A DNA stretch of 64,000 nt from CBDBIG01 sp965205845 [NCBI: bacterium]. GTDB lineage: Bacteria; SAR324. The position numbers and the translations under genes are program-made. The stretch lies in NCBI GenBank assembly GCA_965205845.1, contig CBDBIG010000005.1:186001-250000 (forward strand), given 5' to 3'. How positions within the stretch are numbered: the stretch's first letter is position 1; each line of letters starts with the position of its first letter. A model generated the notes under the pieces. That model made no database searches. It saw nothing but the letters and a program-made list of their open reading frames with translations, and was not told where the DNA came from. Of this stretch, positions 1 to 64,000 are shown one piece after another.

Positions 1-596
1 TCTTGAAACAGTTGCAGACAATCGATAAAATTGGTGCCATTAACGGGGTCCCCACCAATCCCAATACAGGTTGACTGTCCCAACCCGCGTTGGGTAAGTT
101 GCCACACAGCCTCGTAGGTTAGGGTTCCCGAGCGTGAAACCAAACCCACCCCACCCATTTTATGAATATAGCCGGGCATAATTCCCACCTTGGCCTGCCC
201 TGGGGTCATCACCCCCGGACAATTGGGGCCAATCAGCCTTGCGCCGCGGGCTTTTACATAGGGTACGGCTTTCACCATATCGAGTACGGGCACGCCTTCA
301 GTAATACAAATAATAAGTTCAATCCCTGCATCGGCGGCTTCCATCACGGCATCGGCGGCAAAGGGGGGGGGCACAAAAATAAGCGATACATTGGCATTGG
401 TTTGCGCCACGGCTTCATCCACCCGATTAAATACAGGCAATTTGCCTTCAAATACCTGCCCTCCTTTACCAGGGGTCACCCCTGCCACAACATTGGTGGG
501 TTCGTAGGCCATGCACTCGCGGGCATGTAGCGAGCCTTGTGCCCCCGTAATGCCTTGCACAATAATACGCGAATCCTTGGTGACCAATACGGCCAT
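1..596 (-). CDS. sucD: Succinyl-CoA ligase, alpha subunit (partial, C-terminus outside window)
   Basis: This subunit forms the CoA-binding half of the SucCD complex, which makes ATP or GTP from succinyl-CoA in the TCA cycle. The visible 198 residues start [18 protein letters not shown] and include the typical [12 protein letters not shown] and [11 protein letters not shown] segments of the alpha subunit. The catalytic His region lies beyond the window edge. The ATG at 596 is preceded by a good AAAAGGAAG ribosome site (605-613 on the other strand). It lies downstream of sucC on the same strand, but about 520 bp of mostly repeat DNA separates the two genes, whereas they usually abut or overlap. 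Confidence 0.95.
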
Positions 597-810
597 GGTA
601 AGTACTTCCTTTTGTAAAAAAACCTATAACGCCGTTTGCTAAGAGTCGAAGGTGATTGGGTGAAGGTGTGGATCTCTAATTGAAGATGGGTTGATTATTT
701 TTTTGTGAGTTCATCTAAGCGCACAGGCAGAGCAAAAGAGAACCACAGCATGTGCCATGGCTAAGGTTGCGACCTTTGGACTAAACACGCACAGTTCTAA
801 ACCAGCCCTT

Positions 811-1100
811 TTTTGCCTGGACCCCCTTTGCTTTTTGCCTGGACCCCCCTTGCTTTTTGCCTGGACCCCCTTTGCTTTTTGCCTGGACCCCCCTTGCTTT
901 TTGCCTGGACCCCCTTTGCTTTTTGCCTGGACCCCCTTTGCTTTTTGCCTGGACCCCCTTTGCTTTTTGCCTGGACCCCCTTTGCTTTTTGCCTGGACCC
1001 CCTTTGCTTTTTGCCTGGACCCCCTTTGCTTTTTGCCTGGACCCCCTTTGCTTTTTGCCTGGACCCCCTTTGCTTTTTGCCTGCACCCCCTTTGTGGGTT
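811..1100. repeat. 22-bp minisatellite, 13 copies, between sucC and sucD
   Basis: The core GCCTGGACCCCC recurs every 22 bp at 815, 837, 859 and so on to 1079, giving 13 head-to-tail copies with few changes; the last copy has GCCTGC. No unique spacers separate the units. Because 22 is not a multiple of 3, all frames read the same 22-residue period, which produces several long but meaningless open frames on both strands. The array lies in what should be a very short intergenic gap inside the sucCD transcript. Confidence 0.97.
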
Positions 1101-1114
1101 TTTTTAAACAGCGT

Positions 1115-2296
1115 TTAGGCCAACACGCTCGCCGCTTGAATGCATTTGATGGCTGCTGCCTCGAGGCTTTCAGCCATTTGCAAGCGCCCCCCTAAGCCCG
1201 CACTTCCAATCACCTCACGCGCCTCATTAGAAGCAGCACCTTCCAAACGGACCACCACGGGTACGTTTAAACCCACCGAGCGAAAAGCAGCCACCACCCC
1301 GCGGGCCACGATATCACAACGCACAATGCCGCCAAAAATATTGATTAAAATGCAACGGACATTCGGGTTATGGGTAATGATGCGAAAGGCGGTTTCAACA
1401 CGCTGTTGATTAGCCCCACCTCCCACATCCAAAAAGTTGGCGGGTTCGCCCCCATGGGCTTTAATAATATCCATGGTGCCCATGGCAAGGCCTGCACCGT
1501 TTACCATGCATCCAATATTCCCATCCAAACTAACGTAGCTTAGGTCGGCATCGGCGGCTTGAATTTCCAGCGGGTTTTCTTCGTCTTTGTCGCGGAGTTC
1601 CGCGTATTCAGGATGACGAAATACGGCGTTGTCATCTAAACTCACCTTGGCATCCAAGGCAAGCACGCGCCCTTCTGCGGTAATGGCAAGGGGGTTTACC
1701 TCCAGCATCGAGCAGTCCAACGCACAAAAAGCGCGATAGGCATTTAAAATAAACTGCTGCAGCTGACGGACCACTTTGCCATCAAAACCTACCCCTAATT
1801 TTTGGGCTAATCGGGCCGCTTGAAAAGGGAGCATGCCCAAGTGTGGCTCCGCAGATTCCTGAAAAATAGCCGAAGGATTGGTTTTGGCGACTGCTTCAAT
1901 TTCCATCCCCCCTTCAAGGGAGGCCAACACGGACACCCGCTGGGTGCCGCGGTCGATCAGGAGCGAAAAATAGAGTTCTTTGGCAAGGTCAAGCCCTTCT
2001 TCAATCAGCAAGCGCCGCACCACCCGTCCTTCACGACCCGTCTGGGGGGTGACCAAGGTAGCACCCAAAATGGCTGTGGCATTTTGGGTCACCTCAGCCA
2101 TGCTTTTGCTCACCTTAACCCCGCCCGCCTTACCTCGCCCGCCCGCATGAATTTGCGCCTTGACCACCCACACGTTACCCCCAAGGCGCTTGGCGGCTGC
2201 TGGGGCGTCTTCCACTTTAAACACGGCCTCGCCCCGAGGGGTTGGCACACCATAACTCGAAAGCAGTTGCTTTGCTTGGTATTCGTGAATTTGCAT
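1115..2296 (-). CDS. sucC: Succinyl-CoA ligase (ADP-forming), beta subunit
   Basis: This is the nucleotide-binding ATP-grasp subunit of succinyl-CoA synthetase, 393 residues, the usual family length. It starts MQIHEYQAKQLLSSYGVP, has the HAGGRGKAGGVK glycine-rich ATP-grasp segment near residue 50, EVNPLAI near residue 200, and the C-terminal ligase domain with NIFGGIVRCD near residue 325. It is cotranscribed in order with sucD downstream. The ends agree with the family, so the gene looks intact. The gap to sucD is abnormally long because of the 22-bp array. Confidence 0.97.
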   Translation of the reverse strand: MQIHEYQAKQLLSSYGVPTPRGEAVFKVEDAPAAAKRLGGNVWVVKAQIHAGGRGKAGGVKVSKSMAEVTQNATAILGATLVTPQTGREGRVVRRLLIEEGLDLAKELYFSLLIDRGTQRVSVLASLEGGMEIEAVAKTNPSAIFQESAEPHLGMLPFQAARLAQKLGVGFDGKVVRQLQQFILNAYRAFCALDCSMLEVNPLAITAEGRVLALDAKVSLDDNAVFRHPEYAELRDKDEENPLEIQAADADLSYVSLDGNIGCMVNGAGLAMGTMDIIKAHGGEPANFLDVGGGANQQRVETAFRIITHNPNVRCILINIFGGIVRCDIVARGVVAAFRSVGLNVPVVVRLEGAASNEAREVIGSAGLGGRLQMAESLEAAAIKCIQAASVLA

Positions 2297-2753
2297 GGAT
2301 AATTACTTTCAGTGCCTAAAAGAGCGTGCTTCGCATGGATAAGGGAGTGGACAAGGAAATCGAAAACGAAACCGAGGGATACTGCACCTTCTATACAAAA
2401 AGCGTGTGAAATGCAAACCACAATGCGCATTTTTATCCGTGGTCACCAAAATGTTCTCATGGGTTCATGATGGGGTGTTTTTGACGCACTTTTGAGCAAA
2501 AACCAATGTCAAACACATCCATTTTCACCATCACCCAAGGGAAATGGGCCTCGAAAACCCCCGCCATGGCCGTTCGCTCTTGCCATCGACACTGGAGCGG
2601 GTGTATTTTTTAAGGAAAATAATGCTCGGGTCGAAGGGCTGCCCTGATGCGCGGATGGGCGCATCCCCAAAAGCACACAGCCTTGCAGGAGGTTTTGCTT
2701 GAGGCATCCACCCTTTTTTTGAACCCTTTTTGAAACAAAGGAAGCATACCCAG
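2297..2753. other. Intergenic region upstream of sucC
   Basis: About 455 bp between the divergent sucC and ankyrin genes. It should hold the promoters of both. I see no gene: the open frames of about 100 codons on the minus strand lack family features or ribosome sites. The only clear element is the AAAGGAAG ribosome site at 2737-2744 for the ankyrin gene. Confidence 0.5.
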
Positions 2754-3228
2754 ATGTTACCCAAAAACGGACTTTGCCACGCCTTGGTTTTTTTGGCACT
2801 CGCGGTGGCACTGCCCACTTTTCCTGCCACAGCGGATTGCGGCAAGTTATGCGACAGGGACTTTATGAAAAAAGCCAGCCCTGCCCGAGTGTATGTCCTT
2901 ACCTAAGGCAGGGCTCGATGTAAATGGGCGGGATAAATCTGAATATAGCAGCTCCCCCTTGCACCTGGCGGTGTGGAACAAGAACCCAGGGGTTATCCAA
3001 GTACCCCTTAAGGCAGGGGCGGACATCAATGCGCGGAATAGAGGTGGCGACACCCCCTTGCACCTGGCGGTGTGGAACAGGAACCCAGGGGTTATTCAAG
3101 TACCCCTTAAGGCAGGGGCGGACATCAATGCGCGGGATAAAGATGGCCACACCCCCTTGCGCTTGGCAGCAGTGGACAACGACAACGTAGAGGTAGCCCA
3201 AGCACTAACTAAGGCGGGGGCAAAATAA
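2754..3228 (+). pseudogene. Secreted ankyrin-repeat protein, interrupted by a +1 frameshift
   Basis: An ATG at 2754 with AAAGGAAG nine bases upstream opens a signal peptide (MLPKNGLCHALVFLALAVAL, then a likely cleavage after ATA) followed by DCGKLCDRDF. This frame stops at TAA 2904-2906. Skipping one base there continues directly as KAGLDVNGRDKS, giving about three ankyrin units (SPLHLAVWN, TPLHLAVWN, TPLRLAAVD) that end LTKAGAK. The join falls exactly at the conserved LxKAGADVNARD ankyrin consensus, so I read this as one gene with a single-base insertion or a programmed +1 slip at CUU-ACC-UAA. The first two units are almost identical at DNA level. Expected location is periplasmic or secreted. 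Confidence 0.72.
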
Positions 3229-3306
3229 GTGGGCGGGATAGACGTGGGAATGCCATTTGAGGCCACAGCCAGCGAAGCGCAAAAAACGTACCCTTCGAAA
3301 AACGTG

Positions 3307-3658
3307 CAGCAAAACTCCCCGTGCAAAACCACCGTAAAAGATAAGGGGCCAAGCAGGGGAACCTTTCCAAAAGGCTATTGCAGCGCAATCACAGAAAGGT
3401 TGCTCATGCGCACAGGGCGGGCTGCTTTGGGCATGGCCAGGCGCCTCCTGTGGCTGGCATAGGGGAAATGCCCATTTGGCAGCAGCAAAACTCCCCGTGC
3501 AAAACCACCGTAAAAGATAAGGGGCCAAGCAGGGGAACCTTTCCAAAAGGCTATTGCAGCGCAATCACAGAAAGGTTGCTCATGCGCACAGGGCGGGCTG
3601 CTTTGGGCATGGCCAGGCGCCTCCTGTGGCTGGCATAGGGGAAATGCCCATTTGGCAG
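3307..3658. repeat. 176-bp perfect tandem duplication of the pgeF 3' end
   Basis: Bases 3307-3482 are repeated without visible difference at 3483-3658. The unit carries the last 35 or so codons and the stop of pgeF (minus strand) plus downstream sequence. Perfect identity suggests a recent event. The distal copy is a headless gene end. Confidence 0.95.
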
Positions 3659-4366
3659 TTGATAGCAGCGTGTGCAGCGGGTTTGGCTTTGCAAAATTTG
3701 CTGCTGCGTTTGGCTACCCCCCAGTTCGCGTAACTGCGTTTGGAGTACGCCAGCCAAATTGAGGTAGGTTTTGCCTTGTTTGGAGCGCACATTGTTTAAG
3801 AGCCAACGACTTTTAAATTGGCTTAGGCAATCCTCTTTTACCTCAAAACAACAAGGCAAAATATGGGGCCCAATCGCCAGTTTCATCTGGCTTATCACCC
3901 CGCCTTGCTGCTGCCAACGCCGCACCAAAGCCGGCAAAATACCTAAAGCCACCCCGCGCCAACCTGCATGCAGGGCGGCGCACTGCCGTAAGCGCGGTTC
4001 AAATGCCAATAAGGGAACACAATCGGCGGTTTTAATGCACAAGAATATTCCTGCCTGGGCACTTACCCAGCCATCGCCACGTTGTTCTGCGTGGCCTTTG
4101 GCATCAAACATGTCACGTGGTCTGTGACTGTGGGGCTCTGCCTTCCATTCCACCAAATGTATGCTATGATGCTGGTGGAGAACGGCAACGGGCGGCGGGA
4201 TTGTTGTGCGATGGTATATGGTTTTGTTCAACAAGCACCCTTGCATCGTTTGGCTTAGGGCATCGTCGTTAGGCCATGGAGCCGCGGTTGAAAACCCGGC
4301 GAGGATGCCCTGCCATGCCAAAGTATCGAGCGTTGGAGCCAATTTATAGGGGGGTGGATGCGCCAT
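3551..4366 (-). CDS. pgeF: Laccase-domain protein PgeF/YfiH (peptidoglycan-editing purine nucleoside phosphorylase family)
   Basis: This is a DUF152 multicopper-like (laccase domain) protein. In other bacteria the family is linked to purine nucleoside phosphorylase activity and to removing misincorporated L-Ser from peptidoglycan precursors. The signature metal and active-site segments are present: KTADCVPLLAF, ALHAGWRGVALG, IGPHILPCCFEV, and CTRC near the C-terminus. I place the start at ATG 4366 (MAHPPPYKLAP, 271 aa), which fits the family length and has AGGAGG upstream though about 15 nt away. An upstream in-frame start at 4444 would give 297 aa. The last 35 or so codons lie in a tandem duplication. 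Confidence 0.85.
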   Translation of the reverse strand: MAHPPPYKLAPTLDTLAWQGILAGFSTAAPWPNDDALSQTMQGCLLNKTIYHRTTIPPPVAVLHQHHSIHLVEWKAEPHSHRPRDMFDAKGHAEQRGDGWVSAQAGIFLCIKTADCVPLLAFEPRLRQCAALHAGWRGVALGILPALVRRWQQQGGVISQMKLAIGPHILPCCFEVKEDCLSQFKSRWLLNNVRSKQGKTYLNLAGVLQTQLRELGGSQTQQQILQSQTRCTRCYQLPNGHFPYASHRRRLAMPKAARPVRMSNLSVIALQ

Positions 4367-4789
4367 GTGTTTTAGGATTAGCCTCCTGCAACCTTTAAGA
4401 TAAGGTTCGTTAAAAAGCGGTGTCAAATGTGCGCGATCGGTCACCCTGCCAAGGCATATTTTTTAAAGGGGTGGTGAACCCGGTGCATGTCACGAGCTTA
4501 ACATTCAAATGGTCATGTTATCGCTTAAAACGGCGTTTTTTTTGCATCCACCCCCAGGCACGATGGTAGAACGACTTTATCCTATAGGGCTAGCACGCAA
4601 AAGGGAGGGGTGATTATAAACGCACTCCCTTGGTTGCTTTCCATTTTGAAAAACTCCCTCCTCCTCTTCCTTGGTTGGTAAAAGGGGGGTTGATGCCAAA
4701 AGAAGGCGGATGATTTTTCACACCGACTCATTTTTTATGGTGCAGACCCGCCGTTCTTAACCGACCATCTAACACAAATTGAAAAATTT
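4367..4789. other. Intergenic region between divergent pgeF and the exchanger gene
   Basis: About 420 bp (345 bp if pgeF starts at 4444). It must contain the promoters of both divergent genes, but no strong -35/-10 pair or hairpin stands out. I see no gene. Confidence 0.4.
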
Positions 4790-5947
4790 ATGCTTGTTTC
4801 TGCCCTCATTGATGTTTTTGCTCTTTTAGTCTCATTCTATGCTCTGGCACGCATTACCGACGAGTACTTTGTGTCTAGTTTGGAAATGATTGCCAAGCGT
4901 AATAACATGCCCTCGGATATTGCAGGGGCAACGCTGATGGCCATGGGTTCAAGCGCACCAGAACTGTTTACCAGTTTGCTGGCCTTGGTCAAAACGGTAG
5001 ATCTGGGAGACCTAGGTGCGGGGACCATTGTAGGTTCGGCCGTGTTTAATGTGCTGGTAATTATTGGTGTTTCGGCCATAGTAACCAAAGTGGTCCTCAC
5101 TTGGCAGCCTGTATTACGCGACCTGCTGTTTTACGTGATTACCATTGGCATTTTGTATATGGTGTTTCATGATGGCTGGATTAGCCTTGGCGAAGCGTGG
5201 ATTTTGGTGGCGTTTTACGTGGTCTACCTGATTGCGTTGCCATTGTGGCGCAAAATCTTCCCCTACGCCAACCAAGAAGATGCGCTTAATCAACCGCCCG
5301 CCTACATTGGTGGCGATTTAAACACCGGAGCACCAAACTTGATTGGGCAGTGCTTGCGCACCATTACCTCGCCCATTCGCTTCTTGTTACAGTGGTGTAT
5401 TCCAAACCCCAGAAAAAAACCCCATTTGTACGTTGTCTCTTTTTTCAATTCGGTAATCCTGATTGCACTGTTTAGTTGGGTACTGGTAGAGGCAGGCGTA
5501 CACCTTGCCACGCTTTTTAATATCCCCAAAACAATCGTGGCCATTACCATTTTGGCTGTAGGGACGTCGGTTCCCGATTTACTTGCTTCGCTGGTTTCGG
5601 CCAAACAAGGGCGCGGTGACATGGCCGTAAGCAATGCCATTGGCAGCAATATTTTTGATATTTTGGTTGGTCTAGGGCTGGTCTGGGTGGTGATTATTTC
5701 CATTACAGGGCACAACATTCCCATTGGCAAGGGGACCTTCGATGGGTCGATCGTGTTGTTGTTGGGCACAGTGGTCTTGTTGTTTGTAACGCTTATTTTG
5801 GGGCGTTGGAAACTGAGCCGCGCACTTGGGGGGGTGTTGGTGACCGTATACGTGGTGTATCTGAGTTTTTCTATCTTGCAGGTAGGCGTCCCCGAAAGCA
5901 CGCAATGGCCACAAAAAATCCTTGATGCCATCATTCATTCGTACTAG
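4790..5947 (+). CDS. Sodium/calcium exchanger, NCKX/YrbG (CaCA) family
   Basis: This is an inner-membrane cation antiporter of 385 residues with two inverted alpha repeats. The first carries ATLMAMGSSAPELFTSLLAL and GTIVGSAVFNVL near residues 47-90. The second carries VGTSVPDLLASLVSAKQG and NAIGSNIFDILVGLG near residues 255-305. The Glu in SAPE and the Asp in SVPD are the known cation-binding positions. About ten hydrophobic segments surround a cytoplasmic loop near residues 165-215. The layout with a central loop resembles K-dependent NCKX. It converges with a LETM1-like gene, another family tied to Ca/K exchange. Substrate specificity is inferred. Confidence 0.9.
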   Translation: MLVSALIDVFALLVSFYALARITDEYFVSSLEMIAKRNNMPSDIAGATLMAMGSSAPELFTSLLALVKTVDLGDLGAGTIVGSAVFNVLVIIGVSAIVTKVVLTWQPVLRDLLFYVITIGILYMVFHDGWISLGEAWILVAFYVVYLIALPLWRKIFPYANQEDALNQPPAYIGGDLNTGAPNLIGQCLRTITSPIRFLLQWCIPNPRKKPHLYVVSFFNSVILIALFSWVLVEAGVHLATLFNIPKTIVAITILAVGTSVPDLLASLVSAKQGRGDMAVSNAIGSNIFDILVGLGLVWVVIISITGHNIPIGKGTFDGSIVLLLGTVVLLFVTLILGRWKLSRALGGVLVTVYVVYLSFSILQVGVPESTQWPQKILDAIIHSY

Positions 5948-5955
5948 ATATCCAA

Positions 5956-6053
5956 CCCCTTTTCGTCTTCGTCACAAGGGTTCTTTGGCTGACACGTTTC
6001 CGTCCCCTTTTTCATCTTCGCTGTAATGTTTCTTTGGTTTGCAGTTTCCTTTT
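5956..6053. repeat. Imperfect ~48-bp direct repeat between convergent genes
   Basis: Segments 5956-6003 and 6004-6053 share CCCCTTTT, TCTTCG, TTCTTTGG and ACGTTTCC/GCAGTTTCC in the same order. They look like an old, diverged duplication between the convergent exchanger and LETM1-like genes. No clear intrinsic terminator is visible here. Confidence 0.45.
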
Positions 6054-6070
6054 TTGCATGCCGTAGTCAA

Positions 6071-7423
6071 TCAATTTTCTTCTTCAGCCACTTCGTTAAA
6101 AGTGCTGGGCAGCAAATTGAAGGGTAGGATTTGAAAGAGAATAGGTAACAATACCCCTCCTCCTGGGAGTGCAAAAATAGCCAATGACGGAATGGCTTTT
6201 AAAATATCCAGCAGCTGGGCGCGAACTTTTTCCTTTTCTTCTCTCGTTAGTGAGCGCTTGGTTGCTTCGAGCAGCAAGGTTTTTAGTTCACGCGTCTCTT
6301 CAATTTCTTGCATGATGCGCTTTAAGTTGGTTTTTACCAGCCTACGTGCGCGTTGCTGCAATCCTGAAACCAGGTTGTTCATGGAACCTTTGCCATTAAG
6401 CACGGTAAAGCGCGCATGGTGGGTGCGAAAAAACGCAGCGATTGTCGTCAGACTGGTTTTTAACTCCTTTGTAGAGACTCGCAAGTAATGACCCAGGTGA
6501 CGGGTGAAATCGTGTTCTTGCGGCGCAAAAACGGTATTGTCGATCAGGGTCATCAAGGTGGTATGCAAAAAAAACTGACGAATAAGCCACGGCACCTTGT
6601 GCAAAGGCGGCACCTTGTCAAGAGAGATCCCAGTGCGCAACAAGTGCTCTGCCTCAGTACGGTAATCCTTGGGTAAAAACGATGCGTCGATAAAATGACG
6701 AATGAGCCTTGTTTCATACAAACTGGTAGTGTTGTTGGCATAGGCAGCGGCAACCATAAGCATGAGCAAAGTGCGACGTAATGTCTGCTGCTCTTTAACC
6801 AAAAAAAATTGCACGCGGGTCGGGGCTTTTTTTTGAATATATACCTGCTGGCACCAGTGCCTCATATGGTATAAATCGAGCAGCAGAAAACTATTGCAAA
6901 ACTCCCCTGGAAACGCCCCTAAACTCGCTTGTTGCATCAGCAAGCGCGTTGTGTCGCGCTTAAACAATGCGTGGCGGCTAACCAAGATACGCATGTTAAA
7001 CCCACGCTTTATTTTGCTTGGGACATGAAGCATGTGGCTGTCACACATGCAGCGTTCGACCATGGCAAACAATTTTTGGGGCATTTGCAACAACACGTTA
7101 GGGTGGCAGCCTTCCTCCTTGGCCAAGTCAATGGCTAGAATAACCAGCAACAGATCAAAGAACATAAAATGTAACATTTCGCCGTGGGGCAACTGCCGTT
7201 TCTCGGTGCCATACAAAACCCAGGGGGCCCTCACAGGAAAACCATAGAGTATTCCCGTGGGTTGCAAGGAGGCATAGAGCAGCTGCTCAACAGCAGTTGC
7301 ATCCATGGTGCTGGTGTTTTCAGGACATTCAAGCGGGTGTTCACTGCGAAAGCGCAGGTAGCGTTCACGCCAATTTTTGCCTTGAAATGCCACATCAAAA
7401 GCGCTACATTTCGGTGCTTGCAT
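6071..7423 (-). CDS. LETM1-like domain protein
   Basis: A 450-residue protein. The C-terminal 80 residues match the LETM1-like pattern: a run of charged helix (LLLEATKRSLTREEKEKV), then LLDILKAIPSLAIFALPGG, LLPILFQILPFNLLPSTF. In mitochondria LETM1 acts in K/H or Ca/H exchange; in bacteria the family is mostly uncharacterised. The N-terminal 350 residues are helical with no domain I can name and contain several Cys and His. The hydrophobic C-terminal segment suggests membrane association. It converges with an NCKX-type exchanger 120 bp away. Its first codons and upstream region are present in extra tandem copies. Confidence 0.7.
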   Translation of the reverse strand: MQAPKCSAFDVAFQGKNWRERYLRFRSEHPLECPENTSTMDATAVEQLLYASLQPTGILYGFPVRAPWVLYGTEKRQLPHGEMLHFMFFDLLLVILAIDLAKEEGCHPNVLLQMPQKLFAMVERCMCDSHMLHVPSKIKRGFNMRILVSRHALFKRDTTRLLMQQASLGAFPGEFCNSFLLLDLYHMRHWCQQVYIQKKAPTRVQFFLVKEQQTLRRTLLMLMVAAAYANNTTSLYETRLIRHFIDASFLPKDYRTEAEHLLRTGISLDKVPPLHKVPWLIRQFFLHTTLMTLIDNTVFAPQEHDFTRHLGHYLRVSTKELKTSLTTIAAFFRTHHARFTVLNGKGSMNNLVSGLQQRARRLVKTNLKRIMQEIEETRELKTLLLEATKRSLTREEKEKVRAQLLDILKAIPSLAIFALPGGGVLLPILFQILPFNLLPSTFNEVAEEEN

Positions 7424-7822
7424 GGTATGTATTTAAACCTTGTCCCTCCGTTGCCTGCTATTTTGCGAGCAAGCCATTCTCAAAAACGCTGTATCATGCA
7501 TTTGCATGACCCTTTGTTTATGGGATTGCATAACGCGGTTATGGGTGCCACGCCCATCGGTGGTAAGCCAGGCAAAAAAACCTTACCAAAAGCGCTACAT
7601 TTTGGTGCTTGCATGGTGTGTATTTAAACCTTGTCCCTCCGTTGCCTGCTATTTTGCGAGCAAGCCATTCTCAAAAACGCTGTATCATGCATTTGCATGA
7701 CCCTTTGTTTATGGGATTGCATAACGCGATTATGGGTGCCACGCCCATCGGTGGTAAGCCAGGCAAAAAAACCTTACCAAAAGCGCTACATTTTGGTGCT
7801 TGCATGGTGTGTATTTAAACCT
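7397..7822. repeat. 191-bp tandem repeat (2.2 copies) covering the 5' end of the LETM1-like gene
   Basis: The word AAAAGCGCTACATT recurs at 7397, 7588 and 7779, an exact 191-bp period with very few changes. Each copy contains, on the minus strand, the first eight codons of the LETM1-like gene and its upstream DNA, so the start region and probably the promoter are multiplied. The third, partial copy ends just before folC. Confidence 0.95.
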
Positions 7823-7902
7823 CGTGTGTTGTGTCATGCAAAGGGGACCATGACCATCTACAAAAAACCCTTTTCACACGCTGCTTGCAAAGGGCTAAAG
7901 AG

Positions 7903-9453
7903 ATGCACTTATTCGGCTTTGCCCCCACTGGAATACCCGCCTGGGATACCATATTGCGCCAATTAGAGCAACGTGCGCGGCGCGAACCCCCACCAAAACC
8001 CCGCGGGGCTCAAAAACTGGCCATACTCAAAGCCTTGTTACAGCACTTAAAGCATGACCCCCTTGCCCATAACGAACCGCGCCATTCTACGCAAATGGTA
8101 CACGTTGCGGGTACGGTAGGCAAAGGGTTAACCGCCATGATGATTACCAAATTGCTTGGGCACGTAAGCCACCTTGCCTCCAGTGTGCACACAAAGGGAG
8201 GGGTTGGACTGTTTACCTCACCGCATTTAGTGCGGTTGGAAGAGCGCATTCAGTACAACGGTCAGCCGATGCCGCCTGCTATTTTGGCTCAAGCAGGCCA
8301 GGCTGTGTTTGCCGCCGAGGCCCGTTTAGAGCCTGTGTCCTCTTTTTTTGACATCATGACCCTGATTGCATGGATGGCATTTGGGCTGAAACAAGCCCGA
8401 TGGGCGGTGATGGAAACGGGTATGGGTGGCACGGCGGACGCCACCAACGCCATTGAGGAAAAATGTTGCGCCGTAATTACCCGCATTGGTTTAGACCATC
8501 AAGCACAGCTAGGCAAAGGTCTCCAAAACATTGCGCGTGAAAAACTTGGCATTACCCGTCCTCGAACCCCCTTGGTGTTGGCGGTACAACCCCCCGCCTT
8601 AGAGCGTTGGATGCAAGCCAAGGCCAAGCAGCAAGGGGTGAGCGATGTGCACCACGTGCGCTTGAGCCCCATCAAAGCCTACCGCCGAGGGGCACAACGC
8701 GGGGTTGTGTTGGCAGACAGGCAGCGAATTGCCTTGCCTTCGAGCATTCCAAATGGTACCCGTTTGCCCGATGAAGCCGAATGCCACCTCACCAACGTTC
8801 GTTTACAATGCCTTGCCAATGCGGTGCTTACCGTGAAGGTTTGCCTAGGGCACACATACCCTCAGCCAATCCAGCATAGCAAACGGCCCGCCACCCAGTT
8901 AGTTCATACAAAAGCGTGGCAGCAAGGCCTGGCTCAAGCCTTACAAACCCCGTGGAACGGGCGCTTACACATTTTGCAGCAGCAAGCCACCCCTAAAGGG
9001 ATCTTGCTTTGGTTGTTGTTAGATGGCGCCCATAATCCTCCAGCAATCAAGGCGCTGTGTACGCAGCTGCGCCGCTGGAAAATACCCCGCATGCAGCTGG
9101 TGTTTGCCATGCATACCGACAAACTGACCGCTGCCATGGCAGCCCCACTCCTTAGCTTATTTGGCCTTGCAAGCCAGGTAATCTTGCCACAACAGTCAGC
9201 ACCACGCTTTGCCAAGCCTGCACACATCCAAAATTTTATTCTAAAAGCCTGCCAACGCAACATGCCCCCCCCCCTTTTGCCCCCTTTACTTTTGGCAGAG
9301 AACGCCCCCGAAGCCCTGCAAAAAGCAGCGCAAACACCCCAAATGCCCTTGGTGGTTGCGGGTTCTTTGTGGCTGGCAGGAGAGGTTTTTGAGCAGTTGC
9401 AACATTGGCAACATGCTTTTAAAAAACCCGTCGGGCTTGGAAACCGTCACTAA
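7903..9453 (+). CDS. folC: Folylpolyglutamate synthase / dihydrofolate synthase
   Basis: A cytoplasmic Mur-ligase-family enzyme that adds glutamate to dihydropteroate and folates. Family landmarks are in order: a P-loop region HVAGTVGKGLTAMM near residues 67-80, LFTSPHLVRLEERI, METGMGGTADATNAI, ITRIGLDHQAQLGKG with IAREKLGI, and LLLDGAHNPPAIKAL in the C-terminal domain. The P-loop differs from the usual GTNGKGST: Asn is Val and the Ser after GKG is Leu. I prefer ATG 7903, with AAAGGG eight bases upstream, over 7831; this gives 516 residues, long for the family. Its stop overlaps the convergent gcvT stop. Confidence 0.9.
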   Translation: MHLFGFAPTGIPAWDTILRQLEQRARREPPPKPRGAQKLAILKALLQHLKHDPLAHNEPRHSTQMVHVAGTVGKGLTAMMITKLLGHVSHLASSVHTKGGVGLFTSPHLVRLEERIQYNGQPMPPAILAQAGQAVFAAEARLEPVSSFFDIMTLIAWMAFGLKQARWAVMETGMGGTADATNAIEEKCCAVITRIGLDHQAQLGKGLQNIAREKLGITRPRTPLVLAVQPPALERWMQAKAKQQGVSDVHHVRLSPIKAYRRGAQRGVVLADRQRIALPSSIPNGTRLPDEAECHLTNVRLQCLANAVLTVKVCLGHTYPQPIQHSKRPATQLVHTKAWQQGLAQALQTPWNGRLHILQQQATPKGILLWLLLDGAHNPPAIKALCTQLRRWKIPRMQLVFAMHTDKLTAAMAAPLLSLFGLASQVILPQQSAPRFAKPAHIQNFILKACQRNMPPPLLPPLLLAENAPEALQKAAQTPQMPLVVAGSLWLAGEVFEQLQHWQHAFKKPVGLGNRH

Positions 9454-10559
9454 CCACGTGTGTCAGGGTTTTGGTAAAAGGGGCGTTTCACCACGTCTAC
9501 TTCAAGCAAGCGCCCGCGTACATTAACCTGCAAGCGTTGCCCAGCCTTGGCCAAATGCCGCCTCACCTTCCCCAAAGCAATGGCTTTTTCGAGGGTAGGA
9601 GAATACCCCCCCGAGGTGGTCTGCCCCACCACTTGACCATCGAACAGCAAAGGGACGTTCTCGCGTACAATCCCGCGCCCTTGCACTTGTAACCCTACGT
9701 GTAAATCATAGGTTTTGGTCTGCTTTTGGGCCAAAATGGCAGCGGCGCCCACGCAAATGTCTGCTGTGTTCACCTTAACAGCCCAACCGAGTCCACATTC
9801 TAAAGGGTGCCAATCCTCGCGGAGTTCATGCCCATAAAGGGCCATGGCTGCTTCTAAACGCAAAGAATCACGTGCTGCAAGACCAATGGGTGCTACTTGC
9901 AACTCTTGGGTGAGTCCGCACCAAATGGCTTGGGCATCTTGGCGCGTTACAGAAATCTCACAGCCAGGCTCACCCGTATAACCCGTACGGGCCAAAAACA
10001 CGGGTTTGCCGAACATGGTAGTTTCGGTAAATGTGTAATAGCCCAGGTGTTCTGGTGCAAAAGCGCACACACCGCGCAAGCGCTCAAAAGCCTTGGGCCC
10101 TTGTACTGCAAACAAGCACAGGGCATCCGATCGATCCTCAATGCTGACATCCCTACCCTTGGCCACGCTTTGCAACTGGGCTAAATCGACGCTCCGCCGC
10201 GCAGCGTTCACAATCACGCGGTGCTCGTGTTGAGAGATGCGATACACAATGAGGTCATCCAATACCCCTCCGTTTTCTTGACATAATGGTGAATACAGTG
10301 CCTGACCCTCGGTCATCCCTAAAACATCGTTGGTAACGGCGTAATTCAAAAACGCCGCACTGCCCTTGCCGCGCACCACAAACTGGCCCATATGGGTAAT
10401 ATCAAACACCCCCACCTCATGCCTTACCAAATGGTGTTCTTCTAAGGGTTTGGTTCGGTGGTGTAAAGGCATCATAAATCCAGCAAAAGGCGCCCATTTA
10501 GCGCCTGCTTGGGCATGCAGGGCATGCAGTGGTAATCGTTTTTCATTACTTAGGTTCAT
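9450..10559 (-). CDS. gcvT: Aminomethyltransferase, glycine cleavage T protein
   Basis: The T protein moves the methylene group from aminomethyl-lipoyl H protein to tetrahydrofolate. The protein is 369 aa from ATG 10559 (a GTG at 10562 is one codon earlier). It has FAGFMMPLHH, FDITHMGQF, YSPLCQENGGVLDDLIVYR, LARTGYTGEPGCEI and LAARDSLRLEAAMALYGHEL, all normal GcvT landmarks, and the C-terminal barrel segment GYSPTLEKAIALGKV. No gcvH or gcvP is in the window. I looked for a glycine riboswitch upstream and did not see one. The stop overlaps the end of folC by a few bases, convergently. Confidence 0.95.
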   Translation of the reverse strand: MNLSNEKRLPLHALHAQAGAKWAPFAGFMMPLHHRTKPLEEHHLVRHEVGVFDITHMGQFVVRGKGSAAFLNYAVTNDVLGMTEGQALYSPLCQENGGVLDDLIVYRISQHEHRVIVNAARRSVDLAQLQSVAKGRDVSIEDRSDALCLFAVQGPKAFERLRGVCAFAPEHLGYYTFTETTMFGKPVFLARTGYTGEPGCEISVTRQDAQAIWCGLTQELQVAPIGLAARDSLRLEAAMALYGHELREDWHPLECGLGWAVKVNTADICVGAAAILAQKQTKTYDLHVGLQVQGRGIVRENVPLLFDGQVVGQTTSGGYSPTLEKAIALGKVRRHLAKAGQRLQVNVRGRLLEVDVVKRPFYQNPDTRG

Positions 10560-10661
10560 CACAACGCGGCTTTGCTTTTAAGACAGGAGATTTTCACTAT
10601 GGCAATATTACACAACAAGGTGCGCTCTATATTTGCCCATTGCTTGCGCTTTTGACAAGCG

Positions 10662-10692
10662 TTGAGATAAAAAATTTCCATGGTGCTATAAT
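10662..10692 (+). promoter_or_regulatory. Candidate promoter for carA
   Basis: TTGAGA at 10662-10667 and a perfect TATAAT at 10687-10692 are spaced 19 bp apart in an AT-rich stretch. A TTGACA ten bases earlier is too far away to pair with this -10. Transcription from here would give a leader of about 200 nt before carA. Confidence 0.4.
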
Positions 10693-10786
10693 GACGCATC
10701 CACGCATAGTGCCCACATGTCGTAACCGCTTGCCTATGATAAAGGATGCAAGACAGGAGACCGTTATTGGCAGGCGGTGGTAGGCT

Positions 10787-10908
10787 TGCGACCATTTACA
10801 AAAAAGCGGGTGGTGTAAGGCAGCATGGATAAACAAAACAAAGGCAGTGGCGGTGGCAGTCCCCCTGCGACCATTTACAAAAAAGCGGGTGGTGTAAGGC
10901 AGCATGGA
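10787..10908. repeat. Duplicated translation-start region of carA (43-bp direct repeat, 79-bp spacing)
   Basis: Bases 10787-10829 recur at 10866-10908, including the ATGGA of the carA start. The upstream copy therefore carries a decoy ATG at 10825 that opens a short frame (MDKQNKGSGGGSPPATIY...) running out of frame across the carA start. This could affect ribosome access, or it may be only a scar. Confidence 0.85.
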
Positions 10909-12079
10909 GAACAAAGCAAAAGCAATGGAGATGCGAGAGGGTGTGTTGGTACTACAAGGAGGAAAAACATTTCGCGGCCGCCTACGCACCCATGCTAGCC
11001 AAGGCAGCGGAGAGGTAATTTTTAACACCGCCATGACAGGGTATCAAGAAATTGTGGGCGATCCCTCCTACCACCGCCAAATTGTGGTGATGACCCAACC
11101 CCACATAGGCAATTACGGAATAAGCAGTGCAGATCGCGAATCGCGCGGTATTTTTGCCAGTGCTCTGATAATCAAAGAACTCAGCCCCATTACCAGTAAT
11201 TGGCGTGCTGAAACCAGCCTTGAAGCGCATTTAGACAAGTACGCCATTCCTTTGCTTGAAGGGGTAAATACCCGCCAGTTGGTGCTTAACTTGCGTGATG
11301 AAGGTACGCGGACAGGGGTGATTGCACCAGCCAATACCTCACGCGAGGCACTGCAAAAAATGCTTGCGCAAACCCCCGATATGGCGGGCTGCCAACTGGC
11401 CGAAGAGGTTTCTACAAAACAGGCGTATGGCTGGGGTGATGAGGTTCCACAACCTGCACGCCTTGACCCCTTACCCCTAAACGCCCATGCCATTTCCCAA
11501 CCCACACCCTTTAAGGTGGTGGCCTACGACTACGGCATTAAGCATGCCCTGCTTCGTCAAATGGTAAGTTTTGGCATGCAAGTAGAGGTGGTCCCCTGCG
11601 CTACCCCCGCAGCCGAAGTGCTGGCCAAAAAACCCGATGGTGTGTTTTTATCCAACGGGCCTGGGGATCCAAAACCCTTACGTAAAGCGGTTAAAAATGT
11701 GCAAGATTTGCTGGGCAGGGTGCCTATTTTTGGGGTGTGCTTAGGGCATCAAATATTGGGTTTGGCTTTGGGTGGGCACACGTTTAAGTTGAAATTTGGG
11801 CATCACGGGGCGAACCACCCCGTAAAGCACTTGGCCAGTGGCAGGGTAGAAATTACCAGCCAAAACCACGGCTTTGCCATCGCTTCCCAAGGTCTGCCTC
11901 AAGGGGTCCAGATCACCCATGTCAATTTAAACGACGACACCATAGCAGGTTTAGAGAGTGTTGAGCACAGTGCTTTTTCGGTGCAATACCACCCTGAAGC
12001 TTCCCCTGGCCCCCACGATTCACGCTATTTGTTTGGGTATTTTGCCCAGCGCATGCTGCAATCGAGAAACAAGGACTAA
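10904..12079 (+). CDS. carA: Carbamoyl-phosphate synthase, small (glutaminase) subunit
   Basis: The glutamine amidotransferase subunit supplies ammonia to CarB for arginine and pyrimidine synthesis. Protein of 391 residues. The N-terminal CPSase domain has the FNTAMTGYQEI landmark. The C-terminal class I GATase has SNGPGDP, the nucleophile elbow GVCLGHQILGLALGG, and the catalytic His-Glu in YHPEASPGPHDS. ATG 10904 is chosen, but in-frame ATGs at 10925 and 10931 are possible. carB is not next door; the following genes are on the other strand. Three copies of AAGGACT run through the stop codon (12070-12090), another small tandem duplication at a gene end. Confidence 0.95.
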   Translation: MENKAKAMEMREGVLVLQGGKTFRGRLRTHASQGSGEVIFNTAMTGYQEIVGDPSYHRQIVVMTQPHIGNYGISSADRESRGIFASALIIKELSPITSNWRAETSLEAHLDKYAIPLLEGVNTRQLVLNLRDEGTRTGVIAPANTSREALQKMLAQTPDMAGCQLAEEVSTKQAYGWGDEVPQPARLDPLPLNAHAISQPTPFKVVAYDYGIKHALLRQMVSFGMQVEVVPCATPAAEVLAKKPDGVFLSNGPGDPKPLRKAVKNVQDLLGRVPIFGVCLGHQILGLALGGHTFKLKFGHHGANHPVKHLASGRVEITSQNHGFAIASQGLPQGVQITHVNLNDDTIAGLESVEHSAFSVQYHPEASPGPHDSRYLFGYFAQRMLQSRNKD

Positions 12080-12178
12080 GGACTAAGGACTATGAGGGGC
12101 TTTTGTAGTGCAGTCGCAAGGTTTTTGAGCCCAAAATCTTGACAGGCAAGGGAGATATATTTTCCCCTTGAGGCAAGG

Positions 12179-13162
12179 CTAGCCTTGTACACCACCATCG
12201 TGCAGATGGCATTCGACCACACCATTTTTGTGTTGCAATCGCTTGGGGGTTTGCTTTGCGCAGCGCGGGCCAGCTTCTTCACAGCGTGGATGAAAACTGC
12301 AACCTGTGGGTGGGTAAAGCGGGTTTGGGAATTCCTGCTTTAAATGCGCATCAGGAATGCCAAGATCTGGATTTGGGGTGAGCACAGAGGTTAGCAACGC
12401 CTTGGTGTACGGGTGTTGCGGCTCATGAAACAAGGCATCGGTTGGATGTTGTTCCACAATGCGCCCAAGGTGCATCACCGCAACCTGGGTCGCAAGGTGC
12501 TCCACCACGGCTAAATTGTGACTAATAAACAGGTAGGTTAAATCGAGCTCGTTACGTAAATCAATGAGCAGGTTTAAAATTTGCGATTGCACAGACACAT
12601 CCAAGGCCGAGGTGGGCTCATCGCAGATTACGATGGAAGGGCGCATGACCAAGGCACGGGCAATGGCAACGCGTTGGCGCTGACCGCCCGAAAGTTGGTT
12701 GGGGAAAGCACCTGCCAAACGCTTAGGCAAACCCACTAAATCGAGCATTTCATCCACCTTAGCCCGTTGTTCTTGCGCCTTGCCCATGTGGTGTACGCGC
12801 AGGGGCAAAGAGATAATATCACCCACGCTTTTGCGCGGGTTAAGTGAGGAATAGGGGTCTTGAAAAATGGGTTGAATGCGATGCGCAATCGCCCTTCTGT
12901 CCCATTCTTCAATGGGCTTGCCATCGATAAAAGTCGTGCCGCTGCTGGGTTTTTCCAAACCGAGCAGCACGCGTGAAAGGGTGGTTTTTCCACAACCTGA
13001 CTCCCCTACCAAGCCCACTACATCCCTCTTGTAAATGGACAGGCTTACCCCATTCACGGCACGCAAGGGTAGTTTGGGGCTAAATATGCTCTCACGCACT
13101 GAATATACTACAGAAATATCTTGCAATTCCAATACGGGTACGCTTGTTTGCTCGCTATTCAT
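12179..13162 (-). CDS. dppF: Dipeptide/oligopeptide ABC transporter, ATP-binding protein (DppF-like)
   Basis: One of the two ATPases powering the peptide importer, 327 aa. Walker A is [15 protein letters not shown], the signature is NQLSGGQRQRVAIARAL, and Walker B is IVICDEPTSALD. The C-terminal OppF-type extension has GCSFHPRCEEAGPRC, whose cysteines can bind an Fe-S cluster in this family. It is the last gene of the dppABCDF set on the minus strand, separated from dppD by 313 bp that hold a degenerate ATPase remnant. The substrate (di- or oligopeptide) cannot be decided from sequence. Confidence 0.92.
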   Translation of the reverse strand: MNSEQTSVPVLELQDISVVYSVRESIFSPKLPLRAVNGVSLSIYKRDVVGLVGESGCGKTTLSRVLLGLEKPSSGTTFIDGKPIEEWDRRAIAHRIQPIFQDPYSSLNPRKSVGDIISLPLRVHHMGKAQEQRAKVDEMLDLVGLPKRLAGAFPNQLSGGQRQRVAIARALVMRPSIVICDEPTSALDVSVQSQILNLLIDLRNELDLTYLFISHNLAVVEHLATQVAVMHLGRIVEQHPTDALFHEPQHPYTKALLTSVLTPNPDLGIPDAHLKQEFPNPLYPPTGCSFHPRCEEAGPRCAKQTPKRLQHKNGVVECHLHDGGVQG

Positions 13163-13264
13163 GAACCACTATTTACGCTTATAATGAAAAATTGATCAAA
13201 TCCAAAGGGTTGCTGTCCGCAGTAGAACAAGGAGGCAAAAGGGGTTTTTCAAAAACGGCGCACA

Positions 13265-13420
13265 TCAAACATATACCAAAGGGGTTAAAAGCACAGGCAC
13301 CTGGTGGGTATGGGCAAAAATAGCCTTTAAACAAGCAACCCTCCGCCTTAGCCCATCAAATGGGCACCATTTTAACGTTCCCGATAAATGGGTGCCATGC
13401 TTATGGTCCCAATTCATGTT
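13265..13420 (-). pseudogene. Degenerate 3' remnant of a DppD-type ABC ATPase gene
   Basis: In the long gap between dppF and dppD, the minus strand still resembles the last 40 codons of dppD next door. Shared words in matching order include CCTTTAAACAAGCAACCCTC versus CTTTTAAACACACAACCCTC, TTAGCCCAT versus TTGCCCATT, and CCCGATAAA versus CCAGGGATA. Translation shows scattered C-terminal landmarks, but frames are broken. It looks like the tail of a duplicated ATPase gene that has been deleted and eroded. Detected by eye only. Confidence 0.45.
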
Positions 13421-13475
13421 TACATACCACCATAGATCATAGGATTGGCCTATGAGGGTGGGTCGCACTTTTTTC

Positions 13476-14495
13476 TTAAGAGGCAGCCCTCATTTGCTGT
13501 GTGTGCTTTTTGAGATCCTCCGCAGGAAGTACGCAGCGATAGCTGTGGTCGCTACCCAAATTCACCAAGGGTGGGGTCCCCTTTTGGCAGGCATCGTGGG
13601 CATAGGCACAGCGGCTTTTAAACACACAACCCTCAATCTTGCCCATTAAAGTAGGGACCATACCAGGGATAGAGCCTAGTTTTTCGCCATGGGCTACCTG
13701 ACCTGGTATGGGGATACAACGTAGCAAACCTTGAGTGTAAGGGTGCATCGGTTCACTAAAAATCTGTTTCACACTGCCTGTTTCCACAAATTCACCCGCA
13801 TACATTACGGCCACCTTGTCTGCAATGCGCGAGACCACCCCTAGGTCGTGGGTAATAAGCAATACCGCCATGTCAAACTCTTTGCGTAAATCGTTGAGTA
13901 CTCGCAGAATTTGAGCTTGAATGGTTACATCGAGGGCTGTGGTAGGTTCGTCGCAAATAAGCAATTCAGGACTACACATCAAAGCCATGGCAATCATAAC
14001 GCGTTGTCGCAAACCACCCGAAAGCTGATGGGGGTATTGGCGTAGGCGTTTGGCGGCAGCGGTAATGCCTACCCGTTCCAGCAAAAAAACCGCCCGCTCG
14101 CGTGCTTGGGTGGTGGGAATACGCTGATGTTGATGTAGCACCTCACAGAGCTGCTCACCAATGGTATAGACGGGATTGAGGGAGGTCATGGGTTCTTGAA
14201 AAATCATGGCCATGCGCTGTCCAAGGATTTGGCGTGCCATTTGGCGTTTGGAAATCGAGAGCAGGTCGATCCCAGCAAAGTTTAGCGCCTTGGCACTCCG
14301 CACAGCACGCCTTGGTAATAAACCCATCAGTGCAAACGAACTCAAGGATTTTCCACAACCCGATTCCCCCACGATACAAAAACTTTCGCCTTTGTTCACC
14401 TCAAAAGAAACGCCACGCACAGCGTGCAGATGACCATTGGCCAAGGCAATGCTTACCTGCAAATTGTCTACTGCAAGCAAAGGATCCGTTGTCAT
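13476..14495 (-). CDS. dppD: Dipeptide/oligopeptide ABC transporter, ATP-binding protein (DppD-like)
   Basis: The partner ATPase of DppF, 339 aa. Walker A is [17 protein letters not shown], the signature [17 protein letters not shown], Walker [15 protein letters not shown], and the H-loop ITHDLGVVS. The C-terminal family extension has [17 protein letters not shown]. It follows dppC by 63 bp in the same operon. An AGGAGGTTA ribosome site lies a few bases upstream of ATG 14495. Confidence 0.93.
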
Positions 14496-14558
14496 GTTTT
14501 CATAACCTCCTTGTGTGTGTGCCTGTTACCGAGGCGAATTGTTACTTTGCGGGGCTGG

Positions 14559-15470
14559 TTAGTTTCGGTTTTCGGGTGCAGTTACATCGCGGACACCATC
14601 GCCTAAAAGGTTGATGGCCAGCACCAACATAAACAAAGCCACCCCTGGGATGGTAATCAGCCAAGGTTCAAACAACAACAACTCCTTGCCCTCGGAAACC
14701 ATCAAACCCCAAGAAGGCAAGGGCGGCTGCACCCCTAAACCCAAAAACGACAGCGCAGCTTCAAGCAAAATGGCATGGGCCATTTCGAGGGTAATCACCA
14801 CAATCAAGTTGTTTAACACATTGGGAAGCACTTCTGTGGCCAAAATACGCAAAGGTGAACACCCCAATGCACGCGCAGAGGTAATGTAGTCGAGCTGGCG
14901 TATTTGCAAGGTGGAAGCCCGCATCACCACCGCATAGCGATCCCAAATAAGGAGGCCTAAAACCATGATAACCACCTGCAACGACCCTCCCACAATGGCC
15001 ACCACGGCAAGGGCTACCAACACCACAGGCATCGAAAGTCGAACCGTAATTAGAAAAGTGACGAATAGATCAACCCGCCCGCCAAAATAGCCTGCACAAA
15101 TGCCCATGATCGAGCCAATAACGCCTGAAAGGAGGGCAGCTCCAAAGCCAATCAGCAGGGAAATACGTGCACCGTAAGCCATCCTCGCCCAATAATCGCG
15201 ACCCAGGTGGTCGGTGCCTAAGGGGTTATTCCACGTTCCTTTTTCGTGCCATACAGGTGGAATGATGCGATTGGTAAGGTCTTGCTGATAAGGGTTGTGG
15301 GGGGTGAGCAGGGGGGCAAAAATGGCCATCACAAAAATAACCAGCAGCACAAAACCGCCAAAGATAAGCCCTTTGTGGTGTAAGCTACGGTTTAGCATTA
15401 CCCGTTTAGGCTGCAACAATGCAATTTCGGATTCATCCGCTAAAGGCATTGGGTTGGGGTGCTGTGCCAT
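14559..15470 (-). CDS. dppC: Dipeptide/oligopeptide ABC transporter, permease (DppC-like)
   Basis: Inner-membrane permease of the BPD_transp_1 family, 303 aa. The cytoplasmic N-terminus is followed by a first membrane segment (FGGFVLLVIFVMAIFAPLL), the family-typical LGTDHLGRDYWARMAYGARIS, and the EAA coupling loop near EAALSFLGLGVQPPLPSWG. It follows dppB by about 160 bp and precedes dppD. Confidence 0.93.
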   Translation of the reverse strand: MAQHPNPMPLADESEIALLQPKRVMLNRSLHHKGLIFGGFVLLVIFVMAIFAPLLTPHNPYQQDLTNRIIPPVWHEKGTWNNPLGTDHLGRDYWARMAYGARISLLIGFGAALLSGVIGSIMGICAGYFGGRVDLFVTFLITVRLSMPVVLVALAVVAIVGGSLQVVIMVLGLLIWDRYAVVMRASTLQIRQLDYITSARALGCSPLRILATEVLPNVLNNLIVVITLEMAHAILLEAALSFLGLGVQPPLPSWGLMVSEGKELLLFEPWLITIPGVALFMLVLAINLLGDGVRDVTAPENRN

Positions 15471-15633
15471 GCTATTTTTCCTTGGCGGTTAAAGTGATGA
15501 AAGAGGAATGCATGTTGTTTTGCGGCACGCACTCAAAATTTTTATCGAGCTAAGGTGTATGTCAAACCATGGACACATCGTTTATAACAGACGCCCCCCT
15601 CACATCCGGAGCGCATCAAACATGGGCAAACCC

Positions 15634-16551
15634 CTAGTGTAAGCGAATGCGTGGGTCAACCCATGCATTAAAAATATCTGCCAAAAAGGTAAGCGTAATG
15701 TAGATACTTGAAAACACCAAAATTAAACCTTGCACCGTGGGAAAATCGCTGCGGGTGATCGACTCCCAACCTAAATGTCCTGCACCTTGCAATACGAAAA
15801 TGGTTTCAATCACGATTGAGCCACCCAGCATAAAGCCAAACTGCACGGCTGCTAGGCTAATCACAGGAAGAATGGCATTGCGTAAGGCATGCTTAAACAA
15901 CACCCTTGGCACCGAAAGCCCTTTGGATCGGGCAGTGCGCACGTAATCCGAATCCAACGCCTCAAGCATTCCTGTACGGGTGAGGCGCATAATGGCAGGG
16001 GTGGCATAGTAGCCAAGCGCAACGGTTGGCATTACAAAATGAAGCCATGTATCCGAGCCAGAAACGGGGAGAACGCCAAATTTTACCGCAAAAAGTACCA
16101 CCAAAATAAGCGAGAACCAAAAGCTAGGCAATGCCTGCCCTACCACTGAGATAAACAGTGCCGCGCGATCAACCAAACTGTTAGGGCGCATGGCAGCCAC
16201 AACCCCCATAGGCAGCGAAATGGCAAAAGCAAACAAAATTGCACTAAATGCAAGGTACATCGTGCGTGGCAAGCGGCTAAAAATAAGGGTGCTTACCTTG
16301 CTTTGAAAATAAAAACTTTCGCCCAAATCACCTTGTAGGGCCTTGCTAATCCATGTCCAATATTGCAGCGCAATAGGACGATCAAAACCGTAGGCCTTGC
16401 GAATGGCCTCAATATCCTCTGCAGAACCTGACTCCCCTGCAATGGCAACGGCGGGATCTCCCGCCGTAAACACAAGGCTAAAGCAAATCGCCGACACGGT
16501 GAGTGCCACCAGCAACGCCAGCCCCAATCGTTTTAAACAATATACCGCCAT
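15634..16551 (-). CDS. dppB: Dipeptide/oligopeptide ABC transporter, permease (DppB-like)
   Basis: The other permease of the importer, 305 aa. It has the N-terminal membrane segment (LGLALLVALTVSAICFSLVF), the family word GDLGESFYF, and the EAA-type loop DYVRTARSKGLS with LRNAILPVIS. It heads the permease-ATPase part of the operon, 320 bp downstream of dppA. That gap carries a strong hairpin just after dppA. Confidence 0.93.
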   Translation of the reverse strand: MAVYCLKRLGLALLVALTVSAICFSLVFTAGDPAVAIAGESGSAEDIEAIRKAYGFDRPIALQYWTWISKALQGDLGESFYFQSKVSTLIFSRLPRTMYLAFSAILFAFAISLPMGVVAAMRPNSLVDRAALFISVVGQALPSFWFSLILVVLFAVKFGVLPVSGSDTWLHFVMPTVALGYYATPAIMRLTRTGMLEALDSDYVRTARSKGLSVPRVLFKHALRNAILPVISLAAVQFGFMLGGSIVIETIFVLQGAGHLGWESITRSDFPTVQGLILVFSSIYITLTFLADIFNAWVDPRIRLH

Positions 16552-16824
16552 GGCACAAACCTTCTTTTTGTCATCGTGCGATCTTAGCGCGATGTAAAAC
16601 GCATTAAAAAACCCGTGTCATTTTTAACGTTTCCTGGGGCAAACACGCATACACCACGGTTTTTTTGCGTGCGAAAGGCAATCTGTACCCCTTATTAAGG
16701 GCTTGAAAGTAAATGCGGGTCGATTTTTTGCGACACAGACCGGCCCGCTTTGGATAGCACAGCACCCTTACTAGGGGCACGCCCTTCGGCCAGCCCAAAT
16801 AACAAGCATGTGCCCATATCAAAC

Positions 16825-16852
16825 AGGGGCTTTTTTTGGTAAAAAAGCCCCT
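16825..16852 (-). terminator. Perfect hairpin just downstream of dppA
   Basis: AGGGGCTTTTTT at 16825-16836 pairs fully with AAAAAAGCCCCT at 16841-16852 around a 4-base loop, starting about 20 bases after the dppA stop. The half AT, half GC stem looks like an intrinsic terminator whose U-tract is part of the stem, usable on either strand. In dpp and opp operons such hairpins often act as partial terminators or RNA stabilisers that keep the binding protein more abundant than the permeases; that role is inferred here. Confidence 0.7.
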
Positions 16853-16871
16853 CGTAAAAACCAACGCTAGC

Positions 16872-18413
16872 CTATTTCCATTTCACAGTAAAAAAGCGCG
16901 GGATTTCATCCGCAGTGGGCTCAAACGCCACTTCTTTACTAAACACATAATTGGTGTTGTATGAAAACAAAGGCAGCCAATACACTTCATTCGCAATCCG
17001 CCGCAACGCTGAGCGATAGCTCTTTTTGCGCACTTTAGGACTGATGGAGCTATCCCCTTTTTCGAGGGCAGCGATCACCTTTTTATCTCTGGCATAATCA
17101 TCTACACCACCCTTAAAAAAGTTGCTGGTAATGGCAGAAACGTCGTTGATGGAATAAGAACCCCAAGTCATAAACTGAAAAGGCACTTTGCCCGATTGCA
17201 CTTTGTCGCGCAGAGCAGAATACTTTAAGTAGGTAAACTTGGTTTTGATGCCCACGGCGTTCAAATACCCAATCATGGCTTCTGCGTAGTCGCGGTTGCG
17301 ATATGCGTAAAAGTCAGTGGTAAAGCCGTTAGGATAACCCGCTTTTGCCAACAGTTCTTTGGCTTTTTTAGGGTTATACGCATACTTTTTAACGTTCGAG
17401 GTACACCCAAACTGGGTGGGGAAACAAGCGGAATGCACCACTTTAGAAGCCCCTTTCACCAGGGAATTCAAGATGGTTTTGCGGTCAATGGCATGGGCAA
17501 TGGCTTGACGCACACGCTTGTCATTCATGGGGTTTTTCCCCGTTCGCGCAGAGGCGTCAAAACTGACATAGCCGATGCGCATGGTGGAAGCATTTTGAAC
17601 GGTAAAACGCCCCGCTTTCTTAAAATTTTCGGCTTGGTCTGCAGGTACTCTCCAAATCCAATCCAACCCGCCCGAGAGCAACTCGGCAAACTGCGTATTG
17701 CGCTCTGGAATGGTGCGATACACAATGCGCTTAATGGAAGCTTTGGGTTTGGGTCCTTTGTGATAGCCCGAATAGCTCTCAAATTCAAAGCGTTGCTTGT
17801 CAAGATCGATTTTGGTTGCCTTGTAAGGGCCTGTACCCACGGGCTTCACACCCATCCCTTCAGGGCCTACCTTGGCGTAGTACTCATTGGGGTAGATCAC
17901 CAAAGGGCCTGAAAGGTATTCAAAGACAGCAGGAAAAACCTTTTTTAAGGTTAAGCGTACTTTGTACTTGCTCAGGCGGGTAGCCTTGCCAATCCAGTTC
18001 ACATTACGCTGGGTTTTGACCTTGTTTTCAGGCTTGCTTATCCAATTAAGGGTGTACACCACATCGTCGGCATCAAAAGCTTCGCCGTTATGAAACTTAA
18101 TCCCTTTGCGCAGGTTAAACTCCAAGGTCGTGTCGTTCACCCATTTAAAGCTGGTGGCTAGATTGCCTTTGTACTTAAACGTACTGGGATCGCGATAAAA
18201 CAAACCATCCCATAGCATGCGCGAGAGCAATATGCCCTCACGCGCGGTGTTAAAATAGTTATCAACCGATTCCAACTCGGTTTCAGAGGCAACATTAAGC
18301 ACCCCATCTTTTTTGTTGGCCAAAGCATAACCAGCACTCAAGCTCACAAGCAACAAGCCCACAAGCATCGATTGCAAGGCGCGTCGGCACAGGGTAAAAC
18401 CCATTTTCTGCAT
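16872..18413 (-). CDS. dppA: Periplasmic peptide-binding protein (DppA/OppA-like, SBP_bac_5)
   Basis: The substrate-binding protein that delivers peptides to DppBC, 513 aa. ATG 18413 is chosen because AAAGGA lies eight bases upstream and a good signal peptide follows (short basic start, then SMLVGLLLVSLSAGYALA). The upstream in-frame start at 18467 would put a second hydrophobic stretch before it. Family words include LEFNLRKGIKFHNGE, FDADDVVYTLNWI, PVGTGPYK and VRQAIAHAIDRKTI. It is the first gene of the dpp operon. Confidence 0.92.
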   Translation of the reverse strand: MQKMGFTLCRRALQSMLVGLLLVSLSAGYALANKKDGVLNVASETELESVDNYFNTAREGILLSRMLWDGLFYRDPSTFKYKGNLATSFKWVNDTTLEFNLRKGIKFHNGEAFDADDVVYTLNWISKPENKVKTQRNVNWIGKATRLSKYKVRLTLKKVFPAVFEYLSGPLVIYPNEYYAKVGPEGMGVKPVGTGPYKATKIDLDKQRFEFESYSGYHKGPKPKASIKRIVYRTIPERNTQFAELLSGGLDWIWRVPADQAENFKKAGRFTVQNASTMRIGYVSFDASARTGKNPMNDKRVRQAIAHAIDRKTILNSLVKGASKVVHSACFPTQFGCTSNVKKYAYNPKKAKELLAKAGYPNGFTTDFYAYRNRDYAEAMIGYLNAVGIKTKFTYLKYSALRDKVQSGKVPFQFMTWGSYSINDVSAITSNFFKGGVDDYARDKKVIAALEKGDSSISPKVRKKSYRSALRRIANEVYWLPLFSYNTNYVFSKEVAFEPTADEIPRFFTVKWK

Positions 18414-19132
18414 AACACGTTCCTTTATTTTCAGAATAAAAAGAAAATTTTTCAAAAATACCAGCACTGCGATTATTCAGCACTTGGCAGATGAGAGGCT
18501 TTTTGACATGACGGCACCCAAATCCATGGACTAACCGCTTGCAAACGCATTGTTTGCGATGATAATACGCGTTCAGCACCAGCGCACCATATGCAGGGCC
18601 ACTCTTACCGGGGGTGCGTCGCATAACCACTCAAAGCCATACCCCTGTTACGTTACACAAAAAACACGGTTTGTCATTATCCATTTGTTTTAGGGTTGCG
18701 TCAAAACATCGATTCGGCGGACATCCTCTGCCCGTAAACCTTGGCAAAAACCGGCAAAATCCTGTTTCTACGTTTACGCGTGAACGCTCTAATGTACGCG
18801 TAAACGCTCTAGGGGGGCATCCATTAAGAGGTTTTAGAGCGTAACCCGCTGCCTAGCTACACACACAATCGGTTAACGGATACAGTGTACGCTTTTTTTC
18901 ACAACAAAAAACGAAGGGCAGGTATGCTACCTTGTCGTAAAGAGCTGATGGTGACCTGTGGCGTCACCCGCAAAATAGGGGACCTTTTTTAGATTGGACC
19001 CTATTGTCTTCATCCATTTATGCCCGCATCTACCAATGTCCTTAAAATACCTACTGGGGGGGTGCTAGCGTTGGGTTTTTGAGAGACCCCCATATTTCAT
19101 CAGAAAAAACCGTTCATCATTTAAAGAACACC
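18414..19132. other. Divergent intergenic region between dppA and dnaE
   Basis: About 720 bp with no convincing gene; frames here are short and lack ribosome sites. It must hold the dpp and dnaE promoters. GGTGAC/GTCACC (around 18950-18968) can form a small hairpin. The only repeated element is described at 18771-18842. Confidence 0.45.
18771..18842. promoter_or_regulatory. Repeated ACGCGT/ACGCTCTA element between dppA and dnaE
   Basis: CGTTTACGCGTGAACGCTCT (18771-18790) is followed at once by a second version, TGTACGCGTAAACGCTCT (18793-18810). A third, inverted TTTTAGAGCGT lies at 18832-18842. Direct plus inverted copies with palindromic ACGCGT cores could be an operator. It may equally be a small diverged duplication. 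Confidence 0.25.
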
Positions 19133-22100
19133 ATGGAAAAGCCCTTTGTCCCCCTGCACGTGCACACCCAATACTCTTTGCTTGAAGGTGCTATCCGCAT
19201 TAAAATGCTGCCAAACGCACTCAAAAAGCGGGGATTTCATGCCTGCGCCATTACGGATTTGGGCAACATGTTTGGGGCCATTGAGTTTTATGAGACCCTT
19301 AAAAAACAAGACATCACCCCCATTATTGGGATGGAAGCTTACGTAGCAGATGGTGGTCGCCACAACCGGAGCTATTCCAGAAAAGGTCCCAACGCCAGCA
19401 AATTGGTGCTGTTATGCCAAAACAAGCAGGGCTACCACAACCTGTGCAAGCTGGCCAGTTTAGGCTATGTGGAGGGCAAGTACTATCAACCGCGCATCGA
19501 CCTTGCGTTGCTCGAAAAACACCATCACGGGCTCATCGCACTCTCCTCGGGGGAGTGGGGGGTGGTTGGGCGTCCTTTGCGCCTCGAGGGGATTGAAAAA
19601 GCCAAAAAGGCAGCCTTGTGGTTTAAGCAGGTGTTTGGTGAACGCTTTTACCTCGAAGTTCAAAACCAAGGTTCCCCTTGGGAAAAAGAAGGCATCCCTC
19701 ATTTTTTAAACATTGCCCAAAGCCAGCAAATTCCTTTGGTGGGGACGAACGAGTGCTTTTACCTTGAAGCTCATGAAGGGGAAGCGCAGCAGTTGCTTAC
19801 CCTAATCGGCAGGCAAAAAACCATCCATAATGGCAATGTGGACCCCCAGACGGAAACGAACCGCCATTTGCGCTCGGCCCTTGAAATGCAAGAAGCCCTG
19901 GCCCATTTTCCTCCACAAGCCCTGCACAACAGTGCTCACATTGCCCAGCAATGCCAGCTCGATCTGAGCAATAAAATATACCACCTACCTCAATGTGAAT
20001 CCCCCCCAGGCGTAAGCGAAGATGCACACTTGCGCAGCGAGGCAGCCAGGGGCTTGGCGCAACGCCTAACCTTATTGTCCAAGCGCTATCAATGGCCGGT
20101 GCAAGAACAATCTGGTCAAGGCAAAGCCTATGAAGCACGCTTGCAGTTTGAGCTGGGCATCATTACCAATATGGAATACAGCGGCTATTTTTTAATTGTG
20201 GCCGACTTTATTCGTTGGGCCAAAAAGAACCAGGTACGGGTAGGTCCTGGGCGCGGGTCGGGGGCAGGCTCTTTGGTAGCCTACGCCCTTGGCATTACCG
20301 ACCTCGACCCCATTTACCACGGTCTGTTGTTTGAGCGTTTTTTAAACCCTGAGCGCGTTAGCATGCCCGACTTTGACATTGACTTTGATGTCGAGGGGCG
20401 CGACAAGGTTATCAATTACGTGCGCGAAAAATACGGGCACCAGCGCGTGTGTCAAATTTCGACCTTTGGGTCTTTGGGTGCCAAAGCCGCTGTCCGCAAT
20501 GTGGCGCGGGTACTGGGCTTTGATTATCAATCTGCCGACCGCATCGCCAAACTCATCCCCAATAAACTGGGCATTACCCTGGCCGATGCCTTGAGCATGG
20601 AACCCGAACTCAAAAAATTGGCTGACGAGGGCAGCGAGAATGAACAACGCCTGCTGCGCGTCGCTCAATTGCTTGAAGGACTGAGCTCGAACCTATCGAC
20701 CCACGCAGCAGGGGTGATTATTTTAAGCCAAGACGTACAAGATGTGATGCCCGTTTGTACGTCCTCCAAACTTAAAGGGGCGGTGCAATCGCAGTATGCC
20801 ATGAAATGGGCTGAGCACCAAGGGGCGGTCAAATTTGACTTTTTGGGGCTCAATAACCTCACCATCATTCAGCGCGCTCTAAACCTGATTAACAACCCTG
20901 TGAACACAGAAAATGAGGGTGTTACCGATGCGAATGCCCAAAGCAGCAACCCTGCAAATCAAGCAACCCAGGACACCTTGGACCTCGATGCCATCCCTTT
21001 GGATGACCCCAAAGTGTACGCCTTGCTGGGGCGTGCCGAATCGACAGGCATTTTCCAACTGGAATCCCAAGGCATGCGCCGCCTACTCGTCGACCTGCAA
21101 CCCACCTGCTTTGAGGACATCGTAGCCCTTTTGGCACTCTATCGCCCAGGTCCTTTGGATTCGGGCATGACCAACGATTTTATCAAACGCAAAAATGGCC
21201 AGGCAAAAATAAGCCACCTGCATCCTGACCTCGCGCCCGTGCTCAGCGATACCTACGGGGTGATGGCCTACCAAGAACAAGTGATGGAAGCCGCACGCGT
21301 ACTGGGTGGGTTTTCTCTGGGTGAGGCCGATATTTTGCGGCGGGCCATGGGCAAAAAAGACAGCCTCGAAATGGCCCAACAGCGCCAACGCTTTGTGGAA
21401 GGATGCGCAAAAAATAACATTGCAGCGGAGAAAGCGGAGCACATATTTGATCAAATTGACAAGTTTGCGGGCTATGGTTTCAACAAGTCGCATTCGGCAG
21501 CATATGCCTTAATTGCCTACCAAACCGCCTATCTTAAGGCGCATTACCCCGTTGCGTTCATGGCAGCGTTGCTCAGTAGTGAGATGGGTAACAGCGACAA
21601 AATGGCCAGTTGCCTTGCCGACTGCAACGAACTTGGTGTCAAGGTCTCGCCGCCCGATGTCAACGGCAGCGAGGCAGATTTTACCGTACACCAAAACCAA
21701 ATTCGCTTTGGCATGAGTGCCATTAAAAACGTGGGACACCACGCAGCCAGGGCCATTTTACAAGCCAGACTAAACCAGACAGGACAACGCTTTGCCAGCC
21801 TTGAGGCCTTTTTGCGCTCCGTAGACCTGCGTAAAGTCAATAAACGCTCCCTCGAAACCCTTATTCAATGTGGAAGCCTCGATAGCCTACATCGCAATCG
21901 TAAAAGTCTCCGTCAAGGTCTCGAACACCTGCTTTACATAGGGCAGCAATACCAAAATGCGCAAGTGGCTGGGCAGGAAACCTTACTCAATTTGCTCGGC
22001 AAAGAAGATGAGGCCTCCGCAGACACCCTGGCCATTCAATTGCCAACGGTCGAAGACTACCCCTTGCAAGAGCGTTTACGGCTTGAAAAGGAGGCCATTG

Positions 22101-22816
22101 GTGTGTTTGTTTCAGGGCATCCCCTCGACCTCTACAAATCTGAGGTAAGCCAGCTCACCATAACCTCACGTAGCGTGCGTGAAGGCGAACACCCTAACGG
22201 CCAAACCGTGGTGGTGGCGGGCATTGTAACCAACCTCACCTTACGGCTTAACCGCAAAAGTGAAAAATTTGCCGTACTTACCATTGAAGATCTGCACGGA
22301 TCGGTGGAAGTGGTGGTGTTTGCCAGCATGTATCAAACGTGCAATACACTGCTGCGTAAAGAGGAACCTTTGTTGGTCCAAGGGCGCATTAACCAGCGTG
22401 AACAAGGTATTAGCATTCAAGCCGAAACCATTACCTCCTTGCAGGTCTACCGCAGTCAGCATGCCACAAGCCTTACCATGAGTCCTACCAAAAGCCTAAG
22501 CCCAGCCGTACTGCGTCGCTTAAACGGTGTATTGGCTGAGGATGCCAAAAGCAGTGCAAGCCGCTGTGCGTTGGTGTTACGGGTAAAAAGCCAAAATGGC
22601 TGTGAACTCGATGTACAAATGCCCAGCTGCATTGAACCCACCTCAAAAGTGGTCGAAAACCTGCTGGCCTGCCTGCCTCATGCGCAGTATACCTTTACCT
22701 ATGATGCCAATTCGAATGTACTGGGCAATTTGCAACAGCAAAAAGAGCCTGGGCTGGCCAACGCGCGAATGCCTGCTGCCCAGAGGCCTTTGCAAAGTCC
22801 CCAAGCACCTCACTAA
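19133..22816 (+). CDS. dnaE: DNA polymerase III alpha subunit
   Basis: The replicative polymerase, 1227 aa from ATG 19133; a TTG at 19079 would add 18 residues that are not family-like. The N-terminal PHP domain begins FVPLHVHTQYSLLEGAIR. The palm has GPGRGSGAGSLVAYALGI and the catalytic aspartates in MPDFDIDFD, and the fingers carry the IFQLESQGMRRLL and RAMGKKD landmarks. The helix-hairpin-helix follows (GFNKSHSAAYALIAYQTAYL), then an OB fold (VVVAGIVTNLTLRL) and a variable tail. A polar Asn/Gln-rich insertion sits near residues 595-620. It stands alone, with a likely terminator just after it. Confidence 0.96.
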   Translation: MEKPFVPLHVHTQYSLLEGAIRIKMLPNALKKRGFHACAITDLGNMFGAIEFYETLKKQDITPIIGMEAYVADGGRHNRSYSRKGPNASKLVLLCQNKQGYHNLCKLASLGYVEGKYYQPRIDLALLEKHHHGLIALSSGEWGVVGRPLRLEGIEKAKKAALWFKQVFGERFYLEVQNQGSPWEKEGIPHFLNIAQSQQIPLVGTNECFYLEAHEGEAQQLLTLIGRQKTIHNGNVDPQTETNRHLRSALEMQEALAHFPPQALHNSAHIAQQCQLDLSNKIYHLPQCESPPGVSEDAHLRSEAARGLAQRLTLLSKRYQWPVQEQSGQGKAYEARLQFELGIITNMEYSGYFLIVADFIRWAKKNQVRVGPGRGSGAGSLVAYALGITDLDPIYHGLLFERFLNPERVSMPDFDIDFDVEGRDKVINYVREKYGHQRVCQISTFGSLGAKAAVRNVARVLGFDYQSADRIAKLIPNKLGITLADALSMEPELKKLADEGSENEQRLLRVAQLLEGLSSNLSTHAAGVIILSQDVQDVMPVCTSSKLKGAVQSQYAMKWAEHQGAVKFDFLGLNNLTIIQRALNLINNPVNTENEGVTDANAQSSNPANQATQDTLDLDAIPLDDPKVYALLGRAESTGIFQLESQGMRRLLVDLQPTCFEDIVALLALYRPGPLDSGMTNDFIKRKNGQAKISHLHPDLAPVLSDTYGVMAYQEQVMEAARVLGGFSLGEADILRRAMGKKDSLEMAQQRQRFVEGCAKNNIAAEKAEHIFDQIDKFAGYGFNKSHSAAYALIAYQTAYLKAHYPVAFMAALLSSEMGNSDKMASCLADCNELGVKVSPPDVNGSEADFTVHQNQIRFGMSAIKNVGHHAARAILQARLNQTGQRFASLEAFLRSVDLRKVNKRSLETLIQCGSLDSLHRNRKSLRQGLEHLLYIGQQYQNAQVAGQETLLNLLGKEDEASADTLAIQLPTVEDYPLQERLRLEKEAIGVFVSGHPLDLYKSEVSQLTITSRSVREGEHPNGQTVVVAGIVTNLTLRLNRKSEKFAVLTIEDLHGSVEVVVFASMYQTCNTLLRKEEPLLVQGRINQREQGISIQAETITSLQVYRSQHATSLTMSPTKSLSPAVLRRLNGVLAEDAKSSASRCALVLRVKSQNGCELDVQMPSCIEPTSKVVENLLACLPHAQYTFTYDANSNVLGNLQQQKEPGLANARMPAAQRPLQSPQAPH

Positions 22817-22832
22817 ACGTGGCACATCATCT

Positions 22833-22857
22833 CCCGTTAAACCACGGGGGTATTTTT
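22833..22857 (+). terminator. Likely terminator of dnaE
   Basis: CCCGT (22833-22837) pairs with ACGGG (22844-22848) around a 6-base loop and is followed by GGTATTTTTT, 17 bases after the dnaE stop. The stem is short but the position and the U-run fit an intrinsic terminator. Confidence 0.55.
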
Positions 22858-23150
22858 TAAGGGCATCGCCCCGTTCTCATCAAAGACGGCTTTTTTTGCA
22901 AAAAGGGAGGTTCAAACCTTCATGCCAATTTGGGTAAAGGAGTTTAAGTGGAGGGAGGTTCAAATTCTTTGGTGCCGTATCTTGAGGGGTGAAATGGCTT
23001 TGCCACAAAAACCTCGCCCGCGCTTTTGATTAAAATCCCCTGCGACCTTGGCTGCATCTTGTGGCCTGCGGAGCATCGCCTCCTTGCCCGCCTCTTCTTT
23101 TGTGCGCACGAACCCCATGCCTTGTTTTTTGGTACGGGCAATCGCCTTGG

Positions 23151-23370
23151 CACGCTGAATGCAGCGCTGAATGCAACCGCACGCTGAATGCAACTGCACG
23201 CTGATTACAACTGCACGCTGAATGCGACTGCACGCTGAATGCGACTGCACGCTGAATGCAACTGCACGCTGAATGCAACTGCACGCTGAATGCAGCGCTG
23301 AATGCAACCGCACGCTGAATGCAACTGCACGCTGATTACAACTGCACGCTGAATGCAACTGCACGCCTGG
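23151..23370. repeat. 17-bp tandem array, 14 units, with a 131-bp higher-order duplication
   Basis: CGCTGAATG (or CGCTGATTA) recurs at 23153, 23165, 23182, 23199, 23216, 23233, 23250, 23267, 23284, 23296, 23313, 23330, 23347 and, partly, 23364. Spacing is 17 bp apart from two 12-bp steps. The short step and a variant GATTACAACT unit both recur 131 bp later, so a block of eight units was itself duplicated. There are no spacers. It abuts a transposase fragment. Confidence 0.95.
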
Positions 23371-23552
23371 TGGGCGTTGTGCAACCCCATTTGCCGATTG
23401 ACCAAGGCACGAAAACTATCGACGGGAATGGCTTTTTGCATGTAATTTTCTCCGCGGCTGAGAGGGCTGTTGCCCCTATTTATGGATGCCAGCAAGGCAA
23501 GCCAAGCGTTGCGAGCTTGGGCGCGGACCGTTTCGAAGCCAGCGAAACACAC
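23367..23552 (-). pseudogene. Fragment of a Mu-type transposase (MuA family)
   Basis: The minus strand encodes INRGNSPLSRGENYMQKAIP followed by VDSFRALVNRQMGLHNA. The same words, GNSP, ENY, KAIP or KSDSH, FRALV and HNAQ, occur in order in the Mu-like transposase remnant at 59.2-60.3 kb, C-terminal to the catalytic Glu. Only about 60 codons remain. The frame runs straight into the 17-bp array, which seems to have replaced the rest of the gene. Confidence 0.6.
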
Positions 23553-23658
23553 TCCCTTTAGCGTGGTTGGTTTTAAAAAATGCGCCCTGCGGTAGGCTTT
23601 TTGTGTGCTGCAATCTTAGCCCTGTGCGCCTTGCAGATAGGCTTTATGGAGCCTCAAT

Positions 23659-24858
23659 TCACCAAGTACTCGAACGCCGCCTCCTGCGGCTTAAGGCCTT
23701 CTTCTTTGCGACAACACCCCCGCTGTAGATCCCCGCTTTGCCAGATTGACCACCCTTACCTCCCAGAGCGGTTTTGCCAGATTGCGCCTCTTTGCTGCGG
23801 TTATTTTCTTCATCATCCAAGCGGACATTACGGTGCCGACGGGTTGCCCCCCCATGCTTGGTTTTATCGCGCGTATCCCTACTCCCTTGCTGTTGCCATG
23901 GCTTGACATACACCACCTTTTTTGTGGGTTTAGGAGCCTGATTGGGAGGGGCATCCAAATCTTCGAATTCCCACTGGGGATGCTCAAGCACGGCTTGCTG
24001 CCATTTGCCCCATAACCGATGTGGGATTTGGGGGGGCAAGGGACGTTTGTTTTTTTTCCAGTGCAATAACCATTTGGGGCTTAGCGGCGTTTTAATCAAG
24101 GGCTGGGCACTGGCAGCGATGCTCCCTAAAATTTGATGCTGGGCCATTTGCACATAGCCCACAAAAAAATTGGCGGCCAGCAAGCCCGCTTGCACAGGTG
24201 CAGCCTTGCTATAGGTAACCAAGCGGATGCCCTCGCCCATCGTTGCGCAGTGCCTTAGGGCTTGAAAAATTTGCAAGCGCCACATCTCCTCGTTAACCTC
24301 ACGGGAAAAAGGATCAAAAAACACCACCTGTGCGCGCAGGGTTTCTTGGTCTAGGCACTGTGCACAATCGCCTTCGCGCAGTTCCCACACGGCCTTAATG
24401 GGAGGCTTGTGGTTGGACTGACCATGATGCTGTAAATCTACGCGTCCATGCCTTAAGAGCAACCCAACGCTCTCCTCCCAGCCTTTTAAATAGCCCAGGG
24501 TTTCCGCATTTTTTAAGGCAAAATGTAAAGCACTCAGATCGCGTTCAAAACTAACCACTCGCAAAGGGCGTAAGGGTTTGGTCGTGGTTTGCTGGGCCTG
24601 TGTGCGGTGTAGGCTCAGGGCGGCCAGAGCATTGGCAGCAGCACCCAAGCCAATATCGAACACCACCACCTCGGGAGCGTTTTTAAAAGCGGGAGAGGCG
24701 CCAAAAGTGGGAGAAGCATGCAGCAAACCGAGCAAACCGCTACCCTTCACATACAAATTTGTAGCCTCGTGCCAAGGGCCATCCCCAGGGTGCATGGTTT
24801 GTTTAAAGCGTGGATGGTAAACGCTGAACGCACCCGATTTTTGCCTGATTAAGCGCAT
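23659..24858 (-). CDS. MnmC-like SAM-dependent methyltransferase
   Basis: A 399-residue protein with a Rossmann methyltransferase fold. PEVVVFDIGLGAAANALAAL near residues 63-82 is the SAM-binding glycine loop. VVFFDPFSREVNEEMW near residue 190 matches the MnmC-type DxFxPxxNPxMW element. MnmC's methyltransferase domain finishes mnm5s2U in tRNA wobble positions. The FAD oxidase domain of bifunctional MnmC is absent. The last 90 residues are low-complexity, rich in Lys, Arg and Gly, and may bind RNA. ATG 24858 has AAGGAAAT just upstream. Substrate is inferred from the family only. Confidence 0.65.
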   Translation of the reverse strand: MRLIRQKSGAFSVYHPRFKQTMHPGDGPWHEATNLYVKGSGLLGLLHASPTFGASPAFKNAPEVVVFDIGLGAAANALAALSLHRTQAQQTTTKPLRPLRVVSFERDLSALHFALKNAETLGYLKGWEESVGLLLRHGRVDLQHHGQSNHKPPIKAVWELREGDCAQCLDQETLRAQVVFFDPFSREVNEEMWRLQIFQALRHCATMGEGIRLVTYSKAAPVQAGLLAANFFVGYVQMAQHQILGSIAASAQPLIKTPLSPKWLLHWKKNKRPLPPQIPHRLWGKWQQAVLEHPQWEFEDLDAPPNQAPKPTKKVVYVKPWQQQGSRDTRDKTKHGGATRRHRNVRLDDEENNRSKEAQSGKTALGGKGGQSGKAGIYSGGVVAKKKALSRRRRRSSTW

Positions 24859-25066
24859 TATTTCCTTTTTTTAGACGGAGCGGTCTTGCTACTAGGCATC
24901 AATGAAGAATATTAAGGCAGAACGGACGGCTAAAGACCAGCATACAAAACGCACCGCTTAGAACTGTATTCCTATGTTAGGTAGTGGACAATTTTGGATG
25001 CGAGTCGTATGATTGCCTACCATGATACGTGGCTGTACGCCAATCGATGGTTTGTTTGCTGCTATT

Positions 25067-25285
25067 GCGCAAAAAGGTCCGCGCAAAAGGATCCGCGCAA
25101 AAAGATCCGCGCAAAAAGGTCCGCGCAAAAGGATCCGCGCAAAAAGATCCGCGCAAAAAGATCCGCGCAAAAAGATCCGCGCAAAAAGATCCGCGCAAAA
25201 AGATCCGCGCAAAAAGATCCGCGCAAAAAGATCCGCGCAAAAAGATCCGCGCAAAAAGATCCGCGCAAAAAGATCCGCGCAAAAA
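25067..25285. repeat. 14-bp GATC-containing tandem array, 15 units
   Basis: The unit GATCCGCGCAAAAA recurs every 14 bp from 25076 to 25272. Thirteen units carry GATC and two (25076 and 25118) carry GGTC; two have AAAAGGATCC, so a BamHI site. It ends about 95 bp upstream of the DUF2254-like gene. There are no spacers. The GATC sites lie a fixed 14 bp apart, an unusually dense cluster of potential Dam targets. Confidence 0.96.
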
Positions 25286-25379
25286 GCCAATAAAAAGCAC
25301 CCTTGTATTTGCCTATTGAACCCTTAAGCGTGCACTGTGCCTCTATAGAGAGTCCCGCCTGTTATGAGGAGACACATTT

Positions 25380-28064
25380 TTGCCCCATAGACACCGCCTA
25401 AGACGAAGATGGCGCAAGCGTACTGGGCTCGAATACCCAGAGCAACATGCATCTGATTCCAGCGACAATAGCGCGTTACTTAACCTGCTAAACCTAAATG
25501 AAGACAGTGCCGACAAGCGCCTCGGGCACCGCGCCTTGGTCGTTAAGTTTTGGGTGTTTCCCATTTCGACCGTTTTTTTTGGCGGCTTATTCTTTTTGCT
25601 CATCGGGCGAATCGTTGATAGTGCGAGCATCGAGATAGGTTTTACCAGTTTATTCTCATTTTTTTCAATCAGCGATCCCCTTTCTGCGCGCGACATGATT
25701 TGGGCCGTGCTTGAGGTACTTGCAGGCCTGTTTGGAATTACCATTACCGTGGTCGCCATTATTGTGCAGCTTTCTGCTACCCGGTATACTTCGCGGGTGG
25801 TCGACCTATTTTTGGCCGATCGCATGAACATCTTTATTCTCTTTGCCTATGTCATGCCTTTGCTTTATGGGTTTTGGCTGGCTAACACGCTGCAAGCAAA
25901 CCTTCCCGCATTTTGGTCGGTGGGTATTTTTACAACCCTGACCACCTTGGTGGTTTTAATGGTTATTCCATATTTTCAGTATGTGTTTCACTTTTTACAA
26001 CCCCAAAGCATTATTACCACCATCGAGCGCGCCACTGAAAAACACCTGATAAAAGGGTTGGACAAAGACACCACCATTCGCGCACGCCACGAGGTTTTTC
26101 AGTCGATTCGCCAGCTAAGCGACATTACCCTTTCTTCGATTGAGCGCTCTGATATTGTGCTGGCCACCCAGTGTATTAACTCGTTAAAGCATATTATGAT
26201 GTTTTACCTCGACCGCAAGGGGCGCATGCCACAGGCATGGTTTTACATTGAGCAAGAACAAATTGCAGGGATGTCTGAGGAAGTATGGCGCGATATTGTG
26301 AAGATTAGGGCCTGGTTAGAATTGGAAGTGTTTAAGCAATTTGAGATCTCTTTTACCAGTTCGCTCAATAAAGTACGCGATATTAACAGCATTGTGGCGC
26401 GTAACCTTCGCGAGGTTGCTGAGCGGGCGGCCACCACCGACTCCGAGCATACGGTGGAGTTTTTTGTGAAAGGCTTTAACACGCTCATTATGTTTGCCCT
26501 CAATGTGCACGACATTCGCAGCGTGGTACACGTGCTTTATCAATACCGCCTATTGGCGGAGGCTTTGCTTTACCGCCCTAATTTGGTGCAAAAAATTTGT
26601 CATCACATGCGCTATTATGGGGTTAACAGCCAGCGCCGCGGGGTGCCATTTGTGATTGATGCTGTGGCTTACGATCTACGCACTTTGGTCGAGATGGCCT
26701 ACGAGCAGTTTCCTGATACAGCCAAAAACATTTTGGCGGTACTGCTGAGCCTTGACCAAATTGCCGAGAACAAAACCGATTTGCAGATGCTGCGTGGAGT
26801 GCGCAAAAGCCAGGTCATGATGGCTGCATTTTTTATCCGGCAAAAACGCTACGATTTGGCAAAAGATATTTTAAAAGACATGGCAGCAGAATCACCCCAA
26901 CTCATGCGCTGGGTGCACAACGACTTGGTGCGCGAAGGCACGCGTGATTTTTGGGAAATTGAAGACCGTGGTGTCTCCTTTTATTTTGTGGAAGATGATC
27001 GCAAGGAGTCCATTCGTCTCTTTTTTGCATGGCTGAATAAAACCCAACCTTTGCCCCCTGAAATGCAGGTACTATTTGAAAATGATACCTCAAATTCACA
27101 AGAAACGGACACGCGTAATGCCGATTTAGAATCAGCGATGCTTCACCCCTTTGTTCTACCAAAAAGGGGAGCCTCGATTGCTCAGCAGCCCCTCGGGTCC
27201 GTATCCATGCCTCTCCAAAATGGCGCCACCCAAAAAATGCCCATACAACGACCAGCACCAAGGCTACCAGCCAAAGCAGCGCAGCCACAGCGCCTCCCCC
27301 TTGGTGCACAAAGAGCCCCCACCAAAGCAGCGCAGCCACAGCGCCTCCCCCTTGGTGCACAAAGAGCCCCCACCAAAGCAGCGCAGCCACAGCGCACCCC
27401 CCTTGGTGCACAAAGAGCCCCCACCAAAGCAGCGCAGCCACAGCGCACCCCCCTTGGTGCACAAAGAGCCCCCACCAAAGCAGCGCAGCCACAGCGCACC
27501 CCCCTTGGTGCACAAAGAGCCCCCACCAAAGCAGCGCAGCCACAGCGCACCCCCCTTGGTGCACAAAGAGCCCCCACCAGGGCAGCGCAGCCACAGCGCA
27601 CGCCTCTTGGTGCACAAAGATCTCCCACCAGGGCAGCGCAGCCACAGCGCACCCCCCTTCTTGGTGCTCCAAAGGTTCCAATCAAGGGAGCGCAGCCACA
27701 GCGCACCCCCCTTGGTGCACAAAAAGCCCCCACCAAAGCAGCGCAGCCACAGCGCACCCCCCTTGGTGCACAAAAAGCCCCCACCAGGGCAGCACAGCCA
27801 CAGCGCACGCCTCTTGGTGCACAAAGAGCCCCCACCAAGGCGGTACAGCCACAGCGCACCCCCCTTGGTGCACAAAGAGCCCCCACCAGGGCAGCGCAGC
27901 CACAGCGCGCCCCCCTTGGTGCACAAAAAGCCCCCACCAAGGCGGTACAGCCACAGCGCGCCCCCCTTGGTGCACAAAAAGCCCCCCCAGTACGCTTAGG
28001 CGAGGTCCGTACACAAAACGCTGTCAACCCAACCCTTTTACCCAAAATGAAAAACGGCTCATAA
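25380..28064 (+). CDS. DUF2254-like membrane protein with a C-terminal cationic repeat tail
   Basis: An 894-residue protein. A basic N-terminus is followed by about four membrane segments within residues 55-205 (for instance FPISTVFFGGLFFLLIG and FGITITVVAIIVQLSA). The words QLSATRYTSRVVDLFLADR after the second segment match DUF2254. Residues 210-590 are helical and soluble, with no known fold. Residues 631-868 are fourteen 17-residue repeats of the type APTKAAQPQRTPLGAQR, rich in Pro, Gln, Ala and Arg. The start is TTG 25380, chosen because GAGGAG lies upstream and no ATG precedes the first membrane segment. Function unknown. Confidence 0.75.
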   Translation: MPHRHRLRRRWRKRTGLEYPEQHASDSSDNSALLNLLNLNEDSADKRLGHRALVVKFWVFPISTVFFGGLFFLLIGRIVDSASIEIGFTSLFSFFSISDPLSARDMIWAVLEVLAGLFGITITVVAIIVQLSATRYTSRVVDLFLADRMNIFILFAYVMPLLYGFWLANTLQANLPAFWSVGIFTTLTTLVVLMVIPYFQYVFHFLQPQSIITTIERATEKHLIKGLDKDTTIRARHEVFQSIRQLSDITLSSIERSDIVLATQCINSLKHIMMFYLDRKGRMPQAWFYIEQEQIAGMSEEVWRDIVKIRAWLELEVFKQFEISFTSSLNKVRDINSIVARNLREVAERAATTDSEHTVEFFVKGFNTLIMFALNVHDIRSVVHVLYQYRLLAEALLYRPNLVQKICHHMRYYGVNSQRRGVPFVIDAVAYDLRTLVEMAYEQFPDTAKNILAVLLSLDQIAENKTDLQMLRGVRKSQVMMAAFFIRQKRYDLAKDILKDMAAESPQLMRWVHNDLVREGTRDFWEIEDRGVSFYFVEDDRKESIRLFFAWLNKTQPLPPEMQVLFENDTSNSQETDTRNADLESAMLHPFVLPKRGASIAQQPLGSVSMPLQNGATQKMPIQRPAPRLPAKAAQPQRLPLGAQRAPTKAAQPQRLPLGAQRAPTKAAQPQRTPLGAQRAPTKAAQPQRTPLGAQRAPTKAAQPQRTPLGAQRAPTKAAQPQRTPLGAQRAPTRAAQPQRTPLGAQRSPTRAAQPQRTPLLGAPKVPIKGAQPQRTPLGAQKAPTKAAQPQRTPLGAQKAPTRAAQPQRTPLGAQRAPTKAVQPQRTPLGAQRAPTRAAQPQRAPLGAQKAPTKAVQPQRAPLGAQKAPPVRLGEVRTQNAVNPTLLPKMKNGS
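27271..27984. repeat. 51-bp in-frame coding minisatellite, 14 units
   Basis: CCAAAGCAGCGCAGCCACAG recurs every 51 bp from 27271, with variants CCAGGGCAG and CCAAGGCGG. The unit length is a multiple of 3 and adds 17 residues per copy to the DUF2254-like protein. One unit (around 27640-27690) has a 3-base insertion and more changes. All other frames stay open too, giving long shadow frames on both strands. Confidence 0.96.
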
Positions 28065-28094
28065 AACGCTTTAACGCAGGTAGGTAGCACTATT

Positions 28095-29267
28095 ATGGAT
28101 TTAAAAGAAAGCAGTGAACTAAACGCTTTTCGCCAAAACATACGTGAATGGACATTGGCTAATTTGCCCGCCGAAATGAAGCAGCCATACCGCTATAGTG
28201 GTATGGAAGACGATAACCTCACCAGCGAGTGGTACCGACGCTTGGGCAAGCAAGGCTGGCTGGCATACCGTTGGCCAAGCACCTACAGTGGGGCGGGGTT
28301 TTCAATACCTCAACAGGTGGTGTTTGCCGATGAATTATCGCGCTGCAGTGCACCTACTCCTGGAGGTTTTGGCCTCTCGATGGTGGGACCGCTTATTTTG
28401 CAATTTGGCACTCAAGCCCAGCGCGAGCGTTTTTTGCCCCCCATCGCCCGTCATCAGGAAATATGGTGTCAGGGATACTCCGAACCCGATGCAGGCTCTG
28501 ATTTAGCCTCCTTGCAAACCCATGCTCAACCCGATGGTGATCATTATGTAATCAACGGGCGCAAGGTATGGACTTCAAGGGCGGACGTAGCCGACTGGAT
28601 TTTTGTGCTGGCACGTACCAGCAGCCAAGGCAAACCCCAAGAAGGGATTAGTTTTTTTTTGGTGGACATGAAAACAGCAGGTATTTCCTTAAAGCCCATT
28701 GAGCAACTCGATGGCATGCAAGGCTTTTGTGAAACGTTGTTTGAAGAGGTACGCACACCTGCCACCAATATGGTAGGCAAAATTCATCAAGGGTGGAGCA
28801 TGGCCAAGGCTTTGTTAAACCACGAACGCACCTCAACGGGCGAAAGCATCAACCTTACTAATTTGCTAAAAGATGTTAAAACCATTGCCTCAACCTACGA
28901 AAATGACGGTGTACCCCTCATCAAAGATGCAAGATTTCGTCAAAGGCTGACCAAGCTCGAAATGGATGCAGATTGCCTCATTTTTACGCGAAAACGCCTG
29001 ATGAGTGCCGTGATGCAAGGAAAAACCCCAGGGCCCGAAGCCTCTATTTTTAAGCTTTATCAAACCGAACTCTGCCAGTCGATTTATGATCTCGCCCTTG
29101 AAATTCTAGGGCCAGACGGCGCAGCATGGTGGGATAAACGCTTAAGCAACGAAGCCTATAGCGTTGCCATGATGGCTGTCATGAGCCGTGCCATGAGCAT
29201 CTATGCAGGCTCCAACGAAATTCAACGCAACATTATCTCCAAGCATGTTTTGCAACTTCCCTCGTAA
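28095..29267 (+). CDS. Acyl-CoA dehydrogenase family protein
   Basis: An FAD flavoprotein of 390 residues that probably forms an alpha,beta double bond in an acyl-CoA. It has QGYSEPDAGSDLASLQT for FAD and substrate binding, GRKVWTSRADVADWIFVLAR, and a C-terminal helical bundle with ALEILGPDGAAWWDKR and IYAGSNEIQRNIISKHVL. It is the type often found in steroid or branched-acid breakdown clusters, but no such cluster is visible here. It follows the DUF2254-like gene by 30 bp. The substrate is unknown. Confidence 0.9.
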   Translation: MDLKESSELNAFRQNIREWTLANLPAEMKQPYRYSGMEDDNLTSEWYRRLGKQGWLAYRWPSTYSGAGFSIPQQVVFADELSRCSAPTPGGFGLSMVGPLILQFGTQAQRERFLPPIARHQEIWCQGYSEPDAGSDLASLQTHAQPDGDHYVINGRKVWTSRADVADWIFVLARTSSQGKPQEGISFFLVDMKTAGISLKPIEQLDGMQGFCETLFEEVRTPATNMVGKIHQGWSMAKALLNHERTSTGESINLTNLLKDVKTIASTYENDGVPLIKDARFRQRLTKLEMDADCLIFTRKRLMSAVMQGKTPGPEASIFKLYQTELCQSIYDLALEILGPDGAAWWDKRLSNEAYSVAMMAVMSRAMSIYAGSNEIQRNIISKHVLQLPS

Positions 29268-29288
29268 ATTTTTTGGGCTGTCTCAACA

Positions 29289-29310
29289 GATAACCAACTT
29301 TGGGGTTATC
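29289..29310. other. Short hairpin after the acyl-CoA dehydrogenase gene
   Basis: GATAACC (29289-29295) pairs with GGTTATC (29304-29310) around an 8-base loop, 20 bases past the stop. There is no U-run, so it is a weak candidate terminator or just a hairpin. Confidence 0.35.
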
Positions 29311-29336
29311 TATGGATAAGCCTGAGAAAGAGTCGT

Positions 29337-29422
29337 ATCCAAGGTGTCTGGGGACAACGAAGCATGTTGCTAAAAACAGATGCAAATCCAAGGTGTCTGG
29401 GGACAACGAAGCGTGTTGCTAA
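29337..29422. repeat. 49-bp tandem duplication upstream of glyS
   Basis: ATCCAAGGTGTCTGGGGACA and the following AACGAAGC.TGTTGCTAA occur at 29337 and again 49 bp later, with one base different. It lies between the acyl-CoA dehydrogenase gene and glyS. Confidence 0.9.
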
Positions 29423-29508
29423 GTGCGAGTGAACTGGCGCGACGATGGTTGTTTGGTTGAAAAATAAAAAATACCCGATTTACAAAACCCTTCACACACC
29501 AAAGCCCC

Positions 29509-30903
29509 ATGCCTAAAACCCCTTCCATGGATCAACTGACCTCTTTTGCCAAACGCCGCGGCTTTGTATTTGCGGGATCTGAAATTTATGGCGGTTTGGC
29601 CAACACGTGGGATTATGGCCCTTTGGGAGTCGAACTGAAAAACAACATTAAGCAGGCATGGTGGCAGACCTTTGTGCGCCGGCGTGCCGATATCGTCGGC
29701 TTGGATAGTGCTATTTTGACGAACTCCGCGGTGTGGGGTGCCTCGGGGCATTTAGACAATTTTACCGACCCGCTCGTGGATTGTCGCAGTTGCAAGCATC
29801 GCCATCGTGCAGATCACCTCATCGAGAATTACTTGCGCAAAAAACGAACCCCCGATTCGGAGGTGGGCATTGCCGCAATGAGCGAGGGCGACTTGCATGC
29901 CAAACTGACCGAACATACCATTGCCTGTCCCCACTGTGGTCAATGCGATTATACCCCTGTACGGCGCTTTAATCTGATGTTTCGGACCTTTCAAGGGGTG
30001 CTCGAAGATGCTTCCTCGACCGTGTATTTGCGCCCTGAGACAGCCCAAGGGATTTTTATAAACTTTAAAAACATTCAAACCACCACCCGCAAAAAACTAC
30101 CCTTTGGGGTAGGGCAAATTGGCAAATCGTTTCGGAATGAAATCACCCCCGGGAATTTTATCTTTCGTACCCGGGAATTTGAGCAAATGGAACTTGAATT
30201 TTTTTGCCGCCCTGAAGAAGCCCACACATGGTATGAGCATTGGCGTAAAACGACCTTTAACTGGCTGCTAACCATTGGCCTCAAGCAAAACTCCTTGCGA
30301 TGGCGTGAGCATTACGACAAAGAGCTCTCTCATTACAGCCAAGCGACCGCTGACATTGAGTTCGCGTTTCCTTTTGGTTGGGGTGAGCTCTGGGGAATAG
30401 CGCATCGCGGTAATTTTGACCTAACCCAGCATCAACATGCATCGGGCAAAGATTTGTACTATGTCGAAGCGCAAAAGGGCGAAAAGTTTCTGCCTCACGT
30501 GATTGAACCCGCCCTTGGTGTTGAACGCTTGGTTTTGGCATTGTTGGTTGATGCCTACAGCGAGGATGCTATGGGCGGTGAAACCCGTACGGTATTGCGC
30601 CTCCATCCGCGGATTGCTCCCGTAAAATTTGCCGTGCTGCCCTTGTCTAAAAAACTTGCCGAACCTGCACGCAAGTTGTATGCAGATTTGCTAAACGCCT
30701 TTGCTTGTGACTATGATGGGACCGGGAGCATTGGGAGGCGCTATCGGCGTTTTGACGAGATTGGTGCGCCTTTTTGCCTTACCTTCGATTTTGAAAGCCT
30801 TGAAGATGCCTCGGTTACCATTCGCAACCGCGACGACGGCAGCCAAGAACGCGTGAAAATGACAGCCTTAGTTAGCCATCTCCAAGGTCTCATCCAAGCA
30901 TAA
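29509..30903 (+). CDS. glyS: Glycyl-tRNA synthetase, single-chain (alpha2) type
   Basis: A class II synthetase that charges tRNA-Gly, 464 aa. It has the N-terminal GFVFAGSEIYGGLANTWDYG, two Cys pairs (CRSCKHR and CPHCGQ) likely to bind zinc, class II motif 2 around GKSFRNEITPGNFIFRTREF, motif 3 IEPALGVERLVLALL, and a C-terminal anticodon-binding domain. This alpha2 form is typical of Gram-positives, Bacteroidetes, archaea and some proteobacteria. Many proteobacteria use the unrelated alpha2-beta2 GlyQ/GlyS instead. The gene stands alone. Confidence 0.95.
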   Translation: MPKTPSMDQLTSFAKRRGFVFAGSEIYGGLANTWDYGPLGVELKNNIKQAWWQTFVRRRADIVGLDSAILTNSAVWGASGHLDNFTDPLVDCRSCKHRHRADHLIENYLRKKRTPDSEVGIAAMSEGDLHAKLTEHTIACPHCGQCDYTPVRRFNLMFRTFQGVLEDASSTVYLRPETAQGIFINFKNIQTTTRKKLPFGVGQIGKSFRNEITPGNFIFRTREFEQMELEFFCRPEEAHTWYEHWRKTTFNWLLTIGLKQNSLRWREHYDKELSHYSQATADIEFAFPFGWGELWGIAHRGNFDLTQHQHASGKDLYYVEAQKGEKFLPHVIEPALGVERLVLALLVDAYSEDAMGGETRTVLRLHPRIAPVKFAVLPLSKKLAEPARKLYADLLNAFACDYDGTGSIGRRYRRFDEIGAPFCLTFDFESLEDASVTIRNRDDGSQERVKMTALVSHLQGLIQA

Positions 30904-31322
30904 CTTAACTCGAGAAATGGGAATGGAACCACATTGTTACGGTTACGTGCCAAATACGCCTCCTGGTAAGATAAGAATTATCGTTACCATTTGGTTTGCG
31001 AGTGGGGTTAAGCAAAAAGACTGCGCACGCTTGTTGGATAATGCTTAACCCAAAAGGCAGCAAAGCCCTCAGAAAGGAGATGAGAAACATCCCATGTAAG
31101 GTTGGTTTTAGGATTAAGACAGAACGCCACCTGCCCTATTTTGGGGGGCGAAAGGCCGTTAGTTCATCCAATCAAGGTTGGTTTTAACGCCATGGCAAAA
31201 TGCAACCTGCCCTATCTTTGAGATTGTGCCCGTTCTTCCTTGGATTATGGCAGCCAAAAAAAGATAAGACCTTGTTTAAAAAACCCCTTCCAAGTAAATA
31301 GACCCCCCTTTAAAGAAACCTC
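30904..31322. other. Intergenic region between glyS and the helicase gene, with a diverged repeat
   Basis: About 420 bp without a gene. AAGGTTGGTTTTA followed by a CACCTGCCCTAT-type block occurs at 31098-31140 and again, diverged, at 31174-31217 (76 bp apart), probably an older tandem duplication. I see no clear terminator. Confidence 0.45.
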
Positions 31323-33371
31323 ATGTCTGCTTTTGCATTATTGAACACGCTTAATGCAGAGCAAGAACAAGCTGTGTTTGCCCCCCAAGGACCTTTGCTG
31401 GTGCTGGCAGGGGCGGGCAGCGGAAAAACCCGCGTGATTACGGCGCGCATTGTTCACAGCATCGAGTCTGGCTATGCCAACCCGCGTCAAATTGTTGCCC
31501 TTACGTTTACCAACAAGGCCGCAGGAGAAATGGCCGAGCGTTGCCATGCCATGTTGCCCAAAGGGAGTCCAAAACCTTTTATGGGGACCTTTCACGCCTT
31601 TGGCTTGCGCCTGCTGCGAGCCCACGCCGACAAACTAGGCTACCGCCGCAATTTTGCCATTGCCGACTACGGCGACCAGCTTCATTTGGTGCGCGATCTG
31701 CTGACCTCTGACGATGTTTTCGAATCGCCTAAGCACGCTTTGGCTGCCCTGCAACGCGCCAAAACCCAAGGACTTACCCCCCAAACCTTGGCGCAACAAG
31801 CCCAAACGGCCCAGCAAATGGAATTGGCCGCTTTGTGGCAAGAATACCAAAAAGCGATGCTGCGCTGGGGGGTGATGGATTTTGAAGATATTTTGCAACA
31901 AAGTTTACGCCTTACCCAAGAGCATCCCCTTGCGGCCCAGAGTTTTTTTGGGCGTTATCGCTGTGTGCTGGTGGATGAATGTCAAGATACCAATCCCATT
32001 CAATTTGACCTGCTAAAAGCAATGGTCCAACAGCGGCAAAACCTGTTTGCGGTAGGCGATGATGATCAATCGATTTATGGTTGGCGGGGTGCTGCGCCGC
32101 AAAACCTCCTCAATTTTGAGACTCACTTTCCTCACGCAAAGGTCGTACGCCTTGAGTCGAATTACCGCTCAACGGAGCCGATTTTACAAGCAGCCAATAC
32201 GGTAATTGCCCACAACCAAACACGGAGAAAAAAAACCCTTCGCGCGCATCGCGGTGAAGGGCGAGGAATTGGCTGGATTTTTGCCCAAAACGAACAAGAT
32301 GAAATGGAAGCGATGGTAACGCGCATGCGTTTGTTGCGCTTGCAAGAGGGGGCGGAATGGGGTGCGATGGCTGTGCTTTTGCGTGCTAACCATCAAGGAC
32401 GCATCGTTGAAGAAACCCTGCGTGAAGAAGGAATCCCTTGCCGCGTGGTCGGGGGAATGCGTTTTTATGAACGCAAAGAGATCAAGGATGCTTTGGCACA
32501 TTTGCAAGTCATGGCACATCCTGAAGACCAGATGCGCTTGTTGCGTGCTTTACAATTTCCTCGCAGAGGAATTGGACAAGCCTCTCTCACCCGTTTAACC
32601 GAAGAGGCCCAAGTTCGAAACAAAACCCCATTTATGCTGCTCGACTATGCGCCCAATATCCAAGGCATTCCTCCAGCTGCTGCGCAGTCAATGGCGCGAT
32701 ATGCCAATTTGCTCCAACGCTTTCAAAATGCATTTGTGCCGGGAAAATTGCACACCGCTTTTCGGGATCTGCTGGCCGAGCTCCATTTTTCAGAGGCCCT
32801 TGCACAAGAAAAAGGCAAAGGCAAAAACGCCCAAAAGCCTCTTGCCTTTATCCAAGAACTGTTGCGCGCCCTAGAGCACTTTGTGGAACGCAAACCCCAA
32901 GCCAGTTTAAACAACTACCTCGAGCATGTGGCATTACTGTCCTTACCCAGCGACAATAATGCGGATACCCCTGTAAAAGAGGTAACCATTCTTACCGTTC
33001 ATGCTGCCAAAGGGCTGGAATTTCCCTGTGTTTTTTTGCCCAAACTAGCCGAAGGCGAGTTTCCACACCACCGGAGCATACAAAGCGGCATTGAGGGCAT
33101 TGAGGAAGAACGACGGTTGTTTTATGTGGCTATCACCCGTGCCCAACGCTTGCTCACCCTTTCGAGTGCGCATTTTAAAAGGCGCTTTAAGGAACGTGTT
33201 ACCAAAAATATTTCACGTTTTGTATTGGAAATTCCAGCAGCTTTGTTTGATGGCAGTGCCCCCAATGGTGAATACCCGCCCGAAAAACGCGAAGAGCGCA
33301 AGCAAATAGCCAAAGCACGCTTCTTTGCACAAATGCGTCAAAGGGGCTTGGGCGAAGCCTTAAAAGAATAA
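31323..33371 (+). CDS. ATP-dependent DNA helicase, UvrD/PcrA/Rep family
   Basis: A superfamily 1A 3'-5' helicase, 682 aa. Motifs are in order: Q-motif LNAEQEQAVFA, Walker A LAGAGSGKTRVI, Ia ALTFTNKAAGEMAER, II LVDECQDTNPIQ, III VGDDDQSIYGWRGA, IV LESNYRSTEPIL, V LTVHAAKGLEFPCVFLP and VI EERRLFYVAITRAQ. It probably acts in repair and replication restart. The C-terminal end is short and polar; whether it is UvrD, PcrA or Rep cannot be settled. The last 50 codons were duplicated downstream. Confidence 0.93.
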   Translation: MSAFALLNTLNAEQEQAVFAPQGPLLVLAGAGSGKTRVITARIVHSIESGYANPRQIVALTFTNKAAGEMAERCHAMLPKGSPKPFMGTFHAFGLRLLRAHADKLGYRRNFAIADYGDQLHLVRDLLTSDDVFESPKHALAALQRAKTQGLTPQTLAQQAQTAQQMELAALWQEYQKAMLRWGVMDFEDILQQSLRLTQEHPLAAQSFFGRYRCVLVDECQDTNPIQFDLLKAMVQQRQNLFAVGDDDQSIYGWRGAAPQNLLNFETHFPHAKVVRLESNYRSTEPILQAANTVIAHNQTRRKKTLRAHRGEGRGIGWIFAQNEQDEMEAMVTRMRLLRLQEGAEWGAMAVLLRANHQGRIVEETLREEGIPCRVVGGMRFYERKEIKDALAHLQVMAHPEDQMRLLRALQFPRRGIGQASLTRLTEEAQVRNKTPFMLLDYAPNIQGIPPAAAQSMARYANLLQRFQNAFVPGKLHTAFRDLLAELHFSEALAQEKGKGKNAQKPLAFIQELLRALEHFVERKPQASLNNYLEHVALLSLPSDNNADTPVKEVTILTVHAAKGLEFPCVFLPKLAEGEFPHHRSIQSGIEGIEEERRLFYVAITRAQRLLTLSSAHFKRRFKERVTKNISRFVLEIPAALFDGSAPNGEYPPEKREERKQIAKARFFAQMRQRGLGEALKE

Positions 33372-33771
33372 AACCATTCGTTTTTCACCAAAGGCTATGG
33401 CCATGCAAGCAGTTCCACCGCCTGGTTTAAACCGTTTGGCACACCCTATTTTAGACCAAAAAATTTTGCCAGGCCTCGAGGTATTGATAGCCCATTTTGT
33501 ATCGGAAATTCCAGCAGCTTTGTTTGATGGCAGTGCCCCCAATGGTGAATATCCGCCCGAAAAACGCGAAGAGCGCAAGCAAATAGCCAAAGCACGCTTC
33601 TTTGCACAAATGCGTCAAAGGGGCTTGGGCGAAGCCTTAAAAGAATAAAACCATTCGTTTTTCACCAAAGGCTATGGCCATGCAAGCAGTTCCACCGCCT
33701 GGTTTAAACCGTTTGGCACACCATATTTTAGACCAAAAAATTTTGCCAGGCCTCGAGGTATTGATAGCCCG
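33217..33771. repeat. 277-bp tandem duplication across the helicase/hydrolase junction
   Basis: The helicase 3' end (from about 33217), the spacer and the first 30 codons of the following hydrolase gene are repeated once with a 277-bp offset (second copy from about 33494 to 33771). Only a handful of bases differ. TCACG occurs at both ends of the native segment and may have been the microhomology used. Confidence 0.93.
33397..33648 (+). other. Chimeric open frame created by the junction duplication
   Basis: Between the two duplicated copies lies an intact 83-codon frame. Its first 31 codons copy the start of the beta-lactamase-fold gene (MAMQAVPPPGLNRLAH...) and the rest copies the helicase C-terminus (EIPAALFDGSAPNGEYPP...). 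It keeps the upstream start context of the hydrolase gene, so it could be translated. Function is not implied. Confidence 0.5.
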
Positions 33772-34774
33772 TCACGAAGAAGTGTTGGGGCATTGGTGTT
33801 GGGGCATGCAAAGTTATTCTCCCCAAGCCAAAGTATTAATCTGCGGACAAACCGTTTTTGACCTTGCCTCACTCACCAAGCCACTGGCCACAACGCTATG
33901 TGCGCTGCTCTTGCAGCAGCGTCAGCTGCTTTGCTTACAGCAACCCTTGGGGGATTTTTTTGCCGAATTTAAACAAGCAGAAAAATCCCGCATTACCCTC
34001 ATTGACCTTCTCACCCATCGTGCAGGATTCGCAGCTTGGGTCGATTTGTATTCTCACAACCAAACCAGCCAACAAGCCCTACAAACCCTGGTACAGCAAC
34101 CCTTAGAACACCCGCCACGCAGCACCATGCTGTATAGCGACGTTGGCTTTTTACTGTTGGCAGCGTGTTTGCGTCAAGTTACGGGACACACGCTCAAAAC
34201 GCTTTTTGCCAACACAGTGGCCCAACCTTTAGGCCTAAAGCACTGCGCTTTTCGCCCCTTAGAAGAGGGTTGGGAGAACCCCTTTGCGCCCACTCAAAAT
34301 TGTCCATGGCGCAAACGCGTACTATGCGGCGAGGTGCATGACGAAAACGCGTGGATTTTGAACCAGGAAGGGGGAAATGCGGGCCTCTTTGCCCATGCGG
34401 GGGATGTACATCGCCTTGCAACTGCGGTGCTTCGCGGCCTCCAAGGGCTCCATTCTCCCCCCTGGGAGATCAGCCAACACACCCTAACCTTCATGTGTCA
34501 AAACCACAATCCACCTTCCCTCGAGCCCCGTGGGTTGGGTTGGGATATGAAGGCTTCAAGGGGTTATAGCAGCGCAGGTCAGCATTTTTCACAACGCGCC
34601 ATTGGGCACACCGCTTTTACGGGTCCTTCGCTGTGGATGGAGCCTCAAAGTGGTATCCTTGTTGTCATACTTTGTTCGCGGGTTAATGGGGGACGGTTTC
34701 ATGCCCAAAAAGAATGGATAGCCTTACGCCCGATGTTGCACGATGCGCTCCTTGAAGCTTTCACCTCGTTGTAG
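33674..34774 (+). CDS. Serine beta-lactamase-fold hydrolase (class C / esterase-type)
   Basis: A 366-residue penicillin-binding-protein-fold hydrolase. The nucleophile motif SxxK is FDLASLTKPLA near residue 61. The YxN-like motif is YSDVGFLLLA near residue 155, with Asp in place of Asn. The third strand motif is probably HTAFTGPSLW near residue 310. No signal peptide is visible, so it is probably a cytoplasmic esterase or peptidase of this family and not a resistance beta-lactamase. Its first 30 codons are also present in the upstream chimeric frame, and its last 12 codons lie in the 80-bp array. Confidence 0.85.
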   Translation: MAMQAVPPPGLNRLAHHILDQKILPGLEVLIARHEEVLGHWCWGMQSYSPQAKVLICGQTVFDLASLTKPLATTLCALLLQQRQLLCLQQPLGDFFAEFKQAEKSRITLIDLLTHRAGFAAWVDLYSHNQTSQQALQTLVQQPLEHPPRSTMLYSDVGFLLLAACLRQVTGHTLKTLFANTVAQPLGLKHCAFRPLEEGWENPFAPTQNCPWRKRVLCGEVHDENAWILNQEGGNAGLFAHAGDVHRLATAVLRGLQGLHSPPWEISQHTLTFMCQNHNPPSLEPRGLGWDMKASRGYSSAGQHFSQRAIGHTAFTGPSLWMEPQSGILVVILCSRVNGGRFHAQKEWIALRPMLHDALLEAFTSL

Positions 34775-35220
34775 TTTGCGCCAAGTTTTTGGCGAGGGCT
34801 TGTCTCGTGGGATGGCGTCACGATGCGCTCCTCTAGAAGCTTTCATCCCGTTATCGTCTGTAAAATCTTTGGCGAGGGCTTGTCTCGTGGGATGGCGTCA
34901 CGATGCGCTCCTCTAGAAGCTTTCATCTCGTTATCGTCTGCAAAGTCTTTGGCGAGGGCTTGTCTCCTGGGATGGCGTCACGATGCGCTCCTCTAGAAGC
35001 TTTCATCCCGTTATCGTCTGTAAAGTCTTTGGCGAGGGCTTGTCTCCTGGGATGGCGTCGCGATGCGCTCCTCTAGAAGCTTTCATCTCGTTATCGTCTG
35101 CAAAGTCTTTGGCGAGGGCTTGTCTCGTGGGATGGCGTCACGATGCGCTCCTCTAGAAGCTTTCACCTCGTTATCGTCTGTAAAATCTTTGGCGAGGGCT
35201 TGTAGCGTCTCGTGGGATAG
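34739..35220. repeat. 80-bp tandem array, 6 units, at convergent gene ends
   Basis: CGATGCGCTCC recurs at 34741, 34821, 34901, 34981, 35061 and 35141, exactly 80 bp apart, with few changes. Each unit fuses the last codons of the hydrolase gene (plus strand) to the last codons of the DUF3501 gene (minus strand), so the array arose by repeated tandem duplication of their convergent junction. Confidence 0.97.
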
Positions 35221-35760
35221 CGTGAGGCTTTCGGTATAGGCAGGGTGGGTAATGTCAAGGCGAACGTTGCCCTCTTGACCCTGTGTCAACCACGCTTTGC
35301 GCTGAACCGCTTGCAGTGGAAAGGAGATATACTGCACCGAACTAAGCCTGTCGCGACCGATTTGTTTTAGGTCAAAAACGGCATTCACAGGGGGTGTATT
35401 ACCCACCACAAAGCAGATCTCTTTTTCTAAGCCCCGCAAACCACTTAACACCTGTGGGCGGGTGATAGGGTCTTCGTGCTCAATGAGCAAAGTGGCTGAC
35501 AGCCCACCACGGCTCGGGAGCAAGGCATTGTAGGTCGAAATTTCATGGGCAATGGCTTCGGGCTTCACAATCCGTTCCGTGCGCATCATTTCTTGTACTT
35601 GGTAAAGCATTGTTAAATGATTTTCAAACAAAAAAGTCATGATTGGCCCCACGTGCAAGCGTCTGCAGGCTTTTTCCCGCATTACTTCCTGCCGAAACGC
35701 GTCTCGAATGCGTTCATACTCCGCAATGTCTTTTATCTCTGAAATATCGACCAATTTCAT
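35083..35760 (-). CDS. DUF3501 family protein
   Basis: Start MKLVDISEIKDIAEYERI at ATG 35760 matches the usual DUF3501 beginning; a GTG at 35805 is less likely. The words RLHVGPIMTFLFENHLTMLY and VQEMMRTERI are typical. Family function is unknown, but it is genomically tied to rubrerythrin and a GlpC-like Fe-S protein, as here, suggesting a role in an oxidative-stress or electron-transfer complex. The last 27 residues (from about VKASRGAHRDAIPRDKP) are encoded by the 80-bp array, so the native C-terminus has been replaced by repeat-derived sequence. Confidence 0.85.
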   Translation of the reverse strand: MKLVDISEIKDIAEYERIRDAFRQEVMREKACRRLHVGPIMTFLFENHLTMLYQVQEMMRTERIVKPEAIAHEISTYNALLPSRGGLSATLLIEHEDPITRPQVLSGLRGLEKEICFVVGNTPPVNAVFDLKQIGRDRLSSVQYISFPLQAVQRKAWLTQGQEGNVRLDITHPAYTESLTLSHETLQALAKDFTDDNEVKASRGAHRDAIPRDKPSPKTLQTITR

Positions 35761-35848
35761 TGAAAACCCATTTCCCCAAGGTACATCGCATCCTTCCAGC
35801 GGCACGTGGAGTGCTTTTGCGTTTACAACCCTGTAAGCGCAAGGATGC

Positions 35849-37192
35849 CTAATCGTTTGTGCTTACTTTGTTTTTAAACCCATCTGATTCATAAGCAAGG
35901 TCAAGCACTTGTAAGGGGTGCAAGGGACGTTTGCCAAGGACCTGTTCAAACTGAATGGCTGCCAATGGGCATTCGGTCATCATTTCCCCCTCTCCTTGCA
36001 TCCCATCAAACGCTTTTTTCCCCGCTTTTAAAGAAGCCTCAAACCACTCTTTTTTCATCGCCCATGTGCCATTGTGTCCACAGCATTCCGTTACCACCTC
36101 CGTGTGTACCCCATCAATCGCCTTAAGCAAATCGCGTGAACGATACCCAATTTTTTGGACGCGTAAATGGCAAGGCACATGATAGCGCACTTTTTGAGGA
36201 CTGCTGGCAAAATGGGTGTTTAGGGTGCCTGCACGGCGCATTTCGTTCAAATACTCGCTGGGGTCCCTGATGGCATTTGCCAATTCTTTTACCTCCTTAC
36301 CCGCAATCAATTCAGGGTATTCCTTACGCATCATCATCGAGCAGGTGGGGTTGGTCAGCAATATTTTGCGTCCTTCGCGGACATAAGGCAGCATTTGTGC
36401 AACGTTTTTGCGCGCCATTTCTTGTGCCTTGGCCACATTGCCGGTATTTAAGGCAGGCATCCCACAGCATTGCTGATAGTATACCTTCACATCGAGCTGG
36501 TTACGTGAAAATACACGTAACGCAGCCCTGCCAATCTCGGGCTCATTGTAGTTCACAAAGCAGGTAGGAAAGTAAACAATCTTCCCATTTTTCCCATTTA
36601 AAGCAAGAACCTTGGCGTGTTTGGAAGCGATCCACTGGGTAAAAGTTTGCCCATGGCAATCGGGCAGCAGTTTGTGACGGTGGATGCCCACGAGCTTTTC
36701 CATCAACCAACGCTGAGCACGAAGGCGGTTCGAACCATTAAGCATCCAAGCACTAAGGCGACCCATCAGTGCTGCCATTTTACCTAACAAGTCGGGTGCA
36801 CTTAGCAGCCTATCGCGAAAGCGAACACCCTCTTGTTGGGTCTGAATCGCTTTGGCGCGTTGCATCAACTGCGGAAAATCGAGCTTAAATGCATGTCCAT
36901 CATCTGCAGTATAAGGACACTTGGAATAGCATGCTTTACATTGATAACAAGCATCTACCACATACTGGGTTTGCTTTTTGGTGATGTTGGACACTCCCGT
37001 GTCGTTTTTATCGATCGCATCAAACAAAGCAGGGAAAGAAGGGCATAAGTTAAAACACAAACGGCAGCCATGGCATATATCAAATACCCTGTCTAGTTCT
37101 TGCTTCAATGCCCCTTCATCGTAATAGTGGGCGTCTAACGGGCTGTAGGAAAGGCCTGCTGTGGGCTGCGTTGATATGTGACCTTGTGCCAT
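35849..37192 (-). CDS. Heterodisulfide reductase/GlpC-like Fe-S oxidoreductase
   Basis: A 447-residue protein with two 4Fe-4S motifs in the N-terminal third (CHGCRLCFNLCPSFP near residue 40 and CYQCKACYSKCPYT near residue 82). Two cysteine-rich CCG domains follow (CFVNYNEPE then QQCCGMPALNTGN, and CHLRVQKIG then TECCGHNGTWAMK). This layout is that of GlpC and HdrB/D-type subunits, which pass electrons to a membrane or thiol partner. It lies between rubrerythrin and DUF3501 on the same strand, 89 bp before DUF3501, a recurring trio. Its partner is unknown. Confidence 0.9.
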   Translation of the reverse strand: MAQGHISTQPTAGLSYSPLDAHYYDEGALKQELDRVFDICHGCRLCFNLCPSFPALFDAIDKNDTGVSNITKKQTQYVVDACYQCKACYSKCPYTADDGHAFKLDFPQLMQRAKAIQTQQEGVRFRDRLLSAPDLLGKMAALMGRLSAWMLNGSNRLRAQRWLMEKLVGIHRHKLLPDCHGQTFTQWIASKHAKVLALNGKNGKIVYFPTCFVNYNEPEIGRAALRVFSRNQLDVKVYYQQCCGMPALNTGNVAKAQEMARKNVAQMLPYVREGRKILLTNPTCSMMMRKEYPELIAGKEVKELANAIRDPSEYLNEMRRAGTLNTHFASSPQKVRYHVPCHLRVQKIGYRSRDLLKAIDGVHTEVVTECCGHNGTWAMKKEWFEASLKAGKKAFDGMQGEGEMMTECPLAAIQFEQVLGKRPLHPLQVLDLAYESDGFKNKVSTND

Positions 37193-37437
37193 GGGAAAAT
37201 AGACGATTTTGTATAAATTATGGGGGTTTTACGTGTGCAGCCTTCAAAAAAACCGCACACCAGTGAAGCAACGTAATACATTCGCTTAAACGCGGCAAAC
37301 AACACCCCCCACAAACGACAAGAAGCCCCTTGTGCTTATTTTAAATAGTGGGCGGTAAGGCACCTTCACAAATATGAGCGTCAAAAAAACCTTACAAAGG
37401 GGCGTTTACAAACCCCATTGATTGATTCAGGCGGTCC

Positions 37438-37854
37438 TTAAAGTTCTTTTAAGGCATTCTCAAAACGCCCTGCATGGGATTTCTCAGCCTTGGCGAGTAC
37501 CTCAAACCAATCGGCTATTTCGTTAAATCCTTCTTGTCGCGCGGCCTTAGCCATCCCTGGGTACATGTCTGTGTATTCGTAGGTTTCACCTTCTACAGCA
37601 GAGCGCAAGTTCTTATCGGTCGTCCCAAAAGAGGCACCCGTGGCGGGGTCTCCTACCTCTTTTAGATAGTCCATATGCCCATGAGCGTGGCCCGTTTCAC
37701 CCTCTGCAGTATCACGAAATAACCCCGCTGTATCAGGGTAGCCTTCAACATCTGCAATTTTTGCAAAATACAAATAGCGGCGGTTCGCTTGAGATTCACC
37801 CGCAAAAGCCGCTTTCAGATTATCGTGGGTTCGGGTTCCTTTTAGACTTGGCAT
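37438..37854 (-). CDS. Rubrerythrin (ferritin-like di-iron domain)
   Basis: A 138-residue protein with ferritin-like di-iron ligands: [19 protein letters not shown] near residue 10, [18 protein letters not shown] near residue 48, and [13 protein letters not shown] near the end. The C-terminal rubredoxin domain of classical rubrerythrin is missing, as in erythrin-like short forms. It probably reduces peroxide. It is the first gene of the rubrerythrin/Fe-S/DUF3501 set, 245 bp upstream of the Fe-S gene. The Fe-S protein is a plausible electron donor. Confidence 0.93.
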
Positions 37855-38335
37855 TCATTTTCATCCTTATATTTTATGGCTCCGGGTTATTGTTAATCGC
37901 ATCTGGCGCTTCCACCAGCCAACCTGCTCATCTGTTGACTATTCTCGTAACCACCGACGACGCCCACCTCATGCCTATCACCATAGCACATATAAATCTA
38001 CAGTAAACGAGAATAATTCTATGTTAGTCAAAAAATTGATTGGGTTCAAGTCAAACAAACCTAATTTGGTGTCCAAGTTCTACCTACGCACCTTGCAGCA
38101 CGATTGTAAACACGCAAAACTGGGCATGGTGATGGTAAAATTTTTTGCATAAAAGCGGGGAGGGATAATTTGCACTGTACGGATGGAATCTGCTATCTGT
38201 GGGGCCTACAAGGTGTAATGTTCTGCTGCCATTATAACTCAAGTTGAGTATGCCTGTAGTGTTTGCATGATTGTCGGCAAAGTCACCCAACAAAATTATC
38301 TTAAAAAAACCCTTACACATGGTTAACAAAATTAC
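37855..38335. other. Divergent intergenic region, rubrerythrin / aldolase
   Basis: About 480 bp that should hold the promoters of the rubrerythrin operon (leftward) and the aldolase gene (rightward). Sequence is AT-rich. I see no gene, clear promoter pair or named operator. Confidence 0.4.
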
Positions 38336-39106
38336 ATGCGCCCCAATCGTTTAAAAAAATTACTCAAAGATGGCAAATACACCTGCGGTTCATGGCTTTC
38401 GATGGGGTCTAATGTGGGTGCAGAGGTCATGGGTCAAATGGGTTTTGACTGGTTATTGATTGACATGGAACATGGTGCAGGTGGTTATGAAACCTTGATT
38501 GGCCAATTGCAAGGCATTGCAACCAGCGGCAATGCAACCCCTATCGTGCGCGTAGAAAGCAACGATGCTGTGGTGATTAAACGCGTGCTCGATTGTGGGG
38601 CATCCGGTGTAATGGTGCCGGGCATCCGCAGCGCAGCGCAGGCCAAAAATGCCGTTGCGGCCATTCAATACCCACCTGCTGGAATCCGTGGTATTGCAGG
38701 TTCACGCTGTGCTGCCTATGGGGCGGACAAGGACTACGTTAAAGACGCCAACGACAACATCATGATGTTTTTGCAAATTGAAACCAGGGGGGCGATTGAA
38801 GACATTGACGCCATTTTGGATGTCCCTGGAATTGATGTCGCTTTTTTAGGACCCAACGACCTTTCTGCCGATTTGGGCTATGTTGGCAACTGGGATCACC
38901 CTAATGTCATAAAAGCCATTCAAAAAATGGAAAGCGCGGCCAACAAACGCAATATTCCTCTAGGGACAGTGTCGCGGTCATGGGAGGCCGCTGCGGATTA
39001 CATCAGCCGCGGTTACCGTGCCCAGGCTCTCATGGGAGACATTCCTCTCATGTCTCAGGGAGCGCGCCGCATTGTGGAGCAATTTAGGGCACATCCCAAC
39101 GTTTAG
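38336..39106 (+). CDS. HpcH/HpaI aldolase/citrate lyase family protein
   Basis: A class II, metal-dependent aldolase of 256 residues. It has GSWLSMGSNVGAEVMGQMGF, the metal and substrate region LLIDMEHGAGGYET, PIVRVESND, VMVPGIRSAAQAKNAV, FLQIETRGAIEDIDAIL and DVAFLGPNDLSADLGYVG. These are the HpaI/GarL-type active-site words, with Glu and Asp as metal ligands. It probably cleaves a 2-keto-3-deoxy acid. The natural substrate cannot be told. The last 16 codons lie in the 102-bp repeat. Confidence 0.92.
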   Translation: MRPNRLKKLLKDGKYTCGSWLSMGSNVGAEVMGQMGFDWLLIDMEHGAGGYETLIGQLQGIATSGNATPIVRVESNDAVVIKRVLDCGASGVMVPGIRSAAQAKNAVAAIQYPPAGIRGIAGSRCAAYGADKDYVKDANDNIMMFLQIETRGAIEDIDAILDVPGIDVAFLGPNDLSADLGYVGNWDHPNVIKAIQKMESAANKRNIPLGTVSRSWEAAADYISRGYRAQALMGDIPLMSQGARRIVEQFRAHPNV

Positions 39107-39357
39107 CGAGCCTCTTGGGATCCCCTTTTGGGGCACAGATCATTCGGCTACGGGTCCCGGGGAGCGCGCCGCATTGTGGAGCAATTTAGGGCACATCCCA
39201 ACGTTTAGCGAGCCTCCTGGGATCCCCTTTTGGGGCACAGATCATTCGGCTACGGGTCCCGGGGAGCGCGCCGCATTGTGGAGCAATTTAGGGCACATCC
39301 CAACGTTTAGCGAGCCTCCTGGGATCCCCTTTTGGGGCACAGATCATTCGGCTACGG
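39059..39357. repeat. 102-bp tandem repeat, 3 copies, from the aldolase 3' end
   Basis: AGCGCGCCGCATTGTGGAGC recurs at 39061, 39163 and 39265, exactly 102 bp apart and nearly identical. The first copy contains the aldolase C-terminal codons and stop. Because 102 is a multiple of 3, another plus-strand frame (39018-39392) reads through all three as a perfect 34-residue repeat. Confidence 0.96.
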
Positions 39358-39740
39358 TATCTTCGAAGGTTCCCTTGGCTGCATTTGTTTGAAAGGGGGA
39401 GGGGTTGTTCACCAGTGGATGCGCCGCCAAGCCTCTAGCAGGTCAATCTTTAGCAACCTTGCAGGCAAATCTTAATAGGGGTTGTTTTATCTTGCAGGTT
39501 TTGCGGGGGATCCTTTGGATTCCCTTGGGTTTGGGCTCGATTTGACGAGGCAACTTCGTTGTGGAAGCATCACCGAAACGGGTCGCATCTGTTGGACGGG
39601 TTTGGTTTATGATGGTTAGGGAGTTGGGCTGCCTTGCTACCCGCGTGACTGACAAAACACCAAATTCCAACTGATTTATAGGTTTTAACTGTAGATGGGT
39701 TTATCCGCATGGGGCACCCATGAAATCGGTGGAAGAACAT
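39358..39740. other. Intergenic region before the GT9 gene
   Basis: About 380 bp with no convincing gene. Minus-strand frames are short and featureless. GGTGGAAGAACAT just before 39741 supplies a weak ribosome site for the next gene. Confidence 0.4.
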
Positions 39741-40775
39741 ATGGATAAACCGCAACGCATCTTGCTTGTACAGCTTTACCGCGTTGGGGATGCCTTACTG
39801 ACAACCCCCGCGATCCGCGCGGTGCGCGAAGCACACCCCAATGCCCAAATTGACTACCTCACCCAACCACCGAACACGGATTTTTTTGAAAACAATCCAC
39901 ACATTTACCACACATGGCATGCACCCAAAGCCAAAGCCTCTTTGTTCGCTTGGTTTGGTTTGGTTTGGTGCTTACGCAAACAGTGTTACGATGTGGTGAT
40001 TGATTTTTCAGGTGGCACGCGCTCTTGTGTACTATGCTGGCTTAGTGCCATCCCTACGCGGATTGGCCCTGCCTTACGCGGTCGCAAACGCGCCTACACC
40101 CATGCTATTCCTTGGCCCAAGGGCGTACAGTACAGTGCCTTACATAAGGCTGAACTCGTCAAACCCCTCAAGGGCACTTTGCGCTCAGTGTCCCTCGATG
40201 CCCCTTTTAGCGCGCAAGATTTGACCCTCGTCAAAAATGCCTTAAAACGGTTGGGGGTCGAGGAAAAAGACCTACTGGTGGTGTTCTCTCCCGTTTCGCG
40301 CCAACCCTATAAGCGTTGGTCGTTGAAGCATTTTTCCCGCTTGGCCGATGTCCTGATTGAACGCTGGGATGCTAAGGTGCTCCTTTTGCACGGCCCGGGG
40401 GAAGATGCCGCCACCGACGGCATGCGCCTCGAAATGTTGCACACAGCCCTGCCTGAACCCCCCAACTTCAACCTCCCCCAAACCGCTGCATTGTTGCGAT
40501 GCGCCAACCTTTTGGTGGGTAACGACAACGGCATTCGGCACATCGCCATTGCGCAAAATACCCCCACCGTTGCTGTGTTTGGGCGCACAAGGCCGTCGCA
40601 TTGGACACCCCCTAACAACCCTTTGCATCAAGGGCTTGAAAACGATATCGAATGTAAAAACCAGTGCCACTACCCAAGGTGTGAGCGCGAGTGTTTGAGC
40701 GGTGTGCGTTATCAAGCCGTCGAAAAAGCCACCGAAAGCTTGCTTGAGAATATCTTGAAAAATGCAACCCCTTAA
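39741..40775 (+). CDS. Glycosyltransferase family 9 (ADP-heptose:LPS heptosyltransferase-like)
   Basis: A cytoplasmic-face GT-B enzyme of about 344 residues that probably adds heptose or a related sugar to LPS core. The start MDKPQRILLVQLYRVGDALL is the family N-terminus (ILLVQ...GDALLTTPAIRAV). The C-terminal half has VVFSPVSRQPYKRW, LLLHGPGEDAA and LVGNDNGIRHIAIAQNTPTV, the donor-binding words. ATG 39741 is preferred over an in-frame ATG at 39720. The C-terminus has a Cys-rich stretch (CKNQCHYPRCERECL). A DUF4254 gene follows after about 20 bp, a linkage seen elsewhere. Confidence 0.9.
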   Translation: MDKPQRILLVQLYRVGDALLTTPAIRAVREAHPNAQIDYLTQPPNTDFFENNPHIYHTWHAPKAKASLFAWFGLVWCLRKQCYDVVIDFSGGTRSCVLCWLSAIPTRIGPALRGRKRAYTHAIPWPKGVQYSALHKAELVKPLKGTLRSVSLDAPFSAQDLTLVKNALKRLGVEEKDLLVVFSPVSRQPYKRWSLKHFSRLADVLIERWDAKVLLLHGPGEDAATDGMRLEMLHTALPEPPNFNLPQTAALLRCANLLVGNDNGIRHIAIAQNTPTVAVFGRTRPSHWTPPNNPLHQGLENDIECKNQCHYPRCERECLSGVRYQAVEKATESLLENILKNATP

Positions 40776-40798
40776 AGAAAGTGTGCATTATTGCAGCC

Positions 40799-41416
40799 AT
40801 GCAAAGCTCTAACGCTAACCCCCTTCCCAACGCCCAGCAACTAACACAAAGACAGCAGGAGTGGACGCGTGCATGGCATCAAACGCCTGCCAAGGTAGAT
40901 GAGGCCCTTTTCCCGTGGCGTGTGGTGCAACATAACCATTGCCAAAATTTTTTGCTGTGGCACGAGGAGGACAAAGCGCGCGACCCCGAGGCCGCACCCG
41001 CTACCATAGCCAAGGTAAAGCGCAACATTGACGCCTTAAATCAACAGCGTAACGATGCCATGGAGCACGTGGATGAGTGGGTGTTAAACTGCTTGCTCAA
41101 AGGCCCTGGGGTGAAGCAAACAGCCCCCCTGCACTCCGAAAGCGTCGGTGCCATCGTCGACCGCCTCTCAATTTTGGCACTTAAAATGTACCATATGGGC
41201 AAACAAACCACCCGCGCCAAAGCCAGCCACGCACATAGGCAGGCCTGCCAGCACAAGTTAAGCGTACTTCAAGAGCAACATGGCGACCTCACCCACTGCC
41301 TAGCCTTGCTATTGAACGACCTTTGGCAAGGTCAAAAGCGCTTTAAAGTGTATCGACAGATGAAAATGTATAACGACCCCAACTTAAACCCCGTATTAAG
41401 CAAAGAAACCGAATAG
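40799..41416 (+). CDS. DUF4254 domain protein
   Basis: About 205 residues, helical. The core words LHSESVGAIVDRLSILALKM and YHMGKQT match DUF4254, a family of unknown function found next to glycosyltransferases of cell-surface polysaccharide loci. The start is uncertain: ATG 40799 is used, with a GTG at 40781 six codons earlier. It is probably cotranscribed with the GT9 gene immediately upstream. Confidence 0.8.
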   Translation: MQSSNANPLPNAQQLTQRQQEWTRAWHQTPAKVDEALFPWRVVQHNHCQNFLLWHEEDKARDPEAAPATIAKVKRNIDALNQQRNDAMEHVDEWVLNCLLKGPGVKQTAPLHSESVGAIVDRLSILALKMYHMGKQTTRAKASHAHRQACQHKLSVLQEQHGDLTHCLALLLNDLWQGQKRFKVYRQMKMYNDPNLNPVLSKETE

Positions 41417-41647
41417 GTTTTCCATTTTGCAAGGCCATGTAACACGCCTGAGGCGTCCCGTTTTGCCCTGTTTTTATTCCCCTTAGGTCCTGTTATCGCA
41501 TGAAAACCCACTTTACACATCCAGCCTTGCCATCTTGATTTTTTAAACCAGACCAAGCCATGACTCACCATAAATGGTATCTTTTAAGAGAGTGTTTACA
41601 GCCCTTTTTCTTTCTTTTTTTCAAACCTTCAAAAAAGCCACTGCCTC

Positions 41648-42073
41648 ATGACCGAATCTGCTAGCAAAACGCGTTCTATGGCGCGTTTGCAAAACCAACC
41701 CCAATCAGGGCCCAAAAGCACCTTTCGCATTACCTTCATGCCTCAAAACAAGACGGTGGATGCAGGCCCTGTTTTGGAGAAAGGACATCATGAAGGCCTT
41801 GCGGGTTCAATCCTTGATTTTGCCTTAAACCATGGGTTGGAGCTTGACCATGCCTGCGGTGGATTTGCTGCGTGTTCCACCTGCCACGTGGTGGTCAAAC
41901 AAGGCTTGGAGAGTTGCAATGAAATCTCGGACGAAGAAGACGAGATGCTTGACGAAGCCCCGGGGCTCACCATGAACTCACGCCTCGCCTGCCAATGTGT
42001 GGCCGATGGGAGTCAAGATTTGGTTGTGGAAATTCCAGCATGGAATCGCAACCTTGCACGGGAAGAGCATTAA
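41648..42073 (+). CDS. fdx: 2Fe-2S ferredoxin, adrenodoxin/ISC type
   Basis: A 141-residue electron carrier. The cluster ligands are in HACGGFAACSTCHVVV and the distal RLACQC, with the ISC-type linker SDEEDEMLDEAPGL and NSRLACQ. Such ferredoxins supply electrons to Fe-S cluster assembly and to some oxygenases. The N-terminal 30 residues are a polar extension. No isc genes are in the window. A short run GGVxACSTC with Phe instead of Val is normal variation. Confidence 0.93.
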   Translation: MTESASKTRSMARLQNQPQSGPKSTFRITFMPQNKTVDAGPVLEKGHHEGLAGSILDFALNHGLELDHACGGFAACSTCHVVVKQGLESCNEISDEEDEMLDEAPGLTMNSRLACQCVADGSQDLVVEIPAWNRNLAREEH

Positions 42074-42401
42074 CAAGAAGAGCATTGGTTGGTCTTTAAT
42101 GTGCTTACCTCGTCTTGAAGCAGGCCTTGCTTCGAAACTGGGGGCGTATCCCTTACGCCAAACCCCCACTTTATGCTAAAACGGCTAAAACGCTGCGTAT
42201 GATGCTTGGGAGACACACGGCAACTGCAAGGATCGTTTACTGGAGGCTTGTAAGCGTTCCCCACAAAAAAGGGCATAATCGGCCTTATCCCGGGGGTAAG
42301 GCCAACTTTTGCAGATAAGCATAGGGGGTGTTCTTACTCTGTGAAACCCCTTTTCCCCAGCGTATTCCCTTTTTTATTTCACCAAAGATGCCAAAAACCC
42401 A
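42074..42401. other. Intergenic region between ferredoxin and MFS genes
   Basis: About 330 bp without a gene. AAGAGCATT occurs twice at its start (42064-42085), a microduplication at the ferredoxin stop. Nothing else stands out. Confidence 0.4.
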
Positions 42402-43682
42402 ATGGCCTTACCCACGCAAACAAACACGACAAAGGCAACCAAAGCAAAGACCCCATTTCCCTTTTGGCGCTCAAGCCTCACTGCGCTGAGTTTAGGCTGC
42501 ATCTGCAATACTTTTGGTTTTTCGGCTGCCTTTCCCTTTTTGCCTTTAATGGTCGAAACCTACGCGCTACCAGGTAGCCTCGAAACCTGGGTGGGCATTT
42601 TGGTGTCAGGGGTTTTCTTTTTAAGTTTTTTGCTGGCCCCCGTGTGGGGCACTTTGGCCGATTATTATGGCAAAAAAAGCATGGTGCTGCGCTCGGGCCT
42701 TGGGATGACCTTGGTGTTTGCCCTCATTGGCTGGGCGCCTCACCCTGTGTGGTTTGTGGTGGGATTTATGCTGTTAGGTATTTTTAATGGCTATGTACCT
42801 GCCAGCATCGCCTTAATTGCCTCTAACACACCGCGAGAGAAGATAGGCTTTGCACTGTCGCGCATGCACGCTTTTGCTACGGCCGGGCTTACCTGTGGTC
42901 CAGCCATTGGCAGCGTAATCGCACCGTTCGTGCGCCCCCAACAGCGGCTGTTTTTGATGAGTGCTGGCTGCAGTTTTTTGGCCTTTTTCAGCGCTTTATT
43001 AGGTGCAAAAGAGGAGCACACACGCCCAGGCAAACCTTTGGAATTACACATTATTCAAGATACGCTACAGATTTTACGCCTTCCCCAAGCCTCGCAGTTG
43101 GTGTTTTTGCAGTATTTGTTTAGTTTCACCTTTATTGGGAGTGCCAGCACCATCTCACTTTACACCTTGCAATTGTTTCGCAGCCTAAGCACCGAAAATG
43201 TATGGCATGGATTGGGACTCGAGAGCTGGGTGGGACTGACCAGCCTTGGGTTAACGGCCAGCAGTACCCTGGCCGCCCCGTTTTGGGGCAAATGGCTCGA
43301 CCGCTTTAACCCTGAAATGGTGTTGGCTTTTGGGCTGATGGGAGGCGTGTTAGCCTCCATTCCCACCCCCTTTTTAGCCACGCCTTTGCAGGTGCTGATT
43401 GCCCGCTTGGCCTTAGGAACCTTGTTTTGCGGGGTACAACCCGCCGTAGTCACCTTGCTCCGCACGCGCTCACCCGCGGGTATGGAGGGGCGCACCCTGG
43501 CTGTAGGTTCTTCCATTGGCATGCTGGGCAACGCGAGCGGGCCTTTGCTGGCAGGCTTAATAGCACCATGGTTGGGCTTGCGCGTGTTTTTCGTGTTTCA
43601 CGTTGCGCTGCTTACCCTTGGTACTTTGTGGTGGGTTCGCACCCAGTATCGCCGTATTCGTGCCACCCCTCCCTCGGTGTAA
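42402..43682 (+). CDS. MFS transporter (multidrug-efflux-like)
   Basis: A 12-helix major facilitator of 426 residues in the inner membrane. The loop 2-3 motif is PVWGTLADYYGKKSMVLRSG near residue 85 (GxxADxxGKK). A second version, PFWGKWLDRFNPEMVLAFG, starts the C-terminal half near residue 293. The overall layout is that of TetA/MdtG-type drug exporters. Substrate cannot be predicted. It converges with a lipoprotein gene 140 bp away. Confidence 0.9.
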   Translation: MALPTQTNTTKATKAKTPFPFWRSSLTALSLGCICNTFGFSAAFPFLPLMVETYALPGSLETWVGILVSGVFFLSFLLAPVWGTLADYYGKKSMVLRSGLGMTLVFALIGWAPHPVWFVVGFMLLGIFNGYVPASIALIASNTPREKIGFALSRMHAFATAGLTCGPAIGSVIAPFVRPQQRLFLMSAGCSFLAFFSALLGAKEEHTRPGKPLELHIIQDTLQILRLPQASQLVFLQYLFSFTFIGSASTISLYTLQLFRSLSTENVWHGLGLESWVGLTSLGLTASSTLAAPFWGKWLDRFNPEMVLAFGLMGGVLASIPTPFLATPLQVLIARLALGTLFCGVQPAVVTLLRTRSPAGMEGRTLAVGSSIGMLGNASGPLLAGLIAPWLGLRVFFVFHVALLTLGTLWWVRTQYRRIRATPPSV

Positions 43683-43825
43683 CACTCCTCTCAATATTTT
43701 TTAGCGCTTGGTCATTTTCGTTGCCAATTTTCTGCCAAGTGCAGGCGATAACGGCCTTCCTTTGCCAGGGTGCGTACTTTGGGGTTGTTTGCAAACTGCG
43801 CCGTTGCTCGCAAGGGCTTTTTGCG

Positions 43826-44437
43826 CTATCGCTTTAAAACATCCCATCGGGTGTTAGGACGAACACAACCCCGAGGAATGCCCGAGGAATCAAACTCCAC
43901 GGAGTATGCTGAAGTCAGCGGGACGTCTGCAAGTGCGCTGTATCCCAGCCCGTGCCTCAGGCAAAGATACAGGGTATCTGCTGCCTTATCAACCTCCCAA
44001 TAGTGTTGATGATAGCAAGTAACGGGGTTCGTGGCAGAAGGAAAAAAATCACTGGGGCAAAGAAAAGATCCTATTGTCGGGTCGCGTGTATGGGTTGTTG
44101 TGATGATTACAGTCCGGTTGGCACGGTCAAACGATTGAACTGTGTATACTTCTGGTGACTTGTTTGGGTCTTTAGGGACAAGGGTCCAGGTGGTATTCGT
44201 AATAGTGTAGGCGTTTCCACCGGAATCGGTATAACTCCCTGCAATCGGGTGCCCGGTGCCACCACCCCCAGCACTTTCACCACCGCCACCGCAGGCGCTG
44301 AGCAGCAATGCCAAGCCCAGCAGCCAAGCCCCCCTATAATGGCAAAGCCAGGCGGGCGCCCATAACGCTCGCAAAAGGGGGGGAGTGTCTTGGGGGTAAC
44401 GGCACTGCTTTGCAGTTTGGCTATGGTTGGGTAACAC
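43826..44437 (-). CDS. Lipoprotein, paralogue 1
   Basis: A 203-residue secreted lipoprotein. Start GTG 44437 with AAGGAG 14 nt upstream. A lipobox LLLSACGGGG near residue 47 is followed by a Gly-rich linker and about 140 residues rich in Thr and Tyr with paired Cys (FLCPSDFFPS, VTCYHQHYWEV). The paralogue at 44807-45487 has a near-identical first 50 residues and a similar but diverged body (SVPCPGDY, VTCYLRLHWAF). No known domain. The long N-terminal region before the signal core suggests the true start may be further in. Confidence 0.7.
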   Translation of the reverse strand: MLPNHSQTAKQCRYPQDTPPLLRALWAPAWLCHYRGAWLLGLALLLSACGGGGESAGGGGTGHPIAGSYTDSGGNAYTITNTTWTLVPKDPNKSPEVYTVQSFDRANRTVIITTTHTRDPTIGSFLCPSDFFPSATNPVTCYHQHYWEVDKAADTLYLCLRHGLGYSALADVPLTSAYSVEFDSSGIPRGCVRPNTRWDVLKR

Positions 44438-44607
44438 GACGTTTCGTTTAACTCCTTAGCTAGCAGGGTTTTGGTCGGGAAGAATTAAATGAAGCGCCAG
44501 CATCGTAGCATAATCCCGCCATAGGGGTAAAGGCCAACCCCCCATATTTATAAGTGCTTGGGCATTTTTCTGCCAAGTGCTGGCGATAACGCCCCCCCCT
44601 TTACCAG

Positions 44608-44903
44608 GGTGCGTCTTGTAGGGTTTTGTGTGCAAAAGGTGCGCCGTTGCCCGCATAGGCCTTTTGCGCTATAGCGGCGTTAACACAACCCATGTTTTAG
44701 TACCATCACTACCACAACCCGTAGGGCGCATCTGACCCACCGGAAGGTGCGTCTTGTAGGGTTTTGTGTGCAAAAGGTGCGCCGTTGCCCGCATAGGCCT
44801 TTTGCGCTACAGCGGCGTTAACACAACCCATGTTTTAGTACCATCACTACCACAACCCGTAGGGCGCACCTGACCCATCGGAATAGGCTTCACGGTGTAT
44901 GTT
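44608..44903. repeat. 148-bp tandem duplication of the lipoprotein 2 3' end
   Basis: GGTGCGTCTTGTAGGG starts both copies, at 44608 and 44756, and the 148-bp units differ at only a few bases. The copy at 44756 contains the last 30 codons and stop of lipoprotein 2; the copy at 44608 is a headless duplicate of it. Confidence 0.93.
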
Positions 44904-45487
44904 GGAATCGTCTTCGGGACGTTTGCAAGTGCGTGGTATTCATCCCCGTGATCCACGCAAGCATATAGTTTTCCTCCATCAAACGCCCAATGGAGTCGAA
45001 GATAGCAGGTAACGGGGTTCGTGGCAGAGGGAACAGATATAGTAGGATCCAACCTATAATCGCCGGGGCAAGGCACGCTTGCAATTGACTGGCCGGTTGT
45101 ATGGGTTCTTTCAACGATTAAAGTCTGGCTGGAAGGGTCAGCCGATATAATCGTGTATTCTGCCCTTGGGCCTGTCATGGATTGTCCAAAGTAAATGGTC
45201 CAGGCCTTGTTCGTAATAACGTGAGGGTTTCCATGAGAACTCTCATACTGTCCTGCAATCGGGTGCCCGATGCCACCCCCTCCCCCAGCACTTTCACCAC
45301 CACCCCCTCCCCCAGCACTTTCACCACCACCACCACCACCGCAAGCACCGAGCAACAATACCAAACCCAACAGCCAAGCCCCTCCATAACGGCAAAGCCA
45401 GGCGGGCACCCATAACGCCCGTAAAAGGGGGGGAGTGTCTTGAGGGTAACGGCACTGCTTTGCGGTTTGGCTATGGTTGGGTAACAC
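44807..45487 (-). CDS. Lipoprotein, paralogue 2
   Basis: A 226-residue lipoprotein, paralogous to the next gene downstream. Start GTG 45487 has AAGGAG upstream at the same distance. The lipobox is VLLLGACGGGG, followed by an expanded linker in which GGGGESAG is tandemly duplicated. The C-terminal body has Cys pairs (VPCPGDY, VTCYLRLHWAF, YACVDHG, TGCGSDG) that could form disulfides. The two genes and their flanks (45503-45670 resembles 44453-44620 and, in part, 43690-43790) look like an old tandem gene duplication. Confidence 0.72.
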   Translation of the reverse strand: MLPNHSQTAKQCRYPQDTPPLLRALWVPAWLCRYGGAWLLGLVLLLGACGGGGGGESAGGGGGGESAGGGGGIGHPIAGQYESSHGNPHVITNKAWTIYFGQSMTGPRAEYTIISADPSSQTLIVERTHTTGQSIASVPCPGDYRLDPTISVPSATNPVTCYLRLHWAFDGGKLYACVDHGDEYHALANVPKTIPTYTVKPIPMGQVRPTGCGSDGTKTWVVLTPL

Positions 45488-45830
45488 GACGCCTCGTTCA
45501 ACTCCTTAGCTAGCAGGGTTGTGGTCGGGTAGAAATTATAATGACAACGTTGATATTGTAGCATAACCCTGCCATAGGGGTAAAGGCCAACCCCCCCATA
45601 TTTTTAAGTGCTTGGGCATTTTGTTGCCAAGTGCCGGCAGATAGCGGCCCCCCTTTGCCCAGGGTGCGTCTTGTGGGTGCCATAGCAGACCAGCGGGTAT
45701 TTTATGCCCAAAGAAGCACCCCATACTAGTGGCCAAGCACCTCAAAGCGTTTTGATGCCCAAAACCCCTTCCCTACTTAAGTGCAGCCCCGCAAATCATG
45801 AAAAAAAATGTGCTCGGGGTAGGGGGGAGG
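45488..45830. other. Intergenic region upstream of the lipoprotein pair
   Basis: About 340 bp. Its left part (45503-45670) repeats the region upstream of lipoprotein 1: the shared words are AACTCCTTAGCTAGCAGGGT, GCCATAGGGGTAAAGGCCAA and AGTGCTTGGGCATTTT. It probably holds the promoter of lipoprotein 2. No gene is seen. Confidence 0.55.
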
Positions 45831-46748
45831 TCACAGATCCCCTTTGTGTACCACCAGCCAAATTTCAATCGATAACATAGCCCCTAAAGCCAATGCGCAT
45901 ACTGTGCGCCAAAAGGCTGGTTTGGTGCCACGTTGCAGATGCACATCGTAGGCAAAGAGCACGGCTGCATACACGCATAGCACGCCCAATGGGCCCAAAC
46001 GCCGCCACGATAGCCAGTGTTCCCATGAACTTGCCTTGGCAAAAGTAAAGCCAAGCAACACACTTAAAGCCAAACCAACAAACCCCCAGCGCAAGGTTTG
46101 GTTGCCCCAATGTTCCAAAATTTTAAGCGAAAACGTTCCCCCAAAAAGCAAAGGGTGCTTCAACTTCATGCGCCAGTCAAGCCATAGATATGCAGCCGAA
46201 AGCAGCCCTGCCATGCCCACCAAGCACGTCCCACTGACCGCAGCAATAATGTGAAGGCTTAAAATGGTTAAAGGGGCTTTGCCTTGTTGCAAGGCCACTT
46301 GCGCCACCACTCCGAGTGCGCCGGTGCCTATACTCCATAAAGCCGCCAAGAGCAGCATAATGGCACCCAGCACGGCACCCATGCGACGCAAAAAAGAAAG
46401 GGGGCTTTTCGCAGGCCAAAGAGCCATGGCACCACATAGCCATGCCGCAAAAACAAGAATACAGACGAGTGAATAGCCTTGTTGTAAACCCAAGGCAAGG
46501 GCAAAAAGGCCATGTACGAGCCATACAGCAAGCAGGCATTCCCCTCCCAATTTGGCCATAGCGGGTGTTTTTGGGTGAGACTTTGCTAAAAAACCCCCTT
46601 GCGCCAAAGATGCAAAGGGGATCGTGCGCTCGGTTTTGATGCGCTGCGAGGTCAAAAAAGGAATGCCACCTAACAGCAAACTCATCGTGTAAAAGGCAGA
46701 AACAACCCAAAAACCACTCATCTCTGGCAAGGGGAGCCAATAAGGCAT
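45831..46748 (-). CDS. CcsA/YpjD-like multi-spanning membrane protein (cytochrome c assembly family)
   Basis: A 305-residue protein with about eight membrane helices. The stretch LSLHIIAAVSGTCLVGMAGL followed by YLWLDWRMKLKHP and then SLKILEHWGNQTLRWGFVGL matches the YpjD/HemX branch of the CcsA/CcmC superfamily: a conserved His at a helix start, a basic loop, then a short motif and another helix. Relatives handle heme for cytochrome c or tetrapyrrole synthesis. The classic WWD motif is not visible. The likely role is inferred, and I am only moderately sure of the family. It follows a tiny membrane-protein gene by 65 bp. Confidence 0.55.
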   Translation of the reverse strand: MPYWLPLPEMSGFWVVSAFYTMSLLLGGIPFLTSQRIKTERTIPFASLAQGGFLAKSHPKTPAMAKLGGECLLAVWLVHGLFALALGLQQGYSLVCILVFAAWLCGAMALWPAKSPLSFLRRMGAVLGAIMLLLAALWSIGTGALGVVAQVALQQGKAPLTILSLHIIAAVSGTCLVGMAGLLSAAYLWLDWRMKLKHPLLFGGTFSLKILEHWGNQTLRWGFVGLALSVLLGFTFAKASSWEHWLSWRRLGPLGVLCVYAAVLFAYDVHLQRGTKPAFWRTVCALALGAMLSIEIWLVVHKGDL

Positions 46749-46813
46749 CTCAGCATTGCCCTTTGGAGGTTAAAAACAGGCTTGGCGTGGCCAATGCTAA
46801 CTATCGGTTAGCA

Positions 46814-46927
46814 CTAAAAATGATTATCCCCATGTTGTTCATCCCAATGCGCGGCCAGTACCCATGCAATAGCCCACACCAACACAACCCCCCCTACGCA
46901 CCAACTAAACCAGTATGCCCATTGCAT
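46814..46927 (-). CDS. Tiny single-pass membrane protein (37 aa)
   Basis: Translation gives MQWAYWFSWCVGGVVLVWAI then AWVLAAHWDEQHGDNHF: one hydrophobic helix and a charged, His-rich tail. The ATG at 46927 overlaps the stop of the upstream gene as TAATG, and AGAGGT lies about ten bases upstream inside that gene, so translation is probably coupled. The next gene downstream is the CcsA/YpjD-like protein. CcmD-like small partners of heme handling proteins have a similar size, but there is no sequence proof. Confidence 0.5.
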   Translation of the reverse strand: MQWAYWFSWCVGGVVLVWAIAWVLAAHWDEQHGDNHF

Positions 46928-47328
46928 TATGCTGCGACCTCTTGTGATTTGTGAAACCCTAACTCACGGCACGCCAATTCTACCGCAATGTTTAAAAAGC
47001 CCTTGGGCAAATCAACGTAGCGTCTTAATTTGCCTTTACGCCAAAGCACTTCTTCGTTACTCAAGCCATGCCCTGCCACCTTTATATAATGATACCATTC
47101 AAATTGATTCAAAAAGCGGATGTTTTGGACCACCCACGCATCGCCTTTGGGGTTTTGTAATTTGGGTGTGCGTGCCATGGGTATGCTAATGTTTTGAGAG
47201 GGGTTTAGGTAGATTCTAAAGTCTTTTTTACCCCATATAAACTGCAACATGGCCGAATTGACGTTGCTTTGTTTCTCAAAAATGGCAAAGGTTTCCACCC
47301 CAAAGGTATGTGTTTTCATAGCATTCAT
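46927..47328 (-). CDS. Hypothetical protein, translationally coupled to the tiny membrane protein
   Basis: About 133 residues from MNAMKTHTFGVETFAIFEKQ; longer starts at 47409 or even inside miaA (47643) are possible, and no start has a strong ribosome site. Words such as FIWGKKDFRIYLNPSQ, FLNQFEWYHYIKVAGHGLS and YVDLPKGFLNIAVELACREL look like a compact soluble protein, but I do not recognise the family. It lies just downstream of miaA on the same strand. Its stop overlaps the next start. Confidence 0.55.
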   Translation of the reverse strand: MNAMKTHTFGVETFAIFEKQSNVNSAMLQFIWGKKDFRIYLNPSQNISIPMARTPKLQNPKGDAWVVQNIRFLNQFEWYHYIKVAGHGLSNEEVLWRKGKLRRYVDLPKGFLNIAVELACRELGFHKSQEVAA

Positions 47329-47467
47329 TGTTTCATGTTGAATCGAACAAGCCCTTGATAGATACATACCATGGTTTGTGTCGTGCATTCGCCCCTTAAC
47401 GTGTGCCATTGCACAACGTATCGCCTCCCAAGGGCGCACCACAGCATAACAGACAACACCCCTTAGT

Positions 47468-48541
47468 CTAAAGCATTTCTTTTGTGCCTGCCATCCTTTT
47501 GTTGGGAGAGGGCCAAGCAAAATAAGGGAACCGCTGGATGAGTTTTGGCAATACAAGTGCTTGCTGCTGGGGCTCAAACCACCAAACCCATGCGCCATTG
47601 GCTTGCTTGATGGGAAGGGCACTGGGTTGTTCGGGGTTACCAAAACCCTGGTTGCGCAACCAGGTTAGTTGACGTTTGGCAAACTGCCCTGTGCGTAGGG
47701 CAATCTCTTGGCCTAATCTCTCGAGGGATGGGCGTTGTGCAAAGGGTGTTTCCAAGTAGGCAAGCACCTGTTTGTAGCCTATGCTGCCCATTGCTTGGGC
47801 ATTGGGTGAGCAACCCTGTGCCAGTAGGGTTTGGGTTTCCTCAAGCCAACCCGCTTGAAGCATGGCCTGGGTGCGTTGGGCAATGCGTTGGCGGAGTTCA
47901 TTTCGCGGCCAGGCAAACCCCACAAACAGCCAACTTTTCAGGCTTTTGCTGGCAATTGCTTGAGGTGGAGAAGCATCTGTATGGCTAGAATAGGCTGTGT
48001 GCCAAGCACTTAAGGGTCGCGAACTGGCATAGTACACCTCTAAAGCACGACCTATGCGTTGGCTGTCATGCGGGTGAATAGTTTTTGCTGCAAAACGATC
48101 CACCTGGCTTAGCAGTGTATAACCCGCGGCGAGCCCTTGGATTTGCAACATGGTTTGCACACGCTGGCGCAGTGCTGGGGGAATGGGTGGAAAGGACGCT
48201 ATTCCCTGCAAAGCGGTGCGCAAATACAAACCCGCCCCCCCGCAAAGGAGTACGGTTTTTCCTTGAGCCTCCACTTCTTGGATCACACGTTGGGCATCTT
48301 TGGCAAATTGCCCGGCAGAATAGATCTGGTGGTGCTGCACGATGTCAATGAGATGGTGTTGAATGCCCGCGCGTTGCGCTTGGGTGGGTTTAGCGCTCCC
48401 AATGTCAAACCCACAATACACTTGGACCGAGTCCACCCCAATGACATCGGTCGCCAGGTGCTGGGCAAGGCTTAAAGCAAGCGCTGTCTTGCCACTTGCG
48501 GTGGGACCAACAACGGCAATACGGCACGGAAGTACAGGCAT
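47468..48541 (-). CDS. miaA: tRNA dimethylallyltransferase
   Basis: Transfers the dimethylallyl group to A37 of tRNAs that read UNN codons. 357 aa from ATG 48541 (a GTG three codons earlier at 48550 is less likely). Landmarks: P-loop VVGPTASGKTALALSLA, DVIGVDSVQVYCGFDIGSAK, HHLIDIV, FAKDAQRVIQEV, LCGGAGLYLRTAL and MGSIGYKQVLAYLE. The C-terminal basic part with RTGQFAKRQLTWLRNQ is intact. Upstream on the same strand are secG and tpiA. The 5' end is copied in a 157-bp duplication. Confidence 0.95.
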   Translation of the reverse strand: MPVLPCRIAVVGPTASGKTALALSLAQHLATDVIGVDSVQVYCGFDIGSAKPTQAQRAGIQHHLIDIVQHHQIYSAGQFAKDAQRVIQEVEAQGKTVLLCGGAGLYLRTALQGIASFPPIPPALRQRVQTMLQIQGLAAGYTLLSQVDRFAAKTIHPHDSQRIGRALEVYYASSRPLSAWHTAYSSHTDASPPQAIASKSLKSWLFVGFAWPRNELRQRIAQRTQAMLQAGWLEETQTLLAQGCSPNAQAMGSIGYKQVLAYLETPFAQRPSLERLGQEIALRTGQFAKRQLTWLRNQGFGNPEQPSALPIKQANGAWVWWFEPQQQALVLPKLIQRFPYFAWPSPNKRMAGTKEML

Positions 48542-48796
48542 CGGTCTCACGGGTTTTTTAAAAAGGCAAAAACGCTATTTTTGGGATTTTTTTGCGGGGC
48601 TGTGTCGGTTTGAGGGGATAGCCGCGCCAGGCGTGTTGCCATCATTTGCCACTTGCGGTGGGACCAACAACGGCAACGCGGCACGGAAGTACAGGCATCG
48701 GTCTCACGGGTTTTTTAAAAAGGCAAAAACGCTATTTTTGGGATTTTTGCGGGGCTGTGTCGGTTGAGGGGATAGCCGCGCCAGGCGTGTTGCCTT
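48489..48796. repeat. ~155-bp tandem duplication across the secG/miaA junction
   Basis: TTGCCACTTGCGGTGGGACC starts both copies, at 48489 and 48646. Each contains the first ~17 codons of miaA, the spacer, and the last codons of secG (minus strand). The copies differ by a few bases and three single-base-type indels, so this one is older than the perfect duplications elsewhere. Confidence 0.92.
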
Positions 48797-49091
48797 CACT
48801 CGCAGCAGGTGAGGGGGTATCCAAGGTGCTCGAAGCGCTTTGCTTGGGTTGCACCACGGAACTGGGCACGGTTCGATACCAAAAAGCGAGCCATAAAGAA
48901 GAAAGCATAAACAAGGTGGCCAGCACCGCGGTAACTTTGGTAAGCAGTGTAGTCGGGGGCCTTCCTGCGGCGGCCTGACCAATGCCCCCAAATGCCGCCC
49001 CCAACTCAGCACCACGCCCCGCTTGCAATAGCACCACAACAATCAGCAAAATAGAAATAAGGGTATGAAATGTTAAAACGAGAACCAGCAT
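48732..49091 (-). CDS. secG: Preprotein translocase subunit SecG
   Basis: A small SecYEG subunit. 119 aa from ATG 49091, with AAAGAGA six bases upstream; the longer frame to 49136 has no ribosome site. It has two membrane helices (LVLTFHTLISILLIVVVLLQ and VTAVLATLFMLSSLWLA) flanking the family loop GRGAELGAAFGGIGQAAAGR. The C-terminal 45 residues are polar, rich in Ser, Thr and Pro. It follows tpiA, a common neighbour. Confidence 0.92.
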   Translation of the reverse strand: MLVLVLTFHTLISILLIVVVLLQAGRGAELGAAFGGIGQAAAGRPPTTLLTKVTAVLATLFMLSSLWLAFWYRTVPSSVVQPKQSASSTLDTPSPAASEGNTPGAAIPSTDTAPQKSQK

Positions 49092-49286
49092 TATTGTCTC
49101 TTTAAAATATTTGTTTTGGTGCAAGGGCATGCTCAAAAAACCCCAGCAATATCGAGTGCTTAAAAGCCCCCATCATAATCGACAGTGCAAGCATGTAGCA
49201 AGGCACATCATCGCCAAGCAAACAATGGGCAAGCGGGTATTTGGCATCAAGATTTTTTTAGCGTGTGTTGCCTTGCACATCCTTAT

Positions 49287-50066
49287 TTAGGAAAGCACCG
49301 CAAGGCTCGCAATATTCCAAAAACTATCCGCTACCAAACTAGCCCCTCCCACCAAAGCACCGTTCACCTCTTTTAATGACAGCAATTGGCGCACATTTTG
49401 GGCATTCACACTTCCCCCATACAGCAAGGGAATCCGATCCGCTTGCTCGGATCCCACCTGTGTAATCAGGGTTTGGCGCAATTGTTGGTGCATGACATTC
49501 ACTTGCTCTGGAGTGGCGCTAAGGCCTGTGCCAATGGCCCAAACGGGCTCATAGGCTACAAACAAAGGGGGGAGCCCAACAAAACGGGGAAGGCCAACCC
49601 CTTGCAAGGCACTTACGACCTGTTGCGCGACCACTTGCTGGTGCAAATTGGCTTCACGTTCAGCCAAAGTTTCGCCCACACACAGCACAGGGCATAAATT
49701 GGCTGTCAGAATGGCCTGCAATTTTTTGTGAATCAGCTCGGTATTTTCGCCATGCCCGTGGCGCCTTTCAGAATGCCCAACCAAGCAAAAAACGGCCCCA
49801 GCCGCGTGTAGCATCCGGGCACTCACATCCCCACTATAGGCACCTTTGGGAGAAAAATGGGCATCTTGTGCTCCCAGAAAAACCTCCTCTGGCAGCAGCT
49901 GTTTGGCTTGCATGAAATGCAAAAAAGTGGGGCAAATCCCCAGTTTTACCCCTTTAGGCAGTGGACTCGCCGCCTGCAAGCGTGCCGTAAGGGCTTTTGC
50001 AAACCCACGTACCATCTCGGGCGAGCCATTCATTTTCCAATTGCCTAAAATCCAGGTATTGCGCAT
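49287..50066 (-). CDS. tpiA: Triosephosphate isomerase
   Basis: Glycolytic enzyme of 259 residues from ATG 50066 (MRNTWILGNWKMNGSPEMV), the family start. Catalytic residues: Lys in NWKMNG, His in CLVGHSERR, Glu in AYEPVWAIGTG, with the phosphate loop YGGSVNAQN near the end. It is 47 bp after the TauD-like gene and 195 bp before secG. The longer frame to 50156 would overlap the upstream gene. Confidence 0.96.
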   Translation of the reverse strand: MRNTWILGNWKMNGSPEMVRGFAKALTARLQAASPLPKGVKLGICPTFLHFMQAKQLLPEEVFLGAQDAHFSPKGAYSGDVSARMLHAAGAVFCLVGHSERRHGHGENTELIHKKLQAILTANLCPVLCVGETLAEREANLHQQVVAQQVVSALQGVGLPRFVGLPPLFVAYEPVWAIGTGLSATPEQVNVMHQQLRQTLITQVGSEQADRIPLLYGGSVNAQNVRQLLSLKEVNGALVGGASLVADSFWNIASLAVLS

Positions 50067-50113
50067 GGGGTGTGCTTGTGCTTGCAAGTTATAAGGGTAT
50101 AAGGATGGTTTTT

Positions 50114-51112
50114 TTACGTTGCATGAAACATCGGTCTGCCCTCTCGCCTGTTCCACAAGCGTAGCAAATGGCGATGTTTTCCGCTTTGTGTGTCATCGTC
50201 CACAAATTGGCTGCGACTATGGGCAAAAAAACCGTTGTTAATGTATTGAATTTGCCCTTTTTCAATCACAAATTGGACCCACAAATTCTCATCTTCCATC
50301 ATGTCTTTCAGCACTGCCAGGGCGCGTTTGCCCTCATCGTCGATCTCTTCTTCAATCAGCGCATAGCCTTGGTGGATCAGACCATCGTAATAACGGTAAA
50401 AAATCTTGCCACACCGTTGCTCAAAAATGGGGTGCCAGCCCACCTTTTGGGCATCGGGGGCATGTTCTGCCTGCTTGTCCCAGGGAAAAGGGCTGTGCAA
50501 ACGCGCAAGCAAATTGGGGTGGCGTGCGAGAATTTGGTTGTACACCGCGTTAAGGCTGATAAAACGACTCTCCCCCCCCTGAGTTGCCTGTTCTAAACAG
50601 CATAATCCCACAAATTCTGGAGGTATTTCGCAAAAACCGCCGTCGGTGTGAAACTGTAGTTCTAAATTGGTCACCGAGCGCCGTACCCCATAACCAAATT
50701 CCTGACCTGTGTTTTTAACGTCATAAATCATCAGCCCATTCCATTTTTGAGCCACCACTTGCCCAAGGAGCTGTCCTAGTACCCAATATACCGCACTGCT
50801 TTCCTCGGTGTTCATGCTTTCGATTGCCAAACGGTCAAGCACCACAAGGCCGCAGCCCCCATCTAATTGATGGCGTACTTGCTGCATCAACAAGACACAT
50901 TGGGGTAAATCAAAATACTCTGCACGTAAAGTAAGCAAAGGCAAAGGGCTTTTGCGTAATCCGTCCACGATGTGTTCTATTTCCTCGAGGCAGGCTTTTG
51001 GTATGGGAATAAGCCAATCTTTGGCATCAAGATCGCGCTTATGCCATACATTGGCTTGGATGATAGGGGCATTTAGTGGCGCAGTGGTAATTCCTGTTTC
51101 TCGTGAATGCAC
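50114..51112 (-). CDS. TauD/TfdA-family Fe(II)/2-oxoglutarate dioxygenase-like protein
   Basis: About 332 residues. The HxD metal pair is in LQFHTDGGFCEIPP near residue 155. The distal His is in NNGFFAHSRSQF, and the 2-oxoglutarate-binding Arg is probably in GKHRHLLRLWNRR near the end. Start GTG 51112 is preferred because AAGGAG lies about 11 nt upstream; a TTG at 51142 is possible. The substrate is unknown. It heads the minus-strand run tpiA-secG-miaA, but it need not be functionally linked to those genes. Confidence 0.85.
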   Translation of the reverse strand: MHSRETGITTAPLNAPIIQANVWHKRDLDAKDWLIPIPKACLEEIEHIVDGLRKSPLPLLTLRAEYFDLPQCVLLMQQVRHQLDGGCGLVVLDRLAIESMNTEESSAVYWVLGQLLGQVVAQKWNGLMIYDVKNTGQEFGYGVRRSVTNLELQFHTDGGFCEIPPEFVGLCCLEQATQGGESRFISLNAVYNQILARHPNLLARLHSPFPWDKQAEHAPDAQKVGWHPIFEQRCGKIFYRYYDGLIHQGYALIEEEIDDEGKRALAVLKDMMEDENLWVQFVIEKGQIQYINNGFFAHSRSQFVDDDTQSGKHRHLLRLWNRREGRPMFHAT

Positions 51113-51304
51113 GCTGACACAATCTCCTTTTTTCCCACACAAATGATAACACTTTTGGTCTGCAACCAGGCCATGGGTTTTGCAACACAGTTGGTCTCAG
51201 CATGGGCGTGATGCTTTTTTTTTAAACGTCACGGACTGTAATCCGCTCCTTATAAACCAACGCCTCACCCTACCCTATTCCATACTTTAAACAAAATTAT
51301 TTCA

Positions 51305-52480
51305 ATGCCCAAAGCCCCCGCCACACCCAGTGCACGCGAAACGCATCTCAGGCACCTAAGCCAGCAAGTATTGGCAAAGCAAGGGCTAGGGAGCAGCATT
51401 GTATCCCAAAATTCTTTGCACGGTGGAGGTTCGGAGCGCCGTATCATTCAATTTATTGCGCAGTATGGCAGCGTGGTGGGGGTGATAGCCTCACCTCAAA
51501 CGGCAAAACGGTTTGTACAGGTAAACCAAGCCCTGGCGACCAGGGGTGTACCTGTACCCGCTTTGCTTGGTGAAGACGCCCGCGCGGGGGTGTATGTATT
51601 GGAGTATTTGGGGGATTGTATGCTTAGCAAGCACCTTACACAGCTCCGCCAAACAGCAGGACGCAAGGCTGCTTTTACGCCGCTGCAGCAAGCACTAAAC
51701 ACGTTGGTACACATGCAATTGGCGGGCATGCAGGCCATGGAAAAAGGGGATATTCCCCTGGGTGGTGGGGTGAACAGCCAGCAATTTAGCCAAGATATTG
51801 AGGGTTTTTTGCAGGATTTTGTCCCTTTGTATTCCAATGCACCCCATGTACTAACACAACAAGCTATGGCACAGCTGCGCAAGGCGGCATGGGATTTTGG
51901 CCAAGCACTTTTGCCTTTGGCGCAAGTAGAAAACACCAACGCGCAAACCACCGCCATTTTGATGGTTTTTTGTCACCGTGACTACCAATGTCGTAATTTG
52001 ATGTGGCAGACAACAGCGGGCCAAGCCCCAAAACAAGGGCGCGTGGTGGTGATTGACCATCAAGATGGCGGATGGGGCCCCGTAGGTTATGATGTGGTAT
52101 CACTGCTCTACAGCCCGGACACAGGTCTTTTACAAACCGAACGCGATGCCTTGCACAAAATGTATGTTGGCTTGCTAGCACAAACCATTCAGCAAACAAA
52201 GGGAAAAACCAGGCTAGACGCCTTAACAAAGCAGTTCGAACACAGCCAGCTCACACTGGTGTGGTTGCGACGCCTCCAGGCCCTTGGTGCTTATGCACGC
52301 ATTGCCAGACAAAAAAAACAGATATCTCTCCTGGCAAAAGCACCTGCTGCCGCGCAAGACTTGCTCAATTTACGTGCACAAGGTCGCCTGCCTTGGAGAC
52401 ACGCAGCATTGCATGAATGGCTGGGTATCATCTTGAACCACTGCGTGCAAAATGCTATACCACCAACACCCACGGGTTAA
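51305..52480 (+). CDS. Aminoglycoside-phosphotransferase-fold sugar kinase (AmgK-like)
   Basis: A 391-residue kinase. SERRIIQFIAQYGSVVGVI near the N-terminus is the family's phosphate-binding start, FCHRDYQCRNLMW is the catalytic HxDxxxxN loop, and VIDHQDGGWGPVGYDVVSLL has the metal Asp and the AmgK-type PxxYD. AmgK phosphorylates anomeric MurNAc or GlcNAc in peptidoglycan recycling, usually with MurU next to it; MurU is not here, so the assignment is only to the family. It converges with the SH3-domain gene 18 bp away. Confidence 0.65.
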   Translation: MPKAPATPSARETHLRHLSQQVLAKQGLGSSIVSQNSLHGGGSERRIIQFIAQYGSVVGVIASPQTAKRFVQVNQALATRGVPVPALLGEDARAGVYVLEYLGDCMLSKHLTQLRQTAGRKAAFTPLQQALNTLVHMQLAGMQAMEKGDIPLGGGVNSQQFSQDIEGFLQDFVPLYSNAPHVLTQQAMAQLRKAAWDFGQALLPLAQVENTNAQTTAILMVFCHRDYQCRNLMWQTTAGQAPKQGRVVVIDHQDGGWGPVGYDVVSLLYSPDTGLLQTERDALHKMYVGLLAQTIQQTKGKTRLDALTKQFEHSQLTLVWLRRLQALGAYARIARQKKQISLLAKAPAAAQDLLNLRAQGRLPWRHAALHEWLGIILNHCVQNAIPPTPTG

Positions 52481-52498
52481 AAAGCCCTCAAACAAACC

Positions 52499-53959
52499 CT
52501 ACTTAACAAACTGCCTAACAATGGCTTGCGCTTTTGGGCTTAAAGAAGCCACCCGTGGTTTAAGCCCTTGCATGGTGGTAATAATTTCTTGCTCCACGCG
52601 CCAAAACTCGTTTAGGTTTTGGAGGCTAATTTGTGCTGCGTATTGGTGTTCTTGCAACAGCGTCAATGGGTTTGGGGCAGCGATTGTCACCCGACGTACG
52701 CGTTTTAAGTGCTCAGCACGTTCAAGGGTGCTGATGCTCTTTTTGAGTGCCGTGCGTAACAACCTCGTTAGTGTTGGAATCTGGGCAATGGTTTGGGACG
52801 ATTGGACAAAATTTTTGAGAATTGCCAAGCGTTGGGTACCATTGGCGGCGGTGTTCAAAGCAATTTCGTGCAAATGCGCAATAAACCCAGGTGTAATGCC
52901 CTTGCGCTTTTGGTTGGTTAAATTGGTCAGCACTTTCAACTGGGAACGAAATACACGGCCTATCATCACTGCACTCTCGTAAAGGTTTTTTGCGTCTCCG
53001 AGTTTATTTTTGGCGTGCAAACGGTCTCCTACCCCTTGTAGCAAGCGCGCCTCAATATCGAGTGCTGCCTGATAGTCTTGTTGTGTTACTTCGCCTGCCT
53101 TGGTTGGCGGAGCGCGAAGGGTTTTGCTCAATTTTTGGTGTTTGTTTAGGGCATAAATCGCCCGATAACGATAATCGCTTGAAGGGTTTAGCAAAATCAA
53201 ATCGGCGTAGGCTTGTTCAGCCGTATCTTTGTCGTTAATTTCTTCACGATATTGGGCTTCTTGCAGCAGTTTTTCATAAGGCGTTGAAGCCTTGCCCTTG
53301 CTTGCCTGTTGGCTGATGCCACGGTTTTTTAAGCCGCGGCGGGTCATGCCAATGGGGGGGCGCCGCATCAAACCCCTTAGGTTGTACGCTTCAACAGGTC
53401 GTTTGTTGCTCGATGCCTCAGCAAGTGGATTTTCGAGGGCTTCAACCATGTCAAAAACCAACGTGTCCATTTGTTTGTCAAGCATGGTAAGCGATGCCCC
53501 AAACCAGCGAATGATTGCATTTTGTAACAGACGTTGACGCACCTTTATGGGAAGGGCCTCGTTGGATCGATAAAAGCGTGCTCCAAAATTGGGTGTTGTA
53601 TTGGGTGATTGCGCAGGCAAAAAAGCCCGCTTCACGTCGGGATTATTGGCTTCAACTTCCTTGGTAGGTGGGTTTGGGTAATGGGGCAGCAAACTGCCCC
53701 TGGGTAACCAACCACGCAAACCATTTGTGCGCTCTACCAATTGCCAATCGCGTCTGGTGCTCAGCCTTTTAAAAACCTCATTGCCATAGACCACCACCAC
53801 CTGCTTTGCGCTAGCGCGCGGTTTATCCCGCAATCCCTCCCATGGGCTAACCAACACCACCCACTGTGCCGTTTGCACAGGTGGACTGGCCGCCAAGCCA
53901 ACCTTTGTGGCATGCAGCGTACCCCATGCTACGAACACAATGAAATACATTTTAAGCAT
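52499..53959 (-). CDS. Exported SH3-domain protein, otherwise unknown
   Basis: A 486-residue protein with a signal peptide (MYFIVFVAWGTLHATKVGLA) and a bacterial SH3 domain at about residues 30-90 (WEGLRDKPRASAKQVVVVYG, then GLRGWLPRGSLL). The rest is mostly helical and polar, with TPR-like stretches (EQAYADLILLNPSSDYRYRA, then GDRLHAKNKLGDAKNLYESA). No catalytic domain is recognised. It could bind cell-wall peptides in the periplasm. It is followed on the left by a convergent kinase gene. Confidence 0.65.
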   Translation of the reverse strand: MLKMYFIVFVAWGTLHATKVGLAASPPVQTAQWVVLVSPWEGLRDKPRASAKQVVVVYGNEVFKRLSTRRDWQLVERTNGLRGWLPRGSLLPHYPNPPTKEVEANNPDVKRAFLPAQSPNTTPNFGARFYRSNEALPIKVRQRLLQNAIIRWFGASLTMLDKQMDTLVFDMVEALENPLAEASSNKRPVEAYNLRGLMRRPPIGMTRRGLKNRGISQQASKGKASTPYEKLLQEAQYREEINDKDTAEQAYADLILLNPSSDYRYRAIYALNKHQKLSKTLRAPPTKAGEVTQQDYQAALDIEARLLQGVGDRLHAKNKLGDAKNLYESAVMIGRVFRSQLKVLTNLTNQKRKGITPGFIAHLHEIALNTAANGTQRLAILKNFVQSSQTIAQIPTLTRLLRTALKKSISTLERAEHLKRVRRVTIAAPNPLTLLQEHQYAAQISLQNLNEFWRVEQEIITTMQGLKPRVASLSPKAQAIVRQFVK

Positions 53960-54077
53960 CTATTAAGGTATGGCCTATTTCAAAACGCTGGTGGTGATAA
54001 AAAAATGTGTTGATCCGCAAAAAGCACCTTAGATACGTGATACACCGTGCAGTACATAGCATTGCAATCCACAGCCA

Positions 54078-54875
54078 TTACTGTGTGTATAGCATACAAA
54101 ACAAGGTTTCGTGCTCTTGCACGCTTAAAGCCTCGGCGCGCCGTTCACCCACAAGTTGCGCAACGCTTTGTGATTGCGTTGAATGCTGCCAAAACACCTG
54201 TGGATACATCGTGCGTAACACGCTTAACAAGCGTTTTCTACGCCGCGTAAACAGTTGCTTTACATGGTGCAAAAAAGCCTTTTCTTTTTCCTCGTCGAAA
54301 CGCATCGCTAAGGGCGTTAAGGCTACAATGGCAGAGTGTACCTTTGGCTTGGGTCGAAAAGCCCCGGGTTCCACCGCGTGATGCCACTGGGTTTGAAAAG
54401 CGTGCTGCATGGCAATGCTTAATGCCCCGTAGCGTTTCTTATCCGTCACTTCTGCGCAAATGCGCATGGCTACCTCGCGCTGTATCATAAAAACGGTATG
54501 CACAATGTACTGCCGCGCACGCAATACCCGAAACAAAAAGGGTGTTGTGAGGTAATACGGCAAGTTGGCCGTAATAATGTAGGGTTTTTTTGATTTAAAC
54601 AAGATTTCTGGGTCAAAATCACACGTTAAGGCATTCCCATGTACAATTTCTAAGCGTGGTTCATGCTGCCAGCGCGCATGCAATTGGGTCACCAAATTGG
54701 TATCCAATTCAATGGCATGAACCTTGGCTTGGTTGCCAAGCAAAGCTTGGGTTAATGCACCATGCCCCGGACCAATTTCGAGCACATGGGTTTGTGCATT
54801 AACCTTAGCCAAGTGCGCCATTTTTTGCGCCCATTGGTCATCAATCAAAAAGTGCTGTCCCAGGCGTTTGCCCAT
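54078..54875 (-). CDS. rsmA: 16S rRNA (adenine1518-N6/adenine1519-N6)-dimethyltransferase
   Basis: Also called KsgA; it dimethylates two adjacent adenines in helix 45 of 16S rRNA during 30S assembly. The start MGKRLGQHFLIDDQWAQKM at ATG 54875 is the family N-terminus. SAM-binding words are VLEIGPGHGALTQAL and IELDTNLV, the catalytic NLPY is in ITANLPYYLTTPFLF, and the C-terminal landmark FRPKPKVHSAIVAL is intact. 265 aa. Longer frames to 54956 are not family-like. Confidence 0.96.
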   Translation of the reverse strand: MGKRLGQHFLIDDQWAQKMAHLAKVNAQTHVLEIGPGHGALTQALLGNQAKVHAIELDTNLVTQLHARWQHEPRLEIVHGNALTCDFDPEILFKSKKPYIITANLPYYLTTPFLFRVLRARQYIVHTVFMIQREVAMRICAEVTDKKRYGALSIAMQHAFQTQWHHAVEPGAFRPKPKVHSAIVALTPLAMRFDEEKEKAFLHHVKQLFTRRRKRLLSVLRTMYPQVFWQHSTQSQSVAQLVGERRAEALSVQEHETLFCMLYTQ

Positions 54876-55009
54876 GTTTCCCCAAAGTTTCAAAATTTTT
54901 GAATTGCATAGTGTTACCAAAATAAGAGACCATCGACGCCAAGATAGTTTACACACAACCTTAGCGTATACTGCCCCCCCCCCATTACTTGAGTGAAGGT
55001 ATTACATTT

Positions 55010-56338
55010 ATGCCCAAGGAGCACATTGCAACCCACGCCCAACGGACTCCAGGCTCACAAAGCCTGATTGAACGGGCCGAGAAAGTAACCCCAGGCGGTG
55101 TACATCACGACAGTCGACGCCACGGCCCCTACCCCATTTATTTTAACAAAGCCAAAGGTCCCAAGGTATGGGATGTGGATGGCAATGCCTATATTGATTT
55201 ATGGATGGCCCATTACGATGCCATTTTGGGTCACGCCTCAAATAGCATTGTGCGTGCCGTCCAAACAGCCGCCAGTTCAGGCTTGCACATTGGTGTTTCT
55301 CTTGAGCAAGAAGTGGCAGTGGCCGAAAAGATCGTTCAATTGGTTCCTTCTGCGGAGCAAGCACGCTTTTGTTGTTCAGGTACCGAAGCTACCATGTATG
55401 CCGTACGCTTGGCACGAGGCTTTACGGGGCGTTCAACCATTATTAAAATTACCGGAGGTTGGCACGGGGCGAGCACCGATTTAATGGTTAATGTTCGGCC
55501 ACCCGAGTTTAATGGGGCTGAAGGTGCGGGCTTGCCATCTGAATTGGCAAAGTGCACCGTTTCCGCTCAGTACAACGACATTGATGACATGAAACGCGTG
55601 ATGGATGAAGCTGGGTCTGACTTTGCAGGCATTATCATGGAGCCTGTGATGGGAGCAGGCATGCTGCCCGTTGACCCGCAATTTTTGCAGTTTGTGCGTG
55701 AAGAAACCACCAAACGCGGTGCCGTAATGATTTTAGACGAAATTATCACAGGATTTCGCCTTTCCCTGGGAGGGGCGCAAGAACGCTTTGGGATAACTCC
55801 CGATATCACCACCCTGGGCAAAGTGCTGGGGGGCGGCATGCCCGTTGGTGCCATTGCTGGTCGCGCTGATATTATGCATATTAGCTCGGGTGCTGCTTCT
55901 GTGCCTAAGTCTAAGCGTGTGGTGATAGGTGGTGGGACGTACTCGTGCAACCCTTTAAGCATGGCAGCTTGTTCTTCTGTGCTAACCCAATTAGAAAAAG
56001 AGCAAAATACCGTTTATCCCGCCATTGAAGAAGCCAACCAGCGTATGTGTGATGGGATGGCACAGGCCTTTAAGGAGGTGGATATTCCTGTGTGTATCAC
56101 GCGCTCGGGTTCGCTTTCTGAACTGCATTTTGTGAAAGAAGTGGGCATGCGGGTGGGTAACATGGCTGACATAGTCAACAATACAAGCAGTGCTCAGCAA
56201 AAAGAATTTGCCCTACGCCTGCGCAATAAGGGTGTATTTTTGTTTCATGCCATGGCGGTTTCCACCACCCACGATGCACAGGCGATAGAGCATATTATTG
56301 CTGCCACGAAGGAGGCTGCCCAGGAGATGCGCGGCTAA
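55010..56338 (+). CDS. Class III aminotransferase, glutamate-1-semialdehyde-aminomutase-like
   Basis: A PLP enzyme of about 442 residues from ATG 55010, with GAAGGT ten bases upstream. Landmarks: RAEKVTPGGVHHDSRRHGP, FCCSGTEATMYAVRLARGFT, ITGGWHGASTDLMVN, MILDEIITGFRLSLGGAQER (PLP Asp), and the Schiff-base Lys in TTLGKVLGGGMPVGAIAGR. It resembles HemL, but details such as the N-terminus fit the broader aspartate-aminotransferase-family (class III) group. The reaction is not certain. Its last 20 codons start a five-fold 108-bp array. Confidence 0.88.
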   Translation: MPKEHIATHAQRTPGSQSLIERAEKVTPGGVHHDSRRHGPYPIYFNKAKGPKVWDVDGNAYIDLWMAHYDAILGHASNSIVRAVQTAASSGLHIGVSLEQEVAVAEKIVQLVPSAEQARFCCSGTEATMYAVRLARGFTGRSTIIKITGGWHGASTDLMVNVRPPEFNGAEGAGLPSELAKCTVSAQYNDIDDMKRVMDEAGSDFAGIIMEPVMGAGMLPVDPQFLQFVREETTKRGAVMILDEIITGFRLSLGGAQERFGITPDITTLGKVLGGGMPVGAIAGRADIMHISSGAASVPKSKRVVIGGGTYSCNPLSMAACSSVLTQLEKEQNTVYPAIEEANQRMCDGMAQAFKEVDIPVCITRSGSLSELHFVKEVGMRVGNMADIVNNTSSAQQKEFALRLRNKGVFLFHAMAVSTTHDAQAIEHIIAATKEAAQEMRG

Positions 56339-56812
56339 ACGCGGCCCGGCCTTTTTATTGCGGTGCTCTTTACAGCCATGATCCACAGGCGATAGAGCAT
56401 ATTATTGCTGCCACGAAGGAGGCTGCCCAGGAGATGCGCGGCTAAACGCGGCCCGGCCTTTTTATTGCGGTGCTCTTTACAGCCATGATCCACAGGCTAT
56501 GTTGTTTACTTGTTGCTGCCACGAAGGAGGCTGCCCAGGAGATGCGCGGCTAAACGCGGCCCGGCCTTTTTATTGCGGTGCTCTTTACAGCCATGATCCA
56601 CAGGCTATGTTGTTTACTTGTTGCTGCCACGAAGGAGGCTGCCCAGGAGATGCGCGGCTAAACGCGGCCCGGCCTTTTTATTGCGGTGCTCTTTACAGCC
56701 ATGATCCACAGGCTATGTTGTTTACTTGTTGCTGCCACGAAGGAGGCTGCCCAGGAGATGCGCGGCTAAACGCGGCCCGGCCTTTTTATTGCGGTGCTCT
56801 TTTTTTTTAAAA
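56275..56812. repeat. 107/108-bp tandem array, 5 units, at the aminotransferase 3' end
   Basis: CAGGAGATGCGCGGCTAAAC recurs at 56321, 56428, 56536, 56644 and 56752. The first copy holds the true last codons and stop. Copies 3-5 share a TATGTTGTTTACTTGTT variant where copies 1-2 have GATAGAGCATATTATT, so expansion happened in two stages. The 108-bp period leaves a plus-strand frame (56499-56810) with a perfect 36-residue Cys-rich repeat. Confidence 0.97.
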
Positions 56813-57121
56813 GCCCTGCTACAAGGTCTTCATACATTAAGGGCGAAGTCTGGTTTCTCTTCCTTTGCCCTCATGCCCCCACGGGAAATGCCAAAAACCA
56901 TGTACTTGCCCTTTGAGGCACGGGGCGTTTTTTTCCATTGCCTAAGCAGCCCACATGGAGGTGTTGTTTATGGTGGCTGTGTCCATGGGCATCATACTGG
57001 CTTGTATGGTGTGCAATTTTTCCCTGGGCGCATTTGGCACGCCAGCACAATGCCCATACGGCCCAAGCAAACTCTAACCACGCCAGGGAGATCTACCAAA
57101 GATGAGCATCCATCCCATTTA
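56813..57121. other. Intergenic region after the array
   Basis: About 310 bp. I see no gene with support and no clear terminator. Confidence 0.4.
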
Positions 57122-57370
57122 CTAGCGAGAAAGTTGAAAACCACGCCCAAGTTTGTTTTGTGTTTGTTTGTCCCGCTTAGGGGATGTTAAATTCCCCTTT
57201 AAGGCCTGAAAACGCCCCAGGCTAAATGCTTGAAGTGCCTTTTGCTGTGCTTCTGGTTTTGCATTTGGCACAGAAGGGTTTGCATAGAGTAACAGTGCAA
57301 ATATGACGGCGACAGTGGCCAGAAAAAAAACGACCTGTGAAATATAAATGCGCTCGGCTGGCTTTTGCAT
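57122..57370 (-). CDS. Small single-pass membrane protein, unknown
   Basis: An 82-residue frame with a basic or amphipathic start (MQKPAERIYIS), one clear membrane helix (QVVFFLATVAVIFALLLY) and a polar tail rich in Lys and Gln. The type II membrane topology is plausible. No strong ribosome site is seen. It may be cotranscribed with the hypothetical gene upstream (57495-58136). It could be spurious. Confidence 0.45.
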   Translation of the reverse strand: MQKPAERIYISQVVFFLATVAVIFALLLYANPSVPNAKPEAQQKALQAFSLGRFQALKGNLTSPKRDKQTQNKLGRGFQLSR

Positions 57371-57494
57371 GTGTAAAGCCTATTTTAGATGTTACTTTTG
57401 TAGTCTGCTGTTTACAACAGACCCCCCGATTTAGTGTACACCGCTGCCTTGGTAGCATGCAAGTACCTGTTTCGCGTATTTCATTGGTTTTCGC

Positions 57495-58136
57495 TCAAGC
57501 AAATCGATAAATATTCTGCAACGGCATTTGCTTATACTGCTCCCAGCGCCCTTGAAACAAAAGCAATTGAAATAAATAAAGGCGTTTGTCGGCGTTTTGC
57601 TTACGTACAGCCCTTGCACTTTTTACAATGACCTCCTCGACATTCGCTGGGTGGACAACGACGTAATTGGAAAAACGAAACGTTTTTTGCTTTTGTATGG
57701 GCAGGATGCGCGTGTTAAAAATGGCACCCGCATCGAGATAACGCAGTTTTTCAAAAGTTTCGACCGCGTATTTTTTACGGGTAATCAAATCACGCACTTT
57801 GGCAAGGTCGGCATCCGTTTTTGGTTTTTTTATCAGTTCAAATACGGAATGCACATTATGGGCTAACGACTCATAGCCCTGTTTTTCGACAGCAGAAAGG
57901 CTATTGGAGTGGTATTCCATAAAATAAGTCAACGGTGTTTTCTTGCAAAAGAGCAGCGGGCGATCTAGCACGTACCAATTGTGAAACGAATTGGTGCGGT
58001 CTTCGTAAGAATTGGCATCCTCATAAATAGGTCCCGCAAGTTTCTCAAAAACTCCTTTTGCAACGTCTAACTCACAATTGTAGCGTTCTTCAGTTGCCAC
58101 GGTCTCGATAAGGCTAACAATATAGGGATGTTCCAT
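57495..58136 (-). CDS. Conserved-looking hypothetical protein
   Basis: A 213-residue soluble protein from ATG 58136 with AAAGG eight bases upstream; the frame extends to 58181 with no ribosome site. It is rich in aromatic and charged residues: EDRTNSFHNWYVLDRPLLFC, FMEYHSNSLSAVEKQGY and LLLFQGRWEQYKQMPLQN stand out as non-random. I do not recognise a domain or know a function. Codon use looks like its neighbours. Confidence 0.65.
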   Translation of the reverse strand: MEHPYIVSLIETVATEERYNCELDVAKGVFEKLAGPIYEDANSYEDRTNSFHNWYVLDRPLLFCKKTPLTYFMEYHSNSLSAVEKQGYESLAHNVHSVFELIKKPKTDADLAKVRDLITRKKYAVETFEKLRYLDAGAIFNTRILPIQKQKTFRFSNYVVVHPANVEEVIVKSARAVRKQNADKRLYLFQLLLFQGRWEQYKQMPLQNIYRFA

Positions 58137-58340
58137 TTCAAAAGCCTTTCTTGCCAAGAATGGCGCCGCGCCAGTGGGCAAATTGTTATATGTTAGATTT
58201 CATCAGGCGCATTCGAGAAACACCTAAGAAAAAAAAGACCCACGCGCTACGCCAGCACCCCAATTTTCATCCTTAAGTGACCGCGGATTAAAAGCACCTG
58301 CATCCCCCAAAGCATAACCCTTTTAAAGCAAGGGCGCGAA

Positions 58341-59213
58341 TCACATTTTTTTAGAACCCAAGCCTTTTCCCATGTGCTTTGGCTTAGTTAGATGGTGAAC
58401 GATATTGGCAGATTGTTTTTGTTCGCTGCAATCATGGGAGGCGCCTGCCAAAGTTTGCGCATCGTCGTTGGGCATCGGTGTAAGGGCGCGCTGTAATGCT
58501 TTATAGGAATAACTCCCAACACGGACCAACCACTGGCTTGTGCCCACTGGGTACAAGTGAGATGGCACGGCTGAGGCAATACCCCCATAGCACCTAAAAA
58601 CCGAGAGGGCGTGGTCTGCCTTCACCCGCCAAGAGCACGGCACGTAACGAGCGGGTTAGGCTCTACAAAGCACCCATCTGCTCGGCTGTAATCCTAATAA
58701 CGTAATCCATTGTAAACAGCAATGGAGCAATGGCCGCATCATAGCGCTCGTCGGTACTGTCAAAAATAACCACCTCATGGTTATTCCATATTTGCTGGTA
58801 GTCAAAGGTTAGCAACAGTTCTTCAAGCAAGCGCTGTTGATGCCCGTTCAAGAGCAAGCCTGCTCCCAGTTTTGCAGCTGTCAAATAGGCCCCGTGCTGC
58901 ACAAAACAGGGGCCTAAATGGCAGTATTGGGGGAGAAATCGCTTTTGGTTATGGCGAGCACTCAGGGTTTTAAGAGCAGTGAACTTACGGCACTGGTGAG
59001 GGTGGGCTTGGTGTCGCATCCTATTACCAACGCCTTGTTTCCTGTGTCTGCAAAGGCAAACTCCAGTTGCAGTGGGTATAAACGTTCACATGGTTTTGCA
59101 TCTTCTTTCCCATGCTTTGCCACCGTCGGTTTCGCCGTTTAATTTCAGATGGCATCTTTTTTACCTATCGATTTTACCATCAATCGCTTGCCTTCTTTGT
59201 TAGTGATGCTCAT
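58341..59213 (-). pseudogene. Degenerate P-loop ATPase gene (ParA/NifH/BchL-like remnant)
   Basis: Overlapping the transposase stop is an ATG (59213) opening MSITNKEGKRL, which soon stops. Further down, one frame reads EFAFADTGNKALVIGCDTKP, like the strand before switch I in ParA/NifH-type ATPases. Another, 58663-59019, reads NHEVVIFDSTDERYDAAIAP then LLFTMDYVIRITAEQ, like the Walker B and following strand. At least two frameshifts separate them, and nothing coherent is left below 58660. It might be an ATPase that accompanied the transposase, like MuB in position, but it does not look like MuB. Confidence 0.4.
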
Positions 59214-60310
59214 CTAAGAACTTGCCTTGCCCTTTAACCGTTGCGAGACTTTCAAAGTCTTCGCTCAACAAAAAAACCTTGCCATAGTCGCTTTTCGTGC
59301 CCGTGGTGGGGCTAAGTCGAGGTAGAAGGGGGTTTTTGTTGCATCGTAGCGGTTGAGCATGTCTTGACCAAGGTTTGCACTCAAGATGCGCACCCTGGCA
59401 TCGTATTTGTGGGCCTTGATTTGCTCGGCTGGCGCGTAAAAAACTACGCTGCTGGCTGGCCTTGGTGATGGGGCTTGTGGCGTAACTCTCGGCTAAAGAC
59501 CTCACTCAAAAGAACGCCCGTTGCACACGCCCCCGGTGCGCCCCGTTTGGGCATTGTGGTAACCTATTTGCTGCTCGACCAGAGCGCGAAAGGTGGCAAT
59601 GGGAATCGCTTTTGCTGTATAGTTCTCGGGCTTGATGAGGGAATTGTTGCGTGGGGCTGTTGCCCGTGTATGCGCCTGGGCAGGCGGGATGTTTGGCGAT
59701 GCTTTCGCACAGGTCTAAAAAGGCGCGCTCAATCGATTTTGCCTGGCCGTGATAAGGCTGTGCCCAGTGGATGGTGCAGCCCAAAGCCGTGAGCAAACCA
59801 TAGGGGGTTTTCTTGCTTTTATTTTAAAGCGAAAGCGCTGGGGGGCGTGTGGCTTTGCTCCGCCCGAGCGCGGGCTGTTATCGCGCAGCATGCCTAAAGG
59901 CACGCCAAAGTCGCGCAAAATGCTTGAAAAGGCAACGCGCACCAGGTCGCTGTTCTCGCTCCGCCCGAGGCGCCAACTGAGGAATTTGCCCCTCGTAAAT
60001 ATCTTGCAATGGCCTTTGAGCATGGACTGCAGGGCTTTTTGACCTTTGGCCATTGGGTAAAAACATCAAAGCGGTGGCCATCGCCACAAACGAGGGCCAA
60101 GGCGAAAAGGTCTTTTAAGCAAACGCTTTTGCGAGGGAAATGTGGCATTAAGAGGTGTTGCGCCGCGGCGGGCAAGGGTGCGCACTCAGGTGGGGGAGCT
60201 CGGCCAAAACACGGCGCTTTAAGGTGGGGAGGCTGGGTATGTGCCAGCGATGCAGAGTAGCGGCCTGTTGCAAACGCCTGTAGCCAAGCGTGCGCTGTCC
60301 CAAAAGTAGG
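59200..60310 (-). pseudogene. Degenerate Mu-like transposase (MuA family, DDE)
   Basis: Pieces of a Mu-type transposase occur in order in shifting frames. Near 60070 is DGHRFDVFTQWP (first Asp). Near 59900 come FLSWRLGRSENSDLV, VAFSSILRDFGVPLGMLRDN (second Asp). Near 59750 is LGCTIHWAQPYHGQAKSIER (catalytic Glu), then HPACPGAYTGNSP and FRALV..QIGYHNAQTGR. The tail reads RILSANLGQDMLNRYDATKT and ends KGQGKFLDEHH at 59200. Several frameshifts make it inactive. It is divergent from a phage-repressor remnant, as in Mu. Confidence 0.7.
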
Positions 60311-60338
60311 TATTGATGGGAACTTAATAGGGCAGTAT

Positions 60339-60480
60339 GTGAGCGGCGCTATTAAACCCGGCATCGAAAAATGTGTGCTTATTGCACAAAAAGCCAATAT
60401 TTCTATCCAATGGTTAGCCATTGGCGAAGGCCCGATGCGCGTTGGCGGGCTGGCAGCAAAAAAAGCCCTTAAGCGTAAAA
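60339..60480 (+). pseudogene. Phage repressor-like remnant
   Basis: The plus-strand frame reads SGAIKPGIEKCVLIAQKANI then SIQWLAIGEGPMRV, which matches the end of the helix-turn-helix domain of CI-type phage repressors (ending WLxxGEGPM). The start is missing and the frame then loses similarity. It is divergent to the transposase remnant, as repressor and transposase are in Mu-like phages. Confidence 0.5.
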
Positions 60481-60743
60481 ACCACCTGCCCTGCCGACAT
60501 GAGCCCCGCAGAAGACTTTGCGGTGATCGCCACGGGACGCGGTATTGTAAATCCCTTTCGAACATTTTCCAACCCTTTAGAATTCCCTCTACAGGGCCCT
60601 CGAAAAAGTCTTACGCCATGTGAACGAAAAACGCGCAAACCCGCATGCCACCGTTTTTTGGGCGGGACACGTGGGACTCGGTTTTGGGGCTGCCGCCTGT
60701 GTCAAAAAACCCTGTGAATCCCGCTATATCCCGCTATATCCCG

Positions 60744-61052
60744 CTATTTTCTAGTGGTGGCAAAGCATGTGAATGGGCACATGCGTATACCTGTTTTAGA
60801 ATGCGTGATGCTTATATCTTCATCATACATTCCGGGCTGGGCGTTGAGATTGAGTTTTTGGATCTGCCAATTCCTTCCTTTGAGTATTTGTTTTAGAACA
60901 ACGGCCACAATATATTCTGTAGCCTTACCCCGTATCATCGGGAGGACTTTTTGATCTTCCAAAATATCCATCAGGTTTTCGATGGGGACATTATACCGTT
61001 CACAATATTCCTTTATATCATCGTAAATTTGGAGATTGGCAACTTCATTCAT
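60744..61052 (-). pseudogene. Truncated restriction endonuclease-like gene next to the Dam-type methylase
   Basis: A 102-codon frame, MNEVANLQIYDDIKEYCERY..., that starts eight bases inside the end of the methylase frame. Words such as IRGKATEYIVAVVLKQIL and MYDEDISITHSKTGI look like the N-terminal part of a type II restriction enzyme (a helical start, then an acidic strand). The remainder is missing and replaced by phage-like DNA. Assignment rests mostly on position beside the methylase. Confidence 0.4.
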
Positions 61053-62050
61053 GTTGGTCGATTTCCTTTGGACATGGGAGTTGCACAGGGTCGCAAGCCG
61101 TTATTGTGTCTTTATCATAGTTCTTGATAAAGAGTTTGCGGCCAGTTCCACGGCTGCTCTTATGGCCGTCAGCGCGTTTCTTGCCATTCTTTTGGTCATC
61201 AGTTCTGCTAATCGTATACTGCCACCCCTGATCTTCCATAACATCACACCACGCGTATAATTCCTGAACGCCTTTTGAATTGTCATAGGTTATCAGGTAA
61301 AGACAGTCTGTCTGCATTACGTTGTAAACACGCCATCAAGTAGATATGGTCGCGCAATTCAAAATGGCATGGATAAAATTTTTTCTGGTCAGCATTAAAA
61401 TAGGGTGGGTCAACAAAAAGGAACGCCCCGTCTGGCATGGTATCAATACAGTCCTCAAAATCAAGCGAGGTCAATTTTACGCCCTGCAAACGATTAGAGA
61501 CCATACGTAGATGGTGCGGCCAGTTTTCAGGCCGCATCGAATATTTGGCACCGTAACCGAAGTAGCAGTTTTCGCGCTTCATAATCCCAGAATAGGAAGT
61601 GCGGTTTAGGTAATACCAACGAAATGCCCGTTCCAAGTCGTCAGAGGGCTTGTATGTGTTTTTGTAATGGGCGTGGAGTTTCTTTGTCGCAGGAATGCCA
61701 TCCAACAAGCCCAGCAGCCTGTCAAGATTATCCCTAATCTGCACAAAGGTGTTCATAACGTCCGTGTCGAGATCATTTAAGATGGACTGTCCAGCAGGCT
61801 CTTTGGCGAAAAAAATGGAAGCCCCACCCGCGAATGGCTCACAATATACACTCGTGTCGAGATCATTTAAGATGGACTGTCCAGCAGGCTCTTTGGCGAA
61901 AAAAATGGAAGCCCCACCCGCGAATGGCTCACAATATACACTGGTTTTAGGAATGTGAGGTAAAATGACTTTGCGGGCATAAAACTTGCGTCCCGCATAT
62001 CTGAATGGAGAATTGCTCTTGCCGGAATGAATATGAATTACCTCACGCAT
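61045..62050 (-). pseudogene. Dam/DpnM-like adenine-N6 DNA methyltransferase, frameshifted and internally duplicated
   Basis: The N-terminal frame (62050-61283) has FRYAGRKFYARKVILPHIP, motif I CEPFAGGASIFFAKEP, LNDLDTDVMNTF, and motif IV FVDPPYF, as in Dam and DpnM. It stops at LSLPDNL, but a second frame (61317-61045) continues with LITYDNSKGVQELYAWCDVM and SSRGTGRKLFIKNYD, the normal C-terminal part. A single frameshift near 61290 joins them. A perfect 90-bp duplication repeats motif I in frame (30 extra residues). Both changes probably inactivate it. Confidence 0.75.
61763..61942. repeat. 90-bp perfect tandem duplication inside the methylase gene
   Basis: CGTGTCGAGATCATTTAAGA starts both copies, at 61763 and 61853, and the 90 bases are identical. 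It doubles the peptide TSVYCEPFAGG...ILNDLD, which carries SAM-binding motif I. It is one of the few duplications in the window that lies wholly inside a gene. Confidence 0.95.
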
Positions 62051-62118
62051 GCCACTAAATCCTGAGAGCGTAAATGCTTGCCTGTCATTCTTTTTACGAT
62101 GATTTGGATTTGGGTCAT
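62038..62118 (-). CDS. Very short frame ahead of the methylase gene
   Basis: ATG 62118 has AAGGAG nine bases upstream, the best ribosome site in this area, and encodes MTQIQIIVKRMTGKHLRSQD LVACVR (26 codons). Its stop overlaps the methylase start at 62050. It may be a leader peptide that couples translation, or the true start of the methylase separated from it by a frameshift. Confidence 0.35.
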   Translation of the reverse strand: MTQIQIIVKRMTGKHLRSQDLVACVR

Positions 62119-62273
62119 GGTATTTTTCTCCTTAGACGTTGTGTCGCCTTGCAAATTTGCCTCCTGAGCGATGGACGTATTTTGAACGCATGTGATGGTG
62201 TTTTCCGATATATCCACGCTTGAAGGATAAAGCCCCCCACCCAGCAAAGTCGAACACAAGGGCGTTGGAGGAT

Positions 62274-63428
62274 TTATCTTGTTTGGGAGATTTTTTGCCC
62301 AAAAATTTCATCGCCAATTACGTTGCGCAAGGCTTGAATGGTCCCGCCACCAATGGTAAACATGCGCGCATCGCGCACCATACGTTCAAGGGGGTAGTCG
62401 CGGGAATAGCCCTTTGCACCAAAAATTTGCAAAGCCTCATTCGAGACGTAAATGGCGGTTTCTCCCGCGGCTGCTTTGGCAAGGGCCGCGTAGTCGCGGC
62501 GTGGAAATCCTGTGTTGGGTTCGAGGTCGCTGGCAGCGCGATGGAGTAGCAGCCTGGCAGAATCTAAGCGGATCCGGCAATCGGCCATCATCCAGCGCAG
62601 CCCTTGAAATTCTGCAATAGGGCGCTTAAACTGGTGGCGTTCTTTGGCGTAACCCAAAGCGAGTTCGTAAGCTCCCTGTGCCACCCCAAGGGCCACGGTG
62701 CCCGCCCCCAGACGCTGTGCATTGTAAGCCGCCATCAAGCGCCCAATGCCTTTAGCCAGCAGGTTCCCCGCGGGCACGCGGCAGTTGCGCAAATGCAGTT
62801 CGGTTTCTGGAATGGCACGCAAACCCATCATGGGTGAACGACGCCCTACCTCAAAGCCAGCACTCCCTTTTTTAACCATAAAAGCACCGATGTGTGGTCG
62901 CTCACTTTCGGCATCAATTTGAGCAAATACCACGTTAACTTGCGAGACTCCACCCCCTGTAATCCAAATTTTATCGCCATTAAGCACCCATTCATCATTT
63001 TCGAGGCGTGCATGGGTGACCATTGAGGAAGCATCGGTCCCTGCCTCGGGCTCACTAATGGCAATCACCGGTTTGTCACCTGCCAGCACAAGGTTGGTGC
63101 AAAAGGATTTTAAAGCCTCGCTGCCGTAGCACAAAATAATCCCCAAGGCACCCATGTTCGCTTCTACCACAATGCGCCCCGTTGCCCCGCAAACCTTGGC
63201 CATTTCTTCAACCACCAATAAGGCATCGAGCAAACTAGCCCCCAAGCCCCCATATTTACGGGGAATCGTCATGCCCATAAAACCTGCTTCAACCAATTTT
63301 TCGACATTTTCATGAGGATAGGTTTCGGTTTCATCCCATTTTGCGGCCCGTGGTGCCACCCATTCTTGGGCAAGATTGCGTGCTTTTTCTTGCAAGGTAA
63401 ATTGCTCTTTGGTGAGTGAAAAATCCAT
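62274..63428 (-). CDS. Acyl-CoA dehydrogenase
   Basis: An FAD enzyme of beta-oxidation, 384 aa from ATG 63428 (MDFSLTKEQFTLQEKARN), the usual family start; the longer frame to 63590 is not family-like. Landmarks: GMTIPRKYGGLGASLLDALL, ISEPEAGTDASSMVT, LNGDKIWITGGGVSQV, QGLRWMMADCRIRLDSARLL, QIFGAKGYSRDYPLERMVRD and IGGGTIQALRNVI. In this family the sequence IGGGT near the end is followed by an arginine-rich tail. The catalytic base is not identified with certainty. It is the second acyl-CoA dehydrogenase of the window. Confidence 0.93.
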   Translation of the reverse strand: MDFSLTKEQFTLQEKARNLAQEWVAPRAAKWDETETYPHENVEKLVEAGFMGMTIPRKYGGLGASLLDALLVVEEMAKVCGATGRIVVEANMGALGIILCYGSEALKSFCTNLVLAGDKPVIAISEPEAGTDASSMVTHARLENDEWVLNGDKIWITGGGVSQVNVVFAQIDAESERPHIGAFMVKKGSAGFEVGRRSPMMGLRAIPETELHLRNCRVPAGNLLAKGIGRLMAAYNAQRLGAGTVALGVAQGAYELALGYAKERHQFKRPIAEFQGLRWMMADCRIRLDSARLLLHRAASDLEPNTGFPRRDYAALAKAAAGETAIYVSNEALQIFGAKGYSRDYPLERMVRDARMFTIGGGTIQALRNVIGDEIFGQKISQTR

Positions 63429-63613
63429 CTGTTTTTTTAAAAACCTGTTAGAATTTGTGAGGATAGCGATCTTAAAAAAGAGTGTCAAAGCGGTTCTCAA
63501 CGATAACGATATCGAACCCACACAGTATGCACAAAACCAAAAATATCGATTCCCCTTAACAACCGCACCCAATAGATAAAGCCAGCGCAAAAAGCGGCCT
63601 TCAAATTGCCCTT

Positions 63614-64000
63614 GTGAGTTCTAAAACCTTCTCAAAAACGCGTGTCAAAACAGCCCCAAAAGCACTCCCTAAAACGCCTGTAACCGTTGGAAATCCCGTA
63701 CTTAGTGGGGTTAAAGTGGCCATTGTGTGCGATTGGCTCGAGACCTACGCGGGCGCAGAGCGGGTCCTTGAGCAGATGATTACGTTGTTTCCTCAAGCCC
63801 AGATATTTTGTGTTGTCGATTGGGTTCCCCCAGCAGAACGCGCCTTTTTGCAAGAACGCCCCACTACCGCCAGTTTTATTCAGCATCTACCCTTTGCCAA
63901 AAAAAAATTTCGTGCCTACCTCCCCCTCATGCCCCTTGCGGTGGAATGCTTAGATGTTCGTGCTTTCGACCTCATAATCTCGAGTTCTCACGCTGTGGCC
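63614..64000 (+). CDS. Glycosyltransferase, family 4-like (partial, 5' end)
   Basis: The first 129 codons of a GT-B transferase. After a basic N-terminus of about 30 residues comes VKVAIVCDWLETYAGAERVL, then QAQIFCVVDWVP and AFDLIISSSHAVA, the usual N-terminal words of surface-polysaccharide GT4 enzymes. The start is uncertain: GTG 63614 opens the frame, and the domain itself begins near 63710. The rest is beyond the window. It is divergent from the acyl-CoA dehydrogenase gene. Confidence 0.8.
   Translation, partial: MSSKTFSKTRVKTAPKALPKTPVTVGNPVLSGVKVAIVCDWLETYAGAERVLEQMITLFPQAQIFCVVDWVPPAERAFLQERPTTASFIQHLPFAKKKFRAYLPLMPLAVECLDVRAFDLIISSSHAVA

What the first reader, a model, noticed from the sequence alone, without database searches (positions are those of the whole stretch)
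811..61942. A window-wide burst of tandem duplications at gene boundaries
At least fifteen tandem duplications (units of about 14, 17, 22, 49, 51, 79, 80, 90, 102, 108, 148, 155, 176, 191 and 277 bp) lie in 64 kb. Most straddle a gene end or a junction: pgeF 3', LETM1-like 5', carA 5', helicase/hydrolase, hydrolase/DUF3501, aldolase 3', lipoprotein 3', secG/miaA, aminotransferase 3'. Some are base-perfect and some diverged, so the process looks ongoing. Selection against copies inside genes would explain the placement, but the rate itself is unusual. Possible causes are a repair defect or template switching, or an unknown mechanism that targets gene ends.
Basis: seen in the sequence. Interest (0 to 1): 0.75.

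Follow-up and report, generated by a model that had tools for sequence, protein, structure and literature searches.

The report
Dense local tandem duplications, gene-sparing
This stretch of an unidentified bacterial genome holds many small back-to-back DNA copies, about as densely as in the heartwater bacterium that is known for this, and they lie where they do mainly because copies that would break a gene are missing.

Summary
Tandem Repeats Finder gives 14 arrays of score 100 or more in 64 kb (7.4% of bases); 50 shuffles give none. Three weaker arrays make 17. Comparators: E. coli 1 in 150 kb, Helicobacter 4 in 140 kb, six other replicons 0-1 each in 50-100 kb. With published settings the window (7.4%) resembles Ehrlichia ruminantium (6.3%), not E. 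coli (0.38%) (PMC3287509).

Nine of 17 straddle gene ends, 4 are intergenic, 4 lie inside genes, these with units divisible by three. None of 11 other-length units lies inside a gene, P about 2e-7. Loss of gene-breaking copies explains most of the placement; extra attraction to gene ends is weak (P 0.07).

Five of seven measured junctions have at most 1 bp of homology, so births look homology-free. One in-gene duplication is absent from relatives.

No whole genome is held: the rate against relatives, repair-gene loss and assembly error stay open. I file it as a new member of an E. ruminantium-like phenomenon.

The parts
810..1094 (.). 22 bp x 13 array between sucC and sucD
   Evidence: TRF 98%; sucD start at 596
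2954..3167 (.). 99 bp x 2.2 array inside an ankyrin-repeat gene, in frame (natural protein repeat, may be of a different kind)
3306..3658 (.). 176 bp x 2, 100% identical, spans the 3' end of pgeF
7396..7825 (.). 191 bp x 2.25 between the 5' end of a LETM1-like gene and folC; 48-bp third partial copy
10787..10945 (.). 79 bp x 2 over the carA leader and start; 43 bases identical, the rest decayed
23160..23366 (.). 17 bp x 12 array, intergenic after dnaE
25067..25286 (.). 14 bp x 15.7 array, intergenic
27271..27986 (+). 51 bp x 14 array, in frame: 17-residue repeat tail of a DUF2254 protein
29337..29422 (.). 37-bp repeat at period 49, intergenic
33218..33770 (.). 277 bp x 2 (98.9%) spanning uvrD 3' end and the next gene's start; both genes stay intact
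34739..35223 (.). 80 bp x 6 spanning two converging 3' ends (hydrolase, DUF3501); outer copies diverged, inner ones alike
39052..39357 (.). 102 bp x 3 spanning aldolase 3' end
44608..44883 (.). 138 bp x 2 (97.8%) spanning the 3' end of a putative lipoprotein gene
45273..45331 (-). 27 bp x 2.2 in frame inside the same putative lipoprotein gene
48489..48798 (.). 157 bp x 2 (about 96%) spanning secG 3' end and miaA start
56266..56802 (.). 107/108 bp x 5 spanning aminotransferase 3' end
61763..61942 (-). 90 bp x 2, 100% identical, in frame in a D12 methyltransferase; absent from relatives

Best explanation
A general, local duplication process makes tandem copies of whatever sequence lies there (tens to hundreds of bp). 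Step 1, birth: a segment is copied next to itself without needing homology at its ends (shown for five arrays as near-zero junction homology; the enzymes are inferred, for example fill-in of a staggered break and blunt joining, or a polymerase jumping back). Step 2, growth and shrinkage: once two copies exist, slippage or unequal recombination changes copy number and keeps inner copies alike (inferred from sequence). Step 3, filter: a tandem copy destroys a gene only if it lies wholly inside that gene and shifts the frame, so survivors straddle gene ends, lie between genes, or are in frame. The result is an Ehrlichia ruminantium-like pattern.
For: 14 arrays in 64 kb against 0-4 in each comparator of 50-150 kb and 0 in 50 shuffles. 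Self-BLAST at E 1e-5: the matches lie within about 1 kb of their partner and no two separate arrays match, so each array is built from its own local sequence. All 4 in-gene units are divisible by three; 0 of 11 other units lie inside a gene, expected 74% each, P = 2e-7. Of seven junctions measured, five (units 176, 277, 102, 138, 90) have 1, -1, 0, 0 and 0 bp of homology, as random breakpoints would (P(h<=1) = 0.83; h>=4 in 2.4%). In the 80-bp array the four inner copies are 95-98% alike and the outer ones 82-91% like the rest; in the 102- and 108-bp arrays only the first copy diverges (97%, 93%) while the following full ones are identical. The 90-bp duplication is missing in the two relatives displayed (50% and 49% identity, 30-residue gap); a third shows a similar difference in aligned lengths.
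Against: Two of the seven junctions do show homology: 48 bp in the 191-bp array and 5 bp in the 27-bp array; the ankyrin array extends 16 bp beyond a unit. The aminotransferase array was also printed but changes its period (107/108), so no junction value was taken from it. Long units straddle gene ends more often than the filter alone predicts (9 of 9, P = 0.0125), though over all 13 outside arrays P = 0.07. The 22-bp array shows no gradient between neighbouring and distant copies. Two of the three viral contigs with the methyltransferase also carry a short-unit array of score 100 or more, as does one of ten other contigs. The rate is known only for this 64 kb; no relative and no whole genome could be examined. 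The perfect copies (176, 90) could be assembly errors.
Confidence: 0.6

Rival explanations
1. Classical slippage or recombination between short direct repeats creates the duplications, in a cell with weakened repair (mismatch repair, single-strand exonucleases).
For: Two junctions carry 5 and 48 bp of homology. In Salmonella 5 of 8 tested spontaneous duplications were verified, with a deduced cut-off of 11 bp; the 7- and 9-bp candidates were not verified, and the screen favoured long homologies (PMC3411829, passages). The Wolbachia paper attributes growth of repeats to slipped-strand mispairing and names E. ruminantium (PMC3287509, passages).
Against: Five of seven measured junctions have at most 1 bp. 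No excess folding in segments of 10 of the 17 arrays, z from -1.06 to 1.96. Window dnaE and uvrD keep the motifs tested. Repair genes could not be searched for.
Confidence: 0.2
2. Duplication is targeted to gene ends, for example by transcription termination or collisions of replication and transcription.
For: All nine long units outside genes straddle an end, P = 0.0125.
Against: Over all 13 outside arrays 9 straddle, 6.2 expected, P = 0.07. Both 3' and 5' ends are included, and in-frame copies lie inside genes.
Confidence: 0.12
3. Part of it is an assembly artefact, such as contig overlaps that were joined without merging.
For: Such joins would give perfect two-copy repeats without junction homology, as in the 176- and 90-bp cases. 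No reads are available.
Against: Most arrays have diverged copies, or 3-16 copies; in-gene copies are all in frame. Other fetched contigs mostly lack arrays of score 100 or more: 9 of 10 (192 kb) and 1 of 3 (47 kb).
Confidence: 0.08

Closest known systems
Ehrlichia ruminantium tandem-repeat genome plasticity (Collins 2005, Frutos 2006; originals not held, seen through passages of PMC10710844 and PMC7343930 and the table of PMC3287509)
   Same: Similar share of the sequence: 6.3% there, 7.4% here with the same TRF settings; mean unit 139 bp there; repeats mostly in non-coding regions
   Different: This window is about 50% GC against about 29% (PMC7343930); collapsed coding share of the window 83% against about 64% (PMC10710844); organism unplaced; copy-number variation between strains untested here
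Wolbachia VNTR loci (105- and 141-bp periods) and repeats in ankyrin genes (PMC3287509)
   Same: Intergenic arrays of similar unit size; ankyrin-gene repeats
   Different: 0.1-1.6% of the genome in four strains, less than here; hairpins proposed there, no excess folding in the segments tested here
Small tandem duplications by fill-in and end joining at staggered breaks (eukaryotes, PMC8355091, passages)
   Same: Short tandem copies; in that work junction microhomology is more frequent in the alternative end-joining route than in the main one
   Different: Eukaryotic enzymes; no bacterial counterpart tested here; only an analogy

Membership tests
E. ruminantium-type tandem-repeat plasticity | Tandem repeats make up several per cent of the sequence | tested here: met
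   7.4% here, 6.3% in E. ruminantium, same TRF settings; only 64 kb seen here
E. ruminantium-type tandem-repeat plasticity | Repeats lie mostly outside coding sequence | tested here: met
   13 of 17 arrays lie between genes or straddle gene ends
E. ruminantium-type tandem-repeat plasticity | Copy number varies between strains | not testable with these tools
   No second strain and no genome held; the single-copy methyltransferase in relatives is only a deep comparison
Slippage between short direct repeats | Direct repeat of several bp at the junction | tested here: not met
   Five of seven junctions at most 1 bp; two exceptions with 5 and 48 bp
Dispersed repeat elements (REP, MITE and the like) | Same unit at distant sites | tested here: not met
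   Within the window, self-matches at E 1e-5 lie within about 1 kb; none between separate arrays
End-joining origin of small tandem duplications | Ku and LigD or another end-joining system in the genome | not testable with these tools
   No whole genome held

The most novel reading that the evidence does not exclude
A bacterium in which a homology-independent duplicating process (for example fill-in of staggered breaks followed by end joining) continually gives birth to tandem repeats genome-wide, with natural selection leaving only the gene-sparing ones.
Probability: 0.25. Interest if true: 0.65.

Novelty: new member of a known kind. Interest (0 to 1): 0.42.

Why it matters
It would be a further bacterium, of very different base composition, with E. 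ruminantium-like repeat density, and the gene-sparing rule (harmful only if wholly inside a gene and out of frame) gives a simple test for whether such repeats are targeted or merely filtered. From general knowledge, the birth of tandem repeats in bacteria is mostly put down to short direct repeats; homology-free junctions would point elsewhere.

Tried and rejected
Mobile or dispersed repeat family: rejected within the window, no match between separate arrays. Hairpin-driven slippage: no excess folding in segments of 10 of the 17 arrays. RNA genes under the arrays: no Rfam match at the gathering score and no tRNA in the window. Broken dnaE or uvrD as cause: the motifs checked are present (residue numbers and motifs are recalled). 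Close relatives: the one genome-contig scan gave only a Helicobacter uvrD at 36%; in plasmids the listed rows were 50-57% for sucC, 49-58% for GlyRS and 28-36% for the Fe-S protein; in viral contigs no relative of the methyltransferase by its own patterns, dnaE relatives at 26-41%, and no exact match to two array units. The organism's class stays unplaced: the listed sucC hits are mostly proteobacterial, 9 of 10 listed GlyRS hits are Firmicutes or Actinobacteria.

Literature: 7 searches. The two founding E. ruminantium papers are not held. PMC9937504 was looked at in passages and gave nothing on how the repeats arise.

The gene map is my own (longest ORFs plus family hits, 45 genes, some without a family hit). 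In the placement test the DUF3501 end was set to the Pfam domain end, 58182-60743 (no confident gene) was left out, and the aminotransferase array was entered as 107 bp; taking it as 108 leaves 10 units not divisible by three and P of about 9e-7 (arithmetic). In one search the long units use the collapsed map and the short ones the uncollapsed map.

Full report
What is there. Tandem Repeats Finder reports 14 arrays of score 100 or more and period 10 or more in the window, 4,760 bases or 7.4%. Self-BLAST and a gapless offset scan add three that indels or decay hide: units of 157 (48489-48798), 79 (10787-10945) and 49 (29337-29422). Fifty dinucleotide shuffles gave 13 rows of score 50 or more in all, none of 100 or more.

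How unusual. With the same settings: E. coli K-12 1 array in 150 kb, Cupriavidus metallidurans chromid 1 in 100 kb, Azospirillum plasmid 0 in 100 kb, Peptoclostridium, Vescimonas, Vibrio and Paraburkholderia replicons 0 in 50 kb each, Helicobacter 4 in 140 kb (one very long repeat brings Helicobacter to 3.9% of bases). Of ten further contigs (192 kb) one carries an array of that score, and of the three viral contigs that hold the methyltransferase (47 kb) two do, with units of 12 and 21 or 39 bp. With the settings of a published table the window has 15 rows, 23.4 per 100 kb and 7.4%; Helicobacter 16 rows in 140 kb and 1.05%, Azospirillum 9 rows in 100 kb and 0.29%, E. coli 2 rows in 150 kb and 0.22%, C. 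metallidurans 4 rows and 0.17%, Paraburkholderia 2 rows and 0.15%, the others 0. The table gives E. ruminantium 201 rows in 1,516,355 bp (6.3%), wMel Wolbachia 1.6%, E. coli 0.38% (PMC3287509, section 7 read). The comparators are not known relatives of the window's organism, which I could not place; no genome is held for it.

Placement. With my gene map (45 genes), 9 of 17 arrays straddle at least one gene end, 4 lie between genes and 4 lie inside genes. All four inside units (99, 51, 27, 90) are multiples of three; the 99-bp one is an ankyrin repeat and may have a protein-level cause. Of the 11 units that are not multiples of three none lies inside a gene although 74% of random positions would, P = 2e-7 (10 units and about 9e-7 if the aminotransferase array is taken as 108 bp). 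This follows from simple geometry: a tandem copy that spans a gene end leaves one complete copy of each gene (for example uvrD uses the first 277-bp copy and the next gene the second). The rest of the pattern is nearly explained by that filter: 9 straddling of 13 outside arrays against 6.2 expected, P = 0.07; for long units alone 9 of 9, P = 0.0125, a split I made after seeing the data. Eleven genes are straddled. In seven (carA, uvrD, hydrolase, DUF3501, aldolase, secG, miaA) the family profile is matched to within 10 positions of its end on the array's side, in pgeF and the aminotransferase it stops 22 and 30 positions short, and for the LETM1-like and lipoprotein genes there is no information; so most of these are real gene ends and not truncations.

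Junctions. Seven arrays could be measured at one offset. Units 176, 277, 102, 138 and 90 show 1, -1, 0, 0 and 0 bp of homology beyond whole copies (the 102-bp value counts six left-edge bases with two mismatches); 27 shows 5 (in a CAC run) and 191 shows 48. The aminotransferase array, printed in the same call, changes its period and was not counted; the ankyrin array gives 16. In random breakpoints in this window 0-1 bp occurs in 83% and 4 bp or more in 2.4%. So most measured births look homology-free. The 191-bp case may have used a pre-existing repeat or lost part of a third copy.

Growth and age. In the 80-bp array the four inner copies are 95-98% alike, while the first and last are 82-91% like the rest; in the 102-bp array the first copy is 97% and the other two identical; in the 108-bp array the first is 93%, the next three are identical and the last is partial; the 22-bp array shows no gradient (98.3% between neighbours, 98.7% between others) (aligned identities; the consensus row printed there for the first 108-bp copy is a register shift). 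Two-copy arrays run from 100% (176, 90) through 98.9, 97.8 and about 96 to about 83-86%. No excess folding: z from -1.06 to 1.96 in segments of 10 of the 17 arrays, the 176-bp unit only over its first 150 bases.

A polarised case. The D12 methyltransferase at 61283-62050 carries a perfect 90-bp in-frame duplication that repeats CEPFAGGASIFF, which I recall as the AdoMet-binding motif. Three viral contigs hold relatives of this gene and of its two neighbours; in the two alignments displayed the 30 residues are absent, and the third shows a similar difference in aligned lengths. The single copy is therefore most likely ancestral, and the in-frame gain lies on the window's side.

Verdict. The sequence facts are solid, the explanation by a gene-sparing filter is strong, the homology-free birth rests on five junctions, and the enzymatic cause is inference. 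E. ruminantium has been described as having active expansion and contraction at tandem repeats in non-coding regions (PMC10710844, passages), so this is a new member of a known kind.

Noticed in passing
61283-62050: D12 methyltransferase with a perfect in-frame duplication of what I recall as its AdoMet-binding motif; may be inactive. With the genes at 60744-61052 and 61045-61317 it forms a trio that is also present on three viral contigs (L033-L035).
   Followed up: partly
25380-28064: DUF2254 membrane protein with a C-terminal tail of about fourteen 17-residue repeats (PQRTPLGAQRAPTKAAQ-like).
   Followed up: no
35083-35223: The DUF3501 gene runs past its Pfam domain into the 80-bp array, so its C-terminal tail is made of repeat DNA.
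   Followed up: partly
43769-45677: Two neighbouring putative lipoprotein genes are diverged tandem duplicates (71% identity at an offset of about 1 kb), a larger and older event.
   Followed up: no
29509-30903: Single-chain glycyl-tRNA synthetase whose listed plasmid hits are mostly Firmicutes and Actinobacteria, next to genes that look proteobacterial.
   Followed up: no
58182-60743: About 2.5 kb without a confident gene; two ORFs there gave no PHROGs hit, and the longer one no Pfam hit either.
   Followed up: partly
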